Of a stretch of DNA of 64,000 bases, positions 1-64,000 are shown piece by piece. Below the pieces are notes generated by a model, which saw nothing but the letters and a program-made list of their open reading frames with translations, did not search any database and was not told the DNA's origin. Source of the stretch: Kutzneria viridogrisea (GTDB lineage Bacteria > Actinomycetota > Actinomycetes > Mycobacteriales > Pseudonocardiaceae); assembly GCA_014138725.1 (NCBI GenBank), contig JACJID010000001.1, forward strand, positions 1,178,001 through 1,242,000. The letters are read 5' to 3'. Each line of letters opens with the position of its first letter. Position 1 is the stretch's first letter. The position numbers and the translations under genes are program-made.

Positions 1-439
1 CCGCGACGTTGGGGCCGGCGAACAGACCGGCCAACGAGGACACGATCACCACCTGTCCTCCGGCTTCCACGAGCGAGGGCAGCGAGGCCCGGCAGAACAC
101 GAACGCGCTCGACAGGTTCGAGCGCAGCGCGAACTCCCACTCCTCGTCGTCGGTGTCGGTCACCGACGACAGCCCGTGCCCGCCGGCGTTCGCGACCACG
201 ACGTCCAGCCGTCCGAACCGGCCGATGATCTCCGCGACCGCGTTCTCCGCGTCCGAGGTCACGCTGGCATCACATGCGATGACGTGCGCGCCGGTTTCCT
301 CCGCCACCTTCTCCAGCGGTTCACGCCGCCGTCCGAGGACCACCACGTTCGCGCCCTCGGCCGCGTAGCGGCGGGCCACCGCCGCGCCGATGCCTGTACC
401 GCCGCCGGTGACCGCGACGACCCTGATCTCTGTACTCAC
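1..439 (-). CDS. Short-chain dehydrogenase/reductase (SDR), N-terminal part, cut by window edge
   Basis: The minus strand reads an open frame from a GTG at 439 off the left edge of the window. A Shine-Dalgarno AAAGGA lies just upstream. The N-terminus has the Rossmann glycine motif TGGGTGIG and, about 75 residues on, the NAG motif (VANAGG), both diagnostic of classical SDRs that use NAD(P)H. The stretch ending in VIVSSLAGLFAG precedes the catalytic Tyr-Lys, which falls outside the window. The substrate cannot be told. It lies in the same direction as the metallo-hydrolase next door, 65 bases away, so the two may be co-transcribed. Confidence 0.85.
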   Translation of the reverse strand, partial: MSTEIRVVAVTGGGTGIGAAVARRYAAEGANVVVLGRRREPLEKVAEETGAHVIACDASVTSDAENAVAEIIGRFGRLDVVVANAGGHGLSSVTDTDDEEWEFALRSNLSSAFVFCRASLPSLVEAGGQVVIVSSLAGLFAGPNVA

Positions 440-504
440 CCGGAGTCCTTTCCCTTGTCCTGAGCTGACTGCGTCCATGCCGGAGCTACGTCGCGGAGTT
501 GCGG

Positions 505-1287
505 TCATGCGGCCAGGTCCAGCCATTCCCCGATGGGCAGCACGTGGGCGCGTTGTCCGGCGTGCGTGCGGAACTCGTTCTCCGGGTCGGGGACCTCGAC
601 GTAGCCCGCGATCTTGTCCGGCTGCTCCGCCTCGTAGTGCATCGGCACCGCGTACCGGGCGTCGAGGATCTCCGCTGCCGCGGCTGCCTGCCCCGGGTCC
701 AGCGCGGCGGGCAGCGGGCTCGGCGGCTGCAGGTGCGGCGCGTCGACCACCGCGCCGTTGGCGGGCAGGAACACCGCGTCGAACGGACCGAACCGGCGCG
801 CGATGCGCCACCAGTAGCCGTGGAACATCGTGTCACCGCCGTGGAAGACCCGCTGCCCGTCGGCCTGCACCACCCAGTTCAGCTGGGGATCACCCAGCCC
901 GTCGACGGCGGGGACCGCGGTGACGCGGAACGGCCCGATTTCGTTGGTGCTCCAGGCATCCACAACCTCGGCGGTCAGCCGGTGCAGGGCCAGCTCGCGC
1001 TCGGCCGGCAGCGTGGTCACGTTGTCCACGTCATCGCCGGGACCGGGCGCCGGTCGCAGCACCGGCGCCCCCGGCGTCAGCACGTCCGCGAGCGCGGCCG
1101 CGTCGGTGTGGTCCCGGTGCAGGTGCGTGACCAGCGCGGCGGTGACGTTCCCGCTCGGCGCCACCAGTCCCTCACCTGCCTTCCACCCCGTGAACACCGG
1201 TGAGAGGTCCCGAACATGGTCGATCACCAGTCGCGTGCCACCCGCCTCGATCTCCAGTCCGGCCCAACCCAGCCGTCGCACCCGCAT
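505..1287 (-). CDS. MBL-fold metallo-hydrolase
   Basis: This 260-residue protein has the metallo-beta-lactamase fold signature THLHRDHTD (HxHxDH) that binds the metal ions, followed by the later GGDTMFHG and a C-terminal PMHYE histidine. The layout resembles the UlaG-like or L-ascorbate-6-phosphate lactonase-like branch, but the substrate is unknown. The ATG at 1287 is preferred over the longer open frame because AAGGAG sits seven bases upstream and because the extension would run through the operator shared with the tetR gene. It is divergent from that TetR gene and probably under its control. It is not part of the polyketide cluster. Confidence 0.8.
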   Translation of the reverse strand: MRVRRLGWAGLEIEAGGTRLVIDHVRDLSPVFTGWKAGEGLVAPSGNVTAALVTHLHRDHTDAAALADVLTPGAPVLRPAPGPGDDVDNVTTLPAERELALHRLTAEVVDAWSTNEIGPFRVTAVPAVDGLGDPQLNWVVQADGQRVFHGGDTMFHGYWWRIARRFGPFDAVFLPANGAVVDAPHLQPPSPLPAALDPGQAAAAAEILDARYAVPMHYEAEQPDKIAGYVEVPDPENEFRTHAGQRAHVLPIGEWLDLAA

Positions 1288-1323
1288 CCCGCACTCCTTC
1301 ATCCCGGTGGATGCCACCAAAGT

Positions 1324-1369
1324 TAGCGTACGGGCGTTCGCCAAATCAATAGCGAACGCGCGTACGCTA
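1324..1369. promoter_or_regulatory. Paired TetR-type operator between the metallo-hydrolase and tetR genes
   Basis: The segments 1324-1341 and 1352-1369 are inverted repeats of each other (17 of 18 positions), with TAGCGTACG at the outer ends and GCGTTCGC inside. Each half is itself a near-palindrome built on GCGTACG/CGTTCGC, so two repressor dimers could bind side by side. The site lies in the intergenic region of a divergent pair, 10 bases before the tetR start, which is the usual place for an autoregulated TetR repressor. Binding by the neighbouring TetR is inferred. Confidence 0.7.
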
Positions 1370-1379
1370 TTCTCCTCAC

Positions 1380-1982
1380 ATGTCACCGCGACGCTCAGCG
1401 GCCGAAGCCCAGGCCACCAGGGGTCGGATCCTTGGCCGTGCCGCCGAGATCGCCTCCGAGGAAGGGCTGGACGGCATCACCATCGGCCGGCTCGCCGAGG
1501 AACTGGAGATGAGCAAGTCCGGGGTGCACAAGCACTTCGGCACCAAGGAGACGCTGCAGATCTCCACATTGGACAAGGCGTTCGTGGACTTCTGGCACCG
1601 GGTGGTCGAGCCCGCGCTGGCCGAGCCGCCGGGTCTGCGTCGGCTGCGCGCGGTGTGCGCCAATTCCGTGGACTACCTGGAAGCGCCGCTACTGCCCGGC
1701 GGCTGCCTGATGACCGCGGCGCTCAGCGAGTATGACGGCCGCCCCGGCCGGGTCCGCGACGCGGTGGCCGAGGTGTGGTCGCGCTGGCGGGAACAGCTGC
1801 GAGCGGACCTGGCCGTGGCGGTGGACAACGACGAGCTACCCGTCGGCTTCGACGTCGACCAGGCGCTGTTCGAGATCGTCGCCGCCGGGCTGGCACTGAA
1901 CGCGGCCATGCAGCTCCAGCACGACCGGACGGCCGCGGGCCGGGCCCGCCGCGCGATCGACCGGGCCCTGGACCAGTCCTGA
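1380..1982 (+). CDS. TetR/AcrR family transcriptional regulator
   Basis: This 200-residue protein has a TetR helix-turn-helix in residues 12-60 (RILGRAAEIASEEG, then ITIGRLAEELEMSKSGVHKHFGTKETL). The C-terminal half would bind a ligand of unknown identity. Its start is very close to the paired palindrome, and no good ribosome-binding site is visible, so the message may be leaderless. It is divergent from the metallo-hydrolase gene and most simply represses that gene and itself. No link to the polyketide cluster is visible. Confidence 0.85.
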   Translation: MSPRRSAAEAQATRGRILGRAAEIASEEGLDGITIGRLAEELEMSKSGVHKHFGTKETLQISTLDKAFVDFWHRVVEPALAEPPGLRRLRAVCANSVDYLEAPLLPGGCLMTAALSEYDGRPGRVRDAVAEVWSRWREQLRADLAVAVDNDELPVGFDVDQALFEIVAAGLALNAAMQLQHDRTAAGRARRAIDRALDQS

Positions 1983-2622
1983 CCGCACGTCAGACCAGGC
2001 AAACCCGATCCCTTCCCGATGACCGGACTGCCTGACCACGTTCCCGCTGGTCGGGATGGACCGGTTCCGCCCCGAAATTTTCCGAGCCAGTCCCACACCC
2101 CGAGCTCGCCTTCGGGAGCACCGACACCGCACAGAGAAGTGACACGAAACTCGGAACGATCAAGGTGACATGAAGCGCGGACTGAGATGAACGCGCGGCT
2201 CACAACATCGCCATGTGACACCGAAACGCGGACCCTACACTATTCGAGGGTCTCGAAACTGACTTCATATTCTCACGGTCGACTTCATGTCAGCTTCATT
2301 TGTGAAGTGGATTTGAGGCAGCAGTCTCGATCAAGATCGTTTGCCGGTCCGCCGGGGCTCGATCCGGATCGGCTCAACAGCGAACTGCTGCACTGCTTGT
2401 TCGACGTTGGCGTGCGCTGGCCGTCTCGGAAGAGTGCTGAGCAGGCTTGCTCTTGGCCGCTCGACGATGTTGTCTCGGCCGGTACCAAGAAGTTGTCGGG
2501 AATCCCTCAAGTTAGGGGCCCGAGGCGGCCCGGCACGCCTGTCCGCGTGAATCGAGTAGTCGCTGCGGCTTCGCTTGGCTAGCGTCGAGTGCTCCGTGTG
2601 GCGTACGACAGGGGTCAAGGCG
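1983..2622. other. Intergenic region without a convincing gene
   Basis: About 640 bases separate tetR from the STAND gene. Short open frames exist on both strands but none has recognisable protein character, a ribosome-binding site or the codon bias of the neighbours. The left part has lower GC than the surrounding genes. No tRNA, clear hairpin or repeat was seen. Confidence 0.5.
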
Positions 2623-4845
2623 ATGACGGAGGCTGGACAGCACGATGCCGAGGATGCCGACATCGACGGCGAGCAGGTGCCGGAGACCATCAACACGATC
2701 AACGTCGACGAGGCGACCGGGGTCGTTCAGGCCGGCGTCGTGCATGGCGGCGTTCACATTTACCAGCCCGAGCCGCGGCCGCCGGTACCTATCCCGCGCC
2801 AACTGCTCGCTGCACCGGCCGGATTCGTTGGCCGTGCCGACCAGTTGGCCGCGCTGGACCGCGTCCTCACTCCATCACCCTTCGACAGCAGGGAGGTTTC
2901 GGGCGCGACGGCGGTGATCTCCGCGATCGGCGGCACCGGCGGCATCGGCAAGACCTGGCTCGCGCTCGCCTGGGCCCACCACAACCTGGACCGCTTCCCC
3001 GACGGGCAACTCTCGGTCGACCTGCGCGGATTTAGTCCCGGTGACCCCAAGCGTCCTGCCGACGTGCTGGCCGACTTCCTCGCCGCCCTCGGCGTCGACC
3101 GCGACCACCAGCCCACCGACGTCGACGCCCGCATCGCGCTCTACCGCACCCACACCACGGGCAAGCGCCTGCTGGTCCTGCTGGACAACGCAGCCACCAC
3201 CGACCAAGTTCTGCCCTTGCTTCCCGGCGGTGACACCTGCACCGTCCTGGTCACCAGCCGCGATCTGCTCCGCAGTCTTGTCGCCCGCCACAGTGCCCGG
3301 CCACTGCACGTCGACGTGCTCACCGACACCGAAGCCCGCGCTCTGTTGCACGAAGCGCTCGGCGACACCAGCGCTACCACCGACAACAAGCAGGCGATCA
3401 CCGAGTTGATTAGTCTGTGTAAAGGGTTCCCGTTGGCGCTCGGCCTGATTGCTGCTCGTATCCGCAACGACCCTGACCTGCTGCGCGACCTCGCCGCCGA
3501 CCTGCGCGACCTGGGCTTGGACGCCTTGCACTCCGACGACCCCGCCGCCAGCCTGGCGACCGTCTTGTCCTGGTCCCTGCGTCACCTCACCGAGCAGCAG
3601 CACACCGTGTTCGGGCTGCTGGGCATCGCCCCAGGCCCCGATACCACCCTGCTTGCCGTCATCTCCCTCATTGAACTGCCGCACGCCGCCGCAGGAAGGG
3701 CGCTGTCGGCGCTGGAGGACGCGTCCCTTCTCGAACGGCGACCGGGCGGCCGGTACGTGATGCACGACCTAGTCCGCGACTACGCCACCACCACCGCAAA
3801 CACCACACTGCCCGAGGACGTTCGGGAGGCGGCCCTGACACGGGTGATGGACTTCCACCTGCACACCGCCCACACCGCCGACCGCCTCCTGGATCGGCAG
3901 GGCTTGCTCTTGCATCCTGGCCCGCCCGCGGCTGGCGTCTACCCGCTTCCGCTACCCGACGCCGCCGCCGCTATGGCCTGGCTGGAGGCCGAGCACGCCA
4001 CCCTGCTGGCCACCCAGGGCGCCGCCGTTGTCCTCGGCCGCCACCATGTCGTCTGGCACCTCGCCCGGGCATTGAACATCTTTCACCGCCGGCGGGGGCA
4101 TCGGCGCGACGCGCTCATCCTATGGCGGGCCGCGTTGGACGCCGCCGCCCACCTGCCCGACCCCACCGCCCGTATCCGCGCCCACCGAAACCTCGGTGGC
4201 GCCTGCTCCCGGCTGGGCCTGCACGCAGAGGCCACTGCGCACCTGTACCAAGCCCTTGCCCTGGCCGCCCGCCACCACAATCCCACTCAACAGGCACATG
4301 CCCACTATTCGCTCGCATCTGCCTGGGGACGGCGGGGGAACGACTGGCAGGCTCTGGACCACGCCCGACAAGCCCTCGACCTCCACCGCACCCTCGGTGA
4401 CCCGGTGCGGGAAGCAAACGCGCTCAACGCCGTGGGCCGATGCGCCGCGCGCCTGGGCGAGTTCGACACCGCCCACGATCACTGCCACGCAGCCCTCACC
4501 TTGCACCGACACCACCACAACCCCGACGGTGAGGCGGCTACCCTGGACAGCCTCGGGTTCATCGCGCACCGCACCGGCAACCAGCTACAGGCCCTCGATC
4601 ACTATCACCAGGCCCTCACCCTGTATCGCACCCTCGGCTACACCTACAGGATCGCGAACACCCTCGACGATGTGGGCCACCCTCACGTTGCCCTCGGACA
4701 ACACGATCGGGCCCGTGCGGTGTGGCGGGAGGCACTGGAGCTGTACCAGGAACAGGGCCGCGACACCGACGCTGAACGCGTCCAACGGCAACTCGACGAC
4801 CTCGACAACCCGAGCGATGCCGGTGATTGGCTGGACCACCGCTGA
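2623..4845 (+). CDS. STAND NTPase (NB-ARC) with TPR repeats and N-terminal RHIM-like amyloid motif
   Basis: This 740-residue protein begins at the ATG at 2623 (AAGG five bases upstream; the longer frame starts in non-coding-like sequence). Residues about 33-47 read GVVQAGVVHGGVHIY, which fits the RHIM-like bacterial amyloid signalling motif described for actinobacterial NLR-like proteins (BASS3 type). A disordered proline-rich linker follows, then an NB-ARC module with P-loop GGTGGIGKT and Walker B LLVLLDN, a winged-helix region, and from about residue 470 a run of tetratricopeptide repeats. Such proteins are sensors that oligomerise on ligand binding and recruit a partner through the amyloid motif, often in antiphage or cell-death systems. 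No partner effector with the same motif was seen nearby. Confidence 0.85.
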   Translation: MTEAGQHDAEDADIDGEQVPETINTINVDEATGVVQAGVVHGGVHIYQPEPRPPVPIPRQLLAAPAGFVGRADQLAALDRVLTPSPFDSREVSGATAVISAIGGTGGIGKTWLALAWAHHNLDRFPDGQLSVDLRGFSPGDPKRPADVLADFLAALGVDRDHQPTDVDARIALYRTHTTGKRLLVLLDNAATTDQVLPLLPGGDTCTVLVTSRDLLRSLVARHSARPLHVDVLTDTEARALLHEALGDTSATTDNKQAITELISLCKGFPLALGLIAARIRNDPDLLRDLAADLRDLGLDALHSDDPAASLATVLSWSLRHLTEQQHTVFGLLGIAPGPDTTLLAVISLIELPHAAAGRALSALEDASLLERRPGGRYVMHDLVRDYATTTANTTLPEDVREAALTRVMDFHLHTAHTADRLLDRQGLLLHPGPPAAGVYPLPLPDAAAAMAWLEAEHATLLATQGAAVVLGRHHVVWHLARALNIFHRRRGHRRDALILWRAALDAAAHLPDPTARIRAHRNLGGACSRLGLHAEATAHLYQALALAARHHNPTQQAHAHYSLASAWGRRGNDWQALDHARQALDLHRTLGDPVREANALNAVGRCAARLGEFDTAHDHCHAALTLHRHHHNPDGEAATLDSLGFIAHRTGNQLQALDHYHQALTLYRTLGYTYRIANTLDDVGHPHVALGQHDRARAVWREALELYQEQGRDTDAERVQRQLDDLDNPSDAGDWLDHR

Positions 4846-4999
4846 CCTGGCCGTTGCCAGCTGAGGAAATGCCCCGCATTCGAGACTGATCATGGGTGAC
4901 ACGGCCGTGAGACAGCCGAGAAAGTCCACGTCGACGAAGATCGACATGTCGTCGGTGGCGAGACCCTGCATTTATATGGGACATCGTGGATTATCTCGC

Positions 5000-5050
5000 A
5001 ATCTCGCCTCGATGTCGCGCGAATGCCGTAAACGACATCGAGGCGAGATT
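5000..5050. terminator. 18-bp inverted repeat downstream of the STAND gene
   Basis: Positions 5000-5017 and 5033-5050 are perfect reverse complements (arm AATCTCGCCTCGATGTCG) around a 15-base loop. The structure lies about 150 bases past the STAND stop codon and 50 bases before the IS element. It could end the STAND transcript, but there is no U-run, so an operator or a mobile-element remnant is also possible. Confidence 0.5.
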
Positions 5051-5102
5051 TGAATGGGCGCAAGCCGTTGCGGATTCCGGCCACTTCTGCGTACGGACGA
5101 CC

Positions 5103-6299
5103 TGTACCGTGCCAGAACTCAGCACTGATGCCGTGACCTGGACTTTCCGTTCGCGGCCAGGGTCAGGCATGATCACCGTCCGTGGCGTTCCGTCTCCTGT
5201 ACCTGATCACTGTTCGGATGCTCGAATGGCTGGCATTGCTCTCTGGCAGCAGGACTGTGTTGATCACCGAGGTGCTGGCGTTGCGTCATGAGGTCGCGGT
5301 ATTACGCCGCCAGGTCAATAGGCTGCGTCCCACCTGGCCGGACCGGGCAGTCCTGTCCGCTCTCGCCAGGATGCTGCCGCACCCACTGCGGCGGCATCGG
5401 CTCGTCACACCAGCCACACTGCTGGCCTGGCACCGGCGTCTGGTCCGGAAGAAGTGGACCTATCCGCACCGGCCAGGGCGCCCACCGGTCGCAGAGGAGA
5501 TCCGTTCCCTGGTTCTGCTTGTAGCGCAGCAGAATCCCCGCTGGGGACACCGCCGAATCCAGGGTGAACTCGCCCGGTTGGGTCACCAGGTCGGCACGGG
5601 CACGATCCGCCGGATCCTCAGCCGGGGCCGTCTGGGTCCGGCTCCACGAGGCGCGGACACGACCTGGCGAGCGTTCCTCCGTAACCAGGCACAGGGCCCG
5701 CTCGCGGTGGACTTCTTCCACCTCGACACCATCAGCCTGCGCCGGCTCTACGTGCTGTTCGCGATGGAGGTCCGCACTCGACGAGTGCATATCCTCGGTG
5801 TCACCACGCATCCGACCGCATCGTGGGTTACCCAGCAGGCACGCAACCTGATGGAGGGTCTGGGCGAACGGGTCGCCTCGTTCCGGTTTCTCATCCGCGA
5901 CCGAGACACGAAGTTCACCATAAGATTCGACGCTGTATTCCTCGGCGAAGGGATCGAGCCCGTCAAGATCCCGCCACGGACACCGCGAGCGAACTGCTAC
6001 GCCGAGAGGTTCGTGCGCAGCGTCCGAGCGGAGTGCACCGACCGGATACTGATCTACAACGAGCGCCACGCCACCGCCGTCCTGGGCGAGTACGCCCGGC
6101 ATTTCAATGATCACCGGCCACACCAGGGCCTCGATCAGCGGCCACCGAACCATGATCCAGCGAGCGTCATTCCCCTGGACGCTCCGATCACACGCCGCAA
6201 GGTCCTCGGTGGCGTGATCAACGAGTACCGGCGTGTCGCCTGACCTGGCCGGCGAAACACCTGGTCACCGCCCACGCATGAACTTTTGGCACGGCACAC
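5103..6299 (+). mobile_element. IS element A (DDE integrase-core type, about 1.2 kb)
   Basis: The element carries one transposase gene. Imperfect terminal inverted repeats of about 38 bases are visible: the left end (TGTACCGTGCCAGAACT at 5103) matches the reverse complement of the right end (ACTTTTGGCACGGCACA at 6282-6298), and both end in a TGACC(T/A)GG block on the inside. Size and repeat sequence resemble IS element B at 9617-10829, so both belong to one family. No clear target duplication was found, so exact ends may be off by a few bases. Confidence 0.65.
5182..6243 (+). CDS. Transposase with DDE integrase core
   Basis: This 353-residue transposase starts at a GTG. It has an N-terminal helix-turn-helix region (ILRHE-type leucine stretch, [13 protein letters not shown]) and a C-terminal integrase core. 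The catalytic acids are seen at [17 protein letters not shown] and [11 protein letters not shown], the last two with the spacing expected of a DDE enzyme. The protein ends in [11 protein letters not shown], very like the end of the transposase of IS element B. It appears intact and may be active. IS3/IS481-like integrase-core families are the closest fit by eye. Confidence 0.85.
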
Positions 6300-6406
6300 G
6301 ATGCCTGGTGCCGAATTGTCGGCGGGCTCCCGGTGGCTGTGCCTACGCTGAGGCCATAACCATGAGTGGTCCGAGGCGTCGCGGGGCAGCGGGTCCACAA
6401 CACGGT

Positions 6407-6421
6407 TAGGAAAGTTTCCTA
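6407..6421. promoter_or_regulatory. 15-bp perfect palindrome, possible MarR-type operator
   Basis: TAGGAAAGTTTCCTA is a perfect palindrome around a central G. Sites of this type are bound by MarR-like or related regulators in actinobacteria. It lies in the gene-free stretch 6300-6650 between IS element A and the Uma2 gene, about 230 bases before the latter. Apart from this motif the stretch holds nothing recognisable. Function is inferred from sequence form only. Confidence 0.35.
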
Positions 6422-6650
6422 TCGAATAAGGTAAAACCTAGGGCGTGGTCCGCAGCCACTCAACGGCTGGGTCACGCTCTCGGGCAGCCGTCGCCGGCTG
6501 CGGTACTGCCAGGTGTCCATCAACCCGAAGCCGATGGATACAGGCCTTCCGGCGGCCAACACATTTCGTCGGCACCCGTGTTTGCTCTGGGCTTGACCCC
6601 AGACGCGCCGTGCGGTGGCTTCCCGAACGGCTACTGGAGACGGGGCAGCT

Positions 6651-7265
6651 GTGGCGCACTACGCTGTGGGTGTGACTGTCGGACTTCAGTGGCCTTACGT
6701 GCCGCCGGACGGCTGGACTGCGGCTGATCTGGATCAGCTCAGCCTGGACGGGCCGTACGGGGAACTCGACGCGCTCAAGCGCATCGAACTGATCGATGGG
6801 GATCTGATCGTCATGAGCCCGCAGACGGAGTTCCACCGACGGGTGGTGGAGCGCCTGCGTGACGCGCTGGCCGGACAGGCGCCTGTGGAGTGGACCGCGA
6901 CGCGGGAGATGGACGTGGTCCTGGGGGAGCGGCAGCGACCGTGCCCGGACGTGTCGGTCGTGACGACCGCGGCGGCTGCGGACCTGGACCGCACCTTCTA
7001 CCTGCCCGCTGACACGGCGTTGGTGGTGGAGGTGGTGTCGAAGTCTTCGGAGATCCGCGATCGCGAGACCAAGCCGCGCCGCTATGCCGAGGCGGGGATC
7101 CGGCACTTCTGGCGGGTGGAGAACGACGGCGGCCGGCCGGTGGCCTACGTCTACGAACTCGACCCCGCCACCCACACCTATACCCTCACCGGCATCTTCC
7201 ACAACCAGTTGACCGTCCCGGTCCCGTTCGCCATCACGCTCGACCTGACCGAACTGGCCCGGTAG
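6651..7265 (+). CDS. Uma2-family restriction-endonuclease-fold protein (DUF820)
   Basis: This 204-residue protein fits the Uma2/DUF820 family, predicted nucleases with a PD-(D/E)XK fold. Matching parts are the N-terminal PPDGWTAADLDQL and RIELIDGDLIVMSP, then RPCPDVSVV, and the core ALVVEVVSKSSEIRDRE followed by KPRRYAEAGIRHFWRVE. The GTG at 6651 is preferred because GGAGACGGGG lies just upstream; GTG codons at 6615 and 6672 are alternatives. The family is common in actinomycetes and cyanobacteria, often in many copies; its role is unsettled. It stands alone, between an IS and an unrelated gene. Confidence 0.75.
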   Translation: MAHYAVGVTVGLQWPYVPPDGWTAADLDQLSLDGPYGELDALKRIELIDGDLIVMSPQTEFHRRVVERLRDALAGQAPVEWTATREMDVVLGERQRPCPDVSVVTTAAAADLDRTFYLPADTALVVEVVSKSSEIRDRETKPRRYAEAGIRHFWRVENDGGRPVAYVYELDPATHTYTLTGIFHNQLTVPVPFAITLDLTELAR

Positions 7266-7544
7266 CGCTCCCCACCGTGGACAGCTGACGGTTCGACCCA
7301 CTGACCTCGCACGGTCGCGGCATGCCAAGGACCAGCCTTCGCTCTCGCGTGAACCCGACCACAGGTACAGGCGATGCGGATCTCCAGTTCTCGCCTGTAC
7401 CGGCGTGCAGGGGTACTCAGCATGGCATGCGGGTTCGGGACAACGCGGGTTAGCGCTGGATCTGGGCGGGGGTCGCCGTGCCCTGACACGCAGTGGCGTC
7501 TGCGGTGCAGTGGGCATGCGGTCTGATGGCGGTGTTGGTTCAGG

Positions 7545-8549
7545 TCAATCCCAGCGGGCGTGGGTGCCGAAGTGTTCCTCCAGGTCACGCCACGCGCGCC
7601 AGTCGATGGCCACGGCGTCGAGGAATCCGGTCAGGTAGTCGTCGAAGTCACCTCCCGGCTCGTGCCGCTCGATGTACTGGATCGCCTTACCGTCCGGGTA
7701 GATCAGGGCACCAATGCGCTCGTCGTCATCCAGAAACGGTCGCAGGTAGCGCGCCGCCGCGCGGACATGCGGATGAGTCAGAGGCAGTGCGTGGACGTGC
7801 TCGCCCAAGGCGTTGAACCAGTCCTGGATCGCGTCATCGTCGAACCAGTCCTCGTCGTACAGGAAATCGCCGAGGTAGCCGCGGGCGTCGTCGAGGATCT
7901 CGTCGGCGAGATCGGCCGTCGGCACCAGCGGTGTTCCGCTGGCGCTGGGTCGAGTGGGGAGGCGTGCCTGTGCCAGAACACGGTCGAGATCCAGTGCTGG
8001 CCACGCCACCATGCCGGGACGGCCGGTGCAGAACACAAACTGCGGCAGCGCGTCGAGGACGGTGGCACAGAACTCGTCGGACGCCTCGTGGGAGTTCACC
8101 TCACCCGCGACCCGCACTCGGTCGGGACCCGCTGCGGCCAAGCGAGGCACGGCGTCAGCCAGCACGCGGGGCACCACCACAGCGGTCTTCCTCCGGTCCT
8201 CGCCCCGCGAAGCGCCCCAGTACTGGGCTCGTGCCAACAGCCACCAGGACTTGCTCGCGATCTCCTCGGACAGAACCAGCAGGGACCACTGCCCGGACTC
8301 CACCAGGCGGCGAAGCCCGTCGCGGTCATTGGCCAGGCTGGGCAAGTCCTTGGCCAGCAATTCGCTGAGGGCCTCCGCGCGGGCGTCGGGCTCTCGTACG
8401 GCGTCGGCGTAGCGGGCGGCCAGGGCGCGTTCGGCGGCCAGGCGCCGATTGGCCGCGGGACGTAGCGGTGGGCTCACCGAGGTCAGGTATCCGTGGTGCA
8501 GCGACCGCAGCACACTGGCACAGGTGCGCAGGTTCAGGTGGCGGTCCAA
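7545..8549 (-). CDS. Uncharacterised protein, possibly 5'-truncated
   Basis: I do not recognise this 334-residue protein. It is soluble, with a helical, charged N-terminal half and an acidic C-terminal half (DEDWFDDDAIQDWF and LDDDERIG); no motif of known enzymes stands out. The only in-frame start is a TTG at 8549. Sequence that looks like the same protein (for example REARRFLQRAQISAPLLIAL) continues upstream to a stop near 8670 without an ATG or GTG, so the true 5' end may be lost or altered. It lies next to IS remnants, which could explain such damage. Confidence 0.5.
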   Translation of the reverse strand: MDRHLNLRTCASVLRSLHHGYLTSVSPPLRPAANRRLAAERALAARYADAVREPDARAEALSELLAKDLPSLANDRDGLRRLVESGQWSLLVLSEEIASKSWWLLARAQYWGASRGEDRRKTAVVVPRVLADAVPRLAAAGPDRVRVAGEVNSHEASDEFCATVLDALPQFVFCTGRPGMVAWPALDLDRVLAQARLPTRPSASGTPLVPTADLADEILDDARGYLGDFLYDEDWFDDDAIQDWFNALGEHVHALPLTHPHVRAAARYLRPFLDDDERIGALIYPDGKAIQYIERHEPGGDFDDYLTGFLDAVAIDWRAWRDLEEHFGTHARWD

Positions 8550-8863
8550 CGCAATGAGCAGGGGCGCGCTGATCTGAGCCCTTTGGAGGAACCTGCGAGC
8601 CTCGCGGAGGTAGGATGATGTCAGTGGCCAGTTCCAATTCCCCGGGTACGGCCGGTTGCAATATCACGCTCCGTAGCCCTGCGGCTTCGGTTGCGGGAGG
8701 GGCGAGACACGGTGACCGCCGAGCTGGGCAGAGCCCGCGGCTGAGGCTCGATTCGGACGTTCAGGCCGAGCAAGATCACGGACTCCCGCTGGAGCACTAG
8801 CCTCAGAATTGTGCTGTTGGCAGCGAGGAGGACTTCGAATGACTAATCGGTTCGACGGCAAGG

Positions 8864-9238
8864 TTGTGCGTGCCGAAAACTACGTCCATGCAGGTCAAGC
8901 CGCATGTCGATACTCATGGAGGACTCCACCGAGACGATCTCGCCGGCGTATGGTGAGGCGTTCGATCCGGTCGGGTTCAAGGGGTTGGGGCCGGGTTCGC
9001 AGGGGTACTGCGACGGCGAGTGATCGGTGGGTTCGGTGCAGGTTGTAGTGCCGTTCGTATTCCCGAAGTGCGTGCCGGAGGTGGGTCTGGTTCCAGATCA
9101 GGGTGTGGTCCAGCAGTTCGGCGCGCAGCGTCTTCACCCAGGCCTGCGTGCCCCAGGCATGGGTGGGGTGTGCGGTGATGCCGAGGATGCGGACGCGCCG
9201 GCCAGTGTGGTGGATTGCGGCGAGGATGTACTGGCGCG
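8864..9238 (-). mobile_element. Remnant of IS element B (terminal end plus transposase C-terminus)
   Basis: The segment starts with the same terminal repeat as IS element B (TTGTGCGTGCCGAAAACTAC) and then encodes on the minus strand the last 80 or so residues of the same transposase, ending GGVLHEYRHAA. Relative to the intact copy about 190 bases are missing internally and everything past the middle of the gene is absent. At its left edge it interrupts a small frame starting MTNRFDGK at 8839. The remaining bases 9239-9497 hold no recognisable gene. Confidence 0.8.
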
Positions 9239-9497
9239 GCCTGAAGTACGAGAGCGGCTACGGGACCAGAGACTTCGTCGACGAACATGAGCCAGCTCGT
9301 TTCAGAGGTTCCCCCTGTCGGGCTGCATAGCAACATGCTGAGGTACCTGTACCAGGATTCGTCGAGCCCGTGCCTGGCGAGGGTCTGGAGCAGGACGGCC
9401 ACGCCGACGTACCTTCCCGGCGTGCGGTTACGCTGAGTTTGGTAGATCGGCTCGTCGAGCGATTCCGATATGGTCGGGAGTGGGGAAGGGGGGACGG

Positions 9498-9616
9498 ATG
9501 GCTCAGGTGTGCTCGACCAGTGGCTGCGCTAACCCGGCGGCGTTTACCACCCGCAGCAAGCCAGCATGGTGCACCGCATGCATCGACGGCATGTTGCGCG
9601 ACGGCGGGTTGGAACC
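9498..9616 (+). pseudogene. Zinc-ribbon protein N-terminus cut by IS element B
   Basis: An ATG at 9498 behind GGGAAGGGGGG opens a frame of about 39 residues with a CxxxxC and a CxxC pair (VCSTSGCANP and WCTACIDG), typical of a small zinc-binding domain at the start of a longer protein. The frame runs straight into the left terminal repeat of IS element B. The rest of the gene is not found on the other side of the element, where an unrelated alcohol dehydrogenase fragment begins. Confidence 0.65.
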
Positions 9617-10829
9617 TTGTGCGTGCCGAAAACTACGTCCGTGCAGGTCAAGCGGCATGTCGATACTCGTGGAGGACTCCGCCGAGACGGTCTTGCCGGC
9701 GTATGGTGAGGCGTTCGATCTGGTCGGGTTCAAGGGGTTGGGGACGGGCTCGCAGGGGTGCTGCGGCGGCGAGGGATCGGTGGGTTCGGTGCTGGTTGTA
9801 GTGCCGCTCGTACTCGCGCAGTGCATGCCGGAGGTGGGTTTGGTTCCAGATCAGCGTGCGGTCTAGCAGTTCGGTGCGGAGTGTCTTGACCCAGCGTTCG
9901 GTGATCGAGTTCATGCGGGGCATCCGGACACCGGTCAACACTGTGGAGATTCCGGCGGCGCTGAGGATCGCGTCGAGCAGCGCGGGGTATTTGGCGTCGC
10001 GGTCGCGGATGAGGAGCCTGACCCGCGCGAGGTTCCCGGCGTCCTCCAAGTCCATGAGCAGGTTGCGGACGGCCTGGGTGACCCAGGCATGGGTGGGGTG
10101 GGCGGTAGTGCCGAGAATTCGGACGCGCCGGCCAGCGTGGTGGATGGCGGCGAGGATGTACTGGCGCTGCCCGGTGAGCGTGACCGTTTCGATGAAGTCC
10201 ATCGCCAGGATTGCCTCAGCCTGCGAGCGCAGGAAGTCGGCCCAGGTAACGGTCGTCCGGTGCGGGGCCGGATCGACGCCGGCAGACTTGAGGATCTCCC
10301 ACACCGTGGAGGCAGCGATCGTGGCACCCAGGAGCGCGAGTTCGCCGTGAATGCGCCGATAACCCCACGAGGGGTTCTCGGTCGCCAGGCGCAGGACGAG
10401 CCGGCGGATCGACGCGACAGTACGCGGACGCCCGGGCCCTCGGTGCACACTTGCGCGGGCGTGGCGGGTTTTCACCAGGTTGCGATGCCACCGCAGCACT
10501 GTGTCTGGACTGACCAGCAGCTGGAGCCGGCGCAACGTCGCGCGCGACAGCGGCACGAGCAGGGCTGCGAGCAACGCCCTGTCCTCGGGTCTCAGTCGTG
10601 GGCGCCGCTTGCCGAGTTGTCTGTGCAAGACCGTGAGTTGATGGCGTAACGCGAGGATCTCGATGTCCTTCTCACGGTCGGTCATGCGCAGTAGCCGCAG
10701 CGCGGCGAAGGCGTGGGTGACGGCGAGGTAGGTGAAGCGGACCAGCACGAGCCGCGATCATGCCGGACGGCGACCGGTCATACTCCGATGCCTGCTGACC
10801 TGCACGGACGTATTTCTCGGCACGGACAA
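9617..10829 (-). mobile_element. IS element B (1.2 kb, intact, with 34-bp terminal inverted repeats)
   Basis: Terminal inverted repeats are clear: the left end 9617-9650 (TTGTGCGTGCCGAAAACTAC...) matches the reverse complement of 10796-10829 with few mismatches, and both share the inner block ACGTCCGTGCAGGTCA. One transposase gene fills the element on the minus strand. The two flanks belong to different broken genes (zinc-ribbon left, alcohol dehydrogenase right), so there is no target duplication. This points to recombination between IS copies with loss of the DNA between them. Confidence 0.85.
9648..10748 (-). CDS. Transposase with DDE integrase core (IS element B)
   Basis: This 366-residue transposase shares layout with the one in IS element A: N-terminal helix-turn-helix (DKEIEILALRHQL-like start and SPDTVLRWHRNLVKTR), then an integrase core with acids at AMDFIETVT, IRDRDAKY and MNSITERWVKTLR. 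Its stop codon lies inside the terminal repeat region. The frame is complete, so it may be active. The fragment at 8864-9238 comes from a close but not identical copy. Confidence 0.85.
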   Translation of the reverse strand: MLVRFTYLAVTHAFAALRLLRMTDREKDIEILALRHQLTVLHRQLGKRRPRLRPEDRALLAALLVPLSRATLRRLQLLVSPDTVLRWHRNLVKTRHARASVHRGPGRPRTVASIRRLVLRLATENPSWGYRRIHGELALLGATIAASTVWEILKSAGVDPAPHRTTVTWADFLRSQAEAILAMDFIETVTLTGQRQYILAAIHHAGRRVRILGTTAHPTHAWVTQAVRNLLMDLEDAGNLARVRLLIRDRDAKYPALLDAILSAAGISTVLTGVRMPRMNSITERWVKTLRTELLDRTLIWNQTHLRHALREYERHYNQHRTHRSLAAAAPLRARPQPLEPDQIERLTIRRQDRLGGVLHEYRHAA

Positions 10830-11126
10830 CAGCACCGTCAGTTCCGCTTGTGCGCCACTGACGGCGGAGAACCCGAACACGCGATCACCGACGGCGACAC
10901 CTGTGACACCCGTGCCGAGTTCGTCGACGATGCCCGCCGCCTCATGGCCCATGGTCTGCGGGAGGTCTTGGTCCAGCAGACCTTGACGCTTCTTCCAGTC
11001 GCACGCGTTGACCCCGGCGGCGCGCACCGCGATCCGGACCTGACCTGGCCCCGGGTGTGGATCCGGAAGGTCCACGATCTTGAGGACCTCCGGGCCCCCG
11101 AACCGGCTGAACTCGGCCGCCTTCAT
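10830..11126 (-). pseudogene. Zinc-type alcohol dehydrogenase/quinone oxidoreductase, truncated by IS element B
   Basis: The frame begins with an ATG at 11126 behind GGGAGGAC and reads MKAAEFSRFGGPEVLKIVDL, the standard start of medium-chain dehydrogenases of the quinone oxidoreductase type. It continues to the GHEAAGIVDELG motif and GDRVFGFS, then stops at the right terminal repeat of IS element B after about 99 residues. The catalytic and cofactor-binding remainder is gone, so the gene is dead. It is divergent from the TetR gene at 11249 and was probably its target. Confidence 0.85.
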
Positions 11127-11207
11127 GAGTCCTCCCCCCTCGACCGACACGACTCACCGGGCGGCGTCGGCAATCATGGTCGTTGCCCAGTGGCTCACCG
11201 AGCACTA

Positions 11208-11229
11208 GGTTAACCGACTAAATTTAGTC
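11208..11229. promoter_or_regulatory. Adjacent palindromes, likely TetR operator
   Basis: GGTTAACC (11208-11215) is followed directly by the 14-bp perfect palindrome GACTAAATTTAGTC (11216-11229). They lie between the truncated dehydrogenase gene and the divergent tetR gene, 20 bases before the latter, as expected of an operator for that repressor. Binding is inferred. Confidence 0.6.
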
Positions 11230-11248
11230 ACACAAGAGAGTGGGACGC

Positions 11249-11863
11249 ATGCCCAGAACCGGCGAGCGCGGTGGCCCGCGGACGCGTGCCCGGATCCTGG
11301 AGGTCGCGAACCGACTGTTCCTCGAGCACGGGTACGAAGCCGTCACGGTCGCCGAGGTCGCGCGCGAGGCAGGGGTCTCGAGCGTGACGGTGTTCAACCA
11401 CTTCCCGCGCAAGGAGGACCTCTTCATGGACCGTGCGGCCGACGCGGTCGATCTGCTGCGCTCGGCCGTCCGCGACCGCGCACCGGGCGTCGATGCGCTG
11501 ACCTCCTTGCGGGATACGAGCTTCCGCCTCTTCGACGCCCGACACCCGCTCTCCGGTGTCGCTGACCGCTCCGTGCCCTTCTTTCGGACGGTCGCGGAGT
11601 CGCCCGCCCTCGTCGCGCGGGCGCGAGTCATCGTGTCCGAACTTCAGGGCACGCTGACCGAGGAACTCGATCGCGACCCGACCTTTGAGGGCGACGCGAC
11701 ACTGCTCGCCGCGTTCTTCATCGCCGGCTACAGCGCGGTAATGGTGGAAACCGCACGCCGCCTCATCGCCGACGAGCCGACGCGCACCGTGGTGAAGGAC
11801 CACCGCGTGCGCCTCGAGCGGTTGTTCACGGCCCTACGCAACGGAGTCGGCCCCGAATCGTAA
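11249..11863 (+). CDS. TetR/AcrR family transcriptional regulator
   Basis: This 204-residue protein carries a TetR DNA-binding domain in its first 60 residues (TRARILEVANRLFLEHGYEAVTV then VSSVTVFNHFPRKEDLF). The C-terminal domain is of the MftR/SCO-type general ligand-binding kind with no recognised inducer. The ATG at 11249 is taken; a GTG nine bases earlier is possible. It is divergent from an alcohol dehydrogenase remnant destroyed by an IS element, so it now has no obvious target beside itself. It borders the biosynthetic cluster but is probably not part of it. Confidence 0.8.
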   Translation: MPRTGERGGPRTRARILEVANRLFLEHGYEAVTVAEVAREAGVSSVTVFNHFPRKEDLFMDRAADAVDLLRSAVRDRAPGVDALTSLRDTSFRLFDARHPLSGVADRSVPFFRTVAESPALVARARVIVSELQGTLTEELDRDPTFEGDATLLAAFFIAGYSAVMVETARRLIADEPTRTVVKDHRVRLERLFTALRNGVGPES

Positions 11864-12287
11864 CCGGGTGTGGGGTTACGTGGGTACTTCTTCTCGGCCG
11901 GACCCGGATAGTGTTGCTCGGTCGAGTGTCGATGGAGCATTGGTCGTTGGCGTTCGTCTTCAAATGTGCCGTCTTGCCCGTCCGAAAAGCGGGCTTTGTA
12001 CCGCACGGTCGTAGCTGTCCGTGACGAAATATGTTGCCGCGCTACGTGATCGGCACTCGATCGGCGGTGTCTGGCTGGCAACAGCTTCAGCTCATCTGGC
12101 AGATGACTACTCTGCGGCACATTGGATGCGCCATTCCGGTGAAGAGTGCAAGGTGTTGAAGTCGCGTTCAACGGTCTTCGTCTCAAGTGGAGGTCAGCGC
12201 ATTCACGTTGACACGGGATGATGCCGTTGCTATCGTGCTAATTGGCCCTGGGTAATTGTTCGGGGCCCAGGGGGAAGGTGCAATATT
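11864..12287. other. Gene-free region before the biosynthetic cluster
   Basis: About 420 bases of lower GC lie between tetR and the AraC-type gene, and no coding frame looks real. Near the right end CCCTGGG (12246-12252) can pair with CCCAGGG (12266-12272); the second arm touches the GGGGGAAGG ribosome-binding site of the AraC-type gene, so the hairpin could affect its translation. A promoter for the first cluster operon must lie here but cannot be pinned down by eye. Confidence 0.4.
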
Positions 12288-12680
12288 ATGAATACATCTG
12301 AGCGGGCGGTGGCGCGCGCAATTGAATACATGTTCTCGAACCTGCGAGAAGAAGTCACGGTCGAGGATATGGCTCGTGCGGCAATGTTCAGCAAATTTCA
12401 CTTCACCAGGCTGTTTCGGCGGGTTACCGGAGCCTCGCCTGGTCGTTTCCTGACCGCGGTCCGGCTGCAGGAGGCGAAGCGCCTGCTCCTGTCGACACCG
12501 ATGAGTGTCATCCAGGTCAGCCGTCTTGTCGGTTACGCCAGTGTCGGCACATTCGGTGCGAAGTTCAGCAAGTCGGTGGGTGTGCCACCCAGCATCTATC
12601 GGAGGTGTGTCCACCGAGTGCCCCTGTCTGCCGTCAACTCTGGTAACGGTCAGCTCGGCACCTCGGAGAGAACGGCATGA
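12288..12680 (+). CDS. AraC-family regulator, DNA-binding domain only
   Basis: This 130-residue protein consists almost entirely of the two helix-turn-helix units of AraC (TVEDMARAAMFSKFHFTRLFRR, then SVIQVSRLVGYASVGTFGAKFSK). It lacks the usual N-terminal sensing domain, so it is a stand-alone binding module. It starts behind GGGGGAAGG at 12288. Its stop overlaps the start of the E1 alpha gene (ATGA), so it is translated together with the first enzyme genes of the cluster. It likely regulates this operon or the cluster; the signal is unknown. Confidence 0.85.
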   Translation: MNTSERAVARAIEYMFSNLREEVTVEDMARAAMFSKFHFTRLFRRVTGASPGRFLTAVRLQEAKRLLLSTPMSVIQVSRLVGYASVGTFGAKFSKSVGVPPSIYRRCVHRVPLSAVNSGNGQLGTSERTA

Positions 12681-13675
12681 CCTCCACAACGCACCGCGGG
12701 CTGCTCCGGGAAATGGTGCGAATCCGGTGTGTCGAGGAGATGCTCGCGGATCTCTACCGCGACGAGCGGGAGATACGCACTCCCACGCACTTCTCCATCG
12801 GTCAGGAAGCCACCGCGGTCGGGGTGTGCTCGGCCACCCGAAAGGACGATCTCGTCTACACCGGGCACCGGTGCCATGCGCCTTATTTGGCCAAGGGCGG
12901 CGACCTGAAACGCATGGTGTCGGAACTGTACGGAAAGCAGGACGGGTGTGCCGGCGGCCGGGGTGGTTCGATGCACCTGGTCGACCTGGCGGCCGGCTTC
13001 GGCGGTGCCACCGCGATCCTGGCTGAGGGAATCTCGGTTGCCGTGGGCGCCGCGTGGGCGTTGGCCATGCGGTCCACCTCACGGGTCGCGCTGACCTTCT
13101 TCGGCGACGGCGCCGCCGAGGAGGGCACCTTCCACGAGTCGCTGAACCTGGCGGCGGTGCGGAAAATCCCCGTGGTCTTCGTGTGCGAGAACAACAACTA
13201 CTCCATTCACTCGCCGCTGGCGGCCCGCCAGCCCGCGGGGACGACGATCTGGCAGCGCGCACAGGGATACGGCATGCCGGCCGAATACGTGGACGGCAAC
13301 GACGTGCTGGCCGTGCACCGGGCCGCCGCGGCGGCGGTCGAGTGGTGTCGCGCCGGCAACGGCCCGTACCTGCTCGAACTGCGCACCTACCGCTGGCGCG
13401 AGCACGTGGGCCCGAACTGGGATCGCGGTATCGGCTACCGGACCGAGGCTGAGGTGGACTCCTGGATCGACCGCTGTCCCATCCGCCGCGCCACCGCGGC
13501 GCTGCGAGCCGAGGAACCCGCTGTCGACGAGCTGGTCGATACCTGGCGTGCCGAGTTCGACGCGGAGATCGGCGCGGCGGTCGCGCACGCGAAGGCCAGT
13601 CCGTTCCCGCCAGTCGAGGACCTGCTCGATGGTGCCTACGAGGACGCACTGAGCAGTCAGCCGGGCAGGAGGTAG
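12677..13675 (+). CDS. TPP-dependent dehydrogenase-type E1 component, alpha subunit
   Basis: This 332-residue protein matches the alpha subunit of pyruvate/acetoin/branched-chain 2-oxoacid dehydrogenase E1. The thiamine diphosphate motif is complete: FFGDGAAEEGTFHESLNLA followed by CENNNYSIHSP (GDG...NN). The phosphorylation-loop region YRWREHVGPN is also present. With the beta subunit it would decarboxylate a 2-oxoacid and hold an acyl or hydroxyalkyl carbanion. No E2 (lipoyl) or E3 gene is near. In several antibiotic clusters (for example AviB1/AviB2 of avilamycin) such orphan pairs are assigned to adding a two-carbon branch to a deoxysugar; supply of an acyl-CoA starter is the alternative. 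Confidence 0.85.
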   Translation: MTSTTHRGLLREMVRIRCVEEMLADLYRDEREIRTPTHFSIGQEATAVGVCSATRKDDLVYTGHRCHAPYLAKGGDLKRMVSELYGKQDGCAGGRGGSMHLVDLAAGFGGATAILAEGISVAVGAAWALAMRSTSRVALTFFGDGAAEEGTFHESLNLAAVRKIPVVFVCENNNYSIHSPLAARQPAGTTIWQRAQGYGMPAEYVDGNDVLAVHRAAAAAVEWCRAGNGPYLLELRTYRWREHVGPNWDRGIGYRTEAEVDSWIDRCPIRRATAALRAEEPAVDELVDTWRAEFDAEIGAAVAHAKASPFPPVEDLLDGAYEDALSSQPGRR

Positions 13676-13679
13676 CCAA

Positions 13680-14714
13680 GTGCGCGAGCTGAGGTACTGC
13701 GAAGCCATCAGCGAAGCCATCGTGCAGTGCATGGCCGAGGACCCGAGCATCTTCGTGGCCGGCGAAGGGGTGGACGATCCGGTCGGCACGCACGGCACCA
13801 CCAAGGAGGCGACCCGGCTGTTCGGCCGGTCCCGGGTGCTCGACCTGCCCAACTCGGAGAACGCCTGCGCCGGTGTCGCGGTGGGCGCGGCGGCGCAGGG
13901 GATGCGGCCACTGGTCGTGTACACCAGACAGGACTTCATGTTCCTGGCGATGGACGCGGTGGTGAACCTGGCCGCGAAGTGGCGCTACATGTACGGCAAC
14001 AAGGGCGGGGTCCCGGTGGTCACCAGGGCGGTGGTCGGCCGGGGCTGGGGCCAGGGTGCCACGCACTCGCAGAGCCTGCACTCGGTGTTCGGGCACTTCC
14101 CCGGGCTGTACGTGGCCACCCCGGCCAGCCCGGCCGACGCCAAGGGACTGTTGGTGCAGGCGCTACGTCTGGACACGCCAACGGTGCTGGTGGAGAACCG
14201 GGGGCTGTACCAGCTGACCGGGCCGGTGCCGGAGGAGGCGGTGCCGATCCCGTTCGGCCGTGGGCGGATCGCCCGGCACGGTTCGGACGTGACGGTGGTG
14301 GCCGCTTCGCTCATGGTGCACGAGGCCGAACGCGCTGCCGATCTGTTGGCCGGGCAGGGGATCGGGGTGGAGGTGATCGACATCCGGAGCATCCGGCCGC
14401 TGGACGAGACCATCGTGTGCGAGTCGGTGGCCAGGACGGGCCGGCTCGTCGTGGCCGACACCAGTTGGGCCCGCTACGGGTTCTCCGCCGAGGTGGCCGC
14501 CGTGGTGGCCGAGAACCTGCCCGGTGCGCTGCGCAAGCCGGTACGCAGGCTCACCCTGCCGGACTGCCCCGCCCCGGTGTCGATGCCCCTGGAGCAGGCG
14601 TTCCACCCCAACGCGGGCCGGATCGTCGAGGCCTGCCTTGACCTGCTCGACGGCGGCGAAGTGGAGTTGTCGGCATTCGATGACGTCGCATCTGGCGTCG
14701 TCGGGCCTTATTAG
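13680..14714 (+). CDS. TPP-dependent dehydrogenase-type E1 component, beta subunit
   Basis: This 344-residue protein starts at a GTG behind GGAGG, four bases after the alpha gene. It has the transketolase-like pyrimidine-binding part (YCEAISEAIVQCM, DLPNSENACAGVAVGAA, where the Glu would activate thiamine diphosphate) and the C-terminal transketolase domain (GSDVTVVAASLMVHEA, VIDIRSIRPLDE). It must pair with the alpha subunit to make an alpha2-beta2 enzyme. Its position next to a glycosyltransferase rather than next to E2/E3 genes favours a role in sugar branching, but this is inference. Confidence 0.85.
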   Translation: MRELRYCEAISEAIVQCMAEDPSIFVAGEGVDDPVGTHGTTKEATRLFGRSRVLDLPNSENACAGVAVGAAAQGMRPLVVYTRQDFMFLAMDAVVNLAAKWRYMYGNKGGVPVVTRAVVGRGWGQGATHSQSLHSVFGHFPGLYVATPASPADAKGLLVQALRLDTPTVLVENRGLYQLTGPVPEEAVPIPFGRGRIARHGSDVTVVAASLMVHEAERAADLLAGQGIGVEVIDIRSIRPLDETIVCESVARTGRLVVADTSWARYGFSAEVAAVVAENLPGALRKPVRRLTLPDCPAPVSMPLEQAFHPNAGRIVEACLDLLDGGEVELSAFDDVASGVVGPY

Positions 14715-14782
14715 CGGCTAGCCGCGAATCGACGCCGCATTCTTGGCGTTCGAGTGACAGTTCACCCATACACAGGAGCGAC

Positions 14783-15931
14783 ATGCGGGTACTTTTCTGT
14801 TCCTTCTCGAATTCGGCAAATCTGCTTCCGCTGATTCCGTTGGCCTGGGCGGTTCGAGCCGCCGGGCACGATGTTTTGCTGGCCACCGCCGGCGGTGGGG
14901 TGCCGGTGGCCGCCGCCACCGGTCTGCCGGTGGCCAAGGTGGCTGATGACGAGGAATTGTTGGCCGCGCACAAGAAGGTGCTCGCCGCCGCTGGGCAGCG
15001 GGAATTCGATCAAATGGTGAGTGATGCCATTCAGGCGGACGACGTTCACCTCGCCATCGTCATCACCGCCGTCTCCTGCGCGGCCACAGTGGACGGTACG
15101 GTGGCGGTGGCCGAACAGTGGCGGCCCGACCTCCTCGTGTACGACGGGTTGCAGCAGGCCGCGCCGCTGGTGGCCGGGAAGTTGGGGATTCCCGTGGTGG
15201 CACACGGGTTTGGGCTGATCAGCGACCAGGTGGTCGCCGGCATTGTCCGGGACACGCTGCAGGACGCGTACCAGCGGCATGGCGCGACCTACCCCACTCG
15301 TTGCGAGCGGATCGACATCCTGCCGCAGAGCCTGCAGGGCGACGGGCTCGACGGGTGGCCGGTGCGGTACATGTCCTACCACGGCGGTGGTGTGCTGCCG
15401 GAATGGGTCCTGCGGCGCCCTGCCCGGCCGAGGATCGCGGTGACCATGGGCACCACCGTTGAGGACGACGGGAAGCGGCGCTGGTTGCGGGGCGTGCTGG
15501 CGGCGGCGGGGGAGCTGGACGCGGAGTTCGTGTGCGCCCTCGGTGAGACATCGACACCGTTGCCGGACAACGCTTTTTCCGTCGGCTGGGTGCCGATGAA
15601 CGAGTTGCTGGCGCACTGCGACGCCGTTGTGCACCACGGTGGCAGTGGTTCGACGCTCGCGGCACTGGCGGCGGGGATACCCCAGTTGATCGTCCCCGTT
15701 GGTCCCGCGTACTCGGCCCACGCGGTCCCGGTCGCCCAGCGCGGCACGGCGATGGTTCGTGAGCTCGCGGAGGTGGACCAGGAGTGCCTACGTCGGTTGC
15801 TGGAGGACACCGCCATGCGGACCGCGGCCGGCGAGGTGGCCGCCGAGATGTACGCCATGCCCGCGCCGGCCTCGATCGTGCCCGAGCTGGAACGGCTCGT
15901 GACCACGGGTGGTGGCCGTACACTGGGATGA
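14783..15931 (+). CDS. Glycosyltransferase GT1 (GT-B fold), catalytic His replaced by Asn
   Basis: This 382-residue protein belongs to the same GT1-family group as the other eight in the cluster. It starts MRVLFCSFS and carries the nucleotide-sugar motif HHGGSGSTLAALAAGIPQ near residue 285. The conserved catalytic His near position 13 (TH, SH or GH in the sister proteins) is Asn here (NSANLLPLIPLAW). It is also shorter and the most divergent of the set. It could be inactive, work as a helper protein, or use another base. It follows the E1 genes and its stop overlaps the proposed kinase start, so it belongs to that operon. Confidence 0.8.
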   Translation: MRVLFCSFSNSANLLPLIPLAWAVRAAGHDVLLATAGGGVPVAAATGLPVAKVADDEELLAAHKKVLAAAGQREFDQMVSDAIQADDVHLAIVITAVSCAATVDGTVAVAEQWRPDLLVYDGLQQAAPLVAGKLGIPVVAHGFGLISDQVVAGIVRDTLQDAYQRHGATYPTRCERIDILPQSLQGDGLDGWPVRYMSYHGGGVLPEWVLRRPARPRIAVTMGTTVEDDGKRRWLRGVLAAAGELDAEFVCALGETSTPLPDNAFSVGWVPMNELLAHCDAVVHHGGSGSTLAALAAGIPQLIVPVGPAYSAHAVPVAQRGTAMVRELAEVDQECLRRLLEDTAMRTAAGEVAAEMYAMPAPASIVPELERLVTTGGGRTLG

Positions 15932-17259
15932 TGTCCGGACAACGGGCGGCACTGGGGGAACGGGGTAGGGGCGTGATGGCCGACGGACCGGATTCGAGCG
16001 AGTCCGACCAACGGGAACCGTTGCGGCGCAACTCGATCCTGCTCAGCCTGGCCAATGTGGGCGACCGGCGGCAGCCTGCCGTGGCCCTCGTCGCCGGCGC
16101 GATCGCCTGTGAGTTCCCGCTATTCGCGCTGGTGCCGAACCAGGCGGCCGGCGGCCGCGTCCTGCTGACCGCCACCGCCGCCGCGCTGGTGGTGCTGTTC
16201 GCCGCCGTGCACGTGCTGGCCGCGGTGTCCTTCCACCTCGGCCGGCTCAGCGACGCGCGCCGCGGTCTGCTGTGCGGGGTGCTGGCGGTGCTGGCGTGCG
16301 TCCAGGTGTGGTGGTTCGGCGCCGGCTGGTCGCTGCTGCTGCCGTACCTGGCCGCCGCGCTGGCCATCTCGCTGCCGAGCCGGCTGCTGCTTGTCACACT
16401 GGGTGTCCCGGTCGCGTTGGCCGTCCTGCTCACGGCGGTCGGTACCGGCATCGCGACCGGCACCGTGATCGTGGAGTGTGTCCTGGTCGGCCTGGGCATG
16501 GCCAGCTTCCGGCGGATGCTGGAGCTGGTGGCGGTGCTGTACCGGGACCGGGAACGGGTCGCGACCGCCGTCGCGGTCGAGGAACGGCTGCGGATCGCCC
16601 GGAACCTGCACGACCTGCTCGGGCACACCCTGCTGGGCATCGTGTTGAAGTCCGAGCTCATCCGCAAGCTCGCCGCCAACACCGCTCGTGGGCTCACCGG
16701 GGACGACCTGGCCACCCTCACCGAGATCGCCAGCGAGGCCGGAAACGTCGAGTCGATCGGCCGGCTCGCCATCGCCCAGGTACGGGAGAGCGTCACCGAG
16801 TGCCGGACCGGCAGCCTCGCCGCGGTCATCGCCCAGGCACGGATCGCCCTGGGCGACGCGGGCATCCAGGTGGTGGTGCGCACCCCACGGGAGCCGCTGC
16901 CGGCCGTGGTGGAGGCGGTGCTGTCGTGGGTCGTCCGGGAGGGCGTGACCAATATTGTCCGGCACAGCCGGGCCAGGGAATGCGAGATCACCATCTACCA
17001 GGAGGACCGGTACGCGGTCGCCGAGCTGATCGACGACGGCAGCGGCGGCCGGCGCGCGGGCGGCCTCGGCCCACCGACCCCGGGCGTGGTGAGCGGCAAC
17101 GGGCTGCTCGGCCTGTTCGAGCGGCTGGTCAAGGTGGGGGGACAGCTGGACGCCCAGCCGCGCGGTGACAACGGCGGCTTCCGGCTGCGGGCGCTGGTCC
17201 CGCTGCCGACCGCCGCCCGGACGAGCGCGGGCAGCACCACCGAGGAGGGCACGGCGTGA
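15928..17259 (+). CDS. Two-component sensor histidine kinase, NarL-partner type
   Basis: The 443-residue frame from the ATG at 15928 overlaps the GT1 stop (ATGA); a start at 15973 or 15976 is possible. About six hydrophobic segments fill residues 50-185, followed by the HisKA_3 dimerisation box RIARNLHDLLGHTL with the phospho-accepting His near 226. The ATPase domain has the N-box REGVTNIVRHSRA and the G-box GNGLLGLFERL. It would sense a membrane or extracellular cue and phosphorylate the response regulator encoded next to it, overlapping by four bases. The pair probably controls this cluster or export-linked genes. Confidence 0.85.
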   Translation: MMSGQRAALGERGRGVMADGPDSSESDQREPLRRNSILLSLANVGDRRQPAVALVAGAIACEFPLFALVPNQAAGGRVLLTATAAALVVLFAAVHVLAAVSFHLGRLSDARRGLLCGVLAVLACVQVWWFGAGWSLLLPYLAAALAISLPSRLLLVTLGVPVALAVLLTAVGTGIATGTVIVECVLVGLGMASFRRMLELVAVLYRDRERVATAVAVEERLRIARNLHDLLGHTLLGIVLKSELIRKLAANTARGLTGDDLATLTEIASEAGNVESIGRLAIAQVRESVTECRTGSLAAVIAQARIALGDAGIQVVVRTPREPLPAVVEAVLSWVVREGVTNIVRHSRARECEITIYQEDRYAVAELIDDGSGGRRAGGLGPPTPGVVSGNGLLGLFERLVKVGGQLDAQPRGDNGGFRLRALVPLPTAARTSAGSTTEEGTA

Positions 17260-17861
17260 TCCGCATTCTGCTGGCAGAGGACCAGAACATGGTGGGCAGT
17301 GCGCTGGTCAAGCTGCTGAACCTCGAACCGGGGCTGTCCGTGGTCGAGCGGGTCTGCACCGGACCCGAGATCGTGCCGGCCGCCCTGCGCTGCCAGCCGG
17401 ACGTGGCCGTTCTCGACATCGAGCTGCCGGGGTGCAGCGGCCTGGACGCGGCCGAGCAACTGCACCGGCAGCTGCCCGACTGCCGGATCATGATGATCAC
17501 CGTGTTCGGCCGGCCGGGCTACCTGCAGCGCGCGGTTGCCGCGGGCGCCACAGGCTTCCTGGTCAAGGACCGGCCGGTGGACGAATTGGCGACCGCGATC
17601 CGCCAGGTGGCGGCCAGCGAGACCGTCCTGGACCCGGAGCTCGCCGCGGCTGCCATGCGACTCGGCCGGACGCTGCTGAGCAGCCGGGAACGGGAGATCC
17701 TGATCCTGGCCGGCACCGGGGCGCCGGTCGCCGATATCGCCGCGACGATCTACCTGTCCGAGAAGACGGTCCGCAACCACCTCTCGTCCGCGATCGGCAA
17801 GACCGGCACCAAGAACCGATTCGAGGCCGCTCAGCTGGCTCGGCAGAACGGCTGGCTCTGA
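17256..17861 (+). CDS. LuxR/NarL-family response regulator
   Basis: This 201-residue protein has a receiver domain with acidic residues ED at 8-9, phospho-acceptor Asp54 (VAVLDIELPG) and Lys in the FLVKDRP loop. A C-terminal LuxR-type helix-turn-helix follows (LSSREREILILAGTGAPVADIAATIYLSEKTVRNHLSS). The GTG start overlaps the stop of the kinase gene, so the two are translationally coupled and surely partners. Downstream it faces the end of the SARP gene, with only four bases between. Confidence 0.9.
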   Translation: MIRILLAEDQNMVGSALVKLLNLEPGLSVVERVCTGPEIVPAALRCQPDVAVLDIELPGCSGLDAAEQLHRQLPDCRIMMITVFGRPGYLQRAVAAGATGFLVKDRPVDELATAIRQVAASETVLDPELAAAAMRLGRTLLSSREREILILAGTGAPVADIAATIYLSEKTVRNHLSSAIGKTGTKNRFEAAQLARQNGWL

Positions 17862-17865
17862 CTCT

Positions 17866-18693
17866 TCAGCTGCCGGTGGGGGTCAACGGCCAGTGTTCGG
17901 TCAGCGCCGCCGAGTCCTGCCAGTCGTCCAGTCGCGGGTCGGCGGTCAGCACGGCCTGGTGCAATCGGCTCAGCCGGGTCGAGGGTTCCACGCCGACCTC
18001 GGCCACCAATTCGTCACGCAGGTCGCGGAATGTTTCAAGGGCCTGGGCACGTCGACCACACCGGTACAACGCCACCATGAACTGGGCGCGCAGGTCCTCG
18101 TTCAGCCGATGTTCGGTCACCAGCGCGGCCAGTTGGGCGAGAATCGCGTGGTGCCGGCCGAGCAACATTTCCGCGTCGATCAGCCGTTCCATCGCGTACA
18201 GCCGAGACTCGTTCAGCTTGATCACGTGCGACTCGAGCTGCCTGCCGTGCTCGACATCCACCAATGACGGACCCCGCCACTGGGCCAGTGCCTGGCGGAA
18301 ATTGTCCGCCGCCGGTCTCCATTGGCCCTGGTCCATACTGGAATGCCCGGCCGCCATGAGTTTCTCGTATCTGTGCAGATCGAGCTCGCTGGAACCGGTG
18401 TAGAAGACGTAACCGCCCGGCCGTGTCGCCAGGATGTCCTTGGGCGATTCGGTGCCGCAAGGTAACGCCGCCCGCAGGAGCTTGCGTAACTGCAGGATGT
18501 ACGTCTGAAGCGTTGTCGACGCGCTTCTCGGCGCGTCCTGGTCCCAGAGTTCCTGCTTGATCGCCGACAGCGAAACCAGCCGATCGGCATTGACCAGCAA
18601 AATTGCGAGGACTTTTCGTGACTTCACTGCGGAAGGCACGCATGATCGTCCTGCGTAGCTCGCCTGAATTGGCCCCAGTATCCCCAGTTGCAC
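17866..18693 (-). CDS. SARP-family transcriptional activator
   Basis: This 275-residue protein has the two SARP domains: an OmpR-like winged helix in residues 1-95 (LGILGPIQASYAGRS, TTLQTYILQLRKLL, ATRPGGYVF) and the bacterial transcriptional activator domain (DLHRYEKLMAAG, ALAQWRGPSLVDV, up to LVAEVGVEPSTRLSRLHQAV). SARPs are pathway-specific activators of antibiotic clusters in actinomycetes. It is divergent from the acyl-CoA ligase operon, so the 370-base gap between them likely holds binding sites for both directions. It is the best candidate for the main on-switch of the cluster. Confidence 0.92.
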   Translation of the reverse strand: MQLGILGPIQASYAGRSCVPSAVKSRKVLAILLVNADRLVSLSAIKQELWDQDAPRSASTTLQTYILQLRKLLRAALPCGTESPKDILATRPGGYVFYTGSSELDLHRYEKLMAAGHSSMDQGQWRPAADNFRQALAQWRGPSLVDVEHGRQLESHVIKLNESRLYAMERLIDAEMLLGRHHAILAQLAALVTEHRLNEDLRAQFMVALYRCGRRAQALETFRDLRDELVAEVGVEPSTRLSRLHQAVLTADPRLDDWQDSAALTEHWPLTPTGS

Positions 18694-19062
18694 TGCTTCT
18701 CCCCCCCCTGGATCTTGGCTTGAAGTCTATCTGCAATCCCCACTCAGAGTGCTGCGCCCCGAAGCGCGTACCCAAACGCTGCCTCCAACGGTTTTGTGTC
18801 GTGTCGACAATGTGGCGCACGCCTTTGCTTTATCGAGCATCCGCAGGTGGCCTGTATAGTGCCCGGCTCCCCTCCGGTGCACCCATGATCATAAGATTTG
18901 GAGATCAATTGCACGCTAGCAGCCGCTCGATCGAACGTCAACGGATAGTCCTCCACCGATCCTGGTCGGTTCGATCCAGTGAAACTCAAGGCAGCGGGAC
19001 CAGACTGGGGAGGATCGCCGGCGGGCGACGAGGGTCGGACAGCAGGGCTGGAAAGGGGCGCA
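18694..19062. other. Divergent promoter region between SARP and acyl-CoA ligase genes
   Basis: These 369 bases hold no convincing gene. They must contain promoters for the SARP gene and for the four-gene operon starting at 19063. Several TCGA-containing heptamers are present (for example TCGACAA at 18804 and TCGAGCA at 18833), loosely like SARP half-sites, but their spacing does not match the usual 11- or 22-base periodicity, so no operator is claimed. Confidence 0.35.
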
Positions 19063-20748
19063 ATGACGGTCCGGGGTGGGGCGCATGACCTGGACGCTGC
19101 CCCAGAACATCAGGTCGATCCTAAATGTCAAGTCCACGTTAAAAATACGGACACCCTCAGTATCGCGACGGGGCCGGGCCTGGCCGTGATTGCCGAACTG
19201 GTGGGCGGTCGCCGAATCGACGAGCTCCTTGCCAACGCGACGTTTCGGGCCCCGGACCGGGTGGTGCTGCGGGCCGGGGACCGAGAAGTGACCTACGGCC
19301 GGTTGGGTGAGGATGTCGACCATTTCGCCGCCGCGTTGCGCAGGACATATGGGGACGCGGACCTGGTCGTCGCGGTGGCGATGAGCCTGGAGCCCGCGTT
19401 CGCCGTCGGCTTCTACGGGACCGCGCGCGCCGGTCACGTCAGTGCCTTGGTCAACCCGCTGCTGCGCGAGGAGGGGTTGCTGCACGTCCTGCGTACCTGC
19501 CGGGCTCGGGTCGCGATCGTGCCGCCGGCGCTGCACGCGCGGCTCGTGCCGGTCCGCGACCGCCTGCCCGACCTGGAACTGATCCTGCTCACGCACAACG
19601 ATCCCGAACTGCCTGAGGACGTGCCGACCGTGGCCACCTGGGCCCGGGACAACGGCTCCGACGGCGTGGAAATGCCGGCCGTCGCCGAGGAGCAGGTAGC
19701 GTGCCTGCAGTTCACCAGCGGTACGACCGGCGCGCCGAAGGCGGTCCGGCTCAGCCACCGCAACCTGCTCGTCAACGCCGCGCAGACCGTCCTGCACCAC
19801 CGGCTCGACGAGACCTCGGTGCTGTGCAACAACCTGCCGACCTTCCACCTGATGCACCTGAACATCGCGGTGCACGCGGGGGCGACGATGCTGCTGTGCG
19901 CCGAGCCGAACCCGACGGCCGCGATGGTGATGGCAAATCGGTACCGGGCAACGCACTTCTACGCGATTCCGCCCCGGTTGGCCGCGTTGGCCAGGGCACC
20001 GGAGCTCGCCGAGCTGGAGGTGCCTTCGCTCCGTGCCGTTCTGTCCGGCGGCGCCACCCTGCCCGTGGACGCGGCGACCGCGCTGTCCGCCCAGCTTGGC
20101 GTCCCCGTCGTCCAGGGGTACGGCCTCGCCGAGACCTCGCCGTCGGTCCACCTCGCCGACCTGGACCGGCCGCGGCCGGGGTCGTCCGGCGTGCCGGTGC
20201 CCGGGACCGAGACCCGGATCGTGGACATCGACACCGGCGCGGTGGTGCCGTTGGGCAGGTCGGGTGAGATCCAGGTCCGCGGGCCGCAGCTGATGCTCGG
20301 CTACCTCGGCCGGGACCTGGCCGCCGACCTGACCCCGGATGGCTGGTTCGCCACCGGCGACATCGGTCGGCTCGACGCCGACGGCCACCTCTACGTGGTC
20401 GACCGGATCAAGGACGTCTTCAAGTGTGACAACTGGTTGGTGTCGCCGACGCAGATCGAGCGGGTGTTGATGCGGCACGCCGAGGTCGCCGAGTGCGCGG
20501 TGGTCGACCATCCCGACGAGGAGCACACCGCCGTCGCCTGCGCGGTGATCGTGCCGACCGGGCCGTCGGCGTCCGGCGTCGACATCGCCAAGGCCGCCAA
20601 CGAGAACGTGCCGTCCTACGAACAACTGCGCTACGTGGCGCTGACCGACCACATCCCACGATCGGCAACCGGCAAGGTCGACCGCAAGCAGCTGCGTGCG
20701 CTCCTCCACCACGGGATAACGCCCACACCAGTGGAGACCCAGAACTAA
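19063..20748 (+). CDS. AMP-forming acyl-CoA/acyl-ACP ligase
   Basis: This 561-residue adenylate-forming enzyme has the phosphate loop FTSGTTGAPKAVRLSHRN, the VQGYGLAETSP motif, GWFATGDIG, the hinge DRIKDVFKC and the C-terminal lysine region PRSATGKVDRKQL. The ATG at 19063 has GAAAGGGG six bases upstream and is preferred over the longer frame. It activates a carboxylic acid as the adenylate and passes it to CoA or a carrier protein. In the same operon come an ABM-domain protein, a methyltransferase and an acyltransferase, so it may prime the polyketide synthase or activate an acyl group attached late in the pathway. Confidence 0.88.
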   Translation: MTVRGGAHDLDAAPEHQVDPKCQVHVKNTDTLSIATGPGLAVIAELVGGRRIDELLANATFRAPDRVVLRAGDREVTYGRLGEDVDHFAAALRRTYGDADLVVAVAMSLEPAFAVGFYGTARAGHVSALVNPLLREEGLLHVLRTCRARVAIVPPALHARLVPVRDRLPDLELILLTHNDPELPEDVPTVATWARDNGSDGVEMPAVAEEQVACLQFTSGTTGAPKAVRLSHRNLLVNAAQTVLHHRLDETSVLCNNLPTFHLMHLNIAVHAGATMLLCAEPNPTAAMVMANRYRATHFYAIPPRLAALARAPELAELEVPSLRAVLSGGATLPVDAATALSAQLGVPVVQGYGLAETSPSVHLADLDRPRPGSSGVPVPGTETRIVDIDTGAVVPLGRSGEIQVRGPQLMLGYLGRDLAADLTPDGWFATGDIGRLDADGHLYVVDRIKDVFKCDNWLVSPTQIERVLMRHAEVAECAVVDHPDEEHTAVACAVIVPTGPSASGVDIAKAANENVPSYEQLRYVALTDHIPRSATGKVDRKQLRALLHHGITPTPVETQN

Positions 20749-20762
20749 GGGAGCTGGCCATC

Positions 20763-21101
20763 ATGTTCGTCTTCATCAACCGCTACCGCGTGTCCGGCGA
20801 TCCCGAGGCGTTCGAACGGATCCTGGACCAGATCAGCGCCTACCTGGCCGACCAGCCCGGCCTGCGCACGCACTCGCTGTACCGGAGTGTCAAGGAGGAC
20901 AGCGTCTACGTCGAGACCGCCGAGTGGACCGACGCCGCCGTGCACCGGTCCGCCATCGGCAGCGACCTCGTCCAGGGGCTGATCACCGAGCTGAAGGCGC
21001 TGGCCACCGCGGAACCCGCGCCGTTCCGACAGGTCCGTGCGCACACCGGAACCGCCGCCGTCTTGTCGCTGTCCCGCGAAAGGGTTTCCGATGTCCGCTG
21101 A
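20763..21101 (+). CDS. ABM-domain protein (antibiotic biosynthesis monooxygenase/cyclase-like)
   Basis: This 112-residue protein fits the dimeric alpha/beta barrel ABM family (MFVFINRYRVSGDPEAFERI, GLRTHSLYRSV, VYVETAEWTDAAVH). Members in aromatic polyketide clusters either oxidise anthrone-type rings without cofactors or act as late-ring cyclases. The start at 20763 follows a GGGAGC ribosome-binding site, 14 bases after the ligase gene. It overlaps the next gene by 11 bases. Which of the two activities applies cannot be told from sequence by eye. Confidence 0.8.
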   Translation: MFVFINRYRVSGDPEAFERILDQISAYLADQPGLRTHSLYRSVKEDSVYVETAEWTDAAVHRSAIGSDLVQGLITELKALATAEPAPFRQVRAHTGTAAVLSLSRERVSDVR

Positions 21102-22146
21102 AGTCACGGCCGAGCCGAACCCGGGGCCGTCCATGGCGGTACCACCCGCGGTACACGCCGTCCGCGACCTGGCGCTGTCCTGTGCCCGCGCGGCCGCGGT
21201 CCGCGCCGCGATCCAACTCGGTGTCGCCGATACCGTCGGCGAGGAGCCGATGCCGCTGGCCACCCTCGCCACGGCCGTCGGCGCCAAGCAGGCGACGCTG
21301 CACCGGCTGCTGCGCGCGTTGGCGACGTATGGCGTGTTCACCGTGACCGACGACGGCACGTGTGCCCACAACGAGGTCTCCCGCATGCTGCGCAGCGACG
21401 CCGAACGGACCATGAAGCACATGGTGCTGTGGGTGACCGAGCCGTGGGCGTGGGAGGTCTGGCCGCACCTCGGTGACGCCATCCGGACCGGCGAGAACCC
21501 GTTCACCAAGCTGCACGGCCGGGAGTTCTTCGACTACCTGCACGCCGAGGCGCCGGACTCGGCCAAGGTGTTCGACCAGGCGATGACCCAGTCCAGCCAG
21601 TTGTCGGTGGCCGCGCTCGTCAATGAGATCAGCCTGGCCGAGAACCAGGTGTTCGCCGACATCGGCGGCGGCCAGGGCAGCGTGCTGGCCGCGGTGCTGG
21701 AACGGTCCCCCACCGCCCGGGGAGCCCTGCTGGACCTGCCCGAGGTGCTCGACAACGCCGACCAGCGGCTACGACCTGGTGGCGCGCTGGCCGACCGCGT
21801 CGAGCTGATGCCGGGGGACAGCAACGCCGAAGTCCCGGTCAAGGCCGACGTCTACCTGTTGAAGAACCTGCTGGAGTGGGACGACGAGAGCACCGTACGG
21901 ACCCTGCGCAACGTGGCCGCCTCGGCCGCGCCGGGTGCCCGGGTGCTGGTGGTGGAGAACCTGCTGGACGGCAGCCCGGAGATCGGCTTCACCACCGCGA
22001 TGGACCTGTTGCTGCTGTGCAACGTCGGTGGCCGCAAGCACACCAAAGCGGGGCTGACGGACCTGTGCGAGCGGGCCGGGCTGCGGGTGCTCGACGTGCG
22101 TCCGGTGAACGCGTACCTGCACCTGGTCGAGGCCTCGGTGGCATGA
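21091..22146 (+). CDS. SAM-dependent O-methyltransferase-family protein (DnrK/TcmO type)
   Basis: This 351-residue protein has an N-terminal dimerisation winged helix (LATAVGAKQATLHRLLRALATYG) and the Rossmann SAM site (VFADIGGGQGSVLAAVLE). The segment that holds the catalytic His in plant-type enzymes reads LKNLLEWDDE, as in the DnrK/RdmB group, where His is also absent. That group includes true methyltransferases as well as relatives that hydroxylate or decarboxylate. It is co-translated with the ABM protein before it and the acyltransferase after it (ATGA overlap). The likely substrate is a phenol of the polyketide core. Confidence 0.85.
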   Translation: MSAEVTAEPNPGPSMAVPPAVHAVRDLALSCARAAAVRAAIQLGVADTVGEEPMPLATLATAVGAKQATLHRLLRALATYGVFTVTDDGTCAHNEVSRMLRSDAERTMKHMVLWVTEPWAWEVWPHLGDAIRTGENPFTKLHGREFFDYLHAEAPDSAKVFDQAMTQSSQLSVAALVNEISLAENQVFADIGGGQGSVLAAVLERSPTARGALLDLPEVLDNADQRLRPGGALADRVELMPGDSNAEVPVKADVYLLKNLLEWDDESTVRTLRNVAASAAPGARVLVVENLLDGSPEIGFTTAMDLLLLCNVGGRKHTKAGLTDLCERAGLRVLDVRPVNAYLHLVEASVA

Positions 22147-23123
22147 CACCTCCGGTGTGTCTGCTGTTGCCGGGCCAGGGCGCGCAGCACCCCGGGATGG
22201 CGGTGGCGCTCTACGACCGCGAGCCGGAGTTCACTCGGGTGGTCGACGCGTTTTTCGACCTGCTCGGTGCGGAAGGTCGCACGTTGCGCGCGGAATGGTT
22301 GAGCGGCAAGGCGTCCGAACTGTTCGACGACGGCACACGCGCTCAGCCGTTGCTGTTCGTCCTCGGCGTGGCCGTCGGCCGAACCCTGTGTCACCACGGG
22401 GTTCGGCCGACAGCGCTGCTCGGGCACAGCATCGGGGAGCTGGCCGCGGCCACGTTGGCCGAGGTGTTCGACCTGCCCGGCGCCGCCGAGGTGATCGCCA
22501 GCCGGTCCGCGGCACTGGCCGAGGCGCCGGCGGGCGGCATGCTCGCGGTCGCGGCGCGCCCGGAGCAACTGGGCGAGTTCCTCGACGACCTGGTCGTGTT
22601 CGGTGGGCAGAACGCGCCGGTACAGACCGTGCTCTCCGGCCCGGAGCACCAGCTAGCAGCGGTTGGTGCCGCGTTGACCCGGGCTGGGATGGCGTGGCGG
22701 CGGGTTCCGGCGCGGCAGGCGTTCCACAGCCCGGCCATGTCGGTCGCGGTGGCCCGGCTGACCGCGGCGTTCGGCCGCATTTCCCTTGTGGCGCCGCGGA
22801 TCCCGATCTGGTCCACGGCCACGGCCGAGGTGGTCACCCCGGACCAGGCCGGGTCGCCCGGGTTCTGGGCCGGTCAGCTGAGTGCGCCGGTGCTGTTCTG
22901 GCCCGCGCTGGACGCGCTGCTGGGTACCGGCGACCACGTGCTCGTGGAAACCGGTCCAGGGCAACAACTCTCGACCCTGGCGCGGCGCCATCCGGCGGTA
23001 CGCGGCGGGGCCAGCAGAGTGGTTCCCCTGCTGGCCAACCGACCCGAGAAGGACTGGTCCACCTGGTGTGCCGCCAGGGATCAGCTCACCGAGCTGGCCA
23101 GCTCGGCGGCGAACCACTCGTAG
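22143..23123 (+). CDS. Malonyl-CoA-type acyltransferase (free-standing AT)
   Basis: This 326-residue AT has LPGQGAQ near the N-terminus, the nucleophile motif GHSIGE with Ser96, and AFHSPAM, the motif of malonyl-specific ATs with the catalytic His, followed by ETGPGQQLS. It could load malonyl on the ACP encoded at 28433 or edit and select the starter unit, as proposed for ZhuC-like ATs of type II systems. It overlaps the stop of the methyltransferase gene, and its 3' end overlaps by 43 bases the convergent epimerase gene, an unusually tight convergent arrangement. Confidence 0.88.
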   Translation: MTPPVCLLLPGQGAQHPGMAVALYDREPEFTRVVDAFFDLLGAEGRTLRAEWLSGKASELFDDGTRAQPLLFVLGVAVGRTLCHHGVRPTALLGHSIGELAAATLAEVFDLPGAAEVIASRSAALAEAPAGGMLAVAARPEQLGEFLDDLVVFGGQNAPVQTVLSGPEHQLAAVGAALTRAGMAWRRVPARQAFHSPAMSVAVARLTAAFGRISLVAPRIPIWSTATAEVVTPDQAGSPGFWAGQLSAPVLFWPALDALLGTGDHVLVETGPGQQLSTLARRHPAVRGGASRVVPLLANRPEKDWSTWCAARDQLTELASSAANHS

Positions 23124-24028
23124 GTGGACCGCACCCCGTCCAGCAGGCCCACCGTGGCCCGCCAGCCCAGCGCGTCGGCGATCCGCGAGCTGTCCAGGCA
23201 GCTGTGCCGCAGGTCGCCGGCGCCGTTGGGCACGAACTTCGGCGTGATGGGCCGGCCAACGGCCGCGCCGATCACGCCGACCACATCGAGGATGCTCGTG
23301 GGTACCCCGGTGCCCACGTTGAATATCCCACCGTCCGGATAGGACAGTGCGGCCATCAGGGCGCTGGTCACGTCGGCGATGTGGATGAAGTCCCTGGTCT
23401 GCTTGCCGTCCCCGTAGACCAGCGGCGCTCGTCCCCGCACCACGTGCCCGCAGGACACCGCGATGACCCCGTTGCTGCTGTCGGGATCCTGGCGCGGGCC
23501 GTACACGTTGCTCAGCCGCAGCACGACGTGGCCCGCGCCGGTTCGCCGCCGTGACAACGCCACGTACTGCTCCGCGCAGTACTTGCTGGTGCCGTACGGT
23601 GACTCCGGTCGGGCCGGGGTGTCCTCGGTGATCAGGTCGAGCGCGTGCTCGCCGTAGACCGCTCCACCGGTGCTGACGAACACCACCCGCACCCCGACGG
23701 CATCCGCCGCGTCCAGCACGTTCACCGTGCCGACCACGTTCGTGCGCGCGTCGAGGGCCGGTTCGAGGACCGAGACGCGGGGGTTGATGTGCCCGGCCAG
23801 ATGCGCGATCACATCCGGCCGGATCTCGTGCACCAGCCTGCGCACCGGCTCGGTGTCCGTGACGTCGACCGCGTGTACGGGGATGTCGGACCGGCGCAGC
23901 CGCTCGGCCAGGTCGGCGCGCCCCGCCGCGCCGTTGTCCAGCACGACGACCTCGGCGTTCGCGGCCCGCAGGGCGTCGATCAGATGCGAACCGATGAAGC
24001 CCGCGCCACCGGTGACCAGGACACGCAT
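23081..24028 (-). CDS. NAD-dependent sugar epimerase/dehydratase (GalE-like extended SDR)
   Basis: This 315-residue extended SDR has the NAD site TGGAGFIGSH, the active Ser region STGGAVYGE and the YGTSK motif (Tyr-x3-Lys). The sequence between these motifs is that of UDP-glucose 4-epimerase-like proteins. The DE pair of NDP-glucose 4,6-dehydratases (TDEVYG) is missing, so it is not the 4,6-dehydratase the pathway needs. It may epimerise or reduce C-4 of a nucleotide sugar, or reduce the two-carbon branch of a branched sugar. It heads away from the acyltransferase, whose 3' end it overlaps, and is transcribed with the next two minus-strand genes. Confidence 0.8.
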   Translation of the reverse strand: MRVLVTGGAGFIGSHLIDALRAANAEVVVLDNGAAGRADLAERLRRSDIPVHAVDVTDTEPVRRLVHEIRPDVIAHLAGHINPRVSVLEPALDARTNVVGTVNVLDAADAVGVRVVFVSTGGAVYGEHALDLITEDTPARPESPYGTSKYCAEQYVALSRRRTGAGHVVLRLSNVYGPRQDPDSSNGVIAVSCGHVVRGRAPLVYGDGKQTRDFIHIADVTSALMAALSYPDGGIFNVGTGVPTSILDVVGVIGAAVGRPITPKFVPNGAGDLRHSCLDSSRIADALGWRATVGLLDGVRSTYEWFAAELASSVS

Positions 24029-24062
24029 GAGCTGATCCTCGTTTCTGTTCCAGGGATGGGGG

Positions 24063-25106
24063 TCATGGCGTGGCGACGATCAGGCTCCACGAACTCGGCG
24101 GCGGCGCGAACGCCGGCACCACCGAATTGATCGTGAACCCGGTGGTGACCAGCGCGGTGGCCAGGCTCTGCCAGGACCGCAGCCGGCCGCCGAAGGTCGC
24201 GCGCAGGAAGAAGTCCCTGGCGTACGACTGTGGCGTCGCCTCCTGGGGCTCCGGACCGAACCACTCGATCACCAGCAACCGCGAGTCGGGGTCCATCGCC
24301 TCGTGCACGTTGCGCAGCAACCGTTCGACGGCGTCGTCGTCCCAGTCGCAGATGACGCTCTTGAGCAGGTAGACCTTGCCGCCGGACGGAACCGACTCCA
24401 GGAAGTCGCCCTCGACGAACTCGATCCGCTCGACGAGGTCACTCGGGACCGTGCCGGCGAGTTCCTTACGCGCCAGCTCAACCAGCCGAGGAGCCTCGTA
24501 CAGCACGCCGGTGGCGTTCGGGGTGCCGGCGAGCACGCCGGCGAGCAACGTGCCCTTGCCGCCACCGATGTCCACGATCCGGCCGGCATCGCTGAAGTCG
24601 TACGCGGAGAGCAGCGCGGGCACGGCGATTCCGGTGAACGCGTCCATCACCTCGTCAAAGGCGCTGCCTTCCTCAGTGCTGGTGGCGAAATGCCGGTACG
24701 GATGGGTACCAAGCACCTCGGCGGCACTCGTGCCGGCGCGGACCGCGTCGGCGATGTGCTCGTACGTCCGGCTGGTGCCCGGGCCGAGCAGCCACCTGGC
24801 GTGCGCGTTCGGTTCGGCGTCGGTCCGCAGTCGTTGACCGCGCTCGGTCAGCGCCAGCCGCTCGCTGCCCTCGGTCACCACCAGGCGGAGATCCTCGCAG
24901 GCACCGAGGAACGACCGCAGCATCCGCTCGTCCGCGCCGACGGCGCCGGCCAGGTCCTCGGCCGTCCTCGGCCCGTCGGCGAGCAGGTCGGCGATGGCGA
25001 GCTGGGCGAACGCCCGGATCAGCTGGGCGCGGAAGGCACCCTGCAAGTCGTCCCTGAGTTCGTCGGCGACCTCGTCCGACCCGACTGCCGGCTCGGTGGC
25101 TGTCAT
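24063..25106 (-). CDS. SAM-dependent O-methyltransferase-family protein
   Basis: This 347-residue protein has the same architecture as the methyltransferase at 21091 but low overall similarity by eye: N-terminal winged helix (LADGPRTAEDLAGAVGADERML) and SAM motif IVDIGGGKGTLLAGVLA. The catalytic segment reads LKSVICDWDDD, closer to the HDWDD form. AAAGGGA precedes the ATG at 25106. It lies between the sugar epimerase and the 3,5-epimerase in a minus-strand operon, so it could methylate a sugar hydroxyl or the aglycone. Confidence 0.85.
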   Translation of the reverse strand: MTATEPAVGSDEVADELRDDLQGAFRAQLIRAFAQLAIADLLADGPRTAEDLAGAVGADERMLRSFLGACEDLRLVVTEGSERLALTERGQRLRTDAEPNAHARWLLGPGTSRTYEHIADAVRAGTSAAEVLGTHPYRHFATSTEEGSAFDEVMDAFTGIAVPALLSAYDFSDAGRIVDIGGGKGTLLAGVLAGTPNATGVLYEAPRLVELARKELAGTVPSDLVERIEFVEGDFLESVPSGGKVYLLKSVICDWDDDAVERLLRNVHEAMDPDSRLLVIEWFGPEPQEATPQSYARDFFLRATFGGRLRSWQSLATALVTTGFTINSVVPAFAPPPSSWSLIVATP

Positions 25107-25119
25107 GGGGTTCCCTTTC

Positions 25120-25716
25120 TTACGGTGATACCAGGGTTTCCGAGAACGGGAAGCAATCCGCGTAACGCGGCAGCCGGTCCCGGGCCTCGGCGAGCGAGGG
25201 GGCGGTTCGGTCCCGTTCGGACAGGATGAAGTCGACCCCGGACGGCCAGGGCAGTGCCAGTTCCGGATCGAGCGGGTTGATCGCGTGCTCCAACTCGGAC
25301 CGGTAGTCGCTGGTGACCAGATAGCACATGACCGTGTCCTCGGACAGCGAGAGGAACGCGTGGCCGACGCCGACCGGGAGGTAGACCGCACGGAACGACT
25401 TCGTGTCCAGTTCGACCACGTCGCACGCGCCGAAGGTGGGTGACCCGTGCCGGAGGTCCACCACCACGTCCAAGGCCCGGCCGTGCCCGCAGTGCACGTA
25501 CTTCGCCTGGCCGGGCGGGGTCGCGGTGTAGTGCAGGCCACGCAGCACATCACGGACCGAGCGGCTGTGGTTGATCTGTGCCACGCGGAACCGGTGGCCG
25601 GTCGCGGCGACGAAGGACTCTTCCTGCATCGGGGACACGAACAGGCCGCGGTCGTCCCGGTGGCAGTCCGGCGTGAACTCGAACGCGCCGTCGACTGCCA
25701 GTCGTCGGACTCGCAT
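25120..25716 (-). CDS. rmlC: dTDP-4-keto-6-deoxyhexose 3,5-epimerase (RmlC family)
   Basis: This 198-residue cupin matches RmlC: HRDDRGLFVSPMQ near the N-terminus, RGLHYTATPPGQAKYVHC with the catalytic His62, DVVVDLRHGSPTFG, and VGVGHAFLSLSEDTVMCYLVTSDY with the conserved Tyr. It inverts C-3 and/or C-5 of NDP-4-keto sugars, making the L-series. The ATG at 25716 is preferred to the one nine bases earlier because AAGGAG sits at the right distance. The presence of an epimerase means at least one sugar is probably an L-sugar such as rhodinose. It is divergent from the PKS genes. Confidence 0.9.
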   Translation of the reverse strand: MRVRRLAVDGAFEFTPDCHRDDRGLFVSPMQEESFVAATGHRFRVAQINHSRSVRDVLRGLHYTATPPGQAKYVHCGHGRALDVVVDLRHGSPTFGACDVVELDTKSFRAVYLPVGVGHAFLSLSEDTVMCYLVTSDYRSELEHAINPLDPELALPWPSGVDFILSERDRTAPSLAEARDRLPRYADCFPFSETLVSP

Positions 25717-25913
25717 CGACACCATCTCCTTTCGGGTCACAGCAGACTGGGGGGGAGAAGCTGGACAAGCGCCAACCTCGCAGCGGCGACTTGAGAACCG
25801 ATCGGCTCCGACTCCAGCCGGCCCGCCATGCGGTGTTCGAACCGCATTCGAGGCGTACTCAACGGTTCGGCCGCACGCTGGTCCGAGGCAGCCAACGGAG
25901 TGAGGGAGTCGTG

Positions 25914-27200
25914 GTGTCAGGCACAAGCACAGATGGGAGTCGCCGGGTCGCGATCAGCGGGATCGGCATTGTTGCGCCCGGTGGTGTCGGCACCAAGCAG
26001 TTCTGGGACCTGTTGACCAACGGCCGGACCGCGACCCGCTCGATCAGCATGTTCGACGCCAGCCAGTTCCGGTCCAGAGTGGCGGCCGAGTGCGACTTCG
26101 ACCCGGTGGCCAACGGGCTGTCCCGGCGGGAGATCCGGATGTGGGACCGGACAACGCAGTTCGCCGTGGTCGCTGCGGCCGAGGCGGTGGCCGACAGCGG
26201 CGTGCTCGACGTCCTGGTGCCCGAACGGACCGGGGTGATCACCGGCACCGCGTGTGGGATGACGCAGAGCCTTGACTCGGAGTACGCGATCGTCAGCGAC
26301 GAGGGCAGCGCCTGGCAGGTCGACCAGGCGCACGCCTCGCCGTACCTGTACGACTACTTCCTGCCGTCCTCGATGGCCGCGGAGATCGCCTGGCGCACCG
26401 GTGCCGAGGGGCCGGTCGGGATCGTGTCCACGGGGTGCACCTCGGGCATCGACGTGATCACGCACGCTGCCGAGCTGATCGCCGAGGGCAGCGCGGACGT
26501 GGTGATCGCCGGCGCCTCGGACGCCGCGATCTCACCGATCACCGTGGCCTGCTTCGACGCGATCAAGGCGACCACGCCGCGCAACGACACCCCGGAGTCC
26601 GCGGCGCGGCCGTTCGACCGTACCCGCAACGGGTTCGCACTCGGTGAGGGCGCGGCCATCTTCGTCCTGGAGAGCGTCGACCACGCCCGCCGCCGCGGCG
26701 CGCACGTCTACGCCGAGATCGCCGGGCACGCCGCCCGCGCCAACGCGTACAGCATGACCGGGCTACGGCTGGACGGACGGGAACTCGCCGCCGCGATCAC
26801 CGCCGCGATGAGAGACGCCAGAGTGGGGCCGGCGGACTTGGACTACATCAACGCGCACGGGTCGGGCACCAAGCAGAACGACCTGCACGAGACGGCCGCG
26901 TACAAGGCGAGCCTCGGGCACGTGGCATACCAGAAGCCGATCAGCACCATCAAGTCCATGATCGGGCACTCGCTCGGCGCGATCTGTTCGCTGGAGGTCG
27001 CCGCGTGCGCGCTGGCCATCGAGCACTCGGTCATCCCGCCGACCGCGAACCTGCATGAGCGGGACCCGCAGTGCGATCTGGACTACGTGCCGTTGGTGGC
27101 GCGGGAGCAACAGGTTCGGGTCGCGCTCAACGTCGCGAGCGGGTTCGGCGGCTTCCAGAGCGCGGTTGTGCTCACCAAGCCCGGGGCGGTGGCCCGATGA
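25914..27200 (+). CDS. Type II PKS ketosynthase alpha (KS-alpha)
   Basis: This 428-residue KS-alpha starts at GTG 25914, five bases after AGGGAG; GTG 25911 is possible. The active-site Cys175 is in VSTGCTSGIDVITHAAELI, and the two catalytic His occur at AHGSGTKQND (around 315) and MIGHSLGA (around 350). Features such as NLHERDPQCDLDYVP are typical of aromatic type II KS-alpha. It condenses malonyl units on the ACP as a heterodimer with the next gene product. Its stop overlaps the KS-beta start (ATGA), the usual coupling that keeps the two subunits equal. Confidence 0.95.
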   Translation: MSGTSTDGSRRVAISGIGIVAPGGVGTKQFWDLLTNGRTATRSISMFDASQFRSRVAAECDFDPVANGLSRREIRMWDRTTQFAVVAAAEAVADSGVLDVLVPERTGVITGTACGMTQSLDSEYAIVSDEGSAWQVDQAHASPYLYDYFLPSSMAAEIAWRTGAEGPVGIVSTGCTSGIDVITHAAELIAEGSADVVIAGASDAAISPITVACFDAIKATTPRNDTPESAARPFDRTRNGFALGEGAAIFVLESVDHARRRGAHVYAEIAGHAARANAYSMTGLRLDGRELAAAITAAMRDARVGPADLDYINAHGSGTKQNDLHETAAYKASLGHVAYQKPISTIKSMIGHSLGAICSLEVAACALAIEHSVIPPTANLHERDPQCDLDYVPLVAREQQVRVALNVASGFGGFQSAVVLTKPGAVAR

Positions 27201-28411
27201 CCGCCCCGGTGGTGACCGGGATCGGTGTCGCTGCTCCCAACGGGATCGGCACGGAGGAGTACTGGGCCGCCGTCCTGCGCGGCGAGAGCGGTATCCGCCG
27301 GATCACCCGGTTCGACCCGACCGACTACACCGCCGCGCTGGCCGGCGAGCTGATCGTCGATCCGGCCGGCCGGCTGCCCGGCCGGCTGGTCCCGCAGACC
27401 GACCACATGACCCAGGCCGCGTTGGTCGTCGCCGAGCAGGCGCTGGCCGACGCCGAGGTGGTCACCGAGGACCTGCCCGAGTACTCGGCCGGGGTGGTCA
27501 CCTCGGCCTCCGGCGGCGGGTTCGAGTTCGGCCAGCGCGAGCTGGAAGCGTTGTGGCACAAGGGCGGCAAGTACGTCAGCGCCTACCAGTCGTTCGCCTG
27601 GTTCTACCCGGTGAACACCGGCCAGATCTCCATCCGGCACGATCTGCGCGGCCCGAGCGGCGCGGTCGTCAGCGAACAGGCCGGTGGCCTGGACGCGGTC
27701 GCCAAGGCCCGCCGCAACCTGGGCGTGGGGGCGCGGCTGATGGTGGCGGGCGGGGTGGACGGCTCGTTGTGCCCGTGGAGCTGGGTGTGCCAGCTGCAGT
27801 CCGGCCGGGTGTCCGACCGGTCCGACCCGAAGCGGGCGTACGTGCCGTTCGACGCCGAGGCCAGCGGCTGGTTGCCCGGTGAGGGCGGTGCGCTGCTGGT
27901 GCTGGAGTCGCCGGAAGCGGCCGCGGAACGGGACGCCGGGCACAGGTACGGTCAGATCCTCGGCTACGCGGCCACATTCGACCCGCGACCGGGCTCCGAC
28001 CGGCCGGACGGCCTGCGCCGGTGTATCGAACTGGCCCTGGCCGACGCGCGGGTCGAACCGTCCGAAGTGGACGTGGTGTTCGCGGACGCGGCCGGGGTAC
28101 CGGCGGCCGACCGCAGGGAGGCCGAGGTGCTCGCCGAGGTGTTCGGCGCCAGGCAGGTGCCGGTGACCGCGCCCAAGACGATGACCGGCCGACTGCTCGG
28201 CGGCGGTGCCGCGCTGGACCTGGCGACCGCGCTGCTGGCCATGCGCGACTCGGTCATCCCCCCGACCGTCCACATCGATCAGTTCGACCACGCGTCCCTG
28301 ATCGACCTGGTTCGTACCACCCCACGAGAACAACCGCTGCGCACCGCGCTGGTGGTGGCCCGCGGCTTCCCCGGGTTCAACTCGGCGATGGTGCTGCGCA
28401 GGCCGGCATGA
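27197..28411 (+). CDS. Type II PKS chain-length factor (KS-beta)
   Basis: This 404-residue partner has the ketosynthase fold, but Gln161 replaces the active Cys in GAVVSEQAGGLDAV, the mark of chain-length factors. The Gln is thought to help decarboxylate malonyl-ACP for priming, and the protein sets the polyketide length. The active-site His of KS-alpha are also replaced (FADAAGVPAAD in place of AHGSGT). Chain length cannot be predicted by eye; comparing the gate residues with known factors would show it. Confidence 0.95.
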   Translation: MTAPVVTGIGVAAPNGIGTEEYWAAVLRGESGIRRITRFDPTDYTAALAGELIVDPAGRLPGRLVPQTDHMTQAALVVAEQALADAEVVTEDLPEYSAGVVTSASGGGFEFGQRELEALWHKGGKYVSAYQSFAWFYPVNTGQISIRHDLRGPSGAVVSEQAGGLDAVAKARRNLGVGARLMVAGGVDGSLCPWSWVCQLQSGRVSDRSDPKRAYVPFDAEASGWLPGEGGALLVLESPEAAAERDAGHRYGQILGYAATFDPRPGSDRPDGLRRCIELALADARVEPSEVDVVFADAAGVPAADRREAEVLAEVFGARQVPVTAPKTMTGRLLGGGAALDLATALLAMRDSVIPPTVHIDQFDHASLIDLVRTTPREQPLRTALVVARGFPGFNSAMVLRRPA

Positions 28412-28432
28412 CAAGAGGAAAGGAACCAGCTG

Positions 28433-28693
28433 ATGTCCGCTCCACTGTCCCTCGACGACCTGGTGATCCTGCTGAAGGAGTGCGCGGGTGAGGACGAGAC
28501 CGTCGACCTGACCGGCGACATCCTGGACACCGAGTTCGAGGACCTCGGCTACGACTCGCTCGCGCTGTTCAACACGGTCGGCCGGATCGAACGTGACTAC
28601 GAGGTGCAACTGCCCGACGGCGTGGTCGGCGAGGTGACTACCCCGCGGGCCTTGCTCGGCCTCGTCAACGAGGCCATCGGCCAGCCCGCCTGA
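28433..28693 (+). CDS. Acyl carrier protein of the type II PKS
   Basis: This 86-residue ACP carries the phosphopantetheine site DLGYDSLAL with Ser42. The helices before and after (LDDLVILLKECAG, ALFNTVGRIERDYEVQLPDG) fit the standard four-helix fold. It follows KS-beta by 21 bases behind GAAAGGA. It holds the growing chain for KS-alpha/KS-beta. No phosphopantetheinyl transferase gene is in the window. Confidence 0.95.
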   Translation: MSAPLSLDDLVILLKECAGEDETVDLTGDILDTEFEDLGYDSLALFNTVGRIERDYEVQLPDGVVGEVTTPRALLGLVNEAIGQPA

Positions 28694-28726
28694 CCCTGTT
28701 CGCCCGTATCCGAGGAGAAGGTCCGG

Positions 28727-30571
28727 ATGTGCGGAATCGTCGGCTGGGTCGACTTCGCTCGTGATCTGACGAACGAGGTGGCCACGCTCAACGCCATGAC
28801 CGCCACGATGGCCTGTCGTGGCCCCGACGACAGCGGAACCCACCGCGAGCGGCACGCGCTGCTCGGCCACCGCCGGCTGGCCGTGATCGACCTGGCCGGC
28901 GGGCACCAGCCGATGACCGCCGAGGCCGGCGGTCACCAGGTCGCCCTGACCTTCAGCGGGGAGGTCTACAACTACGTCGAACTGCGCGCGGAACTGCGCG
29001 CGAGCGGGTACCGGTTCCGTACCCACAGCGACACCGAGGTGGTGCTGGCGGCGTACCTGCGGTGGGGCGCCGACTTCGCCACCCGGCTAAACGGGATGTA
29101 CGCGTTGGGGCTGTGGGACGGGCGGACCGAGACCCTGCTGCTGGTCCGCGACCGGATGGGCGTCAAGCCGCTGTACTACTTCCGGACACCGCACGGCGTG
29201 CTGTTCGGCTCGGAACCCAAGGCGATCCTGGCCAACCCGATGGTGCCCAGGCGGGTGGACGCCGCAGGGCTCTGCGAGGTCCTCGACATGGTCAAGACCC
29301 CGGGCGCCGCGGTCTTCTCCGGCATGGCGGAGGTGATCCCCGGACAGATGGTCCGGTTCGACCGCAACGGTTCGCGCTCGTGGCGGTACTGGAGGTTGAC
29401 CGCCGAGCCGCACACCGAGGACTGGCCGACCACGGTGTCCACCGTGCGGGAACTCCTGCGCGACACCGTCACCCGGCAACTGGTCGCCGACGTCGAGATC
29501 TGCACGCTGCTGTCCGGCGGCCTCGACTCCTCCGTGGTCACCGCGCTCAGCGCCGCGGCACTGGCCGAGCAGGGGACCGGACCGGTGCGCTCCTTCTCGG
29601 TGGATTTCACCAGCGCGGCAACGGGATTCGAGCCGGACGCGGTCCGCGCCCAGCAGGACGCCCCGTTCGCCCGCGAACTCGCCGCCCACGTCGGCGCACG
29701 GCACAACGAGGTGCTGCTGGACAGCGCCGACCTGGCCGCCCCCGACACCCGCGCGGCGGTACTGCGCGCCACCGATACGCCTCCCGCGTACTGGGGGGAC
29801 ATGTGGCCGTCGCTGTACCTGTTGTTCCGCGCGGTCAGGCAGCACTCGACGGTGGCCCTGTCCGGGGAGGCGGCCGACGAGTTGTTCGGCGGCTACCGCT
29901 GGTTCCACAACCCCCGGGCGGTGGGCGCGTCGACGTTCCCGTGGCTGACCCCGGGATCCGAGCGCTACTTCGGTGGGCTCTCCCTGCTCGACCCCGGGCT
30001 GATCGGCAAGCTCGACATCCCCGGTTACCGCGCCGAGCGCTATCAGGAGGCGGTCGCCGAGGTGCCGGTGCTGGCCGGGGAATCCTTGCCGGAACGCAGG
30101 ATGCGGGAGATCAGCTACCTGAACCTCACCCGGTTCGTGCAGACCCTGTTGGACCGCAAGGACCGGATGAGCATGGCCAACGGTCTGGAGGTACGCGTGC
30201 CGTTCTGCGACCACCGGTTGGTGCAGTACGTGTTCAACGTGCCGTGGCAGATGAAGAACCGCGGCGGAGTCAAGGGACTGCTCCGGGCGGCGGCGGAAAG
30301 CCTTGTTCCACAGTCGGTTCTGGACCGGAAGAAGACGCCGTACCCCGCGACCCAGGACCCCGGTTACGCGACCGCCCTGCGCTCCGCGCTCGCGGCCATC
30401 CTGGACGACCTGAACGCGCCGGTTCGACCGTTGCTGAACCTGGCGCGTGCCGAGCAGGCGGTGCGCAGGGACAGCGGCCGGGTCAGTCTGCCGTACGACC
30501 GAGGCGGGTTGGAGTTGGCCATCTGGCTCAACGACTGGCTCGCCGGCTACGACCTCGCGCTGGATCTGTGA
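28727..30571 (+). CDS. Asparagine synthase-like amidotransferase (OxyD/FdmV-type)
   Basis: This 614-residue protein is a class II glutamine amidotransferase with Cys2 as nucleophile (MCGIVGWVDF), the GHRRLAVIDLAGG loop, and a C-terminal synthetase domain with ATP loop LLSGGLDSSVVTALS. In oxytetracycline biosynthesis the homologue OxyD, encoded directly after KS-alpha, KS-beta and ACP just as here, makes the malonamyl starter. In pentangular polyphenol clusters (FdmV and related) homologues amidate or close a ring on the finished chain. The oxyABCD-like order favours the first role, but the absence here of a tetracycline-type ketoreductase and aromatase leaves both open. Confidence 0.9.
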   Translation: MCGIVGWVDFARDLTNEVATLNAMTATMACRGPDDSGTHRERHALLGHRRLAVIDLAGGHQPMTAEAGGHQVALTFSGEVYNYVELRAELRASGYRFRTHSDTEVVLAAYLRWGADFATRLNGMYALGLWDGRTETLLLVRDRMGVKPLYYFRTPHGVLFGSEPKAILANPMVPRRVDAAGLCEVLDMVKTPGAAVFSGMAEVIPGQMVRFDRNGSRSWRYWRLTAEPHTEDWPTTVSTVRELLRDTVTRQLVADVEICTLLSGGLDSSVVTALSAAALAEQGTGPVRSFSVDFTSAATGFEPDAVRAQQDAPFARELAAHVGARHNEVLLDSADLAAPDTRAAVLRATDTPPAYWGDMWPSLYLLFRAVRQHSTVALSGEAADELFGGYRWFHNPRAVGASTFPWLTPGSERYFGGLSLLDPGLIGKLDIPGYRAERYQEAVAEVPVLAGESLPERRMREISYLNLTRFVQTLLDRKDRMSMANGLEVRVPFCDHRLVQYVFNVPWQMKNRGGVKGLLRAAAESLVPQSVLDRKKTPYPATQDPGYATALRSALAAILDDLNAPVRPLLNLARAEQAVRRDSGRVSLPYDRGGLELAIWLNDWLAGYDLALDL

Positions 30572-30575
30572 GCAC

Positions 30576-31631
30576 GTGGACACCGGAGGATCCCAACACC
30601 GCCCCCAGATCGCCGTGCTCGGCGGCAGCGGTTTCGTGGGCGTGCCGGTGTGTGCCGCGCTGCACGAGGCCGGCTGCGAGGTCGTCTCGGTGGCCAGGCG
30701 GGCGAACCCGGCGGTGCGTTCGGTCGTAGCGGACCTGGTGACGCTGTCCGCGGGCGATCTGGCCGACGTGTTGCGTACCGCGCTTTCCCGGCCGGATCGG
30801 CCGTACGTGGTGGTCAACGCGGCCGGTGCGGTGTGGCAGGCGACCGAGGCGCAGATGGTCCGTACCAACGAGGTTCTGGTGCAGACGCTCTGCGCGGCGA
30901 TGGCCACCCTGCCCGGCCGAGGCCGGTTGATCCAACTCGGCACCGTGTACGAGTACGGCGTCATCCCGTACGGCACATCGGCCACGGAGGACACTCCGGC
31001 GCGGCCGGTGTCGCCGTACGGCAGGACCAAACTGCGGGCGACCACGGCCGCGTTGACCGCGGCCGGCACCGGCGCGCTGGACGCGACCGTGTTGCGGGTC
31101 GCCAATGTGATCGGCCACGACGCCCCGCCCGGGAGCCTGTTGAGCAACGTGGCCGCTCAGCTCAGACAGGCGCTCGATCTCGGCACCGCCGCGGAGATCC
31201 AGGTGACGCCGCGAGATGCCTGCCGGGATTTCGTGGACGCCCAGGACGTGGCCGACGCGGTGCTCCGCGCCGCGGCGGCGCCGGCCGCACTGGTCAACGC
31301 GCTCGTGATCAACGTGGGCGGTGGCGCGGCGATCCCGGTGCGTGCGCTGGTCCGCGCGCTGGCCGAGGTGGCGGGCGTGCCCACCCGGATCGTGGAGTCG
31401 GAGGCACGCGACCACATCCGTGGGTCGGGGCTGCGCTGGCAGCAGGTGGACATCCGGCGGGCGGCCCGCCTGCTGGGCTGGCAGCCACGCCGGCCGGTGC
31501 GCGGCCGGATGGCCGCACTGTGGAGCAGGACTCCGTCCCCGGCATGGGCAACGCTGGACGGTTCTTCGAGCGGCCAGCGGGAAAGTCAACATGACGACGG
31601 CCGGATGCCAGGTCGCTGGAGGCGAGCATGA
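30576..31631 (+). CDS. NDP-hexose 4-ketoreductase (extended SDR)
   Basis: This 351-residue SDR starts at GTG 30576, just after the amidotransferase. It has the NAD(P) site VLGGSGFVGVPVC, the catalytic Tyr-x3-Lys in SPYGRTKL, and LGTVYEYGVIPYG around the active Ser/Thr. It resembles UrdR/LanR-type enzymes that reduce the 4-keto group as the last step in deoxysugar assembly. Its stop overlaps the start of the 3-dehydratase gene, placing it firmly in a sugar operon. Stereochemistry at C-4 cannot be told by eye. Confidence 0.85.
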   Translation: MDTGGSQHRPQIAVLGGSGFVGVPVCAALHEAGCEVVSVARRANPAVRSVVADLVTLSAGDLADVLRTALSRPDRPYVVVNAAGAVWQATEAQMVRTNEVLVQTLCAAMATLPGRGRLIQLGTVYEYGVIPYGTSATEDTPARPVSPYGRTKLRATTAALTAAGTGALDATVLRVANVIGHDAPPGSLLSNVAAQLRQALDLGTAAEIQVTPRDACRDFVDAQDVADAVLRAAAAPAALVNALVINVGGGAAIPVRALVRALAEVAGVPTRIVESEARDHIRGSGLRWQQVDIRRAARLLGWQPRRPVRGRMAALWSRTPSPAWATLDGSSSGQRESQHDDGRMPGRWRRA

Positions 31632-32932
31632 CCGATTCACGTGAGCCGATTCTTGAGTTGGTGCGGAAGTACCACCAGAGCATGGACGCGCCCGCCAAGT
31701 TCGTGCCCGGGGTCACCCGGATTCAGTCGTCCGGTGCGTACCTGGACGAGAGCGACCGGGTGGCGCTGGTCGAGGCCGCACTGGACATGCGGATCGCCGC
31801 GGGCGTGCTGTCCCGGCGGTTCGAGCGGCGCTTCGCCGGGCTGCTCGGCGTACGCAAGGCACACATGACCAACTCCGGCTCCTCGGCGAACCTGCTCGCG
31901 TTGTCCGCGTTGACCTCGCCGCTGCTGGAGGAGCTCCGGCTGCGGCCAGGGGACGAGGTGATCACCGTGGCCACCGGGTTCCCCACGACGGTGAACCCGA
32001 TCATCCAGAACGGACTGGTGCCGGTCTTCGTGGACGTCGAACTCGGCACCTACAACACCACCATCGACCGGATAGCCGCCGCCATCGGGCCACGCACCAA
32101 GGCGATCATGATGGCGCACACCCTCGGCAACCCGTTCCCGGCCAAGGAAGTGGCCGAACTGGCCGAGCAGCACGGCCTGTTCCTCATCGAGGACAACTGC
32201 GACGCGGTCGGCTCGACCTACCGGGGACGCAACACCGGAACGTTCGGTGACCTGTGCACGGTCAGCTTCTATCCCGCGCACCACATCACCACCGGTGAGG
32301 GCGGTTGTGTGCTGACCTCGAACCTGGTTCTCGCCCGGATCGTGGAGTCGATGCGTGACTGGGGCCGGGACTGCTGGTGCGAACCCGGTGAGGACAACCG
32401 GTGCTTGAAGCGGTTCAACCACCAGCTGGGCTCGCTGCCCCAGGGCTACGACCACAAGTACATCTTCTCGCACCTGGGCTACAACCTGAAGAGTTCGGAC
32501 CTGCAGGCCTCGCTCGCGTTGAGCCAGTTGGACAAGCTGCCGGAATTCGGGGCCGTGCGGCGGCGCAACTGGCAGCGGCTGCACGACGGGCTGGCCGACG
32601 TGCCGTACCTGCTGCTGCCCTCGGCCACGCCGGACAGCGACCCGAGCTGGTTCGGGTTCATCATCACCATCGACCCCAAGGCGCCGTTCCTCCGCCGGGA
32701 TCTGGTCGGCTTCCTGGAGTCCCGGGCGATCGGCACGCGGGTGCTGTTCGGTGGCAACCTCGTGCGGCACCCGGCGTACGCGGAGAGCACGTACCGGATC
32801 TGCGGTGAGCTGAAGAACAGCGACCTCATCACCGAGCAGACGTTCTGGGTCGGGGTCTACCCGGCGTTGACCTTCGAGATGCTCGACTACGTCGTCGAGT
32901 CGATCCGCACCTTCGTCGCCGCCAACAAGTGA
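31628..32932 (+). CDS. NDP-4-keto-6-deoxyhexose 3-dehydratase (SpnQ/ColD/E1-type, DegT family)
   Basis: This 434-residue DegT/DnrJ/EryC1-fold protein has His218 where aminotransferases have the PLP-binding Lys (SFYPAHHITTGEGG). That replacement marks the 3-dehydratases, which use PMP to remove the C-3 hydroxyl. The length and the cysteines WCEPGEDNRCLK fit the branch with SpnQ, UrdQ and LanQ. Together with the 2,3-dehydratase at 45408 it allows 2,3,6-trideoxy sugars such as rhodinose or amicetose. Some members use an iron-sulfur reductase partner; no dedicated one is encoded nearby. Confidence 0.92.
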   Translation: MTDSREPILELVRKYHQSMDAPAKFVPGVTRIQSSGAYLDESDRVALVEAALDMRIAAGVLSRRFERRFAGLLGVRKAHMTNSGSSANLLALSALTSPLLEELRLRPGDEVITVATGFPTTVNPIIQNGLVPVFVDVELGTYNTTIDRIAAAIGPRTKAIMMAHTLGNPFPAKEVAELAEQHGLFLIEDNCDAVGSTYRGRNTGTFGDLCTVSFYPAHHITTGEGGCVLTSNLVLARIVESMRDWGRDCWCEPGEDNRCLKRFNHQLGSLPQGYDHKYIFSHLGYNLKSSDLQASLALSQLDKLPEFGAVRRRNWQRLHDGLADVPYLLLPSATPDSDPSWFGFIITIDPKAPFLRRDLVGFLESRAIGTRVLFGGNLVRHPAYAESTYRICGELKNSDLITEQTFWVGVYPALTFEMLDYVVESIRTFVAANK

Positions 32933-32940
32933 GGACGACC

Positions 32941-33906
32941 GTGACCGTACCGACACGGATGCTCGGCGGGTTGGCCAGTTCCGCGGTCGGGCTGGGCTGT
33001 CTGCCACTGACCGGTGGCTACGGCCAGGTCGCCGCCGAGGAGGCGGTGGCCGCCATCCGGACCGCGCTCGACCTCGGTGTGAGGTTGGTCGACACCGCCG
33101 ACTTCTACGGTGGCGGCGAGGTCGAACGGATCGTCGGCACCGCGATCCGCGGCCGGCGTGCCGAGGCCACGGTGGCCACCCGAGGCGGGGCCGTCACGCG
33201 GGGCAGCGCCCGGCCGACCGAGTACGACGGCCGCCCCGAGTTCCTGCGCCAGGCATGTGCGGCTTCGCTGCGGCGGCTCGGCACCGACTACATCGACCTG
33301 TACCTGTTGGCCCGGCCCGATCCCGCGGTCCCGATCGAGGACAGCGTGGGTGGGCTGGGCGAACTCGTCGACGCCGGCATGGTCCGGCACATCGGGCTCA
33401 GCGAGGTGTCCGAGGACGCGCTGCGCCGGGCCGCGACCGTGCGACCGCTCGCCGTCGTGGAAAGCGAGTACTCGCTGTGGTTCCGGGACGTGGAGCGCCG
33501 GATCCTGCCCACTCTGCGGGAGTTGGGCGTCGGGCTGCTCGCGCACAGCCCACTCGGCCGAGGGTTCCTCACCGGCGGGCTCACCCTCGGGCCGACCGAC
33601 TACCGCCGCCGGCAGCCCCGGTTCAGCCCGGAGAACCTCGCCGCCGAGGCGAGCCCGCTGGCCGAACTCACCGAACTCGCCGACGCACACGGCGTACGGC
33701 CCGCCCAGTTGGCGCTCGCGTGGCTGCTGACCCGGGACGAGGCCGTGGTACCGATACCGGGTACCCGCGACCGCGGCCACCTCGCCGAGAACGCGGTCGC
33801 CGCCCGGCTGGACCTGCCGGCCAGCACCGTGGCCCGGCTCACCGCGTTGTGGCACACCGCTCAGTCCGAACAGGACGGTAACCAAGGGGGACATCACCCG
33901 TCATGA
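32941..33906 (+). CDS. Aldo/keto reductase-family protein with altered catalytic tetrad
   Basis: This 321-residue protein has the AKR barrel layout (VRLVDTADFYGGGE, SLRRLGTDYIDLY, VRHIGLSEVS, AHSPLGRGFLTGG, VVPIPGTRDRGHLAEN). Asp51 and Tyr56 of the tetrad are kept, but the Lys is Arg81 (VATRGG) and the His is Ala124 (YLLARPDP, where relatives have HR). The GTG at 32941 behind GAGGAC is chosen; another GTG at 32929 overlaps the previous stop. It sits inside the sugar operon between 3-dehydratase and nucleotidylyltransferase genes, so a role in sugar reduction is expected, but the lost residues question normal reductase chemistry. Confidence 0.8.
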   Translation: MTVPTRMLGGLASSAVGLGCLPLTGGYGQVAAEEAVAAIRTALDLGVRLVDTADFYGGGEVERIVGTAIRGRRAEATVATRGGAVTRGSARPTEYDGRPEFLRQACAASLRRLGTDYIDLYLLARPDPAVPIEDSVGGLGELVDAGMVRHIGLSEVSEDALRRAATVRPLAVVESEYSLWFRDVERRILPTLRELGVGLLAHSPLGRGFLTGGLTLGPTDYRRRQPRFSPENLAAEASPLAELTELADAHGVRPAQLALAWLLTRDEAVVPIPGTRDRGHLAENAVAARLDLPASTVARLTALWHTAQSEQDGNQGGHHPS

Positions 33907-34964
33907 AAGCGTTGGTCCTGTCCGGTGGGCTCGGCACCCGGCTGCGCCCGCTGACCCACTCGATGCCCAAACAGCTCGTGCCGGTGGGCAACAAGCCGGT
34001 GCTGGTGCGCGGCCTGGAGAAGATCCGCGAGGCCGGCATCCGCGAGGTCGGCATGATCGTCGGCGACACCGGCCCGGAGATCGAACGGGTGATCGGCGAC
34101 GGCTCCCGGTTCGGCCTGCGGATCCACTACATCCCGCAGGAGGCGCCGATGGGCCTGGCGCACTGCGTCATGATCGCGCGGGACTTCCTCGGCCAGGACG
34201 ACTTCCTGATGTACCTCGGCGACAACGTGCTCAGCGATGGGCTCGGCGGCACGCTGGCCGAGTTCCACGAGCACCGGCCCGCGGTGCAGCTGCTGGTCAA
34301 GCAGGTCACCAATCCCAGCGACTTCGGCATCGCCGAGCTGACCGACACCGGCGAGGTGTACCGGCTGGAGGAGAAGCCGCGGCGCCCGCGCGGCGACCTC
34401 GCGGTGATGGGGGTCTACCTGTTCACGCCCGCGGTGCACGAAGCGGTTCGGAGCATCAAACCCAGTGCCCGCAACGAATGGGAGATAACCGACGCCATCC
34501 GGTTGATGATGGAGCAGGGCCAGCCGGTCCGCGCCCGGGTCTACACCGGGTTCTGGAAGGACACCGGGCAGCTCGACGAGTTGTTGGAGTGCAACCGGAT
34601 GGTGCTGCGCACGGAATGTCCCAGCGCCGTCCTCGGCAGCGTCGACGCGGCCAGCACCCTGATCGGCCCTGTGCTCGTCGAGCCCGGCGCGAGCGTGGTG
34701 CGCTCGCACGTGGTCGGGCCGACCATCATCGGCCCGGACGCGGTGGTGTGCGACAGCGAGGTCGGGCCGTACACCGCGCTGGGGTCGGGCACCTGCCTGC
34801 GCAACTCCGGCATCGAGAACTCCATTGTGCTCGAGGGCGCCTCGCTGTCCGACGTCACCGGCGTCGAGGGCTCGCTGATCGGGCGGGAGGCACAGATCTC
34901 GCGTGCGACACCCGGTCGCCGGTTCATCCTCGGCGACCACGCCACCGTCCAGGTCGGCGCCTGA
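33903..34964 (+). CDS. rmlA: Glucose-1-phosphate thymidylyltransferase, long form (RmlA/StrD type)
   Basis: This 353-residue enzyme has the nucleotide-binding signature LVLSGGLGTRLRPLTHSMPKQ and the sugar-site motifs MYLGDNVLSDG, EEKPRRPR and WEITDAI. After the catalytic domain comes a left-handed beta-helix tail (STLIGPVLVEPGASV, GPTIIGPDAVV), as in the long StrD-like forms common in antibiotic clusters. It makes NDP-glucose, the first step for all sugars here. It overlaps the preceding gene (ATGA). The next enzyme, a 4,6-dehydratase, is not in the window and may be supplied by the cell's rhamnose pathway. Confidence 0.92.
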   Translation: MKALVLSGGLGTRLRPLTHSMPKQLVPVGNKPVLVRGLEKIREAGIREVGMIVGDTGPEIERVIGDGSRFGLRIHYIPQEAPMGLAHCVMIARDFLGQDDFLMYLGDNVLSDGLGGTLAEFHEHRPAVQLLVKQVTNPSDFGIAELTDTGEVYRLEEKPRRPRGDLAVMGVYLFTPAVHEAVRSIKPSARNEWEITDAIRLMMEQGQPVRARVYTGFWKDTGQLDELLECNRMVLRTECPSAVLGSVDAASTLIGPVLVEPGASVVRSHVVGPTIIGPDAVVCDSEVGPYTALGSGTCLRNSGIENSIVLEGASLSDVTGVEGSLIGREAQISRATPGRRFILGDHATVQVGA

Positions 34965-34983
34965 TACCCAGACAGGAGATCCC

Positions 34984-36282
34984 ATGCGAGTGCTCATCGC
35001 CACGTCCTCGTGGCCCGCGCACTACTTCCCGATGGTGCCCGTCGGCTGGGCGCTGCGGGCCGCTGGCCACGAGGTCCGGGTGTTGTGCGCGCCCCGCATG
35101 ACCACCGTGGTGGAGAACTCCGGGCTGTCGCCGGTTCCTTTGCTGGACAACGGGGACCCGCTGTTCTGGTCCCGGGTCTTCCACCAGAAGCGGGTGCTGG
35201 CGGGCACCGCGGAGGACAACGGCCTGCCACTGCTGCACCCGCTGACCGGCCAGCCGATGGCCCGGCCGGACGAGTTCGACTTCGCCGCGTACCAGCGGGG
35301 GAACCAGAAGGAGCAGGGCGCGCTGTGGTGGGAGACCACCCAGCAGATCGGCGCTTTCGTCGACGCCTGGAAACCACAACTGGTGATCCACGACATGATG
35401 TGCGAGGACGGTCCGGTGTGCGCCATCGTCGCCGGCGCGCCCGCCGTGCTCGCGTTGTGGGGACTGGTCGGCACGCACGAACCGAACCCGACGCTGGACC
35501 TGGTGCCCGCGTACTCCAACCTGTTCTTCGACGTCATCGGAGTCCGTGAGCGGGGCCGGCAGTTCATCTCCACGGTGCTGGACCCGTGCCCGAAGAGCCT
35601 CGCGCCGCCGACCGAGGCGGACCGGCTCACCGTGCGGTTCGTGCCGTACAACGGGCCGGGCGCGGCGCCGGCCTGGGCGGTGCAGCCGCCGCCGCGCCGC
35701 CGGGTCGCGCTCACCTGGGGCAGCACCAGCGGGCGGCACGGGCCGAAGGCCTTCATCCTGCCGGAGATCCTGGCCAGCCTAGCCGACCTGGACGCCGAGA
35801 TCGCCGTGGTGATCCGCCCGGCGGACGTGGCCATGCTCGGCAACCGCCTGCCTCGCAACGCCACTGTGCTGCCGCAGTGCCCGTTGGCCGAACTGCTGCC
35901 CAGCTGCGACGCGATCGTGCACCACGGCGGGGCCGGTGTGGTGATGACTTCCCTTGCCTGTGGCACACCGCAGTTGACGGTGGCGTACGAGGAGGAACAA
36001 CGCGCCAACGGCGACCGGGTCGCGGCCGGTGGCGCGGGCCGGAGCATCCGCGCCGCGGGGGTGGACGGCGACACGATCCGCGCCGAGTTGGACCGGCTGC
36101 TGGCGGACACCGACGCGCGTGCCGCGGCGCTGCGGCTACGGGACGAGATCGCGGCCAACCCGAGTCCCGCGCAACTGGTCGGTGAGCTGGAGCGGCTCGC
36201 CGAACAGGGGGCGCCGCCCGCTGTCATCGACTGGGACCGGGCTCGGGAGATCGAGCGCCGGCTGGCCCGGGCGAAGTCCTGA
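34984..36282 (+). CDS. Glycosyltransferase GT2
   Basis: This 432-residue GT-B enzyme starts MRVLIATSSWPAHYFPMVP, keeping the catalytic His at 13, and carries the nucleotide-sugar motif HHGGAGVVMTSLACGTPQ. It belongs to the EryCIII-like group that transfers deoxysugars from NDP donors. It ends the plus-strand PKS/sugar operon, 19 bases after rmlA; its stop codon lies within the hairpin at 36279-36325. A C-terminal tail after PSPAQLVGELERLAEQG is longer than in the other eight. Confidence 0.92.
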   Translation: MRVLIATSSWPAHYFPMVPVGWALRAAGHEVRVLCAPRMTTVVENSGLSPVPLLDNGDPLFWSRVFHQKRVLAGTAEDNGLPLLHPLTGQPMARPDEFDFAAYQRGNQKEQGALWWETTQQIGAFVDAWKPQLVIHDMMCEDGPVCAIVAGAPAVLALWGLVGTHEPNPTLDLVPAYSNLFFDVIGVRERGRQFISTVLDPCPKSLAPPTEADRLTVRFVPYNGPGAAPAWAVQPPPRRRVALTWGSTSGRHGPKAFILPEILASLADLDAEIAVVIRPADVAMLGNRLPRNATVLPQCPLAELLPSCDAIVHHGGAGVVMTSLACGTPQLTVAYEEEQRANGDRVAAGGAGRSIRAAGVDGDTIRAELDRLLADTDARAAALRLRDEIAANPSPAQLVGELERLAEQGAPPAVIDWDRAREIERRLARAKS

Positions 36283-36325
36283 ATGTGCCGTTCGGGACGT
36301 CCAGTGTCCCGAACGGCACATTCAG
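36279..36325. terminator. 20-bp hairpin at the end of the PKS/sugar operon
   Basis: Bases 36279-36298 (CTGAATGTGCCGTTCGGGAC) pair perfectly with 36306-36325 around a 7-base loop. It overlaps the GT2 stop codon and separates convergent operons, so it could stop transcription from both sides. Hairpins of this form are found repeatedly as intergenic repeats in Pseudonocardiales genomes. A 17-base piece of the same sequence recurs at 37758-37774. Confidence 0.8.
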
Positions 36326-36448
36326 GGCACGACTCGCGCCGGCGAGCGGGTTGAGTGGTCACCAGCGAAACACGGTCAAGGTTCGTCAGGCGAGCCAGTA
36401 GCCCACGGTGACAAGCGGCCGGGCTGTCAGCCCGGCCGCTTTCGGCTG

Positions 36449-37681
36449 TCAGCCCACCAGCTTCTCCAGGTCGTCCACCAGCTGTGCCGGTGTCGGCCGG
36501 TCCAGTGCCTCGGCGCGCAGCCGCTCGGCCGCCTCGGCGTACCGCGGTGCGGTCAGCAGTGCGGTCACCTGGTCGCGGATCAGCTCTGCGGTCGCCTCGG
36601 TGCCGTCCTGCTGGAAGCCACCGCCGCCGGCCACCGCGCGCCGGCCCTGCATGGCCTGTTCGGCCTCGAACGTCAGGGCGAGCTGCGGCACCCCGGCCAG
36701 CACCGCCGTCATCGTGGTGCCGGCGCCGCCGTGGTGCACTACCGCCGCGCAGCTCGGCAATATCAGCCGCAGCGGGCAGCCGACCAGCACCCGCACCCCG
36801 GACGGGAGTTCGTCGCCGAGCCGTTCCAGATCGGCAGGGGTCGCCGCGAGCACCACCTCAGCGTCTACTTTGGACAGTGCGTCCAGGATGGTCGGCAGCA
36901 GGTACGAGTGCTGGCCATAGACCCGGGAAAGCGCTGTGCTCCACGAAACGAGCACCCGTGGCCTGCCGTCAGCGGGCTTCGCACGGACCCAGTCCGGGGC
37001 GTGGCCGACGCCGTTGTACGGCACGTACCGCACCGGAAACCGCTCAGCCGTGGTCATCGGCGGTGCGCCTGCCGGGCACGGGTCGATCACGCGCGTGATC
37101 ATGTCCGCGGTCATCTCCGGCAGGCCGTAGCGTGGGAAGGAGTCGCTGTGGTCGCCGGTCACGATGCCCAACCCTGGCTCGGTTTCGTGGGTGCCGACGA
37201 ACCCCCACAGGTTGCAGACCGCCGGCACCCCGGTCAGTGCGGCGGCCAACACGCCCTCCACGTTCTGCGGGTCGTGCAGGATCAGGTCCGGTCGCCAGGC
37301 GCGGGCGTGTGCGACCACGTTGTCGCAGCTGACCCGCATCCGGTCCAGGTTCGCCTCCCGGTGCGCGGCGCGGTAACCGGCCAGGTCGAAGTTCGCCAGG
37401 CGCCGCAGCGGCTCGCAGGTCAGCGGGTGCAGGATCGAGCCCGGCTGGTACGGCCCGCCCGCCGCCAGCGCCCGCTGGTAGCGGGCCAACCGGCTGGCGA
37501 AGGTCATCTCCAGGCCGTCCATGATCGGCACCGGGGTCAGCCCAGCGCGGGCGATGGTGTCGGTCTGCGACTCGGCGCAGGTGATGCGCACGTCGTGCCC
37601 GGCGGCCTGCAACGCCCAGCCGATCGGCACCAGGGAGAAGTAGTGGGTCGGCCAGGCCGACGTGGTGAACAGCACGCGCAT
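36449..37681 (-). CDS. Glycosyltransferase GT3
   Basis: This 410-residue GT-B enzyme starts MRVLFTTSAWPTHYFSLVP with His13 and has the donor motif HHGGAGTTMTAVLAGVPQ. WRPDLILHDPQNVEG and VCNLWGFVGTHET match the acceptor-side segments of the other cluster enzymes. It is separated from GT4-GT9 by the DUF222/HNH element, although all read in the same direction, so it probably once belonged to the same array. It is bracketed by the full hairpin on its left and a partial copy on its right. Confidence 0.92.
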   Translation of the reverse strand: MRVLFTTSAWPTHYFSLVPIGWALQAAGHDVRITCAESQTDTIARAGLTPVPIMDGLEMTFASRLARYQRALAAGGPYQPGSILHPLTCEPLRRLANFDLAGYRAAHREANLDRMRVSCDNVVAHARAWRPDLILHDPQNVEGVLAAALTGVPAVCNLWGFVGTHETEPGLGIVTGDHSDSFPRYGLPEMTADMITRVIDPCPAGAPPMTTAERFPVRYVPYNGVGHAPDWVRAKPADGRPRVLVSWSTALSRVYGQHSYLLPTILDALSKVDAEVVLAATPADLERLGDELPSGVRVLVGCPLRLILPSCAAVVHHGGAGTTMTAVLAGVPQLALTFEAEQAMQGRRAVAGGGGFQQDGTEATAELIRDQVTALLTAPRYAEAAERLRAEALDRPTPAQLVDDLEKLVG

Positions 37682-37757
37682 ACCGTGCTCCGCCTCGCTT
37701 CCTGAAGTCGGGAACCAGTGGCTCACCCCGCCCGGCCGGCGTGAGTCGTGTCGCGGT

Positions 37758-37774
37758 CCGTTCGGGACACTGGA
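37758..37774. repeat. Partial copy of the intergenic hairpin
   Basis: CCGTTCGGGACACTGGA here is identical to the reverse complement of part of the hairpin at 36279-36325. Only one arm plus loop is present, so it cannot form the stem. It lies between GT3 and the DUF222/HNH element and marks an old breakpoint or a decayed repeat. Confidence 0.6.
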
Positions 37775-37872
37775 TGATGCTGTTGGTTGATTCGAGGTGG
37801 GGCGTGGGTTGGCTCTCCCGATCGCTGGGTTCGGCTCGGCGCCGCGCGGCGTGTTCAGTGTCGGAGGAGGAG

Positions 37873-38891
37873 TCAGGGTGGTGGGGTGAATGTCGGTTGC
37901 CCGTCGAGGATGGCGACTGTCCATTCGCCGGCGTGGATCATGCGGTGGTGGAGTCGGCACAGGAGTACGAGGTTGTGGAGCGCGGTCTTGCCCAGTCTCG
38001 ACCACGCGCGGACGTGGTGCGCGTCGCACCACCGGACCGGTCGCCCGCATCCTGGGAAGGCGCATCCGCCGTCGCGGTGCTCCAGTGCTCGTCGTATCGC
38101 CGTGGGTACCGTGTAGAGGCCCGGCCGACATCCAGGGGCACGGATCGGGTGCCCAGCACCATCGGGATGATCTTCGCGTCGCACGCCAGCCGCCGCGACG
38201 GCTCGCTGTCCAACTCCGACAACGGAATGGTCACTGTGACGTGTGCCCGATCGGCCTTGCCGTGTAGGAACTCCGCGAACGCGTCCCCGTTGCGCTCGGC
38301 CAGATCGCGCGGATCCTTTGCGGATCGGGGCTTGGCCAGCACATCCAACGCCGAGGTCAGCACCTGCCCCGCCTCTGGATCGATCTTCCCCCGGAACGAC
38401 ACCGACCCATCCGCCCGGGTACTGACATACAGCTCTCGCCGATGTTCCTTGGGTTCGACCGGTTGCGGTCCATCGGGGTCGATCCGGGCGGCCAGTTCAC
38501 GCCCCAACGGCTCCATCGCCTTGGCATCCAAGGACTTCGCCGCCTGGGCCAACACGATCTCGGCGTCGGCGGGTAGTCCGTTGGGGAGTTCACGCCCCAG
38601 TCGGCGCATCATCTCGTACTGCTCCGGCGCCACCTCGACCTCAGTGGCCACCCGCAGCTTCGCGTGCTCGATCCGCGCTGCCGCCTCCCTACGAGAGATG
38701 CCTTGCACGTGATGCAGCAGCTCCCGCAGCGAGGGGTAGCCCACCTCGGTGTGCAGGCCCTGATCCTCGGCTTCCCGTACCACTCGGAGCAGTTCGGCGT
38801 AGGCGTGCCGGAATGCTCGATCCCGCTGGGCGAGGGCATCGACCAGTTCCGTACCAGTCAACCGCCACGCGGTCTCAACGGAACTTTCCAT
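37873..38891 (-). pseudogene. DUF222/HNH endonuclease-family gene, copy A (frameshifted)
   Basis: The frame from ATG 38891 encodes a DUF222 domain (AWRLTGTELVDALAQRDR, then VEVAPEQYEMMRRLGRELPNG). Near 38116 the reading shifts: the next frame carries YTVPTAIRRALEHRDGGCAFPGCGRP and the HNH site CDAHHVRAWSRLGKTALHNLVLLCRLHHRMIH split over two frames. Comparison with copy B suggests loss of one base. The family is the 13E12 repeat type known from mycobacteria, present in many copies in actinomycetes. It interrupts the glycosyltransferase array. Confidence 0.85.
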
Positions 38892-39114
38892 GCCCTCATT
38901 CTACCACCGAAAATCCTCAAAACCCTTACGCACCAACACAAATCACCATCCGAGTGAAGATCGAAAACGTCTCCCAGCCCCCGCCCAGCCGCCGGCAGGC
39001 CACCAGACCCAAACATCCCCGGACCCGTCCAAAGCCGCTTGAAACCGACCTACCCCACCAACGAGACCGAACCACCACAGTCCCGGCCGAGGCACCCCAA
39101 CGCGACAAGGAACC
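38892..39114. repeat. Conserved upstream region of DUF222/HNH copy A
   Basis: Read on the minus strand, this stretch matches 53349-53571 in front of copy B: shared blocks include CTTTGGACGGGTCCG, GTGGCCTGCCGGCGG, GATCTTCACTCG and a similar GGTGGTA(GAATG/AATG)-GGGC before the ATG. The repeat unit is therefore larger than the gene and inverted relative to copy B. Between 39115 and 39207 nothing recognisable is found. Confidence 0.75.
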
Positions 39115-39207
39115 ACCACAGCAACGACCACATGCACCCCACGACACCAGATGATCACCAAGCTCAACCACAGCGCGATCAATTAATCAACAGTGTCACT
39201 GGATGTC

Positions 39208-40443
39208 TCAAACGGCACCTTCGTGACATCGCGGTCTCGCCACGAGGTCCTCGACCACCTGCGCCGGGCTGGGCATGGCGGCGATCTCCTCGCGCAGCGC
39301 GGCGGCGTTGTGCTGGTATCGCGGTTCGTCCAGCAGCAGACTGACCGCGTCACGGATCCCGGTCGTACCAACCTCGTACCCGACGTGCCATACACCGGAC
39401 CCGGCCCGGGTGATCCGCTCGGCGGTCAGCTGCTGCTCGGCCGTGAACGGCAACGCGAGCTGGGGCACGCCCGCCCAGGCCGCCGTCATCCCGCTGCCGG
39501 CGCCGCCGTGGTACACGATCGCCTCGCAGTACGGCAGCAACAGGCGCAGCGGCAAGTCACTCAGCACGTGTACGTTGCCCGGCAACGGACCCAGTCGGTC
39601 GCGGCCGGCCGATCCGCACACGACCACCACCTCGACCGGCAGCGGGGCCAGCGCGCGCAGGATGTCCGGTACCAGGAAGGAACCCGGACCCAGCAACAGG
39701 TCCAGCGAGTTGCCCCACGCCACGCAGATCCGGGGCCGGCCGCCGCGCGGCGGGAGTTCGGGCACGGTGCCGGACCCGTTGTACGGCACGCACCGCACCG
39801 GCAGGGTGGGCAGCGCCGTGCCGCTGCCGATGACCGGCGGGCACGGGTCGATGATCCGTTCGATCAGCTCCGGCCCCATCGGGGGCACGCCGTGGCGGGC
39901 GAAGCTGTCGGTGTGGTCGCGGGGCACCAGCTGCGTACCGACCCGTTCCTCCAGTGGACCGACCGGACCCCACAGGTGGCACCAGGCAGGGATCCCCAGC
40001 ACCTGGCCGACCAGCACGCCCGTCATGTTCAACGGGTCGTGCACCACCAGGTCCGGCCGCCAGTCGCGGGCAAAGGCGACAGTGGTGTCCAGGCCGGCCC
40101 GTAGCCGCGCCACGTTCGCGTCGCGGTGCTCGGCCTTGTACCGGGCCCAGTCGAACTCGGTCAGGTCACGCATGGGCTGCCCGGTCACCGGGTGCAGCAC
40201 ACCGCCGGACAACAGGGCCTGGCCCTGCCGCGCCTGGAAGTACTGGTGCAGCCGGCCGAGGTACATCGGGTCGTGACCGTCCTCGATGGGCACCGCGGCC
40301 AGCCCGGCCCGGCCGACCAGGGCCACCTCGCAAGGCGGGCACGCGACCACGACCTCGTGACCGGCCGCGCGCAGCGCCCAAGCCGTTGGTACCAAAGGAA
40401 AGTAGTGTGCCGAATAGCGGGTCACGGTGAACAGCACGCGCAT
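39208..40443 (-). CDS. Glycosyltransferase GT4
   Basis: This 411-residue GT-B enzyme starts MRVLFTVTRYSAHYFPLVP at ATG 40443, two bases after the GT5 stop. The donor motif reads YHGGAGSGMTAAWAGVPQ, with Tyr in place of the usual first His. WRPDLVVHDPLNMTG and CHLWGPVG are shared with GT5-GT7. It is the last gene of the long minus-strand array. Acceptor and donor sugar cannot be assigned from sequence alone. Confidence 0.92.
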   Translation of the reverse strand: MRVLFTVTRYSAHYFPLVPTAWALRAAGHEVVVACPPCEVALVGRAGLAAVPIEDGHDPMYLGRLHQYFQARQGQALLSGGVLHPVTGQPMRDLTEFDWARYKAEHRDANVARLRAGLDTTVAFARDWRPDLVVHDPLNMTGVLVGQVLGIPAWCHLWGPVGPLEERVGTQLVPRDHTDSFARHGVPPMGPELIERIIDPCPPVIGSGTALPTLPVRCVPYNGSGTVPELPPRGGRPRICVAWGNSLDLLLGPGSFLVPDILRALAPLPVEVVVVCGSAGRDRLGPLPGNVHVLSDLPLRLLLPYCEAIVYHGGAGSGMTAAWAGVPQLALPFTAEQQLTAERITRAGSGVWHVGYEVGTTGIRDAVSLLLDEPRYQHNAAALREEIAAMPSPAQVVEDLVARPRCHEGAV

Positions 40444-40445
40444 GG

Positions 40446-41693
40446 TCAACCGCCCATCTGTTCGCCGGTCTCGGCGAGCTTTTCCAGTACGGGCACGACA
40501 TCGGCCGGGCTCGGCAGCGCGGCGTTCGCCCTCGCCATCTCGGCGGCAGCCGCGGCGAGTTCGGGGGTGTCGAGCAACTGGTCGACCGCGGCCCGGATCG
40601 TCCCGGGCGCGGCGTGCGCGCCCGGCAGGGCCACTCCCACACCCGCGTCGGCGATCCGCTGTGCTGATCGCAGCTCCATCGGTCCGAACGCCACCACCAG
40701 CTGCGGCAGCCCGGCGGCTGCCGCCGTCAGCGCCGCACCCGCGCCGCCGTGGTGGACCACGGCCGTGCAGTGCGGCAGCAGCAGTCGTAGTGGGTACTGG
40801 GGGAGTACCTGGACGTTCGCCGGCAACCGGCCCAGCAGTTCGGCCTCCTCCGCGCCGATCGCGAGCACGACGTCCACGCCGCGGGCGGCCAACGCGTCAA
40901 CCAGAGCGGGCACCAGGAACGACCCCGGGCCGTTGATCCGCCGGATCGCCGACCCCCACACCACGGCGACCCTGGCCCGCCCGATCTCGGTGGGCCAGGG
41001 TGGCGGGTCGGCCAACGCGCCGGGCCCGTTGTAGGGGACGTAGCGCACCGGCATGCGCGGCGCCGCTGTCGGCGGCGCGATGGGTGGTGGTGTCGGGTCG
41101 AGCACGAACCGAATAGCGGGCTCGTCGGCCGCCATGCCGATCAGTTCACGGACCGGCGCCGGCACATCCGCGGCCAGGCTGTCCAGCCCGGGTGTGGTCT
41201 CCGACGTACCGGTCAGGCCCCACAGGTGACAGGCCGAGGGAACCCCGCTCAGTTGTGCCGCGACAACGGCCTCCGCGGCCACCAGATCGTGCAGCACGAG
41301 GTCCGGCCGCCATGATTTCGCCAGGTCGAGCACGTCCCGAGTCCGCGCCTCGCCCACCCTGGCCAGCTCCTGCTGCCGGCGGGCGGCGAACTCGGCGTGG
41401 TCGAAGGCATCCAGATCCGCCAGCTCGGCCCCGGTCTCCGGGTTGAGCGGCGGCAGTTGTCCGGTGCGCAGGCCCTGCCGGGCGAGGCTGTACGCCAGCC
41501 AGCGCGCGTCGGTCACCGGGTCCACGTCCGGGCCGCACGGAACGGGTGTCAGGCCCGCCCGCTCGATCGTGGCCGCCTGCGCGGGGCCCGCGCATACGCG
41601 CAGTTCATGGCCCGCCGCCTGCAACGCCCAACCCAGCGGGATGAGCGGGAAGTAGTGCGTCGGGTAGTCCGAGACGCAGCACAGGACACGCAT
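40446..41693 (-). CDS. Glycosyltransferase GT5
   Basis: This 415-residue GT-B enzyme starts MRVLCCVSDYPTHYFPLIP with His13 and has HHGGAGAALTAAAAGLPQ as donor motif. It follows GT6 by 13 bases. Its SACHLWGLTGTSET segment is close to that of GT3, GT4 and GT6, which supports origin of the array by gene duplication. Two cysteines in the first beta strand are unlike the sister proteins. Confidence 0.92.
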   Translation of the reverse strand: MRVLCCVSDYPTHYFPLIPLGWALQAAGHELRVCAGPAQAATIERAGLTPVPCGPDVDPVTDARWLAYSLARQGLRTGQLPPLNPETGAELADLDAFDHAEFAARRQQELARVGEARTRDVLDLAKSWRPDLVLHDLVAAEAVVAAQLSGVPSACHLWGLTGTSETTPGLDSLAADVPAPVRELIGMAADEPAIRFVLDPTPPPIAPPTAAPRMPVRYVPYNGPGALADPPPWPTEIGRARVAVVWGSAIRRINGPGSFLVPALVDALAARGVDVVLAIGAEEAELLGRLPANVQVLPQYPLRLLLPHCTAVVHHGGAGAALTAAAAGLPQLVVAFGPMELRSAQRIADAGVGVALPGAHAAPGTIRAAVDQLLDTPELAAAAAEMARANAALPSPADVVPVLEKLAETGEQMGG

Positions 41694-41706
41694 CGCGAAC
41701 TTCCCG

Positions 41707-42954
41707 TCAGCTGACCGGCGTGGCGGCCAGGTCGGCCAGTTCGGTGACCAGTTCGACCGGGCTGGGCTGTGCCATGGCCTCCGCGCGCAGTTGCCGGGCG
41801 GAGTCGCGGTGCACCGTCTCGGTCAGCAGTGCGGCCAGCGCCGCGGTCACGTCCTCCTGTTGGCAGTACGGCCCGTACAGCCAGCGGGCGGCGCCGGTGG
41901 GCACCAGCCGTTTGGCGCAGATCGTGTGCTCTGGCGAGTACGTCACCATCAGCTGCGGCACGCCGGCCGCGACCGCGGTCATCGTGGAGCCGTGGCCGCC
42001 GTGATGCACAACGACCTCGCAGTGCTCCAGCAGCATGTTCAGCGGGCACTGTTCGAGCACTCGCACCGAGTCCGGCAGCGTGCCGAGGCGGGCCCGGCTC
42101 TGCGCATCCACCGTGACCACCACGTCCACATCCAGTTTGGCTGCGGCCAGGGCCAACATCCGGACCGGGAACGCGGTCCAGCCGTGCAGTTTGACCATTG
42201 TGGAGCTCCACACGATCGCGATCCGCGGCCGGCGCCGGGACCGCGACCACGTCAGCAGCTCGGCGGGCAGGCCACCCGACCCGTTGTACGGGACCGGCCG
42301 CAACGGGTGGCGTACCGCGTCGGTCGGCGGCGCCATGCTCGGTGGGCACAGGTCGATGACGTGCTCGATCAGGCCGGCACCAGGGTCGGCGATGCCGTGC
42401 CGTTGGTACGCCGGGCTGAACTGGGACGGCACGATCTGCGCGCCCCACTCGGTCTCCGCAGTGCCGGTCGGGCCGGTCAGGTGCATCACCGCGGGCACCC
42501 CGGTCACCCGGGCCGCGACCACCGCGTCCAGTTGCAGGCTGTCGTGCACGATCAGGTCCGGCCGCCATGAGCGGGCGAAGTCGACCATCGCGTCGATGCG
42601 CTGCTCGGTCTTGGGTGGCTCGGATGCCAGCATGCGCTGGGCGAGCGCGGAGAAGTCGTAGTCCTCGATCCGGTCGAGTTCCGCGCCGGTCTCCGGGTCC
42701 ATCGGGGGCAGCCAGGTGCCGGCGGGCACATTGCCGTCCAGCGTCTGCCAGAGGAAGTAGAACCTGGTCAGCAGGAAGATATCGATATCGGTGAGCACCG
42801 GCACCGGAGTCAGGCCCGCACCGGTGATCCGTTCGGACTGGCCCGGCGCGCAGACCACCCGCAGTTCGTGCCCGGCGGCCTGGACCGCCCAGCCGAGCGG
42901 CACCATCGGGAAATAGTGCGCGGTGATGTCCGAAACGGTGAACATGACTCGCAT
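41707..42954 (-). CDS. Glycosyltransferase GT6
   Basis: This 415-residue GT-B enzyme starts at ATG 42954 (MRVMFTVSDITAHYFPMVP, His13); the upstream extension of the frame is not coding-like. The donor motif is HHGGHGSTMTAVAAGVPQ, with His where most have Ala. WRPDLIVHDSLQLDAV and MHLTGPTGTAET mark the acceptor side. It is transcribed after GT7 with a gap of about 50 bases. Confidence 0.92.
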   Translation of the reverse strand: MRVMFTVSDITAHYFPMVPLGWAVQAAGHELRVVCAPGQSERITGAGLTPVPVLTDIDIFLLTRFYFLWQTLDGNVPAGTWLPPMDPETGAELDRIEDYDFSALAQRMLASEPPKTEQRIDAMVDFARSWRPDLIVHDSLQLDAVVAARVTGVPAVMHLTGPTGTAETEWGAQIVPSQFSPAYQRHGIADPGAGLIEHVIDLCPPSMAPPTDAVRHPLRPVPYNGSGGLPAELLTWSRSRRRPRIAIVWSSTMVKLHGWTAFPVRMLALAAAKLDVDVVVTVDAQSRARLGTLPDSVRVLEQCPLNMLLEHCEVVVHHGGHGSTMTAVAAGVPQLMVTYSPEHTICAKRLVPTGAARWLYGPYCQQEDVTAALAALLTETVHRDSARQLRAEAMAQPSPVELVTELADLAATPVS

Positions 42955-43006
42955 TCGGGCTACCTTCCTGCTCGGACGGGCACAGCGCCCATCGTGACCA
43001 CGGCGG

Positions 43007-44233
43007 CTACACAGCCGATCGAGCCGTGGCCGAGGCGAGGTCGACAAGTGGGGCCACCAGTTCGGTAGGCGCGGGCCGGTCCTCGTTCGCCGCGGCCAGT
43101 TCGGCGGCGTACCGGGCGTGGCTCGTACCAGTGAGCACCCGGCGCGCGGCCGCGGCGATGTCCTCGACCGTGGACGTCGAGCCACGCAGCCACTCGGCCG
43201 TCCCGGCATTCGCCAACCGGGTGCCGTTCATGACGTGTTCGTCGGAGACCGCGACCACCAACTGCGGTACGCCGGCGGCCAGCGCGGCCATACTGCACCC
43301 GGCGCCGCCGTTGTGGACCAGCAACTCGCAGCTGGGCAGCAGCAGGCGCAACGGCACGTACTCGACACTCCGCACGTTCTTCGGCAACCGCGGCAGCCCG
43401 GCCGTTTCCGCGGCGGTCATGGTGAGTACGATCTCGACGTCGAATTCGGCGAGCGCGTCGATGATTCGTGGCACGAAGAACGAGCCCGGTCCGAAGATCC
43501 GGGTCACTGAGGTGCCCCACACCACGCAGACCCGTGAGCGTTCGGGCGGATCCAGCAACCAGTCGGGCAACGCGCCGGGGCCGTTGTAGCTCAGGTTGCG
43601 GATCGGCAGCCGGGTTTCCGCGATGGCCGGTTCCATCGGGCCTGGTGACGGGTCGATGACATGGGTCACCCGCGATCCCTTGCCCTGTAACCCGAATCCG
43701 GCGAACGTGTGGTCAACCTGTTCCGGCAGGACCCGCATGCTCCAGTCGGTCTCCAGCGTTCCGGCCAGTCCCCACAGGTGCAGCACGGCCGGACAGCCGG
43801 CCGCGGCCGCGACCAGCCGACCGTCCACATTGGGCAGATCGTGTACCACGAGGTCGGGCCGCCAGTCGTGCGCGAACTCGGTCATCAGGGCCTGCCGCCG
43901 GACCCGCCACGCGGGGATGCAGCGCTCGATCGCGGGCCAGTCGAACCGGCCGAGGTCGGTCATCTCCCGGCCGGTGATCGGGTGGATCGGCGGCAGGCCC
44001 GGCACGACCTCGTGGCCGGACACGGCGCGCAGGAAATTGCCGACCCGTGCGTTGAACAACCCGTTGCCCTCCGCCAACGGCACCGAGGCCAGGCCCGACT
44101 TCGCCACCGTCGGCTGCAACGCGCTGCCGCACAGCACGAGCACCTCGTGCCCGGCCGCGCGCAGCGCCCACGCCAGCGGAACCATCGGCATGTAGTGGCC
44201 GGACCAGTCGGTCGTGGCGAACAGCACGCGCAT
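43007..44233 (-). CDS. Glycosyltransferase GT7
   Basis: This 408-residue GT-B enzyme starts MRVLFATTDWSGHYMPMVP. The donor motif is HNGGAGCSMAALAAGVPQ, with Asn for the second His, a change that may alter donor choice. WRPDLVVHDLPNVDGR and LHLWGLAGTLET are typical of the array. It begins one base after the stop of GT8, so the two are closely coupled. Confidence 0.92.
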   Translation of the reverse strand: MRVLFATTDWSGHYMPMVPLAWALRAAGHEVLVLCGSALQPTVAKSGLASVPLAEGNGLFNARVGNFLRAVSGHEVVPGLPPIHPITGREMTDLGRFDWPAIERCIPAWRVRRQALMTEFAHDWRPDLVVHDLPNVDGRLVAAAAGCPAVLHLWGLAGTLETDWSMRVLPEQVDHTFAGFGLQGKGSRVTHVIDPSPGPMEPAIAETRLPIRNLSYNGPGALPDWLLDPPERSRVCVVWGTSVTRIFGPGSFFVPRIIDALAEFDVEIVLTMTAAETAGLPRLPKNVRSVEYVPLRLLLPSCELLVHNGGAGCSMAALAAGVPQLVVAVSDEHVMNGTRLANAGTAEWLRGSTSTVEDIAAAARRVLTGTSHARYAAELAAANEDRPAPTELVAPLVDLASATARSAV

Positions 44234-44234
44234 G

Positions 44235-45404
44235 TCAGCGGCTCGCCGTGCTGAGCGGCGCCAGCAGCTTGTCCACCACGGTGTTGGGCAGCGGCTGGGC
44301 CAGCATCTCGGTGCGGACCCGGTCAGCGGCGGCGCGGAACGCCGGGTCACCGAGCAGGTCGGTGACGTCCCGGCGCAGGCCGGCCGGAGTGATCTCGTCC
44401 GCGGGTACGCACCGGACCGCACCGGTCGGCACGAAACTGTTGGCGTAGAAGCGGTTGTCCGGTAGCTGCGGGATCAACAGCTGGGGGACGCCGAGCAGGC
44501 CGGCGGTCAGCGCGGATCCCATGCCGCCGTGGTGGATCAGCAGCGAACAGGTGGACAGCAGCATCGGCAACGGGAACGTGCCGACCGCGCGGACCCGGTC
44601 CGGCAGCTGGATGCCGGCCAGTTGGTCCGGCGGCATCGCGATGACCAGTTCGGCGTCCAGCTCCGCAAGCATGTCCACCAGGCTGGTGATGACCTGGCGG
44701 TATATCGCGAACTGCTCGCCCATCTGTCCGTTGACCGTCATGCCGAAGGTGAGGCAGATCCGGGGCTGGGGCGGCGGTTCACACAGCCACCGAGGGATTT
44801 CGCCGTGCACGCCGTAGGGCACGTACCGCACCGGGTGCAGTTCGTCGGTGGTGGGAAGTCGCAGGCTCGGCGGGGCCGGGTCGATGGTCACCCAGTCGCT
44901 GTCCGCCGGCCGGGGTGCGCCGACACGGTCGAACAAACTCCAGAACTCGGCCGGCATCCGCTCGGCGAGTGGCCGGCCGCGCTTGAGGATGTCCGCGCCC
45001 CACAGGAACCGGATCGACCGCACGCCGAGCTTGGCGGCGACCACCGCACCCGCGAACGTGCCGGTGTCCCACACCACCACGTCCGGCCGCCACTGCTCGG
45101 CCAGTGCCAGCAGATCCTCGGTCATGGCTTCGGCGACGTCGCAGAAGATGAGCTTTCCGTCGAACGGACGTCCCTGCGCCGCGGCCCGCTGCACGGCCCG
45201 CTCCACAACCACCTCGGTGGGCAGGTCCGGGCCGACCGGATGCACGGGCAGACCGGTGCGGGCGACCGCATCCACCAGTCCCGGCGGGGCGGCGAACCGC
45301 ACCTGGTGCCCAGCGGCGAACGCCGCCCGGCCGAACGGCGCCATCGAGTGGTGGTGCGTGGTGGTCACCGAGGTCGCCAGCAGGACCCGTTGGGAGTTCG
45401 CCAT
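44235..45404 (-). CDS. Glycosyltransferase GT8
   Basis: This 389-residue GT-B enzyme differs from the rest: it starts MANSQRVLLATSVTTTHHHSMAPF, with His residues at the catalytic position, and has WRPDVVVWDTGTFAGAV and FLWGADILKRG on the acceptor side. The donor motif is HHGGMGSALTAGLLGVPQ. It looks like the AknS/EryCIII side of the family. It ends three bases before the 2,3-dehydratase start region and shares its operon. No auxiliary P450-like partner gene, needed by some of these enzymes, lies beside it. Confidence 0.9.
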   Translation of the reverse strand: MANSQRVLLATSVTTTHHHSMAPFGRAAFAAGHQVRFAAPPGLVDAVARTGLPVHPVGPDLPTEVVVERAVQRAAAQGRPFDGKLIFCDVAEAMTEDLLALAEQWRPDVVVWDTGTFAGAVVAAKLGVRSIRFLWGADILKRGRPLAERMPAEFWSLFDRVGAPRPADSDWVTIDPAPPSLRLPTTDELHPVRYVPYGVHGEIPRWLCEPPPQPRICLTFGMTVNGQMGEQFAIYRQVITSLVDMLAELDAELVIAMPPDQLAGIQLPDRVRAVGTFPLPMLLSTCSLLIHHGGMGSALTAGLLGVPQLLIPQLPDNRFYANSFVPTGAVRCVPADEITPAGLRRDVTDLLGDPAFRAAADRVRTEMLAQPLPNTVVDKLLAPLSTASR

Positions 45405-45407
45405 TCC

Positions 45408-46862
45408 TCACACCGCCCACAGGCTGTGCAGCGAGCACATCATGCTGCGCGCCTGGACGTTGAGGTACCGGCTGTGCCGGACCAGGGTGCCCATCTGGCC
45501 CAGCGTCATCCAGATGTAGTTCTCCGGTACGGCCACGGGTACCTCATCGCCGACCTCGAACACCTGGTACCGGTTGCTCGCGTGGTAGAACCGACCGCCC
45601 TCTTCGGACAGTACGACGTCGTAGCGCAGCGCGCTCTTCGGCAGGGTGTCGAGCAGGTCGAGGAACGCCGGCTGCTGGGCCTTCGGCAGGTCACGGTAGT
45701 TGCCGGGGCAGCATTGCACGGTCGGACCGATCTCGACCGAGTCCAGGTAGCCGGGCTCCATTCTCGCCTGCAGCAACACGTGTGGCACGCCGTTGATCCG
45801 TTTGGTGATCACCGCGATCACCCCCTGCTCGCTCGGCGCCATGAGCGGCTGGGTCCACTGGGTCACCTCGCGGTTGGAGGCCAGGACGCGGGCGCCGAAC
45901 ACATCGAAGTACTTGCCGTCGGGGTGCGTGATCCGGTCGTCGGAGATCTCCCAGCCGGTGGTGTCGCGCAGCGGGATCAGCTCCGCCGTCAAGGAGTAGC
46001 GGGCCTTCAACTCGGTCAGCCAGGAGAGGATCTCGACCGTGTCGTGCACCGCCGTCGCGTCGGTGGAGTCCACGTCGAGTGTCGCGGCCAGCGCGCGTTC
46101 CCACTCGCCGCCGGGTGCCGTCTTCGCATCGGTCGCGAACGGGATGCACGACAACACCGTCCGCGTGTCCATGTTGAGGACGTTGTCCTCGGTCATCAGC
46201 TCAAGCAGCTGGCCGATGGTCAGCCAGCAGAAACCCTCCTCCAGCGGGAGGTCCTCGGTGACCTCGACGACGATGTTGCGGTTGCGCTTCTGGTAGAACC
46301 ACGACCCCTGCTCGGACTGCAGCACGTCCACCAGCACACGGCCCTGCCGGGGCTGGACGAAGTACTCCAGGTACGTGATCGCGTTCCCCCGGTGCACCCT
46401 CGTGTAGTTGCTGCGGGTGGCCTGCACGGTGGGGGAGAGCTGGACCACGTTCACGTTGCCCGGTTCCATCTTGGCCGACATCAGGCAGTGCAGCACCCCG
46501 TCGAACTCCTTGACCAAGATGCCGAGGATGCCGATCTCCGGCTGGTGCAGGATCGGCTGGCGCCACTCGGGTACCGGGCCGAAGTCGGTCCGCACCCGCA
46601 GCCCCTCGACGGTGAAGAAGCGCGAGCTGGCGTGCCCGATGTTGCCGGTGACCGGGTCGATCGACCAGTCCCGCAGGTCGTGCAGGGGGATCGGCTCGGT
46701 CCGGAAGTCGTTGACATGACTGCGTTGCGCGAACCACTGCCGGAACTGCGCGGTCGTCATGAACCGGCCGGCCGGTTCGGCGGCCGAGGCGGCGAACCGC
46801 AGCGCCTGGCCGGTGCGGCCACCGTGCCGAGGTACCGCGCCAACGTCGAGGGTGGAACTCAT
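45408..46862 (-). CDS. NDP-4-keto-6-deoxyhexose 2,3-dehydratase
   Basis: This 484-residue enzyme has the two tandem repeats of the family (residues about 35-245 and 265-480), each with a W(S/E)I-D/S start, a PGNVNVVQLSPTVQATRSNY or PGYLDSVEIGPTVQCCPGNY block and a final LTIGQL or MTLGQM block. It removes the C-2 hydroxyl to give a 3,4-diketo sugar, the gateway to 2,6-dideoxy and 2,3,6-trideoxy sugars; homologues are UrdS, LanS and TylX3-type enzymes. It lies between GT9 and GT8 on the minus strand. Confidence 0.93.
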   Translation of the reverse strand: MSSTLDVGAVPRHGGRTGQALRFAASAAEPAGRFMTTAQFRQWFAQRSHVNDFRTEPIPLHDLRDWSIDPVTGNIGHASSRFFTVEGLRVRTDFGPVPEWRQPILHQPEIGILGILVKEFDGVLHCLMSAKMEPGNVNVVQLSPTVQATRSNYTRVHRGNAITYLEYFVQPRQGRVLVDVLQSEQGSWFYQKRNRNIVVEVTEDLPLEEGFCWLTIGQLLELMTEDNVLNMDTRTVLSCIPFATDAKTAPGGEWERALAATLDVDSTDATAVHDTVEILSWLTELKARYSLTAELIPLRDTTGWEISDDRITHPDGKYFDVFGARVLASNREVTQWTQPLMAPSEQGVIAVITKRINGVPHVLLQARMEPGYLDSVEIGPTVQCCPGNYRDLPKAQQPAFLDLLDTLPKSALRYDVVLSEEGGRFYHASNRYQVFEVGDEVPVAVPENYIWMTLGQMGTLVRHSRYLNVQARSMMCSLHSLWAV

Positions 46863-46922
46863 GGTGATCCTCCAGGAGAAGGCAGCTGTGGCATATCGTC
46901 GCGCCGGGAACTCGAACCCGGG

Positions 46923-48089
46923 TCAACGGCAGCCGGAGGGCACCGCGGCGGCCAGCGCCTCCAGTTCGGGCACGATCTCGCCGGGCAGCGGCGCGGCCAG
47001 GTTCTCCTCCGCCGCCGCGCGGGCCGCGACGCGGTACCGGTTGTCCGCCAACAGACGCGTGCACTCGACGGCGATCCGTTCCGGCGTGCCCACCGCTGCC
47101 GGCAGGTGGTGGCCGGCCTCCAACCGGTGCACGTGCTCGGCGTTGGCGAACTGGTCCGCGGCCTGCGGGATGACCAGTTGCGGCACGCCGTTCAGCATCG
47201 CGACGAAGGTGGTGCCCGCGCCGCCGTGGTGCACGACCGCGGCACACCGCGGCACCACAAGGGAAAGCGGCAGCCACGACACCACACGTACCTGGTCGGG
47301 TGCCTGTGGCCAATCCGCGGCGAGGTCATCCGCCAGTGCCACCACGACCTCGACGCCGGTGTCGGCCAATGCCTTCGCGGTGGCCTGCAGCATCGGCTCG
47401 AACCGGCTGCGGCCGTATCGCGGCAGGTTGTTGCCGAAGGTCAGGCAGATCCGTGGCCGGTCCGGCCGGGGCGCGGGCAGGCCGGGGTCGACCGCCCTGC
47501 CGTTGTAGGGCACATACCTGATTCGCCGGACCCGGGGAGCGTGATCCCGTCTCGGGTCCGGGGCCCACACGTCCACCGCGAGGTCGGGGGAGGGGAGCCG
47601 CGACAGGCCCAGCTCGGCCAACTCCGGCGCCAGCTCGGCGCCGGCCGCCGGGCGGAACTCGGGCAGCCCGCCGAAGCCCCAGCCGTGCTCGACCCAGGGC
47701 AGCCCGAGCCGGGCGGCGGCCATACCGGCCGCGTAGTCGGTCGGCTCGGTGATCACCAGGTCGGGTCGCAGCACCCGGCAGATGTCCAGAGTGGACTCGA
47801 GGACCATGGCCGCGTACCGGCCCCATGCTCGGCCCGCGGCCTCGGTACGTCCGGCCGGGTCCTTCGGGTGGCTCAGCTGTGCGCCGGACCGGTCGCGCAG
47901 CATGAAGGACGGTACCTCGATCTCGGGCAGCCAGCCGACCGGCAGCAGACCGGCCTCCTCGATGGGCCCGTGAAAGTTCCGCGTGGCACTGACCATGACC
48001 TCGTGTCCCGCGGCCTGCAGGGCGTAGGCCAGCGGCACCATCGGAAACAGGTGTCCGTGCAGTGGAGAAGTCGAGAACAGGACTCGCAT
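46923..48089 (-). CDS. Glycosyltransferase GT9
   Basis: This 388-residue GT-B enzyme starts MRVLFSTSPLHGHLFPMVP; the ATG at 48089 is preferred to 48098 because GAGG then lies at a proper distance. The donor motif is HHGGAGTTFVAMLNGVPQ. The acceptor half (FMLRDRSGAQLSHP, WVEHGWGFGGLPEF) differs from GT3-GT7, so it is a separate subgroup. It is the first gene of the minus-strand array and is divergent from the P450 gene, 140 bases away. Confidence 0.92.
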   Translation of the reverse strand: MRVLFSTSPLHGHLFPMVPLAYALQAAGHEVMVSATRNFHGPIEEAGLLPVGWLPEIEVPSFMLRDRSGAQLSHPKDPAGRTEAAGRAWGRYAAMVLESTLDICRVLRPDLVITEPTDYAAGMAAARLGLPWVEHGWGFGGLPEFRPAAGAELAPELAELGLSRLPSPDLAVDVWAPDPRRDHAPRVRRIRYVPYNGRAVDPGLPAPRPDRPRICLTFGNNLPRYGRSRFEPMLQATAKALADTGVEVVVALADDLAADWPQAPDQVRVVSWLPLSLVVPRCAAVVHHGGAGTTFVAMLNGVPQLVIPQAADQFANAEHVHRLEAGHHLPAAVGTPERIAVECTRLLADNRYRVAARAAAEENLAAPLPGEIVPELEALAAAVPSGCR

Positions 48090-48229
48090 GTGCGCCATCC
48101 TCGCGGCGGCGACTCGGCGCCCGGCTCAAGGCTGGCTCGATCGGACGCGTGGTTCATCGAGGGTTTCTCAAGCCCGGAGCCCTGTACCGGGCCATAACCT
48201 CCGTGCTGTCCGCCACTGGAGGGACCGTC

Positions 48230-49417
48230 ATGACCACATCACGAGGCGCGCCACTGAACCTGCACCTGCGCAGGAAGGGCCCGGAACCGGCGCCTGAGCT
48301 GCTCGCCCTGCGGGAGAGCGAGAAACCGATTCCGGTCCGGATGCCGTGGGGGCCGCCGGGCTGGCTAGTCACCCGGTACGCCGACGTCCGGGCCGTGCTC
48401 GCCGACGCGGCCACGTTCGGCAACGACGCGACCACCGACTCCGTCCACAAAGGACAGGCGCACTTCGAGTCGGGCCTGCCTTTGCTGAACCAGGACGCGC
48501 CCGACCACACCCGCGCCCGACGGTTCCTCACCCCCAGCTTCACGGTCCGCAAGATGCGTCGGCTGGAACCGAGGATCCAGACCATCGTCACCGAGCACCT
48601 GGACGCGATCGAGGCCGCGGGCAGCCCCGCCGATCTGGTCGCCGACTTCGCACTGCCGGTGCCAACCCTGGTGATCTGCGAGCTGCTCGGCGTACCCGCT
48701 GCGGACCGTACCGACATCGAGGGCTACAGCCGGATCCGCGCCGACCTGGCGTTGCCCGTCGGCAAGCGGACCGCGGCGGCCGAGGCCACTTTGGCTCGGC
48801 TCGGCCGGATCGTCGCCGACCGGCGGCGCTCGCCGGGCCCCGGCGTGATAGGCGAGCTCGTCAGCAAGCACGGCCACGAACTCGACGACGAGGAACTGGT
48901 CGCTCTCGCCGACGTCCTGCTGTTCGCCGGCCACACCACCACCTCGAACATGCTCGCCCTGGGGACCATCGCGCTGTTGCAGCGCCCCGAACAGGTCGAG
49001 CTGGTCCGGAACCAGCAACGGCTGAGCTATCCGGCGGTGGAGGAGCTGATCCGGTACCTGTCCATCGTGCCGACCACCGTGCCGAGAATCGTCCGAGTGG
49101 ACACCGAGGTCGGCGGCCAACCGATCCGCCGCGGTGAGGTTGTGCTCTGCTCGTTGCCCGCCGCCAACCGGGACGGCACCCTCGGCGGGGACATCGACCA
49201 CCTCGACCTCAACCGCGGCGTCACCGCGCACGTCGGCTTCGGGTTTGGAGTGCACCACTGCGTCGGTGCCCCGCTGGCCCGCGTGCAGCTGCGGATGGCG
49301 TTCCCCGCGTTGTTCCAGCGGTTCCCCAGGTTGCACATCACGAAACCGTTGGCGCAGTTGCCGTTCCTGGGCAACTCGTTCGTGTCCGGGATCTCCGCGC
49401 TGCCGGTGGGGTGGTAG
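48230..49417 (+). CDS. Cytochrome P450
   Basis: This 395-residue P450 starts at ATG 48230 behind GGAGGGACC. It has the I-helix LLFAGHTTTSNM with the acid-alcohol type pair changed to His-Thr, the ExxR motif EELIRYLS and the haem loop FGFGVHHCVGAPLARVQL with the cysteine ligand. Bacterial class I P450s need ferredoxin and reductase, which are not encoded here. It probably hydroxylates or couples rings of the aglycone. Its stop is three bases before the next gene. Confidence 0.92.
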   Translation: MTTSRGAPLNLHLRRKGPEPAPELLALRESEKPIPVRMPWGPPGWLVTRYADVRAVLADAATFGNDATTDSVHKGQAHFESGLPLLNQDAPDHTRARRFLTPSFTVRKMRRLEPRIQTIVTEHLDAIEAAGSPADLVADFALPVPTLVICELLGVPAADRTDIEGYSRIRADLALPVGKRTAAAEATLARLGRIVADRRRSPGPGVIGELVSKHGHELDDEELVALADVLLFAGHTTTSNMLALGTIALLQRPEQVELVRNQQRLSYPAVEELIRYLSIVPTTVPRIVRVDTEVGGQPIRRGEVVLCSLPAANRDGTLGGDIDHLDLNRGVTAHVGFGFGVHHCVGAPLARVQLRMAFPALFQRFPRLHITKPLAQLPFLGNSFVSGISALPVGW

Positions 49418-49420
49418 GTC

Positions 49421-50401
49421 ATGGTCGCACCGATCAGGGTCGGCGTGCTGGGCTGCGCCAACATCGCCTGGCGTCGTACGCTTCCCGCCTTCGCGGAGTC
49501 CAGCACCGCGACCGTGGTCGCCGCGGCGAGCCGGGATCCGCACAAGGCGGAACGGTTCGCGGTCCGGTTCGGCTGCGCTCCCGTTGTCGGCTATTCGGCG
49601 TTGCTGGAGCGCGAGGACGTCGACGCGGTGTATCTGCCGTTGCCCACCGGGCTGCACGCGCGCTGGGCCGCCGATGCGTTGCGGGCGGGCAAGCACGTGC
49701 TGGCCGAGAAGCCGTTGGCGACCACCGCGAGCGAAGCGACCGAGCTGATCAGCTTGGCCGAACAGCGGGACCTGGTGCTGATGGAGAACCGCATGTTCTC
49801 CTATCACACCCAGCACGAGGAAGTGCGCAAGCTGGTCGCGAACGGCGAACTCGGCGAACTGCGCACGCTGCACGCGACCATGACGATTCCGCCGCTGCCG
49901 GAGGACGATCCCCGGTACCGAGCGGAGCTTGGCGGCGGTGCGCTGCTCGACGTCGGGTTCTACCCGTTGCACGCCGCGCTGTTGCTGTTGACCGAACCGC
50001 TTGAGGTGCTCGGCGCGGACCTGCACCGGCATCCCGAGCGAGGCGTGGACGTGCGCGGTGCGGTGCTGCTGCGCGACGCCAATGGTGTCACCGCCCACCT
50101 GACGTTCGGTATCGAGCACAGCTACCGCGCGGCGTACGAACTGAGCGGCAGCCAGGCGAGACTGGTGCTGGAACGCGCGTTCACGCCGCCGCCGTCGTGG
50201 CAGCCGGTGCTGCGGATCGAGGCCCAGGACCGGAGCGAGTGCCGTACGCTCCCCGCCAGCCCGCAGTTCCTTAACAGTGTCAACGCCTTTACTGCGGCCG
50301 TACTGGACAGGACGCGACCGCGGGACCACCTCCGGACGACGTTGCGTGGGCTGGAGCTGATGGATACCGTGCGGGCTTACGACCACAAAGGACGGTCATA
50401 G
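49421..50401 (+). CDS. Gfo/Idh/MocA-type NDP-hexose 3-ketoreductase
   Basis: This 326-residue protein has the N-terminal dinucleotide site VGVLGCANIAWRRTLPAF and the family motif AEKPLATT with the catalytic Lys, plus ELGGGALLDVGFYPLHAAL. In deoxysugar pathways (UrdT, KijD10 and relatives) such enzymes reduce the 3-keto group straight after the 2,3-dehydratase. The matching 2,3-dehydratase is at 45408. It is translated after the P450 with a three-base gap. It decides the C-3 configuration of the dideoxy sugars. Confidence 0.88.
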   Translation: MVAPIRVGVLGCANIAWRRTLPAFAESSTATVVAAASRDPHKAERFAVRFGCAPVVGYSALLEREDVDAVYLPLPTGLHARWAADALRAGKHVLAEKPLATTASEATELISLAEQRDLVLMENRMFSYHTQHEEVRKLVANGELGELRTLHATMTIPPLPEDDPRYRAELGGGALLDVGFYPLHAALLLLTEPLEVLGADLHRHPERGVDVRGAVLLRDANGVTAHLTFGIEHSYRAAYELSGSQARLVLERAFTPPPSWQPVLRIEAQDRSECRTLPASPQFLNSVNAFTAAVLDRTRPRDHLRTTLRGLELMDTVRAYDHKGRS

Positions 50402-50450
50402 GACCGTGACGTACCGGCGGGCGGGGGCCGAGATCCGGTGAGAGGAAGTC

Positions 50451-52067
50451 ATGACTGTAGCGGGAGATGACGCACGGGTGCTCGTGGTCGGCGCCGGCCC
50501 GGTGGGCCTGACCGCCGCGCACGAGTTGGCCAGGCGGGGCATCGCGGTCAGACTGGTCGACCGCGCGCCCGGCCCGGCGACGACCAGCCGGGCCACCGCC
50601 ACGCACGCCCGGACACTCGAGATATACGAGCAGATGGGTCTGCTGGCGGACCTGCTGCCACGCGGCCAGCGGGCCGAGAACTTCAGCATCCACATGCGTG
50701 GTCGCGTGCTGATCCGGTTCGGCACCGACTACTCCGCGCTGCCCACCCGGTTTCCGTTCACCTTGCAGGTGGACCAGGTGATCACCGAGGAGGTGCTGCG
50801 CGAACGGGTCCGTCGGCTCGGCGTGGACATCGAGTGGGGTGTGACCCTGGAGTCGTTGCGGCAGCAGGGAAACCGGGTGTACCCCGCGTTGCGGCACAGC
50901 GACGGGCGGGAGGAGACGGCACAGGCCGGTTGGCTGGTCGGCGCGGACGGCGCGCACAGCACCGTGCGCAGCCGGCTCGGCCTGCGCCTGGTGGGTGACT
51001 CGCTGGAGACCTGGCTGGTCGCCGATGCCATCGTCGACGCGGACCTGCCCCGGGACAGCCTGCACTGGGTACACACCGGCACCGGCACGGTCCTGCTGGT
51101 TCCGTTCCCCGAGGAGGGGAAGTGGCGGCTGCTGGACACCGAGGACACCGGCTCGGCCGAGGACCCGGACGCGGTGGCGCGCCGGTTCAGCGAGAAGATC
51201 GGCCGGGCCCTGCGCCGGCCCGTGCACGTGCACCGGCCGAGCTGGCTGTCGGTGTTCACCATCCAGCAGCGGATGATCCAGCAGATGCGGGTCGGCCGCT
51301 GTTTCGTGGCCGGCGACGCCGCGCACGTGCACAGCCCCGCGTCCGGGCAGGGGATGAACACCGGCATCCAGGACGCGTACAACCTGGCATGGAAGCTGGC
51401 GGACGTGATCCACGGCAACGCGGCCGAGGAGCTGCTGGACACCTACGGCGAGGAGCGCGTCCCCATCGGCGAGACGTTGTTGCACAGCACGAAGACCGCG
51501 ACCGCGCTGATCGCCCTGCGCAACGCGGCGGCCCCGGTCGTGATGCCGCTCGGGCTGGGCATCGTCGACGCGATCAAGCCGCTGAAGCGCAAGATCGAAC
51601 AGAAGATGATGCGGACGATGTCCGGGCTGGCCCTGAACTATCGGGAGAGCTCGCTCAGCCTGCGCGCTCCCGAGGTCCCGGGCGGTTTCGCCCCGGGCGA
51701 CCGGATCAGCTGTGGCGACGGCACCGTGCGCGACCACCTCGGCTGGCAACGGCTGGTTTCCGAGTTGACCGAACCCGGATGGCTGGTGCTGCTGTTCGCC
51801 GAGACCGCACGGGACGTCGCCGAGGAGGTCAATCTTCGGTTCCGCGGTGTCACCGCCCACGTGGTCGGATCGTCGGAGTTGGTGGACCCGACGGGGCGGG
51901 TGCGTGCGGACTTCACGGCTTCGGAGGATTCCTTCGCGGTGATCCGCCCGGACGGCTACCTGGCCGCTCGGGGCACCCTCGGCGACCTGCCGGCGGTGTT
52001 GAGACGGCTGCACCTGTTGCCCGTCCCCATGCCAGCCGACGCCGTGACCGCGGAGGAAATCCGTTGA
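50451..52067 (+). CDS. FAD-dependent aromatic monooxygenase (TcmG/PgaE-like)
   Basis: This 538-residue flavoprotein of the PHBH fold has the FAD site VLVVGAGPVGLTAAHELARRG, the motif GADGAHSTVRSRLG and the second FAD motif CFVAGDAAHVHSPASGQGMNTGIQDAYNLAWKL, and a thioredoxin-like C-terminal domain. Homologues hydroxylate aromatic polyketides with NAD(P)H. It starts at ATG 50451 behind AGAGGAAG and its stop overlaps the cyclase start by one base. Confidence 0.92.
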   Translation: MTVAGDDARVLVVGAGPVGLTAAHELARRGIAVRLVDRAPGPATTSRATATHARTLEIYEQMGLLADLLPRGQRAENFSIHMRGRVLIRFGTDYSALPTRFPFTLQVDQVITEEVLRERVRRLGVDIEWGVTLESLRQQGNRVYPALRHSDGREETAQAGWLVGADGAHSTVRSRLGLRLVGDSLETWLVADAIVDADLPRDSLHWVHTGTGTVLLVPFPEEGKWRLLDTEDTGSAEDPDAVARRFSEKIGRALRRPVHVHRPSWLSVFTIQQRMIQQMRVGRCFVAGDAAHVHSPASGQGMNTGIQDAYNLAWKLADVIHGNAAEELLDTYGEERVPIGETLLHSTKTATALIALRNAAAPVVMPLGLGIVDAIKPLKRKIEQKMMRTMSGLALNYRESSLSLRAPEVPGGFAPGDRISCGDGTVRDHLGWQRLVSELTEPGWLVLLFAETARDVAEEVNLRFRGVTAHVVGSSELVDPTGRVRADFTASEDSFAVIRPDGYLAARGTLGDLPAVLRRLHLLPVPMPADAVTAEEIR

Positions 52068-52870
52068 TGCGCATCATCGACCTGAGTACCCCTGTCGACG
52101 CCAACAAGTGGGAGCCGAACCCGATCATCCACGAGGTGATGTCCGCGGCCGAAGGCGCCCGGCACATGGCCGACGGGATGAAGGCCAACCACGGCATCGA
52201 CTTCGACCCGGCCAACCTGCCCGGCGGCGAGTTGCTGTCCCTGGACACGATCACCCTGACCACGCACACCGGAACCCACGTCGACGCACCGTCGCACTAC
52301 GGTTCCTCCGCGAAATATGGCCGGATGCGGCACATCGACGAACTGCCGTTGGAGTGGTTCATCGGCGCCGGGGTCGTACTGGACATCAGTGACGCGCCGA
52401 CCGGCAGCGTGGGTGCGGACGTCCTTGAGGCGGAGTTCAGCCGAATCGGTTACCGCCCGGGCGAAGCCGACATCGTGATGCTGCGTACCGGTGCCGACGT
52501 ACGTGCGGGAACCCCGTCGTATTTCACCGACTTCGTCGGCCTGGACCGGTCGGCGACCGCGCTGTTGCTGAACCTGGGCGTACGGGTCATCGGGACGGAC
52601 GCGTTCAGCCTGGACGCCCCGTTCGGCCACATGCTCCGCCGCTATCAGGAGAGCGGCGACCAGTCGGTGCTGTGGCCGGCACATTTCCTTGGCCGGGAAC
52701 GGGAGTACTGCCAGATCGAACGGCTGGCCAACCTGTCGGCCCTGCCGTCGACCGGCTTCATCGTGTCCTGCCTGCCAGTGCGGATCGTCGGGGCGGGCGC
52801 CGGCTGGGCCCGCGCCGTGGCGATCATGGACGAACCTCTTGCCCCCGTAGCGAAAGGAGAGACGACATGA
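52067..52870 (+). CDS. PF04199-family cyclase (putative polyketide cyclase)
   Basis: This 267-residue protein shows the family motif HTGTHVDAPSHYG (HxGTHxDxPxH), which binds metal, and starts MRIIDLSTPVDANKW. PF04199 proteins occur both as kynurenine formamidases and as polyketide cyclases in aromatic antibiotic clusters (DpsY/SnoaM-related group). In the absence of any other recognisable cyclase in the window it may fold one or more rings. It sits between FAD oxygenase and SnoaL-like genes with overlapping stops and starts. Confidence 0.85.
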   Translation: MRIIDLSTPVDANKWEPNPIIHEVMSAAEGARHMADGMKANHGIDFDPANLPGGELLSLDTITLTTHTGTHVDAPSHYGSSAKYGRMRHIDELPLEWFIGAGVVLDISDAPTGSVGADVLEAEFSRIGYRPGEADIVMLRTGADVRAGTPSYFTDFVGLDRSATALLLNLGVRVIGTDAFSLDAPFGHMLRRYQESGDQSVLWPAHFLGREREYCQIERLANLSALPSTGFIVSCLPVRIVGAGAGWARAVAIMDEPLAPVAKGETT

Positions 52871-53319
52871 CCCAGCAGCTAGCCATAACCGGTGTGGTCT
52901 CCGCTGATGTCTATCAGGAGGTGGTGCACTTCTACGCGCGGCACATGCATCTCCTCGACGCAGGCGCGGCGGCGGAGTGGGCCGCCACGTTCGTCGACGA
53001 CTGCTTGATGGACCTGCCGAACCTGGAACCGGTGCACGGCCGTACCGCGCTGGCGGAGATGATGGCGAAGTCGATCGCGCAGCTGCGTGCCGGCGGCGAG
53101 CAGCGTAGGCACTGGCACGGGATGATCACGGTTGACGAGATGCCGGGGGGTGAGCTCGCTGTTCGTTGCTACGCGCTGGTGTTCTCCACGCTGTTCGGTG
53201 GGGAGCCGCGGTTGCACCGGACCTGTGTGTGCCATGACGTGTTGGTGCGGGAGGGCGGCACGCTGAAGGTGCGGTCGCGCCGGGTGACTCGGGATGACCT
53301 GAACACGGATTTGAGCTGA
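52867..53319 (+). CDS. SnoaL-like (NTF2-fold) protein
   Basis: This 150-residue protein fits the SnoaL-like NTF2 fold: YQEVVHFYARHMHLLDAGAAAEWAATF then DLPNLEPVHGRTALAEMM and a C-terminal beta sheet (HRTCVCHDVLVREGGTLKVRSRRVTRD). Members act as ring cyclases or cofactor-free hydroxylases in aromatic polyketide pathways. The ATG overlaps the cyclase stop (ATGA). It is the last gene on the right side of the cluster, 30 bases before the inverted repeat region of DUF222/HNH copy B. Confidence 0.85.
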   Translation: MTQQLAITGVVSADVYQEVVHFYARHMHLLDAGAAAEWAATFVDDCLMDLPNLEPVHGRTALAEMMAKSIAQLRAGGEQRRHWHGMITVDEMPGGELAVRCYALVFSTLFGGEPRLHRTCVCHDVLVREGGTLKVRSRRVTRDDLNTDLS

Positions 53320-53348
53320 CCAGGACGGCCTGAACGCATCGTTCGGGG

Positions 53349-53571
53349 GGTCCTTGTCGCGTAAGGGTTCCACGGCCAGGACTTTGGTGGTTGGTCTTGT
53401 TGGTGGGGTGGTTGGGTTTCAGGATGGCTTTGGACGGGTCCGAGGGTTGGTTGGGTTTGGTGGCCTGCCGGCGGTTTTGTGGGGCTTGGGAGACGTTTTT
53501 GATCTTCACTCGAGTGGGGTGCTTTGTTGGCACATAAGGGTTTCGTGTGGTTCTCGGTGGTAAATGGGGCT
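53349..53571. repeat. Conserved upstream region of DUF222/HNH copy B
   Basis: This gene-free stretch matches the reverse complement of 38892-39114 (see copy A). Shared features run from GTCCTTGTCGCG at 53350 through GGCTTTGGACGGGTCCG and GTGGCCTGCCGGCGG up to the ATG. Together with the gene it makes an inverted repeat of about 1.1 kb facing copy A across 14 kb of cluster DNA. Confidence 0.75.
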
Positions 53572-54479
53572 ATGAAAAGTTCCCTCGATACCGTGTGGCG
53601 GTTGAGTGATGCGGAGCTGGAGGACGAGCTGAGGCAGGCCGAAGCCGGGTATCGGCGGGAGTATGCGCGGATGCTGCGAGCGGTGGAGGAGGCGGCTGAT
53701 CGAGGGTTGCCGGCGTGGCGGAAGTGTTCGTCCATGCGGGACTATCTGCATCAGTTGTTGGGGATCTCCCGTCGGGAAGCCAATGCGCGTGTCGCGCACG
53801 CCGGGTTGGGTAAGGCTGTTGAGGCTGAGGTGGCGCCGGAGCAGTACGAGATGATCCGTAAGCTGGCTCGCGAGCTGCCCGGTGGGTTGCCGGTGGAGGC
53901 CGAGGAAATCTTGGTGACGGCGGCGGAGTCGTTGGATACCAAGGCATTGAACCGCTGGGCCGGGAGCTGGCCGCGCGTCTCGACCCTGATGGCCGCGAAC
54001 CCCGGGAGCCGGAGCAGCCGCGTCGTGAGTTGTACGTCAGCCCGAGGGCGAATGGGTCGTTGGCGTTTCGGGGCGTGTTGGATGCCGAGAGCGGGCAGAT
54101 CCTCACCTCAGCGCTGGATACCCTCGCCAAGCCGGACTCCAAGGACGATCCGCGCTCGACCGCTGAGCGGAATGGCGACGCCTTCGCCGATCTCCTTGCT
54201 GGCCACGCCGGCCAGCCGCACGTCACGGTGACGGTTCCGTTGGCGGAACTGGAAAACCGGCTCGGCACCCCGGTTTCGGAGCGGGCACGGCGGCTGGCGT
54301 GCGACGCGAAGATCGTCCCCATGGTGCTGGGCACCCGCTCCGAACCCCTGGACGTGGGTCGCTCCTCCTACGTTGTGCCACAAGCGATGCGCCGGGCACT
54401 GGAATACCGGGATGGAGGCTGTGCCTTCCCTGGTTGTGGTCGGCTGCCCCGGCAGTGTCACGCCCACCACGTGCGGCAC
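53572..54479 (+). pseudogene. DUF222/HNH endonuclease-family gene, copy B (frameshifted and split by intron)
   Basis: From ATG 53572 the frame gives a DUF222 domain (TVWRLSDAELEDELRQAEAG, EVAPEQYEMIRKLARELPGG). One base is missing near 53949, after ESLDTKAL, and the reading continues in another frame (ELYVSPRANGSLAFRGVLDAESG) to the HNH motif FPGCGRLPRQCHAHHVRH. There a group II intron begins at 54480, right after the His-His pair. The C-terminal half of the HNH domain is not found further on. Gene and upstream region are inverted relative to copy A. Confidence 0.85.
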
Positions 54480-55930
54480 GTGCGCCATGAGGCGCGTGAT
54501 TTCCGAACGGAGGTGAAAGACCTCCGACGCCAGATTGTCACAGCAATATGGTGAAGCTGAGGGCAGCCTGATTCGCGGGAATGGGCGGGTTGAGGTGGCA
54601 AGCGGCCCTGACAAAGTCGAGTCGTGCCAGTACTGCCAGATGGTGCGGGCTCGATGAGCGAGACGAGAAGGTATACGAGAGGAACCAGTGTCAGAGGCCT
54701 CGTTATGTGGAACCAACTCGAACCTGGCGGATCAGGGTTGGTATTGCGGTGCGCGCGAACCAGGCCGGGTGTAGCGTCCGCCCGAAACAGAAGGATCGGG
54801 CAGCCGGTGAGGAAAGTCTGTGGCGTACTCACCGGGGCCGCCGGGGTAAAGCTGGGTGCCTCACTCGTCGATCGGAATCACGTGAACATGGGAACCATCA
54901 CGGCTCTCCAGTCAACGATCACCACCAGTGGTCGCGGGAGGGATAGGTGCATTGTCCACTGACGGGTTCGTGGTGGGGCGGAGCCGCTGTAGTACTCCGA
55001 GGACGGGAAAGCCGTCCACATGGGGAAGAGCGGCAGCGGATCGAGCAGGAGAGTTGAGGTAATGCCAGAAGAGTCTTCACCGCTGAATATCGGTGATCTG
55101 CTGTCGCTGTCGTTCGCGGCCGTGCGGCGGGTACTGGGAATGCAAACGAAACTGCACCGTTGGGCGGCGGCCGATCCCGGCCGCCGCTGTGATGATCTGT
55201 ACAACCTCGTGGCCGACCCTGCGTTCCTCGTCACGGCGTGGGAACGGGTGTCGGGGAACACCGGGGCGCGCAGCGCCGGAATCGATCGGCGAACCGTCCG
55301 GTCGATCTCCGAGTCGACGGGGTGTCGTCGGGTTATTGGAGGGAATCCGTGCCGATCTGAAGGCGCGGACGTTCCGTCCGCTTCCAGTCCGGGAACGACA
55401 CATCCCCAAACCTGGCGGGAAGACCCGTCGGCTGGGGATACCGACCGTGACCGATCGGGTCGTTCAGGCCTCGCTGAAACTGGTGCTGGAGCCGATCTTC
55501 GAGACCGGGTTCCAGTCCTCCAGCTACGGGTTCCGGCCCCGGCGCCGGGCCCAGGACGCCATCGAGGAGATCCGCAAACACGCTCGTGAGGGCTACGAGT
55601 GGGTCTTCGAGGGCGACATCGCCGCGTGTTTCGACGAGATCGACCACACCGCCCTGCTCGGGCTGGTGCGGCGACGGGTCAAGGACAAGCGGATCCTGGA
55701 GTTGATCAAGGCGTTCCCGCACGCCGGAATCCTCAGCGAGGACGGTACCGACCGGGATACCCAGTCCGGGACCCCGCAGGGCGGTATTCTGTCGCCGCTG
55801 CTGGCCAACATCGCACTCTCCGAGTTGGACGACTATTTTCATCAGCTCTGGGAGAACCACAAGAACGCCACCAATCGGATGCGGCACCGCCGACGCGGTG
55901 GCGCGACGTTCCGATTGACCCGGTACGCCG
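54480..55930 (+). mobile_element. Group II intron, 3' part missing
   Basis: The intron starts with GTGCGCCATGAGGCGCG, matching the GUGYG 5' consensus, inside the HNH codons of copy B. About 580 bases of structured RNA sequence follow, without a good reading frame, with several short helices (for example GGAGG...CCTCC near 54510). A reverse transcriptase frame starts at 55062. The element ends abruptly at 55930 where the RIT element starts, so domains V and VI and the 3' splice site are missing and it cannot splice. Confidence 0.75.
55062..55930 (+). pseudogene. Group II intron reverse transcriptase, frameshifted and truncated
   Basis: The frame starts at ATG 55062 behind GAGG and encodes the N-terminal part up to [14 protein letters not shown]. 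One extra base near 55323 shifts the reading, after which the RT domains 1-5 follow in the other frame: [59 protein letters not shown] and [17 protein letters not shown]. It breaks off inside the YADD catalytic motif (RYAD, then foreign sequence). The gene is dead twice over. Confidence 0.88.
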
Positions 55931-55968
55931 ACTTATGTTGAACTCCACATAAGTCCGCTTATGTGGAG
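55931..55968. repeat. Left-end palindromes of the RIT element
   Basis: Three copies of the same motif lie in alternating direction: ACTTATGT (55931-55938), ACATAAGT (55947-55954) and CTTATGT (55958-55964). CTCCACATAAG (55943-55953) pairs perfectly with CTTATGTGGAG (55958-55968) across TCCG. Such nested palindromes fit recombinase-binding core sites at the end of a tyrosine-recombinase element. Confidence 0.65.
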
Positions 55969-56158
55969 TGTCGGGTTATGCCTGCTGTTGTTGAGTCTGG
56001 CCTGGTAGACGGCTAGGGCATCCGGGCGTCAGTCGGCATAACAAGCCCTATGAGCCTCGATCCTGACCCGGAGGAGCATCACGCTCCAGGTTGGGAGAGG
56101 ATCATGGACGAGGCTTACCGCACTGAGGGCGGCCCGTTAGGCCCCCTACGAGGACGCG

Positions 56159-57328
56159 TTGCGCGCGCAGCTGACAGCGACCGGATACACGGACTCATCC
56201 GTCACCGATGTCGTGCGGGCGATGGGCCGACTGAGCAGGTGGCTGCGGGTAACCGGCCGAGCCGCGGCGGACCTGACGCCAACGGTCGTGGACGAGTTCG
56301 TGGCACTGCGACGGGAACACAGCACCAGCGAGATGGTGGCCCGCCGAGGAGTAGGGCCACTGCTGCGTTTTCTGCGTGGTGCCGGAGCCGCACCGGGCCG
56401 CGGCGAGGTGTACTGCTCCGATCAGGTAGCCGCCCTGCTCGTCCGGTATCGGGGGTGGTTGGTGGATGAGCGTGGGTTGGCCAGCGAGTCGGTGCGCTGT
56501 TACTGCGGTCAGGCCAAGAAGTTCCTTGTGTGGCTGCCCGCTCCGCTGGACGCCGCGCTGGCAGGCTTGGACTCTGCCACGGTCACCGCGTTCATCGTCG
56601 ACCGCACCACTGCGGCAGAGAGCGTGTGGTCGGCCAAAGCACTGGTGACAGCGTTGCGGTCACTGCTGCGATTTCTGCACGTGGAAGGCATGATCACGGG
56701 CCCGCTGACCGGCGCGGTCCCCGCGGTGGCGGGCTGGCGGTTGGCCGGACTGCCCCGCGGCCTGCACCGAGACCAGGTCGCGGCTGTGCTCGGCGGCCCG
56801 AACACCGCCACCCCGGCAGGATTGCGCGACCACGCGATCTTGACCGTGCTGGCTCGGCTCGGACTGCGCGGTGCGGAGGCAGCCGCGCTCGGCCTGACCG
56901 ACGTCGACTGGCACTCAGGGGAGATCATCGTGCGCGGCAAGGGATCCACCGTCGAGCGGATCCCGCTGCCGGTCGAGGTCGGCACCGCGTTGGCCGCGTA
57001 TCTGACCAAGGGGCGGCCGCCGTGTTCGTGTTCGGCGTTGTTCGTCACCGCCCGCGCCCCTTATCACGCACTGTCGGGAACCGCGGTCCGCGCGGTCATG
57101 GGGCGGGCCTGCCAGCGAGCCGGCTTGCCCCGGCTGGGTGCGCACCGCCTGCGGCACACCCTGGCCACCGAGGTGCTGCGAGCTGGCGCCGGGCTGGCCG
57201 AGGTCGGGCAGCTGCTGCGACACCGCAACCAGTTGTCCACCACCGTCTACGCCAAGGTCGACCACACCGCACTGAGCGCATTGGCACGTCCCTGGCCGCT
57301 TCCCGCGTCGGTGGGGAATCCCTCATGA
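56159..57328 (+). CDS. Tyrosine recombinase, first gene of the RIT trio
   Basis: This protein of about 389 residues has an N-terminal SAM-like core-binding domain and a catalytic domain with the Arg of LARLGLRGAEAAALGL, the box HRLRHTLATEVL, and LRHRNQLSTTVYAKVD with the nucleophilic Tyr. All key residues are present. The start is doubtful: a TTG at 56159 is used, while the sequence MDEAYRTEGGPLGP encoded from ATG 56104 would join it if one base were removed near 56145, so the true 5' end may be frameshifted. Confidence 0.8.
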   Translation: MRAQLTATGYTDSSVTDVVRAMGRLSRWLRVTGRAAADLTPTVVDEFVALRREHSTSEMVARRGVGPLLRFLRGAGAAPGRGEVYCSDQVAALLVRYRGWLVDERGLASESVRCYCGQAKKFLVWLPAPLDAALAGLDSATVTAFIVDRTTAAESVWSAKALVTALRSLLRFLHVEGMITGPLTGAVPAVAGWRLAGLPRGLHRDQVAAVLGGPNTATPAGLRDHAILTVLARLGLRGAEAAALGLTDVDWHSGEIIVRGKGSTVERIPLPVEVGTALAAYLTKGRPPCSCSALFVTARAPYHALSGTAVRAVMGRACQRAGLPRLGAHRLRHTLATEVLRAGAGLAEVGQLLRHRNQLSTTVYAKVDHTALSALARPWPLPASVGNPS

Positions 57329-58204
57329 CCACGCTGCGAGAACACGCCGAACAGTACCTCGCCATGCGCCGCGCCCTGGGGTTCAAGCTCACCAGTTGGG
57401 GCCCGAAACTGATGAGCTTCATCGGCTACCTCGAATCACGCGACCACACCGTCATCACCACCGACGACGCCATCGCCTGGGCGACATCGACACCCCAAGG
57501 CAGCACCGACCGAGTGCACTGGGTCCGCCGCCTGGACGTGGTACGGATCTTCGCCCGGCATCTGAAAACCCTCGAACCCGCAACGGAGATTCCACCCGAG
57601 GACGTCCTGTCACGCCGCTACCGGCGGGTCACCCCCTATCTCTACTCGCCCCACGAGATCGTCGCCCTGCTGCTGGCCGCCGGCAGACTCAGTCCGTCGT
57701 TACGGGCGGCGACCTGGCAGACCGCGCTGGGTCTGCTGGCGGTGACCGGCATGCGCGTGAGCGAGGCATGCCGATTGGACCACCGCGATGTCGACCTGCG
57801 CCGCGGGGTACTCACAGTGCGGGACTCGAAGTTCGGCAAGTCCCGCGACCTGCCGATACACGCCTCGACCAGAGCCACGCTGGCTGGTTACGCGCTCGTG
57901 CGTGATCGGCTCGGCCCCACGCCGTCCAGCCCGGCTTTCTTCATTTCCACTCGGGGCACGCGCGCGTCTGGACGCGGCCAACATGTCCCGGACCTTCACC
58001 CAGGTGCGCGACGCCGCCGGCATCGCCCCGGTCCCGGGCCAACGCCGCCAGAGGATCCATGACCTGCGGCACACGTTCACCGTCGCGACCTTGCTGGACT
58101 GGTATCGGGCCGGCGTCGACGTCCAGGTTCGTTTGCCGCTGCTGTCCCTGGCCGCCGCTCGGCTGGAAGACGCCTTCACTGCGGAGAGCGAGGCCCAGCC
58201 GTGA
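57325..58204 (+). pseudogene. Tyrosine recombinase, second gene of the RIT trio (broken)
   Basis: The gene starts at ATG 57325 overlapping the previous stop. The first 210 or so residues are in one frame (TTLREHAEQYLAMRRALGF, VTGMRVSEACRLDHRDVDL). Near 57960 the reading shifts, and the rest (DAANMSRTFTQVRDAAGI, RIHDLRHTFTVATLLDWYRAG) is in another frame. After RLPLLS the protein jumps straight to LAAARLEDAF; about 25 residues that in relatives hold the nucleophilic Tyr are missing. It cannot be active. Confidence 0.85.
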
Positions 58205-58587
58205 CCGCACACACCGACACCAGCGACCTCGCGCCGCTGCTGCAAAGTTTCTTCACCGACAAGCTGATGCGGCAACGTCAAGCCAGCCCGAACACCATCA
58301 CGACCTACCGTGACGCGTTCACGCTGTTGCTCGGCTTCGCCAGCATCCGCACCCGCCGACAGCCAGCCCGACTGGGTCTGGGAGATCTGGACGCCCCGAT
58401 GATCGGGGCGTTTCTGGGGCACCTGGAGACCGATCGGGGCAACACCATCGCGACTCGCAACGCGCGTCTGGCCGCGATCCACTCCTTCTTCCGCCACGCG
58501 TTACCCCGAGCACCCGAGCACGCCGCGCTGATCCAACGTGTGCTGGCCATCCCGCCCAAACGCCGCGACCGCGCCATCGTCAGCTAC
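58201..58587 (+). pseudogene. Tyrosine recombinase, third gene of the RIT trio (N-terminal part only)
   Basis: About 129 residues remain: the core-binding domain with LLQSFFTDKLMRQRQASPNT, TYRDAFTLLLGFASIRT, and ATRNARLAAIHSFFRHA, ending PKRRDRAIVSY. The catalytic domain that normally follows is gone; the frame runs into the left end of the IS701-type element at 58588. The GTG start overlaps the stop of the second gene. Confidence 0.85.
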
Positions 58588-60134
58588 CGGTAGTTTGTTG
58601 ACGGCGGCTGGTGGTTGCGGTATGCCCTGAGGTGCAGGGATTTTACGAGCGTTCTCGGGGTGTGCGCCATGACCGCACGTCGTCCGTGTCCACCGGCACC
58701 GGGGCCGTTGGAAGGCTACGCGGCCCGTTTCGATGATCTGTTCGGCACGCTTGCCCAGCGGCGAGGTTTTCGGGAGTATCTGACCGGGCTGTTGGCCCCG
58801 CGTGACCGGAACAAGACGTTGACGTGCCTGGCCGGGGCCGAGCCGATAAGCGGTGCACAGCACCCCGCAGTGCAGCGATTGCAGTTCTTCCTGTCAGAGT
58901 CCACGTGGGACTCCGAACGGATCAACGCCCGACGCCTGGAGCTGTTGCTGGCCGATCCGGCCACCGCGCCACATGCCGGCGGTGTACTGGCGATCGACGA
59001 CTCCGGGGACCGCAAAGACGGGAAAACGACCGCGCATGTGGGCAGCCAGTGGCTGGGCCGCTACGGCAAGACCGACCGTGGGATCGTCACCGTGACCACG
59101 CTGTGGGCTGATGAGAACCTGTACTACCCGCTGCACGCGGTGCCCTACACCCCAGCCTCCTACTTCCCCAAGGGCAAGAACGACCCGGAGTTTCGTACCA
59201 AGCTACAGATCGGTGCCAGCCTGGCCCGTGACGCACATGCGGCCGGGGTGGCCTTCCGCGCGGTGGTGGCCGATGCCGCCCACGGCGATCAGGACGCCTT
59301 CCGCGGTGACCTGTCGATCGCGGGGTTGCCGTTCGCGATGGCGCTCAAGCCGAAGCAGGGAACCTGGGCCTACGGCGACCAGGCCCACACGCCGGTGGAT
59401 GCCGCCCGCGCGCTGGCCGGCACCAGCCCCGAGGAGCCCGGTGACTGGGTCAAGGTCACCCGCGTGTTCCGTGACGGGCATACCCAGACCTGGTGGGCCG
59501 CCGAGGCCCAGCTGGGCTGGTGGGGACCGGACGGCACGACACGGCTGGTCGTTGCCACCACAGACCCGGGCACCCTGCCGGACAAGGCCACCTGGTATCT
59601 GGCCACGAATCTGCCCCGCCCCGGCGGACCCCGTGAACACGACAGTCCTTACCAGGCAGCGGATCTGGCCGAGATCGTCCGGCTCTACGGCATCCGCCAC
59701 TGGATCGAGCAGAGCTACAAGCAGATCAAGGACGAACTCGGGTGGGCCGATTTCCAGGTTCGTTCCGATACCGCGATCCGCCGCCACCAATGCTTGGTCA
59801 ACTGTGCGTTCTCCTTCTGCTGGAACACCTGGTTCGGTGATCCGGCACCGGCGGCACCGGATCCTGTGTCGCGGCAGCCAGTCCCGGCCGCGCGAGGGGA
59901 CCGGCGAGAGAGGGGGCTCTGCCACACAGTCCACTGCGGACAGAGTGACACCGCGACCGTCCTGGCCGCGCGCCCTTCGACGAGTCCGTGGATGGCTGGC
60001 CCCCTGGAGGTTGCTTCAGCGCTACTGGCGAGCGTGGTCAACCAGGCCCCCGCCCGTGGAGTTACAGGCATTGATCGACGCCGTCGCGAAGGGACAGACG
60101 CTGAACCTCTACCTCCCGCCTTAACAAACTACCG
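58588..60134 (+). mobile_element. IS701-family insertion sequence (1547 bp)
   Basis: The ends are exact: CGGTAGTTTGTT at 58588 and its reverse complement AACAAACTACCG ending at 60134, with similarity continuing inward. CTAC occurs directly outside both ends (58584-58587 and 60135-60138), a 4-bp target duplication as usual for this family. The transposase inside is frameshifted near its end. It landed at the junction of the truncated third recombinase and the IS630-type element, so it is the youngest insertion of the nest. Confidence 0.85.
58669..60124 (+). pseudogene. IS701-family transposase with C-terminal frameshift
   Basis: From ATG 58669 the frame encodes the DDE_5-type transposase: GYAARFDDLFGTLAQRRGF, VLAIDDSGDRKDGKTTAHVG with the first Asp, VVADAAHGDQ with the second, and YGIRHWIEQSYKQIKDELG with the Glu. 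After the conserved CLVNCAFSFCWNTW the frame drifts; the expected tail (GWLAPWRLLQRYWRAWSTRP, ELQALIDAVAKGQTLNLYLP) is in a different frame ending at 60124. All catalytic acids lie before the shift, so partial function is conceivable but unlikely. Confidence 0.85.
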
Positions 60135-60157
60135 CTACAGAGGTTGAATGGTCAGCA

Positions 60158-61233
60158 TTACGGAGGTGCTGGGTCGAGCTCCAGCCCGGTGTGAGCGAGG
60201 AAGGCGTCGATCAACTCGGGCCGGTACTGGATCCGCTTGAGCCGGTTCTTCACCACCGCGACCAGCTCATCGACACCGTGCACGATGAGATTTCCCAAGC
60301 CACGCTTGACATGCGACCACACATGCTCGGCCGGATTGAGGTCCGGAGCGTAGGCGGGCAGCCGGATCACGTGCAGCCAGTCCCGCGCCGCAACCAACTC
60401 CCGCATCGCCGCGCTGACGTGCGTGTTCAGATTGTCCCAGATCAACACGATCGGGCCGCCGAGTCGCTGGTGCGCGGCGTCGAGCAGGGCGGCGTAGTCG
60501 GTCTCGGCGAAGCTGCGCCGTTCACCCTTGCGACCGCGGTGGGTCCGGGTGCGGTAGATCAACCGGCCGCGCTGGCCGGGCCGCACGCACACCAACCCGG
60601 CAACCGAGACCCGGCCCGATCCCTTGCCCGACACAGCCACCGTCGGGGTCTGGCCCCGCCGTGCCCACGTGCGGGCCTTCGGCGGACGCAGGGTCTGACC
60701 GGCCTCGTCCTCGAAACACAGCCACGCGTCGCGCTCCGGCGCTACCGTTTTCCCTCCGGCCACGTCTCCTTCCGCCAGGTGGCGATCGCGTCCTCGTCGC
60801 GCTCAACGGCGCGATGCGCCGGGGCCTGCGGTGAGAGCCCCATGCGGTGCAACAGATACGACACCCCGCGCAGGGTGTAGCGGGTGTGGAACATCCGCGC
60901 GATCAGGTCCGCCACCCGCGCCAGCGTCCAGCGCTGATCCTCGCCGAAGCCGTGCGCTGCGGGGCCCTGCTCCAGCGCTTGGGCCAACCGATCCAGGCGT
61001 TGCTGGTCCAGCCGACAGTCCGATCCGCCCGGCCCTTTCGTGGCCAGCGCCGCCCGGCCACCGGCACGCCAACGGCGGCGCCACACGTACACCGCGTTAG
61101 TCGACACCCGCAGCCGCCGAGCGATCTCAGCGACCGGCACGTCCAGGGCGAACCACTCGGCCGCCTGTAACCGGACCGCCTCTCGTGTGGCCCTGCCCCG
61201 CTCGGACAGGCCTCCTCCGTCCGCGTACCTCAT
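60158..61233 (-). CDS. IS630-family transposase made by -1 frameshift (two overlapping frames)
   Basis: The first frame (61233 down to the TAG at 60742) encodes the helix-turn-helix part: AEWFALDVPVAEIARRLRVS, VYVWRRRWRAGGRAAL, TRYTLRGVSYLLHRMGLS, TWRKETWPEGKR. The second (from about 60763 to 60158) encodes the DDE domain: WLCFEDEAGQTLRPPKARTW, GPIVLIWDNLNTHVSAAM and LPAYAPDLNPAEHVWSHVKR. Just before the stop of the first frame is the heptamer GGGAAAA, read G GGA AAA, the pattern for -1 slippage. A shift there joins the frames into one full-length transposase. Its acids are all present, so it may be active. Confidence 0.85.
60748..60754 (-). promoter_or_regulatory. Slippery heptamer for -1 ribosomal frameshift in the IS630 transposase
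   Basis: The minus strand reads GGGAAAA here in the frame G GGA AAA, followed by C GG TAG, the stop of the first frame. Slipping back one base gives GGG AAA ACG GTA GCG, which is the start of the second frame. Many IS630 elements control their transposase this way. No downstream stem was modelled. Confidence 0.65.
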
Positions 61234-61371
61234 CACCCCGGCATAGACCCGACCACGGTCACCGTCGTGGAGGACACGCCGTGAACAGCATGATCAACCC
61301 TGGCCATTCAAGATCTGTAACGCCGCGTCAAGCCACTGGGCGACCTTCTTGAAGTCGCTCCCACTCTGATT

Positions 61372-62829
61372 TCAGCCGACCCAGGTGCGTAGCGCTTCTT
61401 CAAGGCCGGTCGGGTCATCCGCCTTGCCAGCCCACGCGAGGTAGCCGTCCGGGCGCGCGAGCACCGCCGTGTGCTCCCACGGTTCGCTCGGCACCGCCGT
61501 GACGACGTCGAGGTGTTTCCCGGCGGTGAGCTTTCGTAACGCGTCCGTGGCTGTTAGCTGCAACAGCAGCGGACGGCCGCTGCGCAGAAGCTCGGCCGCG
61601 AGGCAGGTCCTCGCGTCGGTGGTGATCTTGCGCGCCGGCAGGAACCGGCCGACCAGGTGGTCCTTCGTGGACAGGTCGTACCGGATGTCGCAGCCGCTGA
61701 TCAACCCGACCAGATGCCGGTTCACCTCGGGCCGGCACAGCAGCTGCCCGAAAAGCTCGCGCAACGCGTCGTTGGCCGGTGCGGGGTGCAACAACCTCAT
61801 CTGTGCCCGTGTGTTCTCCAGTACGGCTTCCGCCGCGGGCCGGCGTTCGGCCTCGTAGGTGTCCAGCACCGCCTCAGGCAGCCGGCCGGCGATGTGGCCG
61901 GCCAGTTTCCAACCCAGGTTCACCGCGTCCTGCAGGCCGACATTGAGGCCCTGGCCGCCGATCGGGTAGTGGACATGCGCCGCGTCACCGGCGAGCAGGA
62001 TCCGGCCGCTGCGGTAGCGCTCGGCGATTCGGGCGCTGTCGCCGTACCTGGTCATCGAGGCGGCTTCGTCAATCGGTACCGGGCGGCCGAGAATGTGCGC
62101 GACCCGGTCCCGTAGCTCGGCCAGGGTCGGCGGGGTGGTGGGTTGGACGTGGATGTCGACGAAGTCGATGGCGAGCACTCGGCTGTGCCCGTCGGTGGGG
62201 TGCTTGGCGATGACCGTGACACCGCGCGGGGTACGGGTCCAGCCGGCCGGGGCCGCGTCCGGGTCGAGCAGCCGTACCTCACCCAGGATGGTCGAGACCG
62301 TCGGCGGGCTGCCGGGGAAGTCGATGCCGGCCAGTTTGCGGACCGTGCTGTGCCCGCCGTCGCAGCCGACCAGGAACCGGGCGGTCAGCGTGTACCCGCC
62401 GCAGGTCACCGTGACGCTGTCCTCGGTCTGGGACAAGTCGGTCACCTCGTGGCCGCGCCGGACGATCACACCCAGTTTGGCGGCCTCCTCGGCGAGGATC
62501 CGTTCGGTCTCGGCCTGCGGGGTGAACAGCATCGTCGGCAGGCCGGTGTCCAGCACGCTGAAGTCCAGGCCGCCGACACCGGCGAAGTGCGGCTTCGGCA
62601 CCGCGCGCCCGCTGGTCGCCGCCGTCGCGTCGACGAACCCGTCCAGCAGGCCACGGGCATGCAGCGTCTGGATGGTCCTGGCGTGCAGCCCCTGCGCCCG
62701 CGACTGCGTTGTCGGCTCGGTGAGACGTTCCAGCACGACCACCGAAACCCCGTGCCGGCCCAGTTCGGCGGCGAGCATCAGCCCGACCGGCCCTGCGCCC
62801 GCGATCATCACGTCGACCTCGATATCCAC
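61372..62829 (-). CDS. FAD-dependent aromatic monooxygenase (PHBH fold)
   Basis: This protein of about 485 residues has the FAD site VMIAGAGPVGLMLAAELGRHG, GCDGGHSTVRKLAG, and ILLAGDAAHVHYPIGGQGLNVGLQDAVNLGWKLAG, with a thioredoxin-like tail (HTAVLARPDGYLAWAG). It resembles both resistance-type hydroxylases such as rifampicin monooxygenase and polyketide tailoring oxygenases. The start is uncertain; GTG 62829 gives the family's normal N-terminus. It lies beyond the mobile-element nest, divergent from the LLM gene, and may be a displaced piece of the cluster or an unrelated detoxification gene. Confidence 0.85.
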   Translation of the reverse strand: MDIEVDVMIAGAGPVGLMLAAELGRHGVSVVVLERLTEPTTQSRAQGLHARTIQTLHARGLLDGFVDATAATSGRAVPKPHFAGVGGLDFSVLDTGLPTMLFTPQAETERILAEEAAKLGVIVRRGHEVTDLSQTEDSVTVTCGGYTLTARFLVGCDGGHSTVRKLAGIDFPGSPPTVSTILGEVRLLDPDAAPAGWTRTPRGVTVIAKHPTDGHSRVLAIDFVDIHVQPTTPPTLAELRDRVAHILGRPVPIDEAASMTRYGDSARIAERYRSGRILLAGDAAHVHYPIGGQGLNVGLQDAVNLGWKLAGHIAGRLPEAVLDTYEAERRPAAEAVLENTRAQMRLLHPAPANDALRELFGQLLCRPEVNRHLVGLISGCDIRYDLSTKDHLVGRFLPARKITTDARTCLAAELLRSGRPLLLQLTATDALRKLTAGKHLDVVTAVPSEPWEHTAVLARPDGYLAWAGKADDPTGLEEALRTWVG

Positions 62830-62972
62830 GTCCTCCACCCTGGTCGACGCGGCTCTTCGGCGGCTCGAACCCCGGTCGACTTCAGTAGTGGTCGAGTGAT
62901 TCCCGTGTGGCCGAGGGGATGCTGGCGGGTGCCCCCGGGCAACCGGTGCCCGGCGAACGAGACGAGTCCACA

Positions 62973-63869
62973 ATGGACGTTGCGACCGGTGTGTCCCTGC
63001 CCCTCGCCCAACCCGATACCCCGACCGTCCCGGCCGCGGCGGCGACCGTGGAGGCACTCGGCTTCGACTCGGTCTGGGTCGGCGACCACCTGGCCACCGG
63101 ACGACCACTCCTGGACAGCGTGGTGGCGCTGGCCACGGCCGCCGGCGCCACCACCCGCGTCGGCCTCGGCTTCGGTGTCCTCCAGGTCGCGCTCAGGCAT
63201 CCGGCCTGGCTGGCCAAGCAGGTGGCCTCGCTCCAGCACGTCTCCGGCGGACGGCTCCTGCTCGGTGTGGGCGCCGGCGGCGAAGTAGCCGAGGAATGGA
63301 CCGCGGCCGGAATACCCCGGCGTACCCGAGGGCAACGCACCGACCAGATCCTCGCGATGCTCCCGGACCTGCTTGCCGGAAAACCCACAACCCTGATCAC
63401 CGAGCCCGACGCGCCGATGGTGACGTTGGCTCCGGAGGTGCCAATGCCCCCGCTGTGGGTGGGAGGTGGGTCTCCTGCGGCACTACGTCGAGCCGCGCGT
63501 TACGGCGACGGCTGGCTGGCCAGCATGATCACGCCGGCTGATCTTCGGGCGCGTACCGCTGAACTGGCCGACCTGGCGGCGCGGATGGATCGGCCGACTC
63601 CGCGCGTGGGTGCGCTGGTGTTCCTGGGACCGGTGAACAGCGCCGGGAAGAACCCCGCGCGGAACAGGTTCGTGGCCCGGCTGGAGAGCCTGGGCAAGTC
63701 GCCGGAGACCGCGGCAAGGCTGGTGACCGCGGGACCGGTGGACGCGCTGGGGGAATTGCTCGCACAGTACGTGGAGGCCGGGGCGCGGCAGTTGGTGCTG
63801 TGCCCGGTTGGTGAGGACTGGACGGCGGCGTGTGCGGCCCTGGCGGAGGCAACCCGGCAGTTGGGCTGA
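62973..63869 (+). CDS. LLM-class F420-/flavin-dependent oxidoreductase
   Basis: This 298-residue luciferase-like barrel protein starts MDVATGVSLPLAQPDTP. It has the family's LGFDSVWVGDHLA, RVGLGFGVLQVALRHPAWLAKQVASLQHVSGGRLLLGVGAGG and the PPLWVGGGSPAALRRAARYGDGW segment. Actinomycete members often use coenzyme F420. The ATG at 62973 is chosen over the longer frame because the protein homology starts there. It is divergent from the FAD monooxygenase and is followed by a strong hairpin. Substrate unknown. Confidence 0.85.
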   Translation: MDVATGVSLPLAQPDTPTVPAAAATVEALGFDSVWVGDHLATGRPLLDSVVALATAAGATTRVGLGFGVLQVALRHPAWLAKQVASLQHVSGGRLLLGVGAGGEVAEEWTAAGIPRRTRGQRTDQILAMLPDLLAGKPTTLITEPDAPMVTLAPEVPMPPLWVGGGSPAALRRAARYGDGWLASMITPADLRARTAELADLAARMDRPTPRVGALVFLGPVNSAGKNPARNRFVARLESLGKSPETAARLVTAGPVDALGELLAQYVEAGARQLVLCPVGEDWTAACAALAEATRQLG

Positions 63870-63878
63870 GCCGGATCA

Positions 63879-63920
63879 CCAACGTCCGGCAGCGCCTGGG
63901 GACGCGCTGCCGGACGTTGG
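63879..63920. terminator. 17-bp hairpin after the LLM gene
   Basis: CCAACGTCCGGCAGCGC (63879-63895) pairs perfectly with 63904-63920 across an 8-base loop. It lies 10 bases after the LLM stop and just before the end of a convergent minus-strand gene, so it can serve both as terminator. No U-run follows, as is common in high-GC actinomycetes. Confidence 0.75.
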
Positions 63921-63923
63921 CGA

Positions 63924-64000
63924 TCACCGACCTGCCGGCGTGAACTCCAGCAGGGTGTGCGGGTGGGCGATCGGGATCTCCGCGGTGTTGGTCAGGCCGG
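63924..64000 (-). CDS. C-terminal end of an unidentified protein, cut by window edge
   Basis: The minus strand has an open frame running from the right edge to a TGA at 63924. The last 24 residues read GLTNTAEIPIAHPHTLLEFT then PAGR. The frame has normal codon bias and stops just beyond the shared hairpin, as expected of a convergent gene. Too little is present to name it. Confidence 0.45.
   Translation of the reverse strand, partial: GLTNTAEIPIAHPHTLLEFTPAGR

Follow-up and report, generated by a model that had tools for sequence, protein, structure and literature searches.

Results

The stretch of DNA that we analysed (the window, 64,000 nucleotides of Kutzneria viridogrisea) carries a type II polyketide synthase (PKS) cluster rich in glycosyltransferases (GTs), the features of which are collected in Table 1. 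While the first-pass annotation had closed this cluster at position 53319, it probably continues further, with two more GTs and an aromatase past the window end, and spans about 12.7 to 84.6 kb in window coordinates (~72 kb, ~31 kb of it beyond 53319). All biosynthetic frames called in the core and in this flank are open, including that of a 2082-aa PKS. KS-alpha, KS-beta, and ACP, correctly seen at the outset to stand alongside the GTs (25911-28693), have intact active sites as judged by their motifs.

Table 1. Genes and other features of the cluster, in window coordinates (2yjn is EryCIII)
Feature	Position	Strand	Remarks
E1-alpha-like TPP enzyme (PF00676)	12677-13675	+	GDG...NN kept; proposed first half of two-carbon sugar branching
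E1-beta-like TPP enzyme	13680-14714	+	76% to one in G047 type II PKS cluster
GT1, EryCIII-like	14783-15931	+	382 aa; Asn for N-terminal His
Sensor histidine kinase	15973-17259	+	
LuxR-type response regulator	17256-17861	+	
SARP-like regulator	17866-18600	-	Named by inspection, no Pfam scan
Acyl-CoA ligase, OxyH-like	19186-20748	+	Named by family and neighbourhood
ABM monooxygenase, OxyG-like	20763-21101	+	Named by family and size
O-methyltransferase-family enzyme 1, OxyF-like	21091-22146	+	65% to K. aureofaciens one
Acyltransferase, OxyP-like	22143-23123	+	
Extended SDR sugar epimerase/reductase	23081-24028	-	TGG replaces TDE (by eye); below 4,6-dehydratase cut-off
O-methyltransferase-family enzyme 2	24063-25106	-	
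dTDP-sugar 3,5-epimerase, RmlC-like	25120-25716	-	
KS-alpha	25911-27200	+	Active site TGCTSG (Cys; by eye)
KS-beta (chain length factor)	27197-28411	+	SEQAGG, Gln replaces Cys (by eye)
ACP	28433-28693	+	DSL motif
Asparagine-synthase-like amidotransferase, OxyD-like	28727-30571	+	Malonamate starter proposed
Extended SDR, NDP-hexose 4-ketoreductase-like	30576-31631	+	
PMP-dependent NDP-hexose 3-dehydratase	31628-32932	+	
Aldo/keto reductase	32941-33906	+	
Glucose-1-phosphate nucleotidyltransferase, RmlA-like	33903-34964	+	
GT2	34984-36282	+	432 aa; GT2-GT7 clade
GT3	36449-37681	-	410 aa; GT2-GT7 clade; nearest solved 2yjn
DUF222 fragment between GT3 and GT4	37938-38891	-	Likely mobile remnant, outside pathway
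GT4	39208-40443	-	411 aa; GT2-GT7 clade
GT5	40446-41693	-	415 aa; GT2-GT7 clade
GT6	41707-42954	-	415 aa; GT2-GT7 clade
GT7	43007-44233	-	408 aa; GT2-GT7 clade
GT8, divergent	44235-45404	-	389 aa; nearest solved 2yjn
NDP-hexose 2,3-dehydratase	45408-46862	-	
GT9	46923-48098	-	391 aa; nearest solved SsfS6, then 4rig/4rie transferases, 2p6p
Cytochrome P450	48230-49417	+	Heme Cys kept (FGFGVHHCVG), true P450
NDP-hexose 3-ketoreductase-like (GFO/IDH/MocA)	49421-50401	+	
FAD monooxygenase, OxyL/OxyE-like	50478-52067	+	
PF04199 cyclase, OxyN-like	52067-52870	+	
SnoaL-like cyclase, OxyI-like	52867-53319	+	150 aa; named by size and neighbourhood
Mobile debris: DUF222 piece, reverse transcriptase piece, phage integrase, DDE endonucleases	54060-60763		Small frames between lie outside the scan
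Second FAD ring hydroxylase	61372-62838	-	52% to one in S. humidus cluster
Luciferase-like monooxygenase	62907-63869	+	
Third O-methyltransferase-family gene	63924-64979	-	Runs past window end (64000); 55% to S. humidus cluster one
Further GT	66805-67950		C1:1244805-1245950; 2.8 kb past window end
SRPBCC aromatase/cyclase	75434-76381		Past window end
Further GT	78778-79947		C1:1256778-1257947; 14.8 kb past window end

Adjoining the minimal PKS is an OxyD-like amidotransferase that keeps its N-terminal Cys (MCG). Its best solved match is the hydroxyamidotransferase 7ylz; NCBIfam scores it as an ordinary asparagine synthase as well, at 487 bits over a cut-off of 267, and of the 80 loci retrieved with it as the query, 62 have no KS-beta nearby. 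The KS-beta tree groups our protein in a clade (99/98) whose 19 rows all have the amidotransferase adjoining KS-beta. This one clade holds 19 of the 20 amidotransferase-linked rows, and the amidotransferase label changes twice on the tree versus 15.7 times in shuffles, in a set that was partly picked by the amidotransferase gene, and so is not neutral, and in which the flank is too short to assign a label for 26 of 49 rows. Clade members include Kitasatospora aureofaciens (locus L073), the chlortetracycline species. Identities to the other members, where the gene is present in the stretch, are 72 to 80% for KS-alpha, 65 to 70% for KS-beta, 51 to 72% for ACP, and 63 to 70% for the amidotransferase. 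Judging from these sequences, the aglycone should be of the tetracycline type (amidotransferase-linked). A plasmid search with KS-beta returned Streptomyces KS-beta at 61 to 63% among the 20 of 674 matches listed.

OxyF-, OxyG-, OxyH-, OxyI-, OxyK-, OxyL-, OxyN-, and OxyP-like parts, together with the minimal PKS and amidotransferase, match by family those of oxytetracycline and chelocardin (PMC7749508); the Oxy names here rest on family, size, and neighbourhood and not on direct alignment with the oxytetracycline proteins. An OxyK-type aromatase and an OxyN-type second-ring cyclase were both found, the former outside the window. Whereas oxytetracycline and chelocardin have an OxyJ-type C9 ketoreductase, none was found in our cluster; the only classical SDR, at 66056, was considered for this role and ruled out at 31 to 37% identity to OxyJ-type reductases, those of seven clusters being 69 to 80% identical to one another among the best matches listed. 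SDR matches in four cervimycin-like stretches include none of the OxyJ type either, and we therefore do not take OxyJ to be required of the whole tetracycline-type group. The cluster has two PF04199 cyclases, the second in the flank, for which the proposed pathway offers no explanation. The SARP-like regulator has homologues in several related clusters, and overexpression of such a gene has been used for cervimycin.

The nine GTs first located in the window are all present with open frames, and the stretch past the mobile debris probably belongs to the same cluster, giving 11 in total. None of the 11 frames is broken, and the N-terminal His and a recognisable donor motif are kept in 10. For the nine in the window, the original reading holds that eight have the catalytic His (GT1 is the exception) and that all retain the donor motif with small changes. 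Their description as one family stands, with a PF06722 match to each in an own-genome profile search (a Pfam scan of four found PF06722 and PF21036 in all four), but they are not one even set: GT2 to GT7 form a clade in the GT tree, with only 38 to 47% identity to one another, and GT1, GT8, and GT9 stand apart. PF06722 has 50 matches in the 10.25-Mb genome, 11 of them within 65 kb here against ~0.3 expected if evenly spread, so this concentration is not due to chance.

The first tree supported an expansion of GT2 to GT7 confined to this cluster, and the second did not, a GT of G303, from the same order, nesting there beside GT4 (92/37); the second tree was built without two rows, a long Actinomadura physcomitrii branch and an NBC_00249 row of odd composition. 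At the level of sequence, the trees show GT2 to GT7 to be one clade, common to G303 and enlarged in both clusters. GT1 is nearest among solved proteins to the rhamnosyltransferases 9ke2 and 9ke1, then to CalG3. GT9 matches SsfS6 (E 2e-68), described as the putative C-glycosyltransferase of tetracycline SF2575 (PMC4330554); the C-glycosyltransferase assignment of GT9 rests on this single best match, and the comparison with SF2575 is limited to the SsfS6 protein. Two GTs of related clusters in the same clade lack the His. Ten of the eleven GTs, GT10 included, were scanned with NCBIfam TIGR04516 (activator-dependent GTs of the DesVII/EryCIII type), and all matched it, though far under its cut-off of 440 bits, scoring 201 to 280. 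No P450-derived activator gene was found beside the GTs: the sole P450 found, at 48230, was ruled out as an activator by its heme Cys and by its 102 bits against the activator-model cut-off of 343.

Deoxysugar genes are present up to 2,3- and 3-dehydration. The cluster contains no 4,6-dehydratase gene, and the genome has two matches over the cut-off, both on contig C2. As candidates for a dTDP-glucose 4,6-dehydratase, the genes at 23081 and 79927 were both ruled out by the absence of the TDE motif (by eye), the former also by a score below the family cut-off. The E1-alpha/beta pair stands without E2 beside NDP-sugar genes, as in the C-4 branched octose pathway (AviB1/AviB2, Pau11/Pau12); paulomycin and avilamycin (PMC4425429, PMC4753412) provide a precedent for sugar branching by such a pair. 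Its closest kin, 63/76% identical, is the pair of G047 (same order), whose type II PKS cluster has its own 2,3-dehydratase. The PDB matches of the pair are ordinary E1 proteins, and no E2/lipoyl gene occurs among the cluster genes scanned.

Mobile debris of ~8 kb splits the cluster at 53.4 to 61.3 kb, and the flank could therefore belong to another pathway. The flank genes include those for a type I PKS of the reducing kind, a KSIII-like acyltransferase, a carbamoyltransferase, a second PF04199 cyclase, and a GT pair. The aromatase at 75.4 kb, for which the core has no counterpart, is 36 to 51% identical to the aromatases of the KS-beta clade's clusters (one reaches 62% over a 110-aa piece), and this match ties the flank to the core. 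ChlB3 is the nearest match of KSIII, and DpsC-type chains and CerJ (seventh in the list) also appear. In the S. humidus stretch, the type I PKS has matches of 37 and 43%, in pieces, and KSIII has three. A 6-methylsalicylate-type synthase is known from polyketomycin; the type I PKS was ruled out as such an enzyme by its ER domain.

Of the regions compared gene by gene, MIBiG not among them, none had nearly the same order of genes, and the initial failure to recognise the cluster as a described one agrees with this. In a literature search on aromatic pathways, no paper among the matches listed contained a phrase naming nine, ten, or eleven glycosyltransferases. At a threshold of at least 35% identity over at least 70% of length, at which the two cyclases, CYC1 and CYC2, may count one gene twice, the clusters of S. 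humidus, A. physcomitrii, and G303 have 22, 20, and 23, respectively, of our 39 non-GT proteins in common.

The nearest published kin that could be named is cervimycin (cvm, BGC0001439), likewise a tetracycline type with 6-deoxyhexoses, with five GTs for six sugars (PMC5797532), against eleven GTs here. Since related clusters have 5, 6, and 8, the "about four" GTs of the first-pass annotation is a low yardstick for this kin. Four loci (L056, L062, L067, and L069), assigned as cervimycin-like by gene content and not by name, share KS-alpha, KS-beta, ACP, amidotransferase, 3-dehydratase, KSIII-like acyltransferase, 4-ketoreductase, RmlC, and GTs with our cluster. In three of them, SnoaL adjoins the aromatase with no reductase between, and the fourth stretch is without aromatase. 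They differ from our cluster in gene order, in GT sets from other tree branches, and in that the 40 to 60 kb read of each gave no match to E1, the type I PKS, or the carbamoyltransferase. A deoxysugar pathway and 11 GTs likewise set our cluster apart from the OxyD-type tetracyclines.

The saccharomicin cluster (sam, Saccharothrix espanaensis, G310) has ten EryCIII-like GTs in one tandem row and, as here, related sugar genes and a bPH pair, but the 60 kb read gave no match to KS-alpha or KS-beta. The GTs of that cluster expanded separately, and 7 of the 10 are without the His. The G303 cluster has a type II PKS, a KSIII, and a bPH pair, as here, and its 60-kb stretch holds 8 GTs, of which seven belong to the GT2-GT7 clade. 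It differs in an OxyJ-type reductase, a KS-beta outside the amidotransferase-linked clade, and the lack of any match to the amidotransferase over the 75 kb read.

Discussion

Considering these data, the best explanation, to which we assign a probability of about 0.75, is that the ~72-kb cluster directs the synthesis of a heavily glycosylated tetracycline-type polyketide. In the proposed pathway, the chain would start from malonamate, which we infer from the amidotransferase, and an unreduced oxygen would stay on the D ring. GT9 would attach the first sugar, probably C-glycosidically, and GT2 to GT7 would contribute more sugars, 2,6-dideoxy or 2,3,6-trideoxy, as one or several O-linked chains, with the dTDP-glucose 4,6-dehydratase supplied from elsewhere in the genome. 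The E1 pair may branch one sugar with an acetyl group, as is thought for AviB1/AviB2, KSIII may transfer the acyl product of the type I PKS to a hydroxyl of a sugar or of the aglycone, and the carbamoyltransferase may cap another hydroxyl. The expected product is a C- and O-glycosylated, acylated, and carbamoylated tetracycline-type compound with a two-carbon-branched sugar and a sugar number that we infer.

Long or several sugar chains had been predicted from the GTs. Several sugars are indeed likely because genes for the greater part of a deoxysugar pathway are present, but the number of GTs does not give the number of sugars, saccharomicin having ten GTs and 17 sugars (PMC3469384). A product of the same class with fewer sugars is a serious contender, at somewhat below even odds: several of GT2 to GT7 may be alternatives, serve congeners, or be silent, leaving a main product with five or six sugars. 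Consistent with this, GT2 to GT7, given their low mutual identity, may have diverged toward other roles, GT1 lacks the His, and in cervimycin five GTs suffice for six sugars. However, unused GT copies should decay, yet those here are intact, nearly all with His and donor motif, and saccharomicin illustrates that GTs may even be outnumbered by sugars. At the other extreme, we consider it rather unlikely that the product surpasses all known tetracycline-type compounds in glycosylation, with GT9 setting a C-glycosidic start and GT2 to GT7 acting successively to build one or several long deoxysugar chains, at least ten sugars in total, among them a two-carbon-branched octose, and with acyl and carbamoyl caps.

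A different role for the E1 pair, making an unusual acyl starter or extender instead of a sugar branch, is improbable. Acyl groups are the usual products of E1 enzymes, and the PDB matches are of that ordinary kind; against this stand the missing E2/lipoyl gene, the 2,3-dehydratase beside the closest kin in another aromatic cluster, and a starter already indicated by the amidotransferase. Slightly less probable still, in our estimation, is that core (12.7 to 53.3 kb) and flank (61.4 to 84.6 kb) are two adjacent clusters. The integrase, DDE endonuclease, and reverse transcriptase pieces do separate them, and the flank has its own second cyclase, second hydroxylase, and GT pair. Nevertheless, the core lacks an aromatase of the type that the flank provides, and equivalents of core and flank genes stand together in the S. 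humidus stretch. That the cluster is decaying and yields no product, as the remains of insertions, the intergenic DUF222 pieces, and the lack of an internal 4,6-dehydratase gene might suggest, is very improbable in view of the open biosynthetic frames and the two 4,6-dehydratases elsewhere in the genome.

In conclusion, the cluster is an undescribed, sugar-rich version of a known type of antibiotic pathway and not a new kind of system; its value lies in discovery use, with no new principle. Its eleven GTs exceed the ten of saccharomicin, in 2012 the highest number in a biosynthetic cluster known to the authors of that study (PMC3469384), clusters described after 2012 aside. A product with at least ten sugars, if real, would be a hybrid of the tetracyclines and saccharomicin-like oligosaccharide antibiotics. 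In the GT-rich related clusters of G303 and A. physcomitrii, GT branches have expanded on similar cores, and these expansions therefore offer a natural test of how GT duplication affects acceptor choice and the length of the chains. The target and the uptake of a tetracycline-class aglycone could both be altered by long glycans.

Cluster layout

Our data confirmed the first-pass annotation in that KS-alpha, KS-beta, the ACP and nine glycosyltransferases (GTs) of one family were recovered at the reported positions, with frames intact. Genes were called by codon use, and most were then checked with Pfam or NCBIfam. The cluster is real and intact, and it probably continues past the window end (see table). 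The window (bases 1178001-1242000 of contig 1) has a G+C content of 69%, and the 10.25-Mb genome holds 50 PF06722 (GT family) matches, nine of them inside the window and two, GT10 and GT11, just behind its end.

Core and flank are separated by mobile debris (window 54.0-60.8 kb) comprising a DUF222 piece, a reverse transcriptase piece, an integrase and DDE endonucleases. DUF222 pieces occur twice, between GT3 and GT4 (37938-38891) and after the core (54060-54554). The cluster also carries two PF04199 cyclases, the first at 52067-52870. No known transporter was found among the cluster genes scanned with Pfam (window 12677 to 84586), and the product may be exported by genes elsewhere in the genome.

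The stretch ahead of the cluster is bordered by two 366-aa open frames with an identical start and opposite orientation (window 9648-10748 and genome C1:1168302-1169402, L003); they are probably an insertion element that interrupted the alcohol dehydrogenase-like frame at window 10758-11126. An NB-ARC ATPase with TPR repeats (2623-4845) lies outside the cluster.

Features of the flank region (window coordinates)
Feature	Position	Remark
Third O-methyltransferase-family gene	63924-64979	crosses the window end
Luciferase-like gene	65144-66028	flank
SDR	66056-66808	flank
GT10	66805-67950	flank
KSIII-like gene	68049-69086	flank
Type I PKS	69102-75350	flank; KS-AT-DH-ER-KR-ACP, 2082 aa
SRPBCC aromatase	75434-76381	flank; 315 aa
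bPH_2 protein pair	76461-78568	flank; L001:12461-14568
GT11	78778-79947	flank
Extended SDR	from 79927	flank; frame open further upstream than called start
Second PF04199 cyclase	80981-81757	flank
Hydrolase	81903-82784	flank
Carbamoyltransferase	82814-84586	flank; last gene

Relation to tetracycline-type clusters

The OxyD-like amidotransferase (28727) was aligned with three relatives, and a profile search of genome contigs with this alignment gave at least 563 relatives among at least 592 stretches, of which the best 80 were retained. KS-beta lay near the amidotransferase in 18 of these best 80 loci, including Kitasatospora aureofaciens, S. halstedii, S. humidus, Actinomadura physcomitrii and four Streptomyces loci; two further loci matched KS-alpha alone, and weakly (27 and 30%). 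In a KS-beta tree of 49 rows (48 different), 26 of which have flanks too short to show presence or absence of the amidotransferase, our KS-beta falls within a 19-row clade (99/98) that bears the amidotransferase in all 19 rows. One of the 20 amidotransferase-bearing rows (L063) lies outside this clade, and three rows of the tree, with 40-80 kb read, had no amidotransferase match. Our KS-beta branches deep within the tree, with no near neighbour, and the best KS-beta in other genomes of the host genus (seven genomes, own included) is 60% identical.

The four Streptomyces loci share a layout of KS-alpha, KS-beta, ACP, amidotransferase, 3-dehydratase, KSIII, SDR, GT, methyltransferase, GT and 4-ketoreductase. 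An excerpt on cervimycin describes a 40-kb cluster with five GT genes and a compound with six 6-deoxyhexoses (PMC5797532); the gene content of the four loci (five GTs, KSIII) fits this description, and the name cervimycin-like is our own assignment.

The excerpted chelocardin gene list names, with oxytetracycline counterparts, an OxyK-like didomain aromatase (315 aa), an OxyI-like cyclase (150 aa) and OxyN-, OxyF-, OxyG-, OxyH- and OxyL-like proteins, and has the malonamate starter supplied by OxyD and OxyP (PMC7749508). Judged by family and size, each listed part has a counterpart here except OxyJ, and the aromatase and cyclase have the same lengths, 315 and 150 aa, in both.

OxyJ-type (C9) ketoreductases occur in seven clusters, those of A. 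physcomitrii, S. humidus, L066, L070, G303 and G047 (the last two from genomes of the same order) and a second cluster of our own genome, with 69-80% mutual identity among the best matches listed. None was found in the present cluster, whose only classical SDR is 31-37% identical to these seven. A reductase from elsewhere in the genome, for example that of the second cluster, may act on this pathway. This second type II PKS cluster (C2:1791694-1823681; L004, L050, L051) has a KS-beta 62% identical to ours besides its OxyJ-type reductase; a further three GTs of the same family lie about 8 kb from its nearest matched gene.

Glycosyltransferases

Near the type II core, PF06722 genes number 11 in 65 kb here, 8 in 53 kb in A. 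physcomitrii, 8 in 59 kb in G303, 6 in 42 kb in S. humidus and 5 in each of the four cervimycin-like loci, one of which has an incomplete sixth at a distance of 29 kb. The A. physcomitrii scaffold (L132-L135) and G303 (L199-L202) each carry a type II PKS cluster with eight GTs and GT expansions of its own. In 35 other genomes (sets of 7, 8 and 20), picked by amidotransferase or KS-beta similarity rather than at random and searched at cut-offs of 1e-18 and 1e-24 that leave weak members uncounted, the largest GT group was ten, the saccharomicin row of Saccharothrix espanaensis. For saccharomicin, ten GTs and 17 sugars are given in an excerpt whose authors, as of 2012, knew no other cluster with so many GTs (PMC3469384).

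Pairwise identity among the 11 GTs is 27-47%; GT2-GT7 share 38-47% among themselves and 27-35% with the remaining GTs, and GT10 and GT11 share 41%. Such low identities make it less likely that GT2-GT7 stem from an assembly fault or were recently duplicated in tandem. A 69-member GT tree was built from this cluster, 12 other regions and the saccharomicin row. GT2-GT7 share one of its clades (100/100) with seven of the G303 cluster's eight GTs; six of these seven make a group of their own (100/100), and the seventh sits next to GT4 at low support (92/37). A. physcomitrii has a fourfold expansion on a different branch (100/99), and saccharomicin a tenfold one (100/99). A GT2-GT7 profile was run against 396 genomes of the phylum, with four candidates scored per genome; one genome besides our own reached E 1e-90 or better, at 341 bits (own ones listed, 641-653 bits). 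The nearest solved structures are SsfS6 for GT9 (E 2e-68), the NDP-rhamnosyltransferase 3uyk, which we take to be the spinosyn enzyme, for GT11, the rhamnosyltransferases 9ke2 and 9ke1 and CalG3 for GT1, and 2yjn, presumably EryCIII, for GT3 and GT8.

Sugars, caps and self-protection

The sugar genes comprise RmlA, RmlC, a 2,3-dehydratase, a 3-ketoreductase, a 3-dehydratase, a 4-ketoreductase-like SDR and an aldo/keto reductase, and by established deoxysugar pathway logic they point to 2,6-dideoxy and 2,3,6-trideoxy hexoses. No 4,6-dehydratase was found in the cluster; two above the family cut-off lie on contig 2 of the genome.

An E1 pair with 63 and 76% identity to the one here stands in the G047 cluster, which over the 80 kb read also has KS-alpha (66%), KS-beta (58%), a 2,3-dehydratase and one GT. 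Across 298 genomes of the order, the second-best E1-alpha match reaches 48%, and E1-beta matches at E 1e-60 or better occur in 6 of 18 cluster-bearing genomes (G047, 76%; others, 38-43%). Excerpts propose Pau11/Pau12 and AviB1/AviB2 as makers of a C-4 acetyl branch (PMC4425429, PMC4753412) and count quinocyclines and trioxacarcins among branched-octose antibiotics (PMC4753412). By analogy, we infer that the E1 pair here would have the same role, placing a C-4 acetyl branch on a sugar.

The KSIII-like protein matches ChlB3, daunorubicin-type chains and CerJ, which are acyltransferases or starter enzymes. The adjoining type I PKS has ER and KR domains and the AT motif VASHS. The daunorubicin-type chains are presumably DpsC. 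Together with ER and KR, the VASHS motif makes it likely that the acyl group is reduced and perhaps branched. A carbamoyltransferase is the final cluster gene.

The bPH_2 pair adjoins GT11. Counterparts occur in the clusters of saccharomicin (32/42% identity) and of G303 with its eight GTs (43/51%), and none was found in the stretches read from A. physcomitrii and S. humidus. It possibly serves self-protection linked to heavily glycosylated products.

Conclusions

Literature searches found no published description of the cluster, and the regions compared gene by gene showed no near-identical gene order. As judged from its genes, it belongs to the amidotransferase-linked tetracycline group, is rich in GTs and shows no OxyJ-type reductase. 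Its predicted product would probably begin with a C-glycoside, carry a branched octose and be capped by acyl and carbamoyl groups. Each part is of a known kind; their combination and the number of GTs are unmatched among the clusters compared here.
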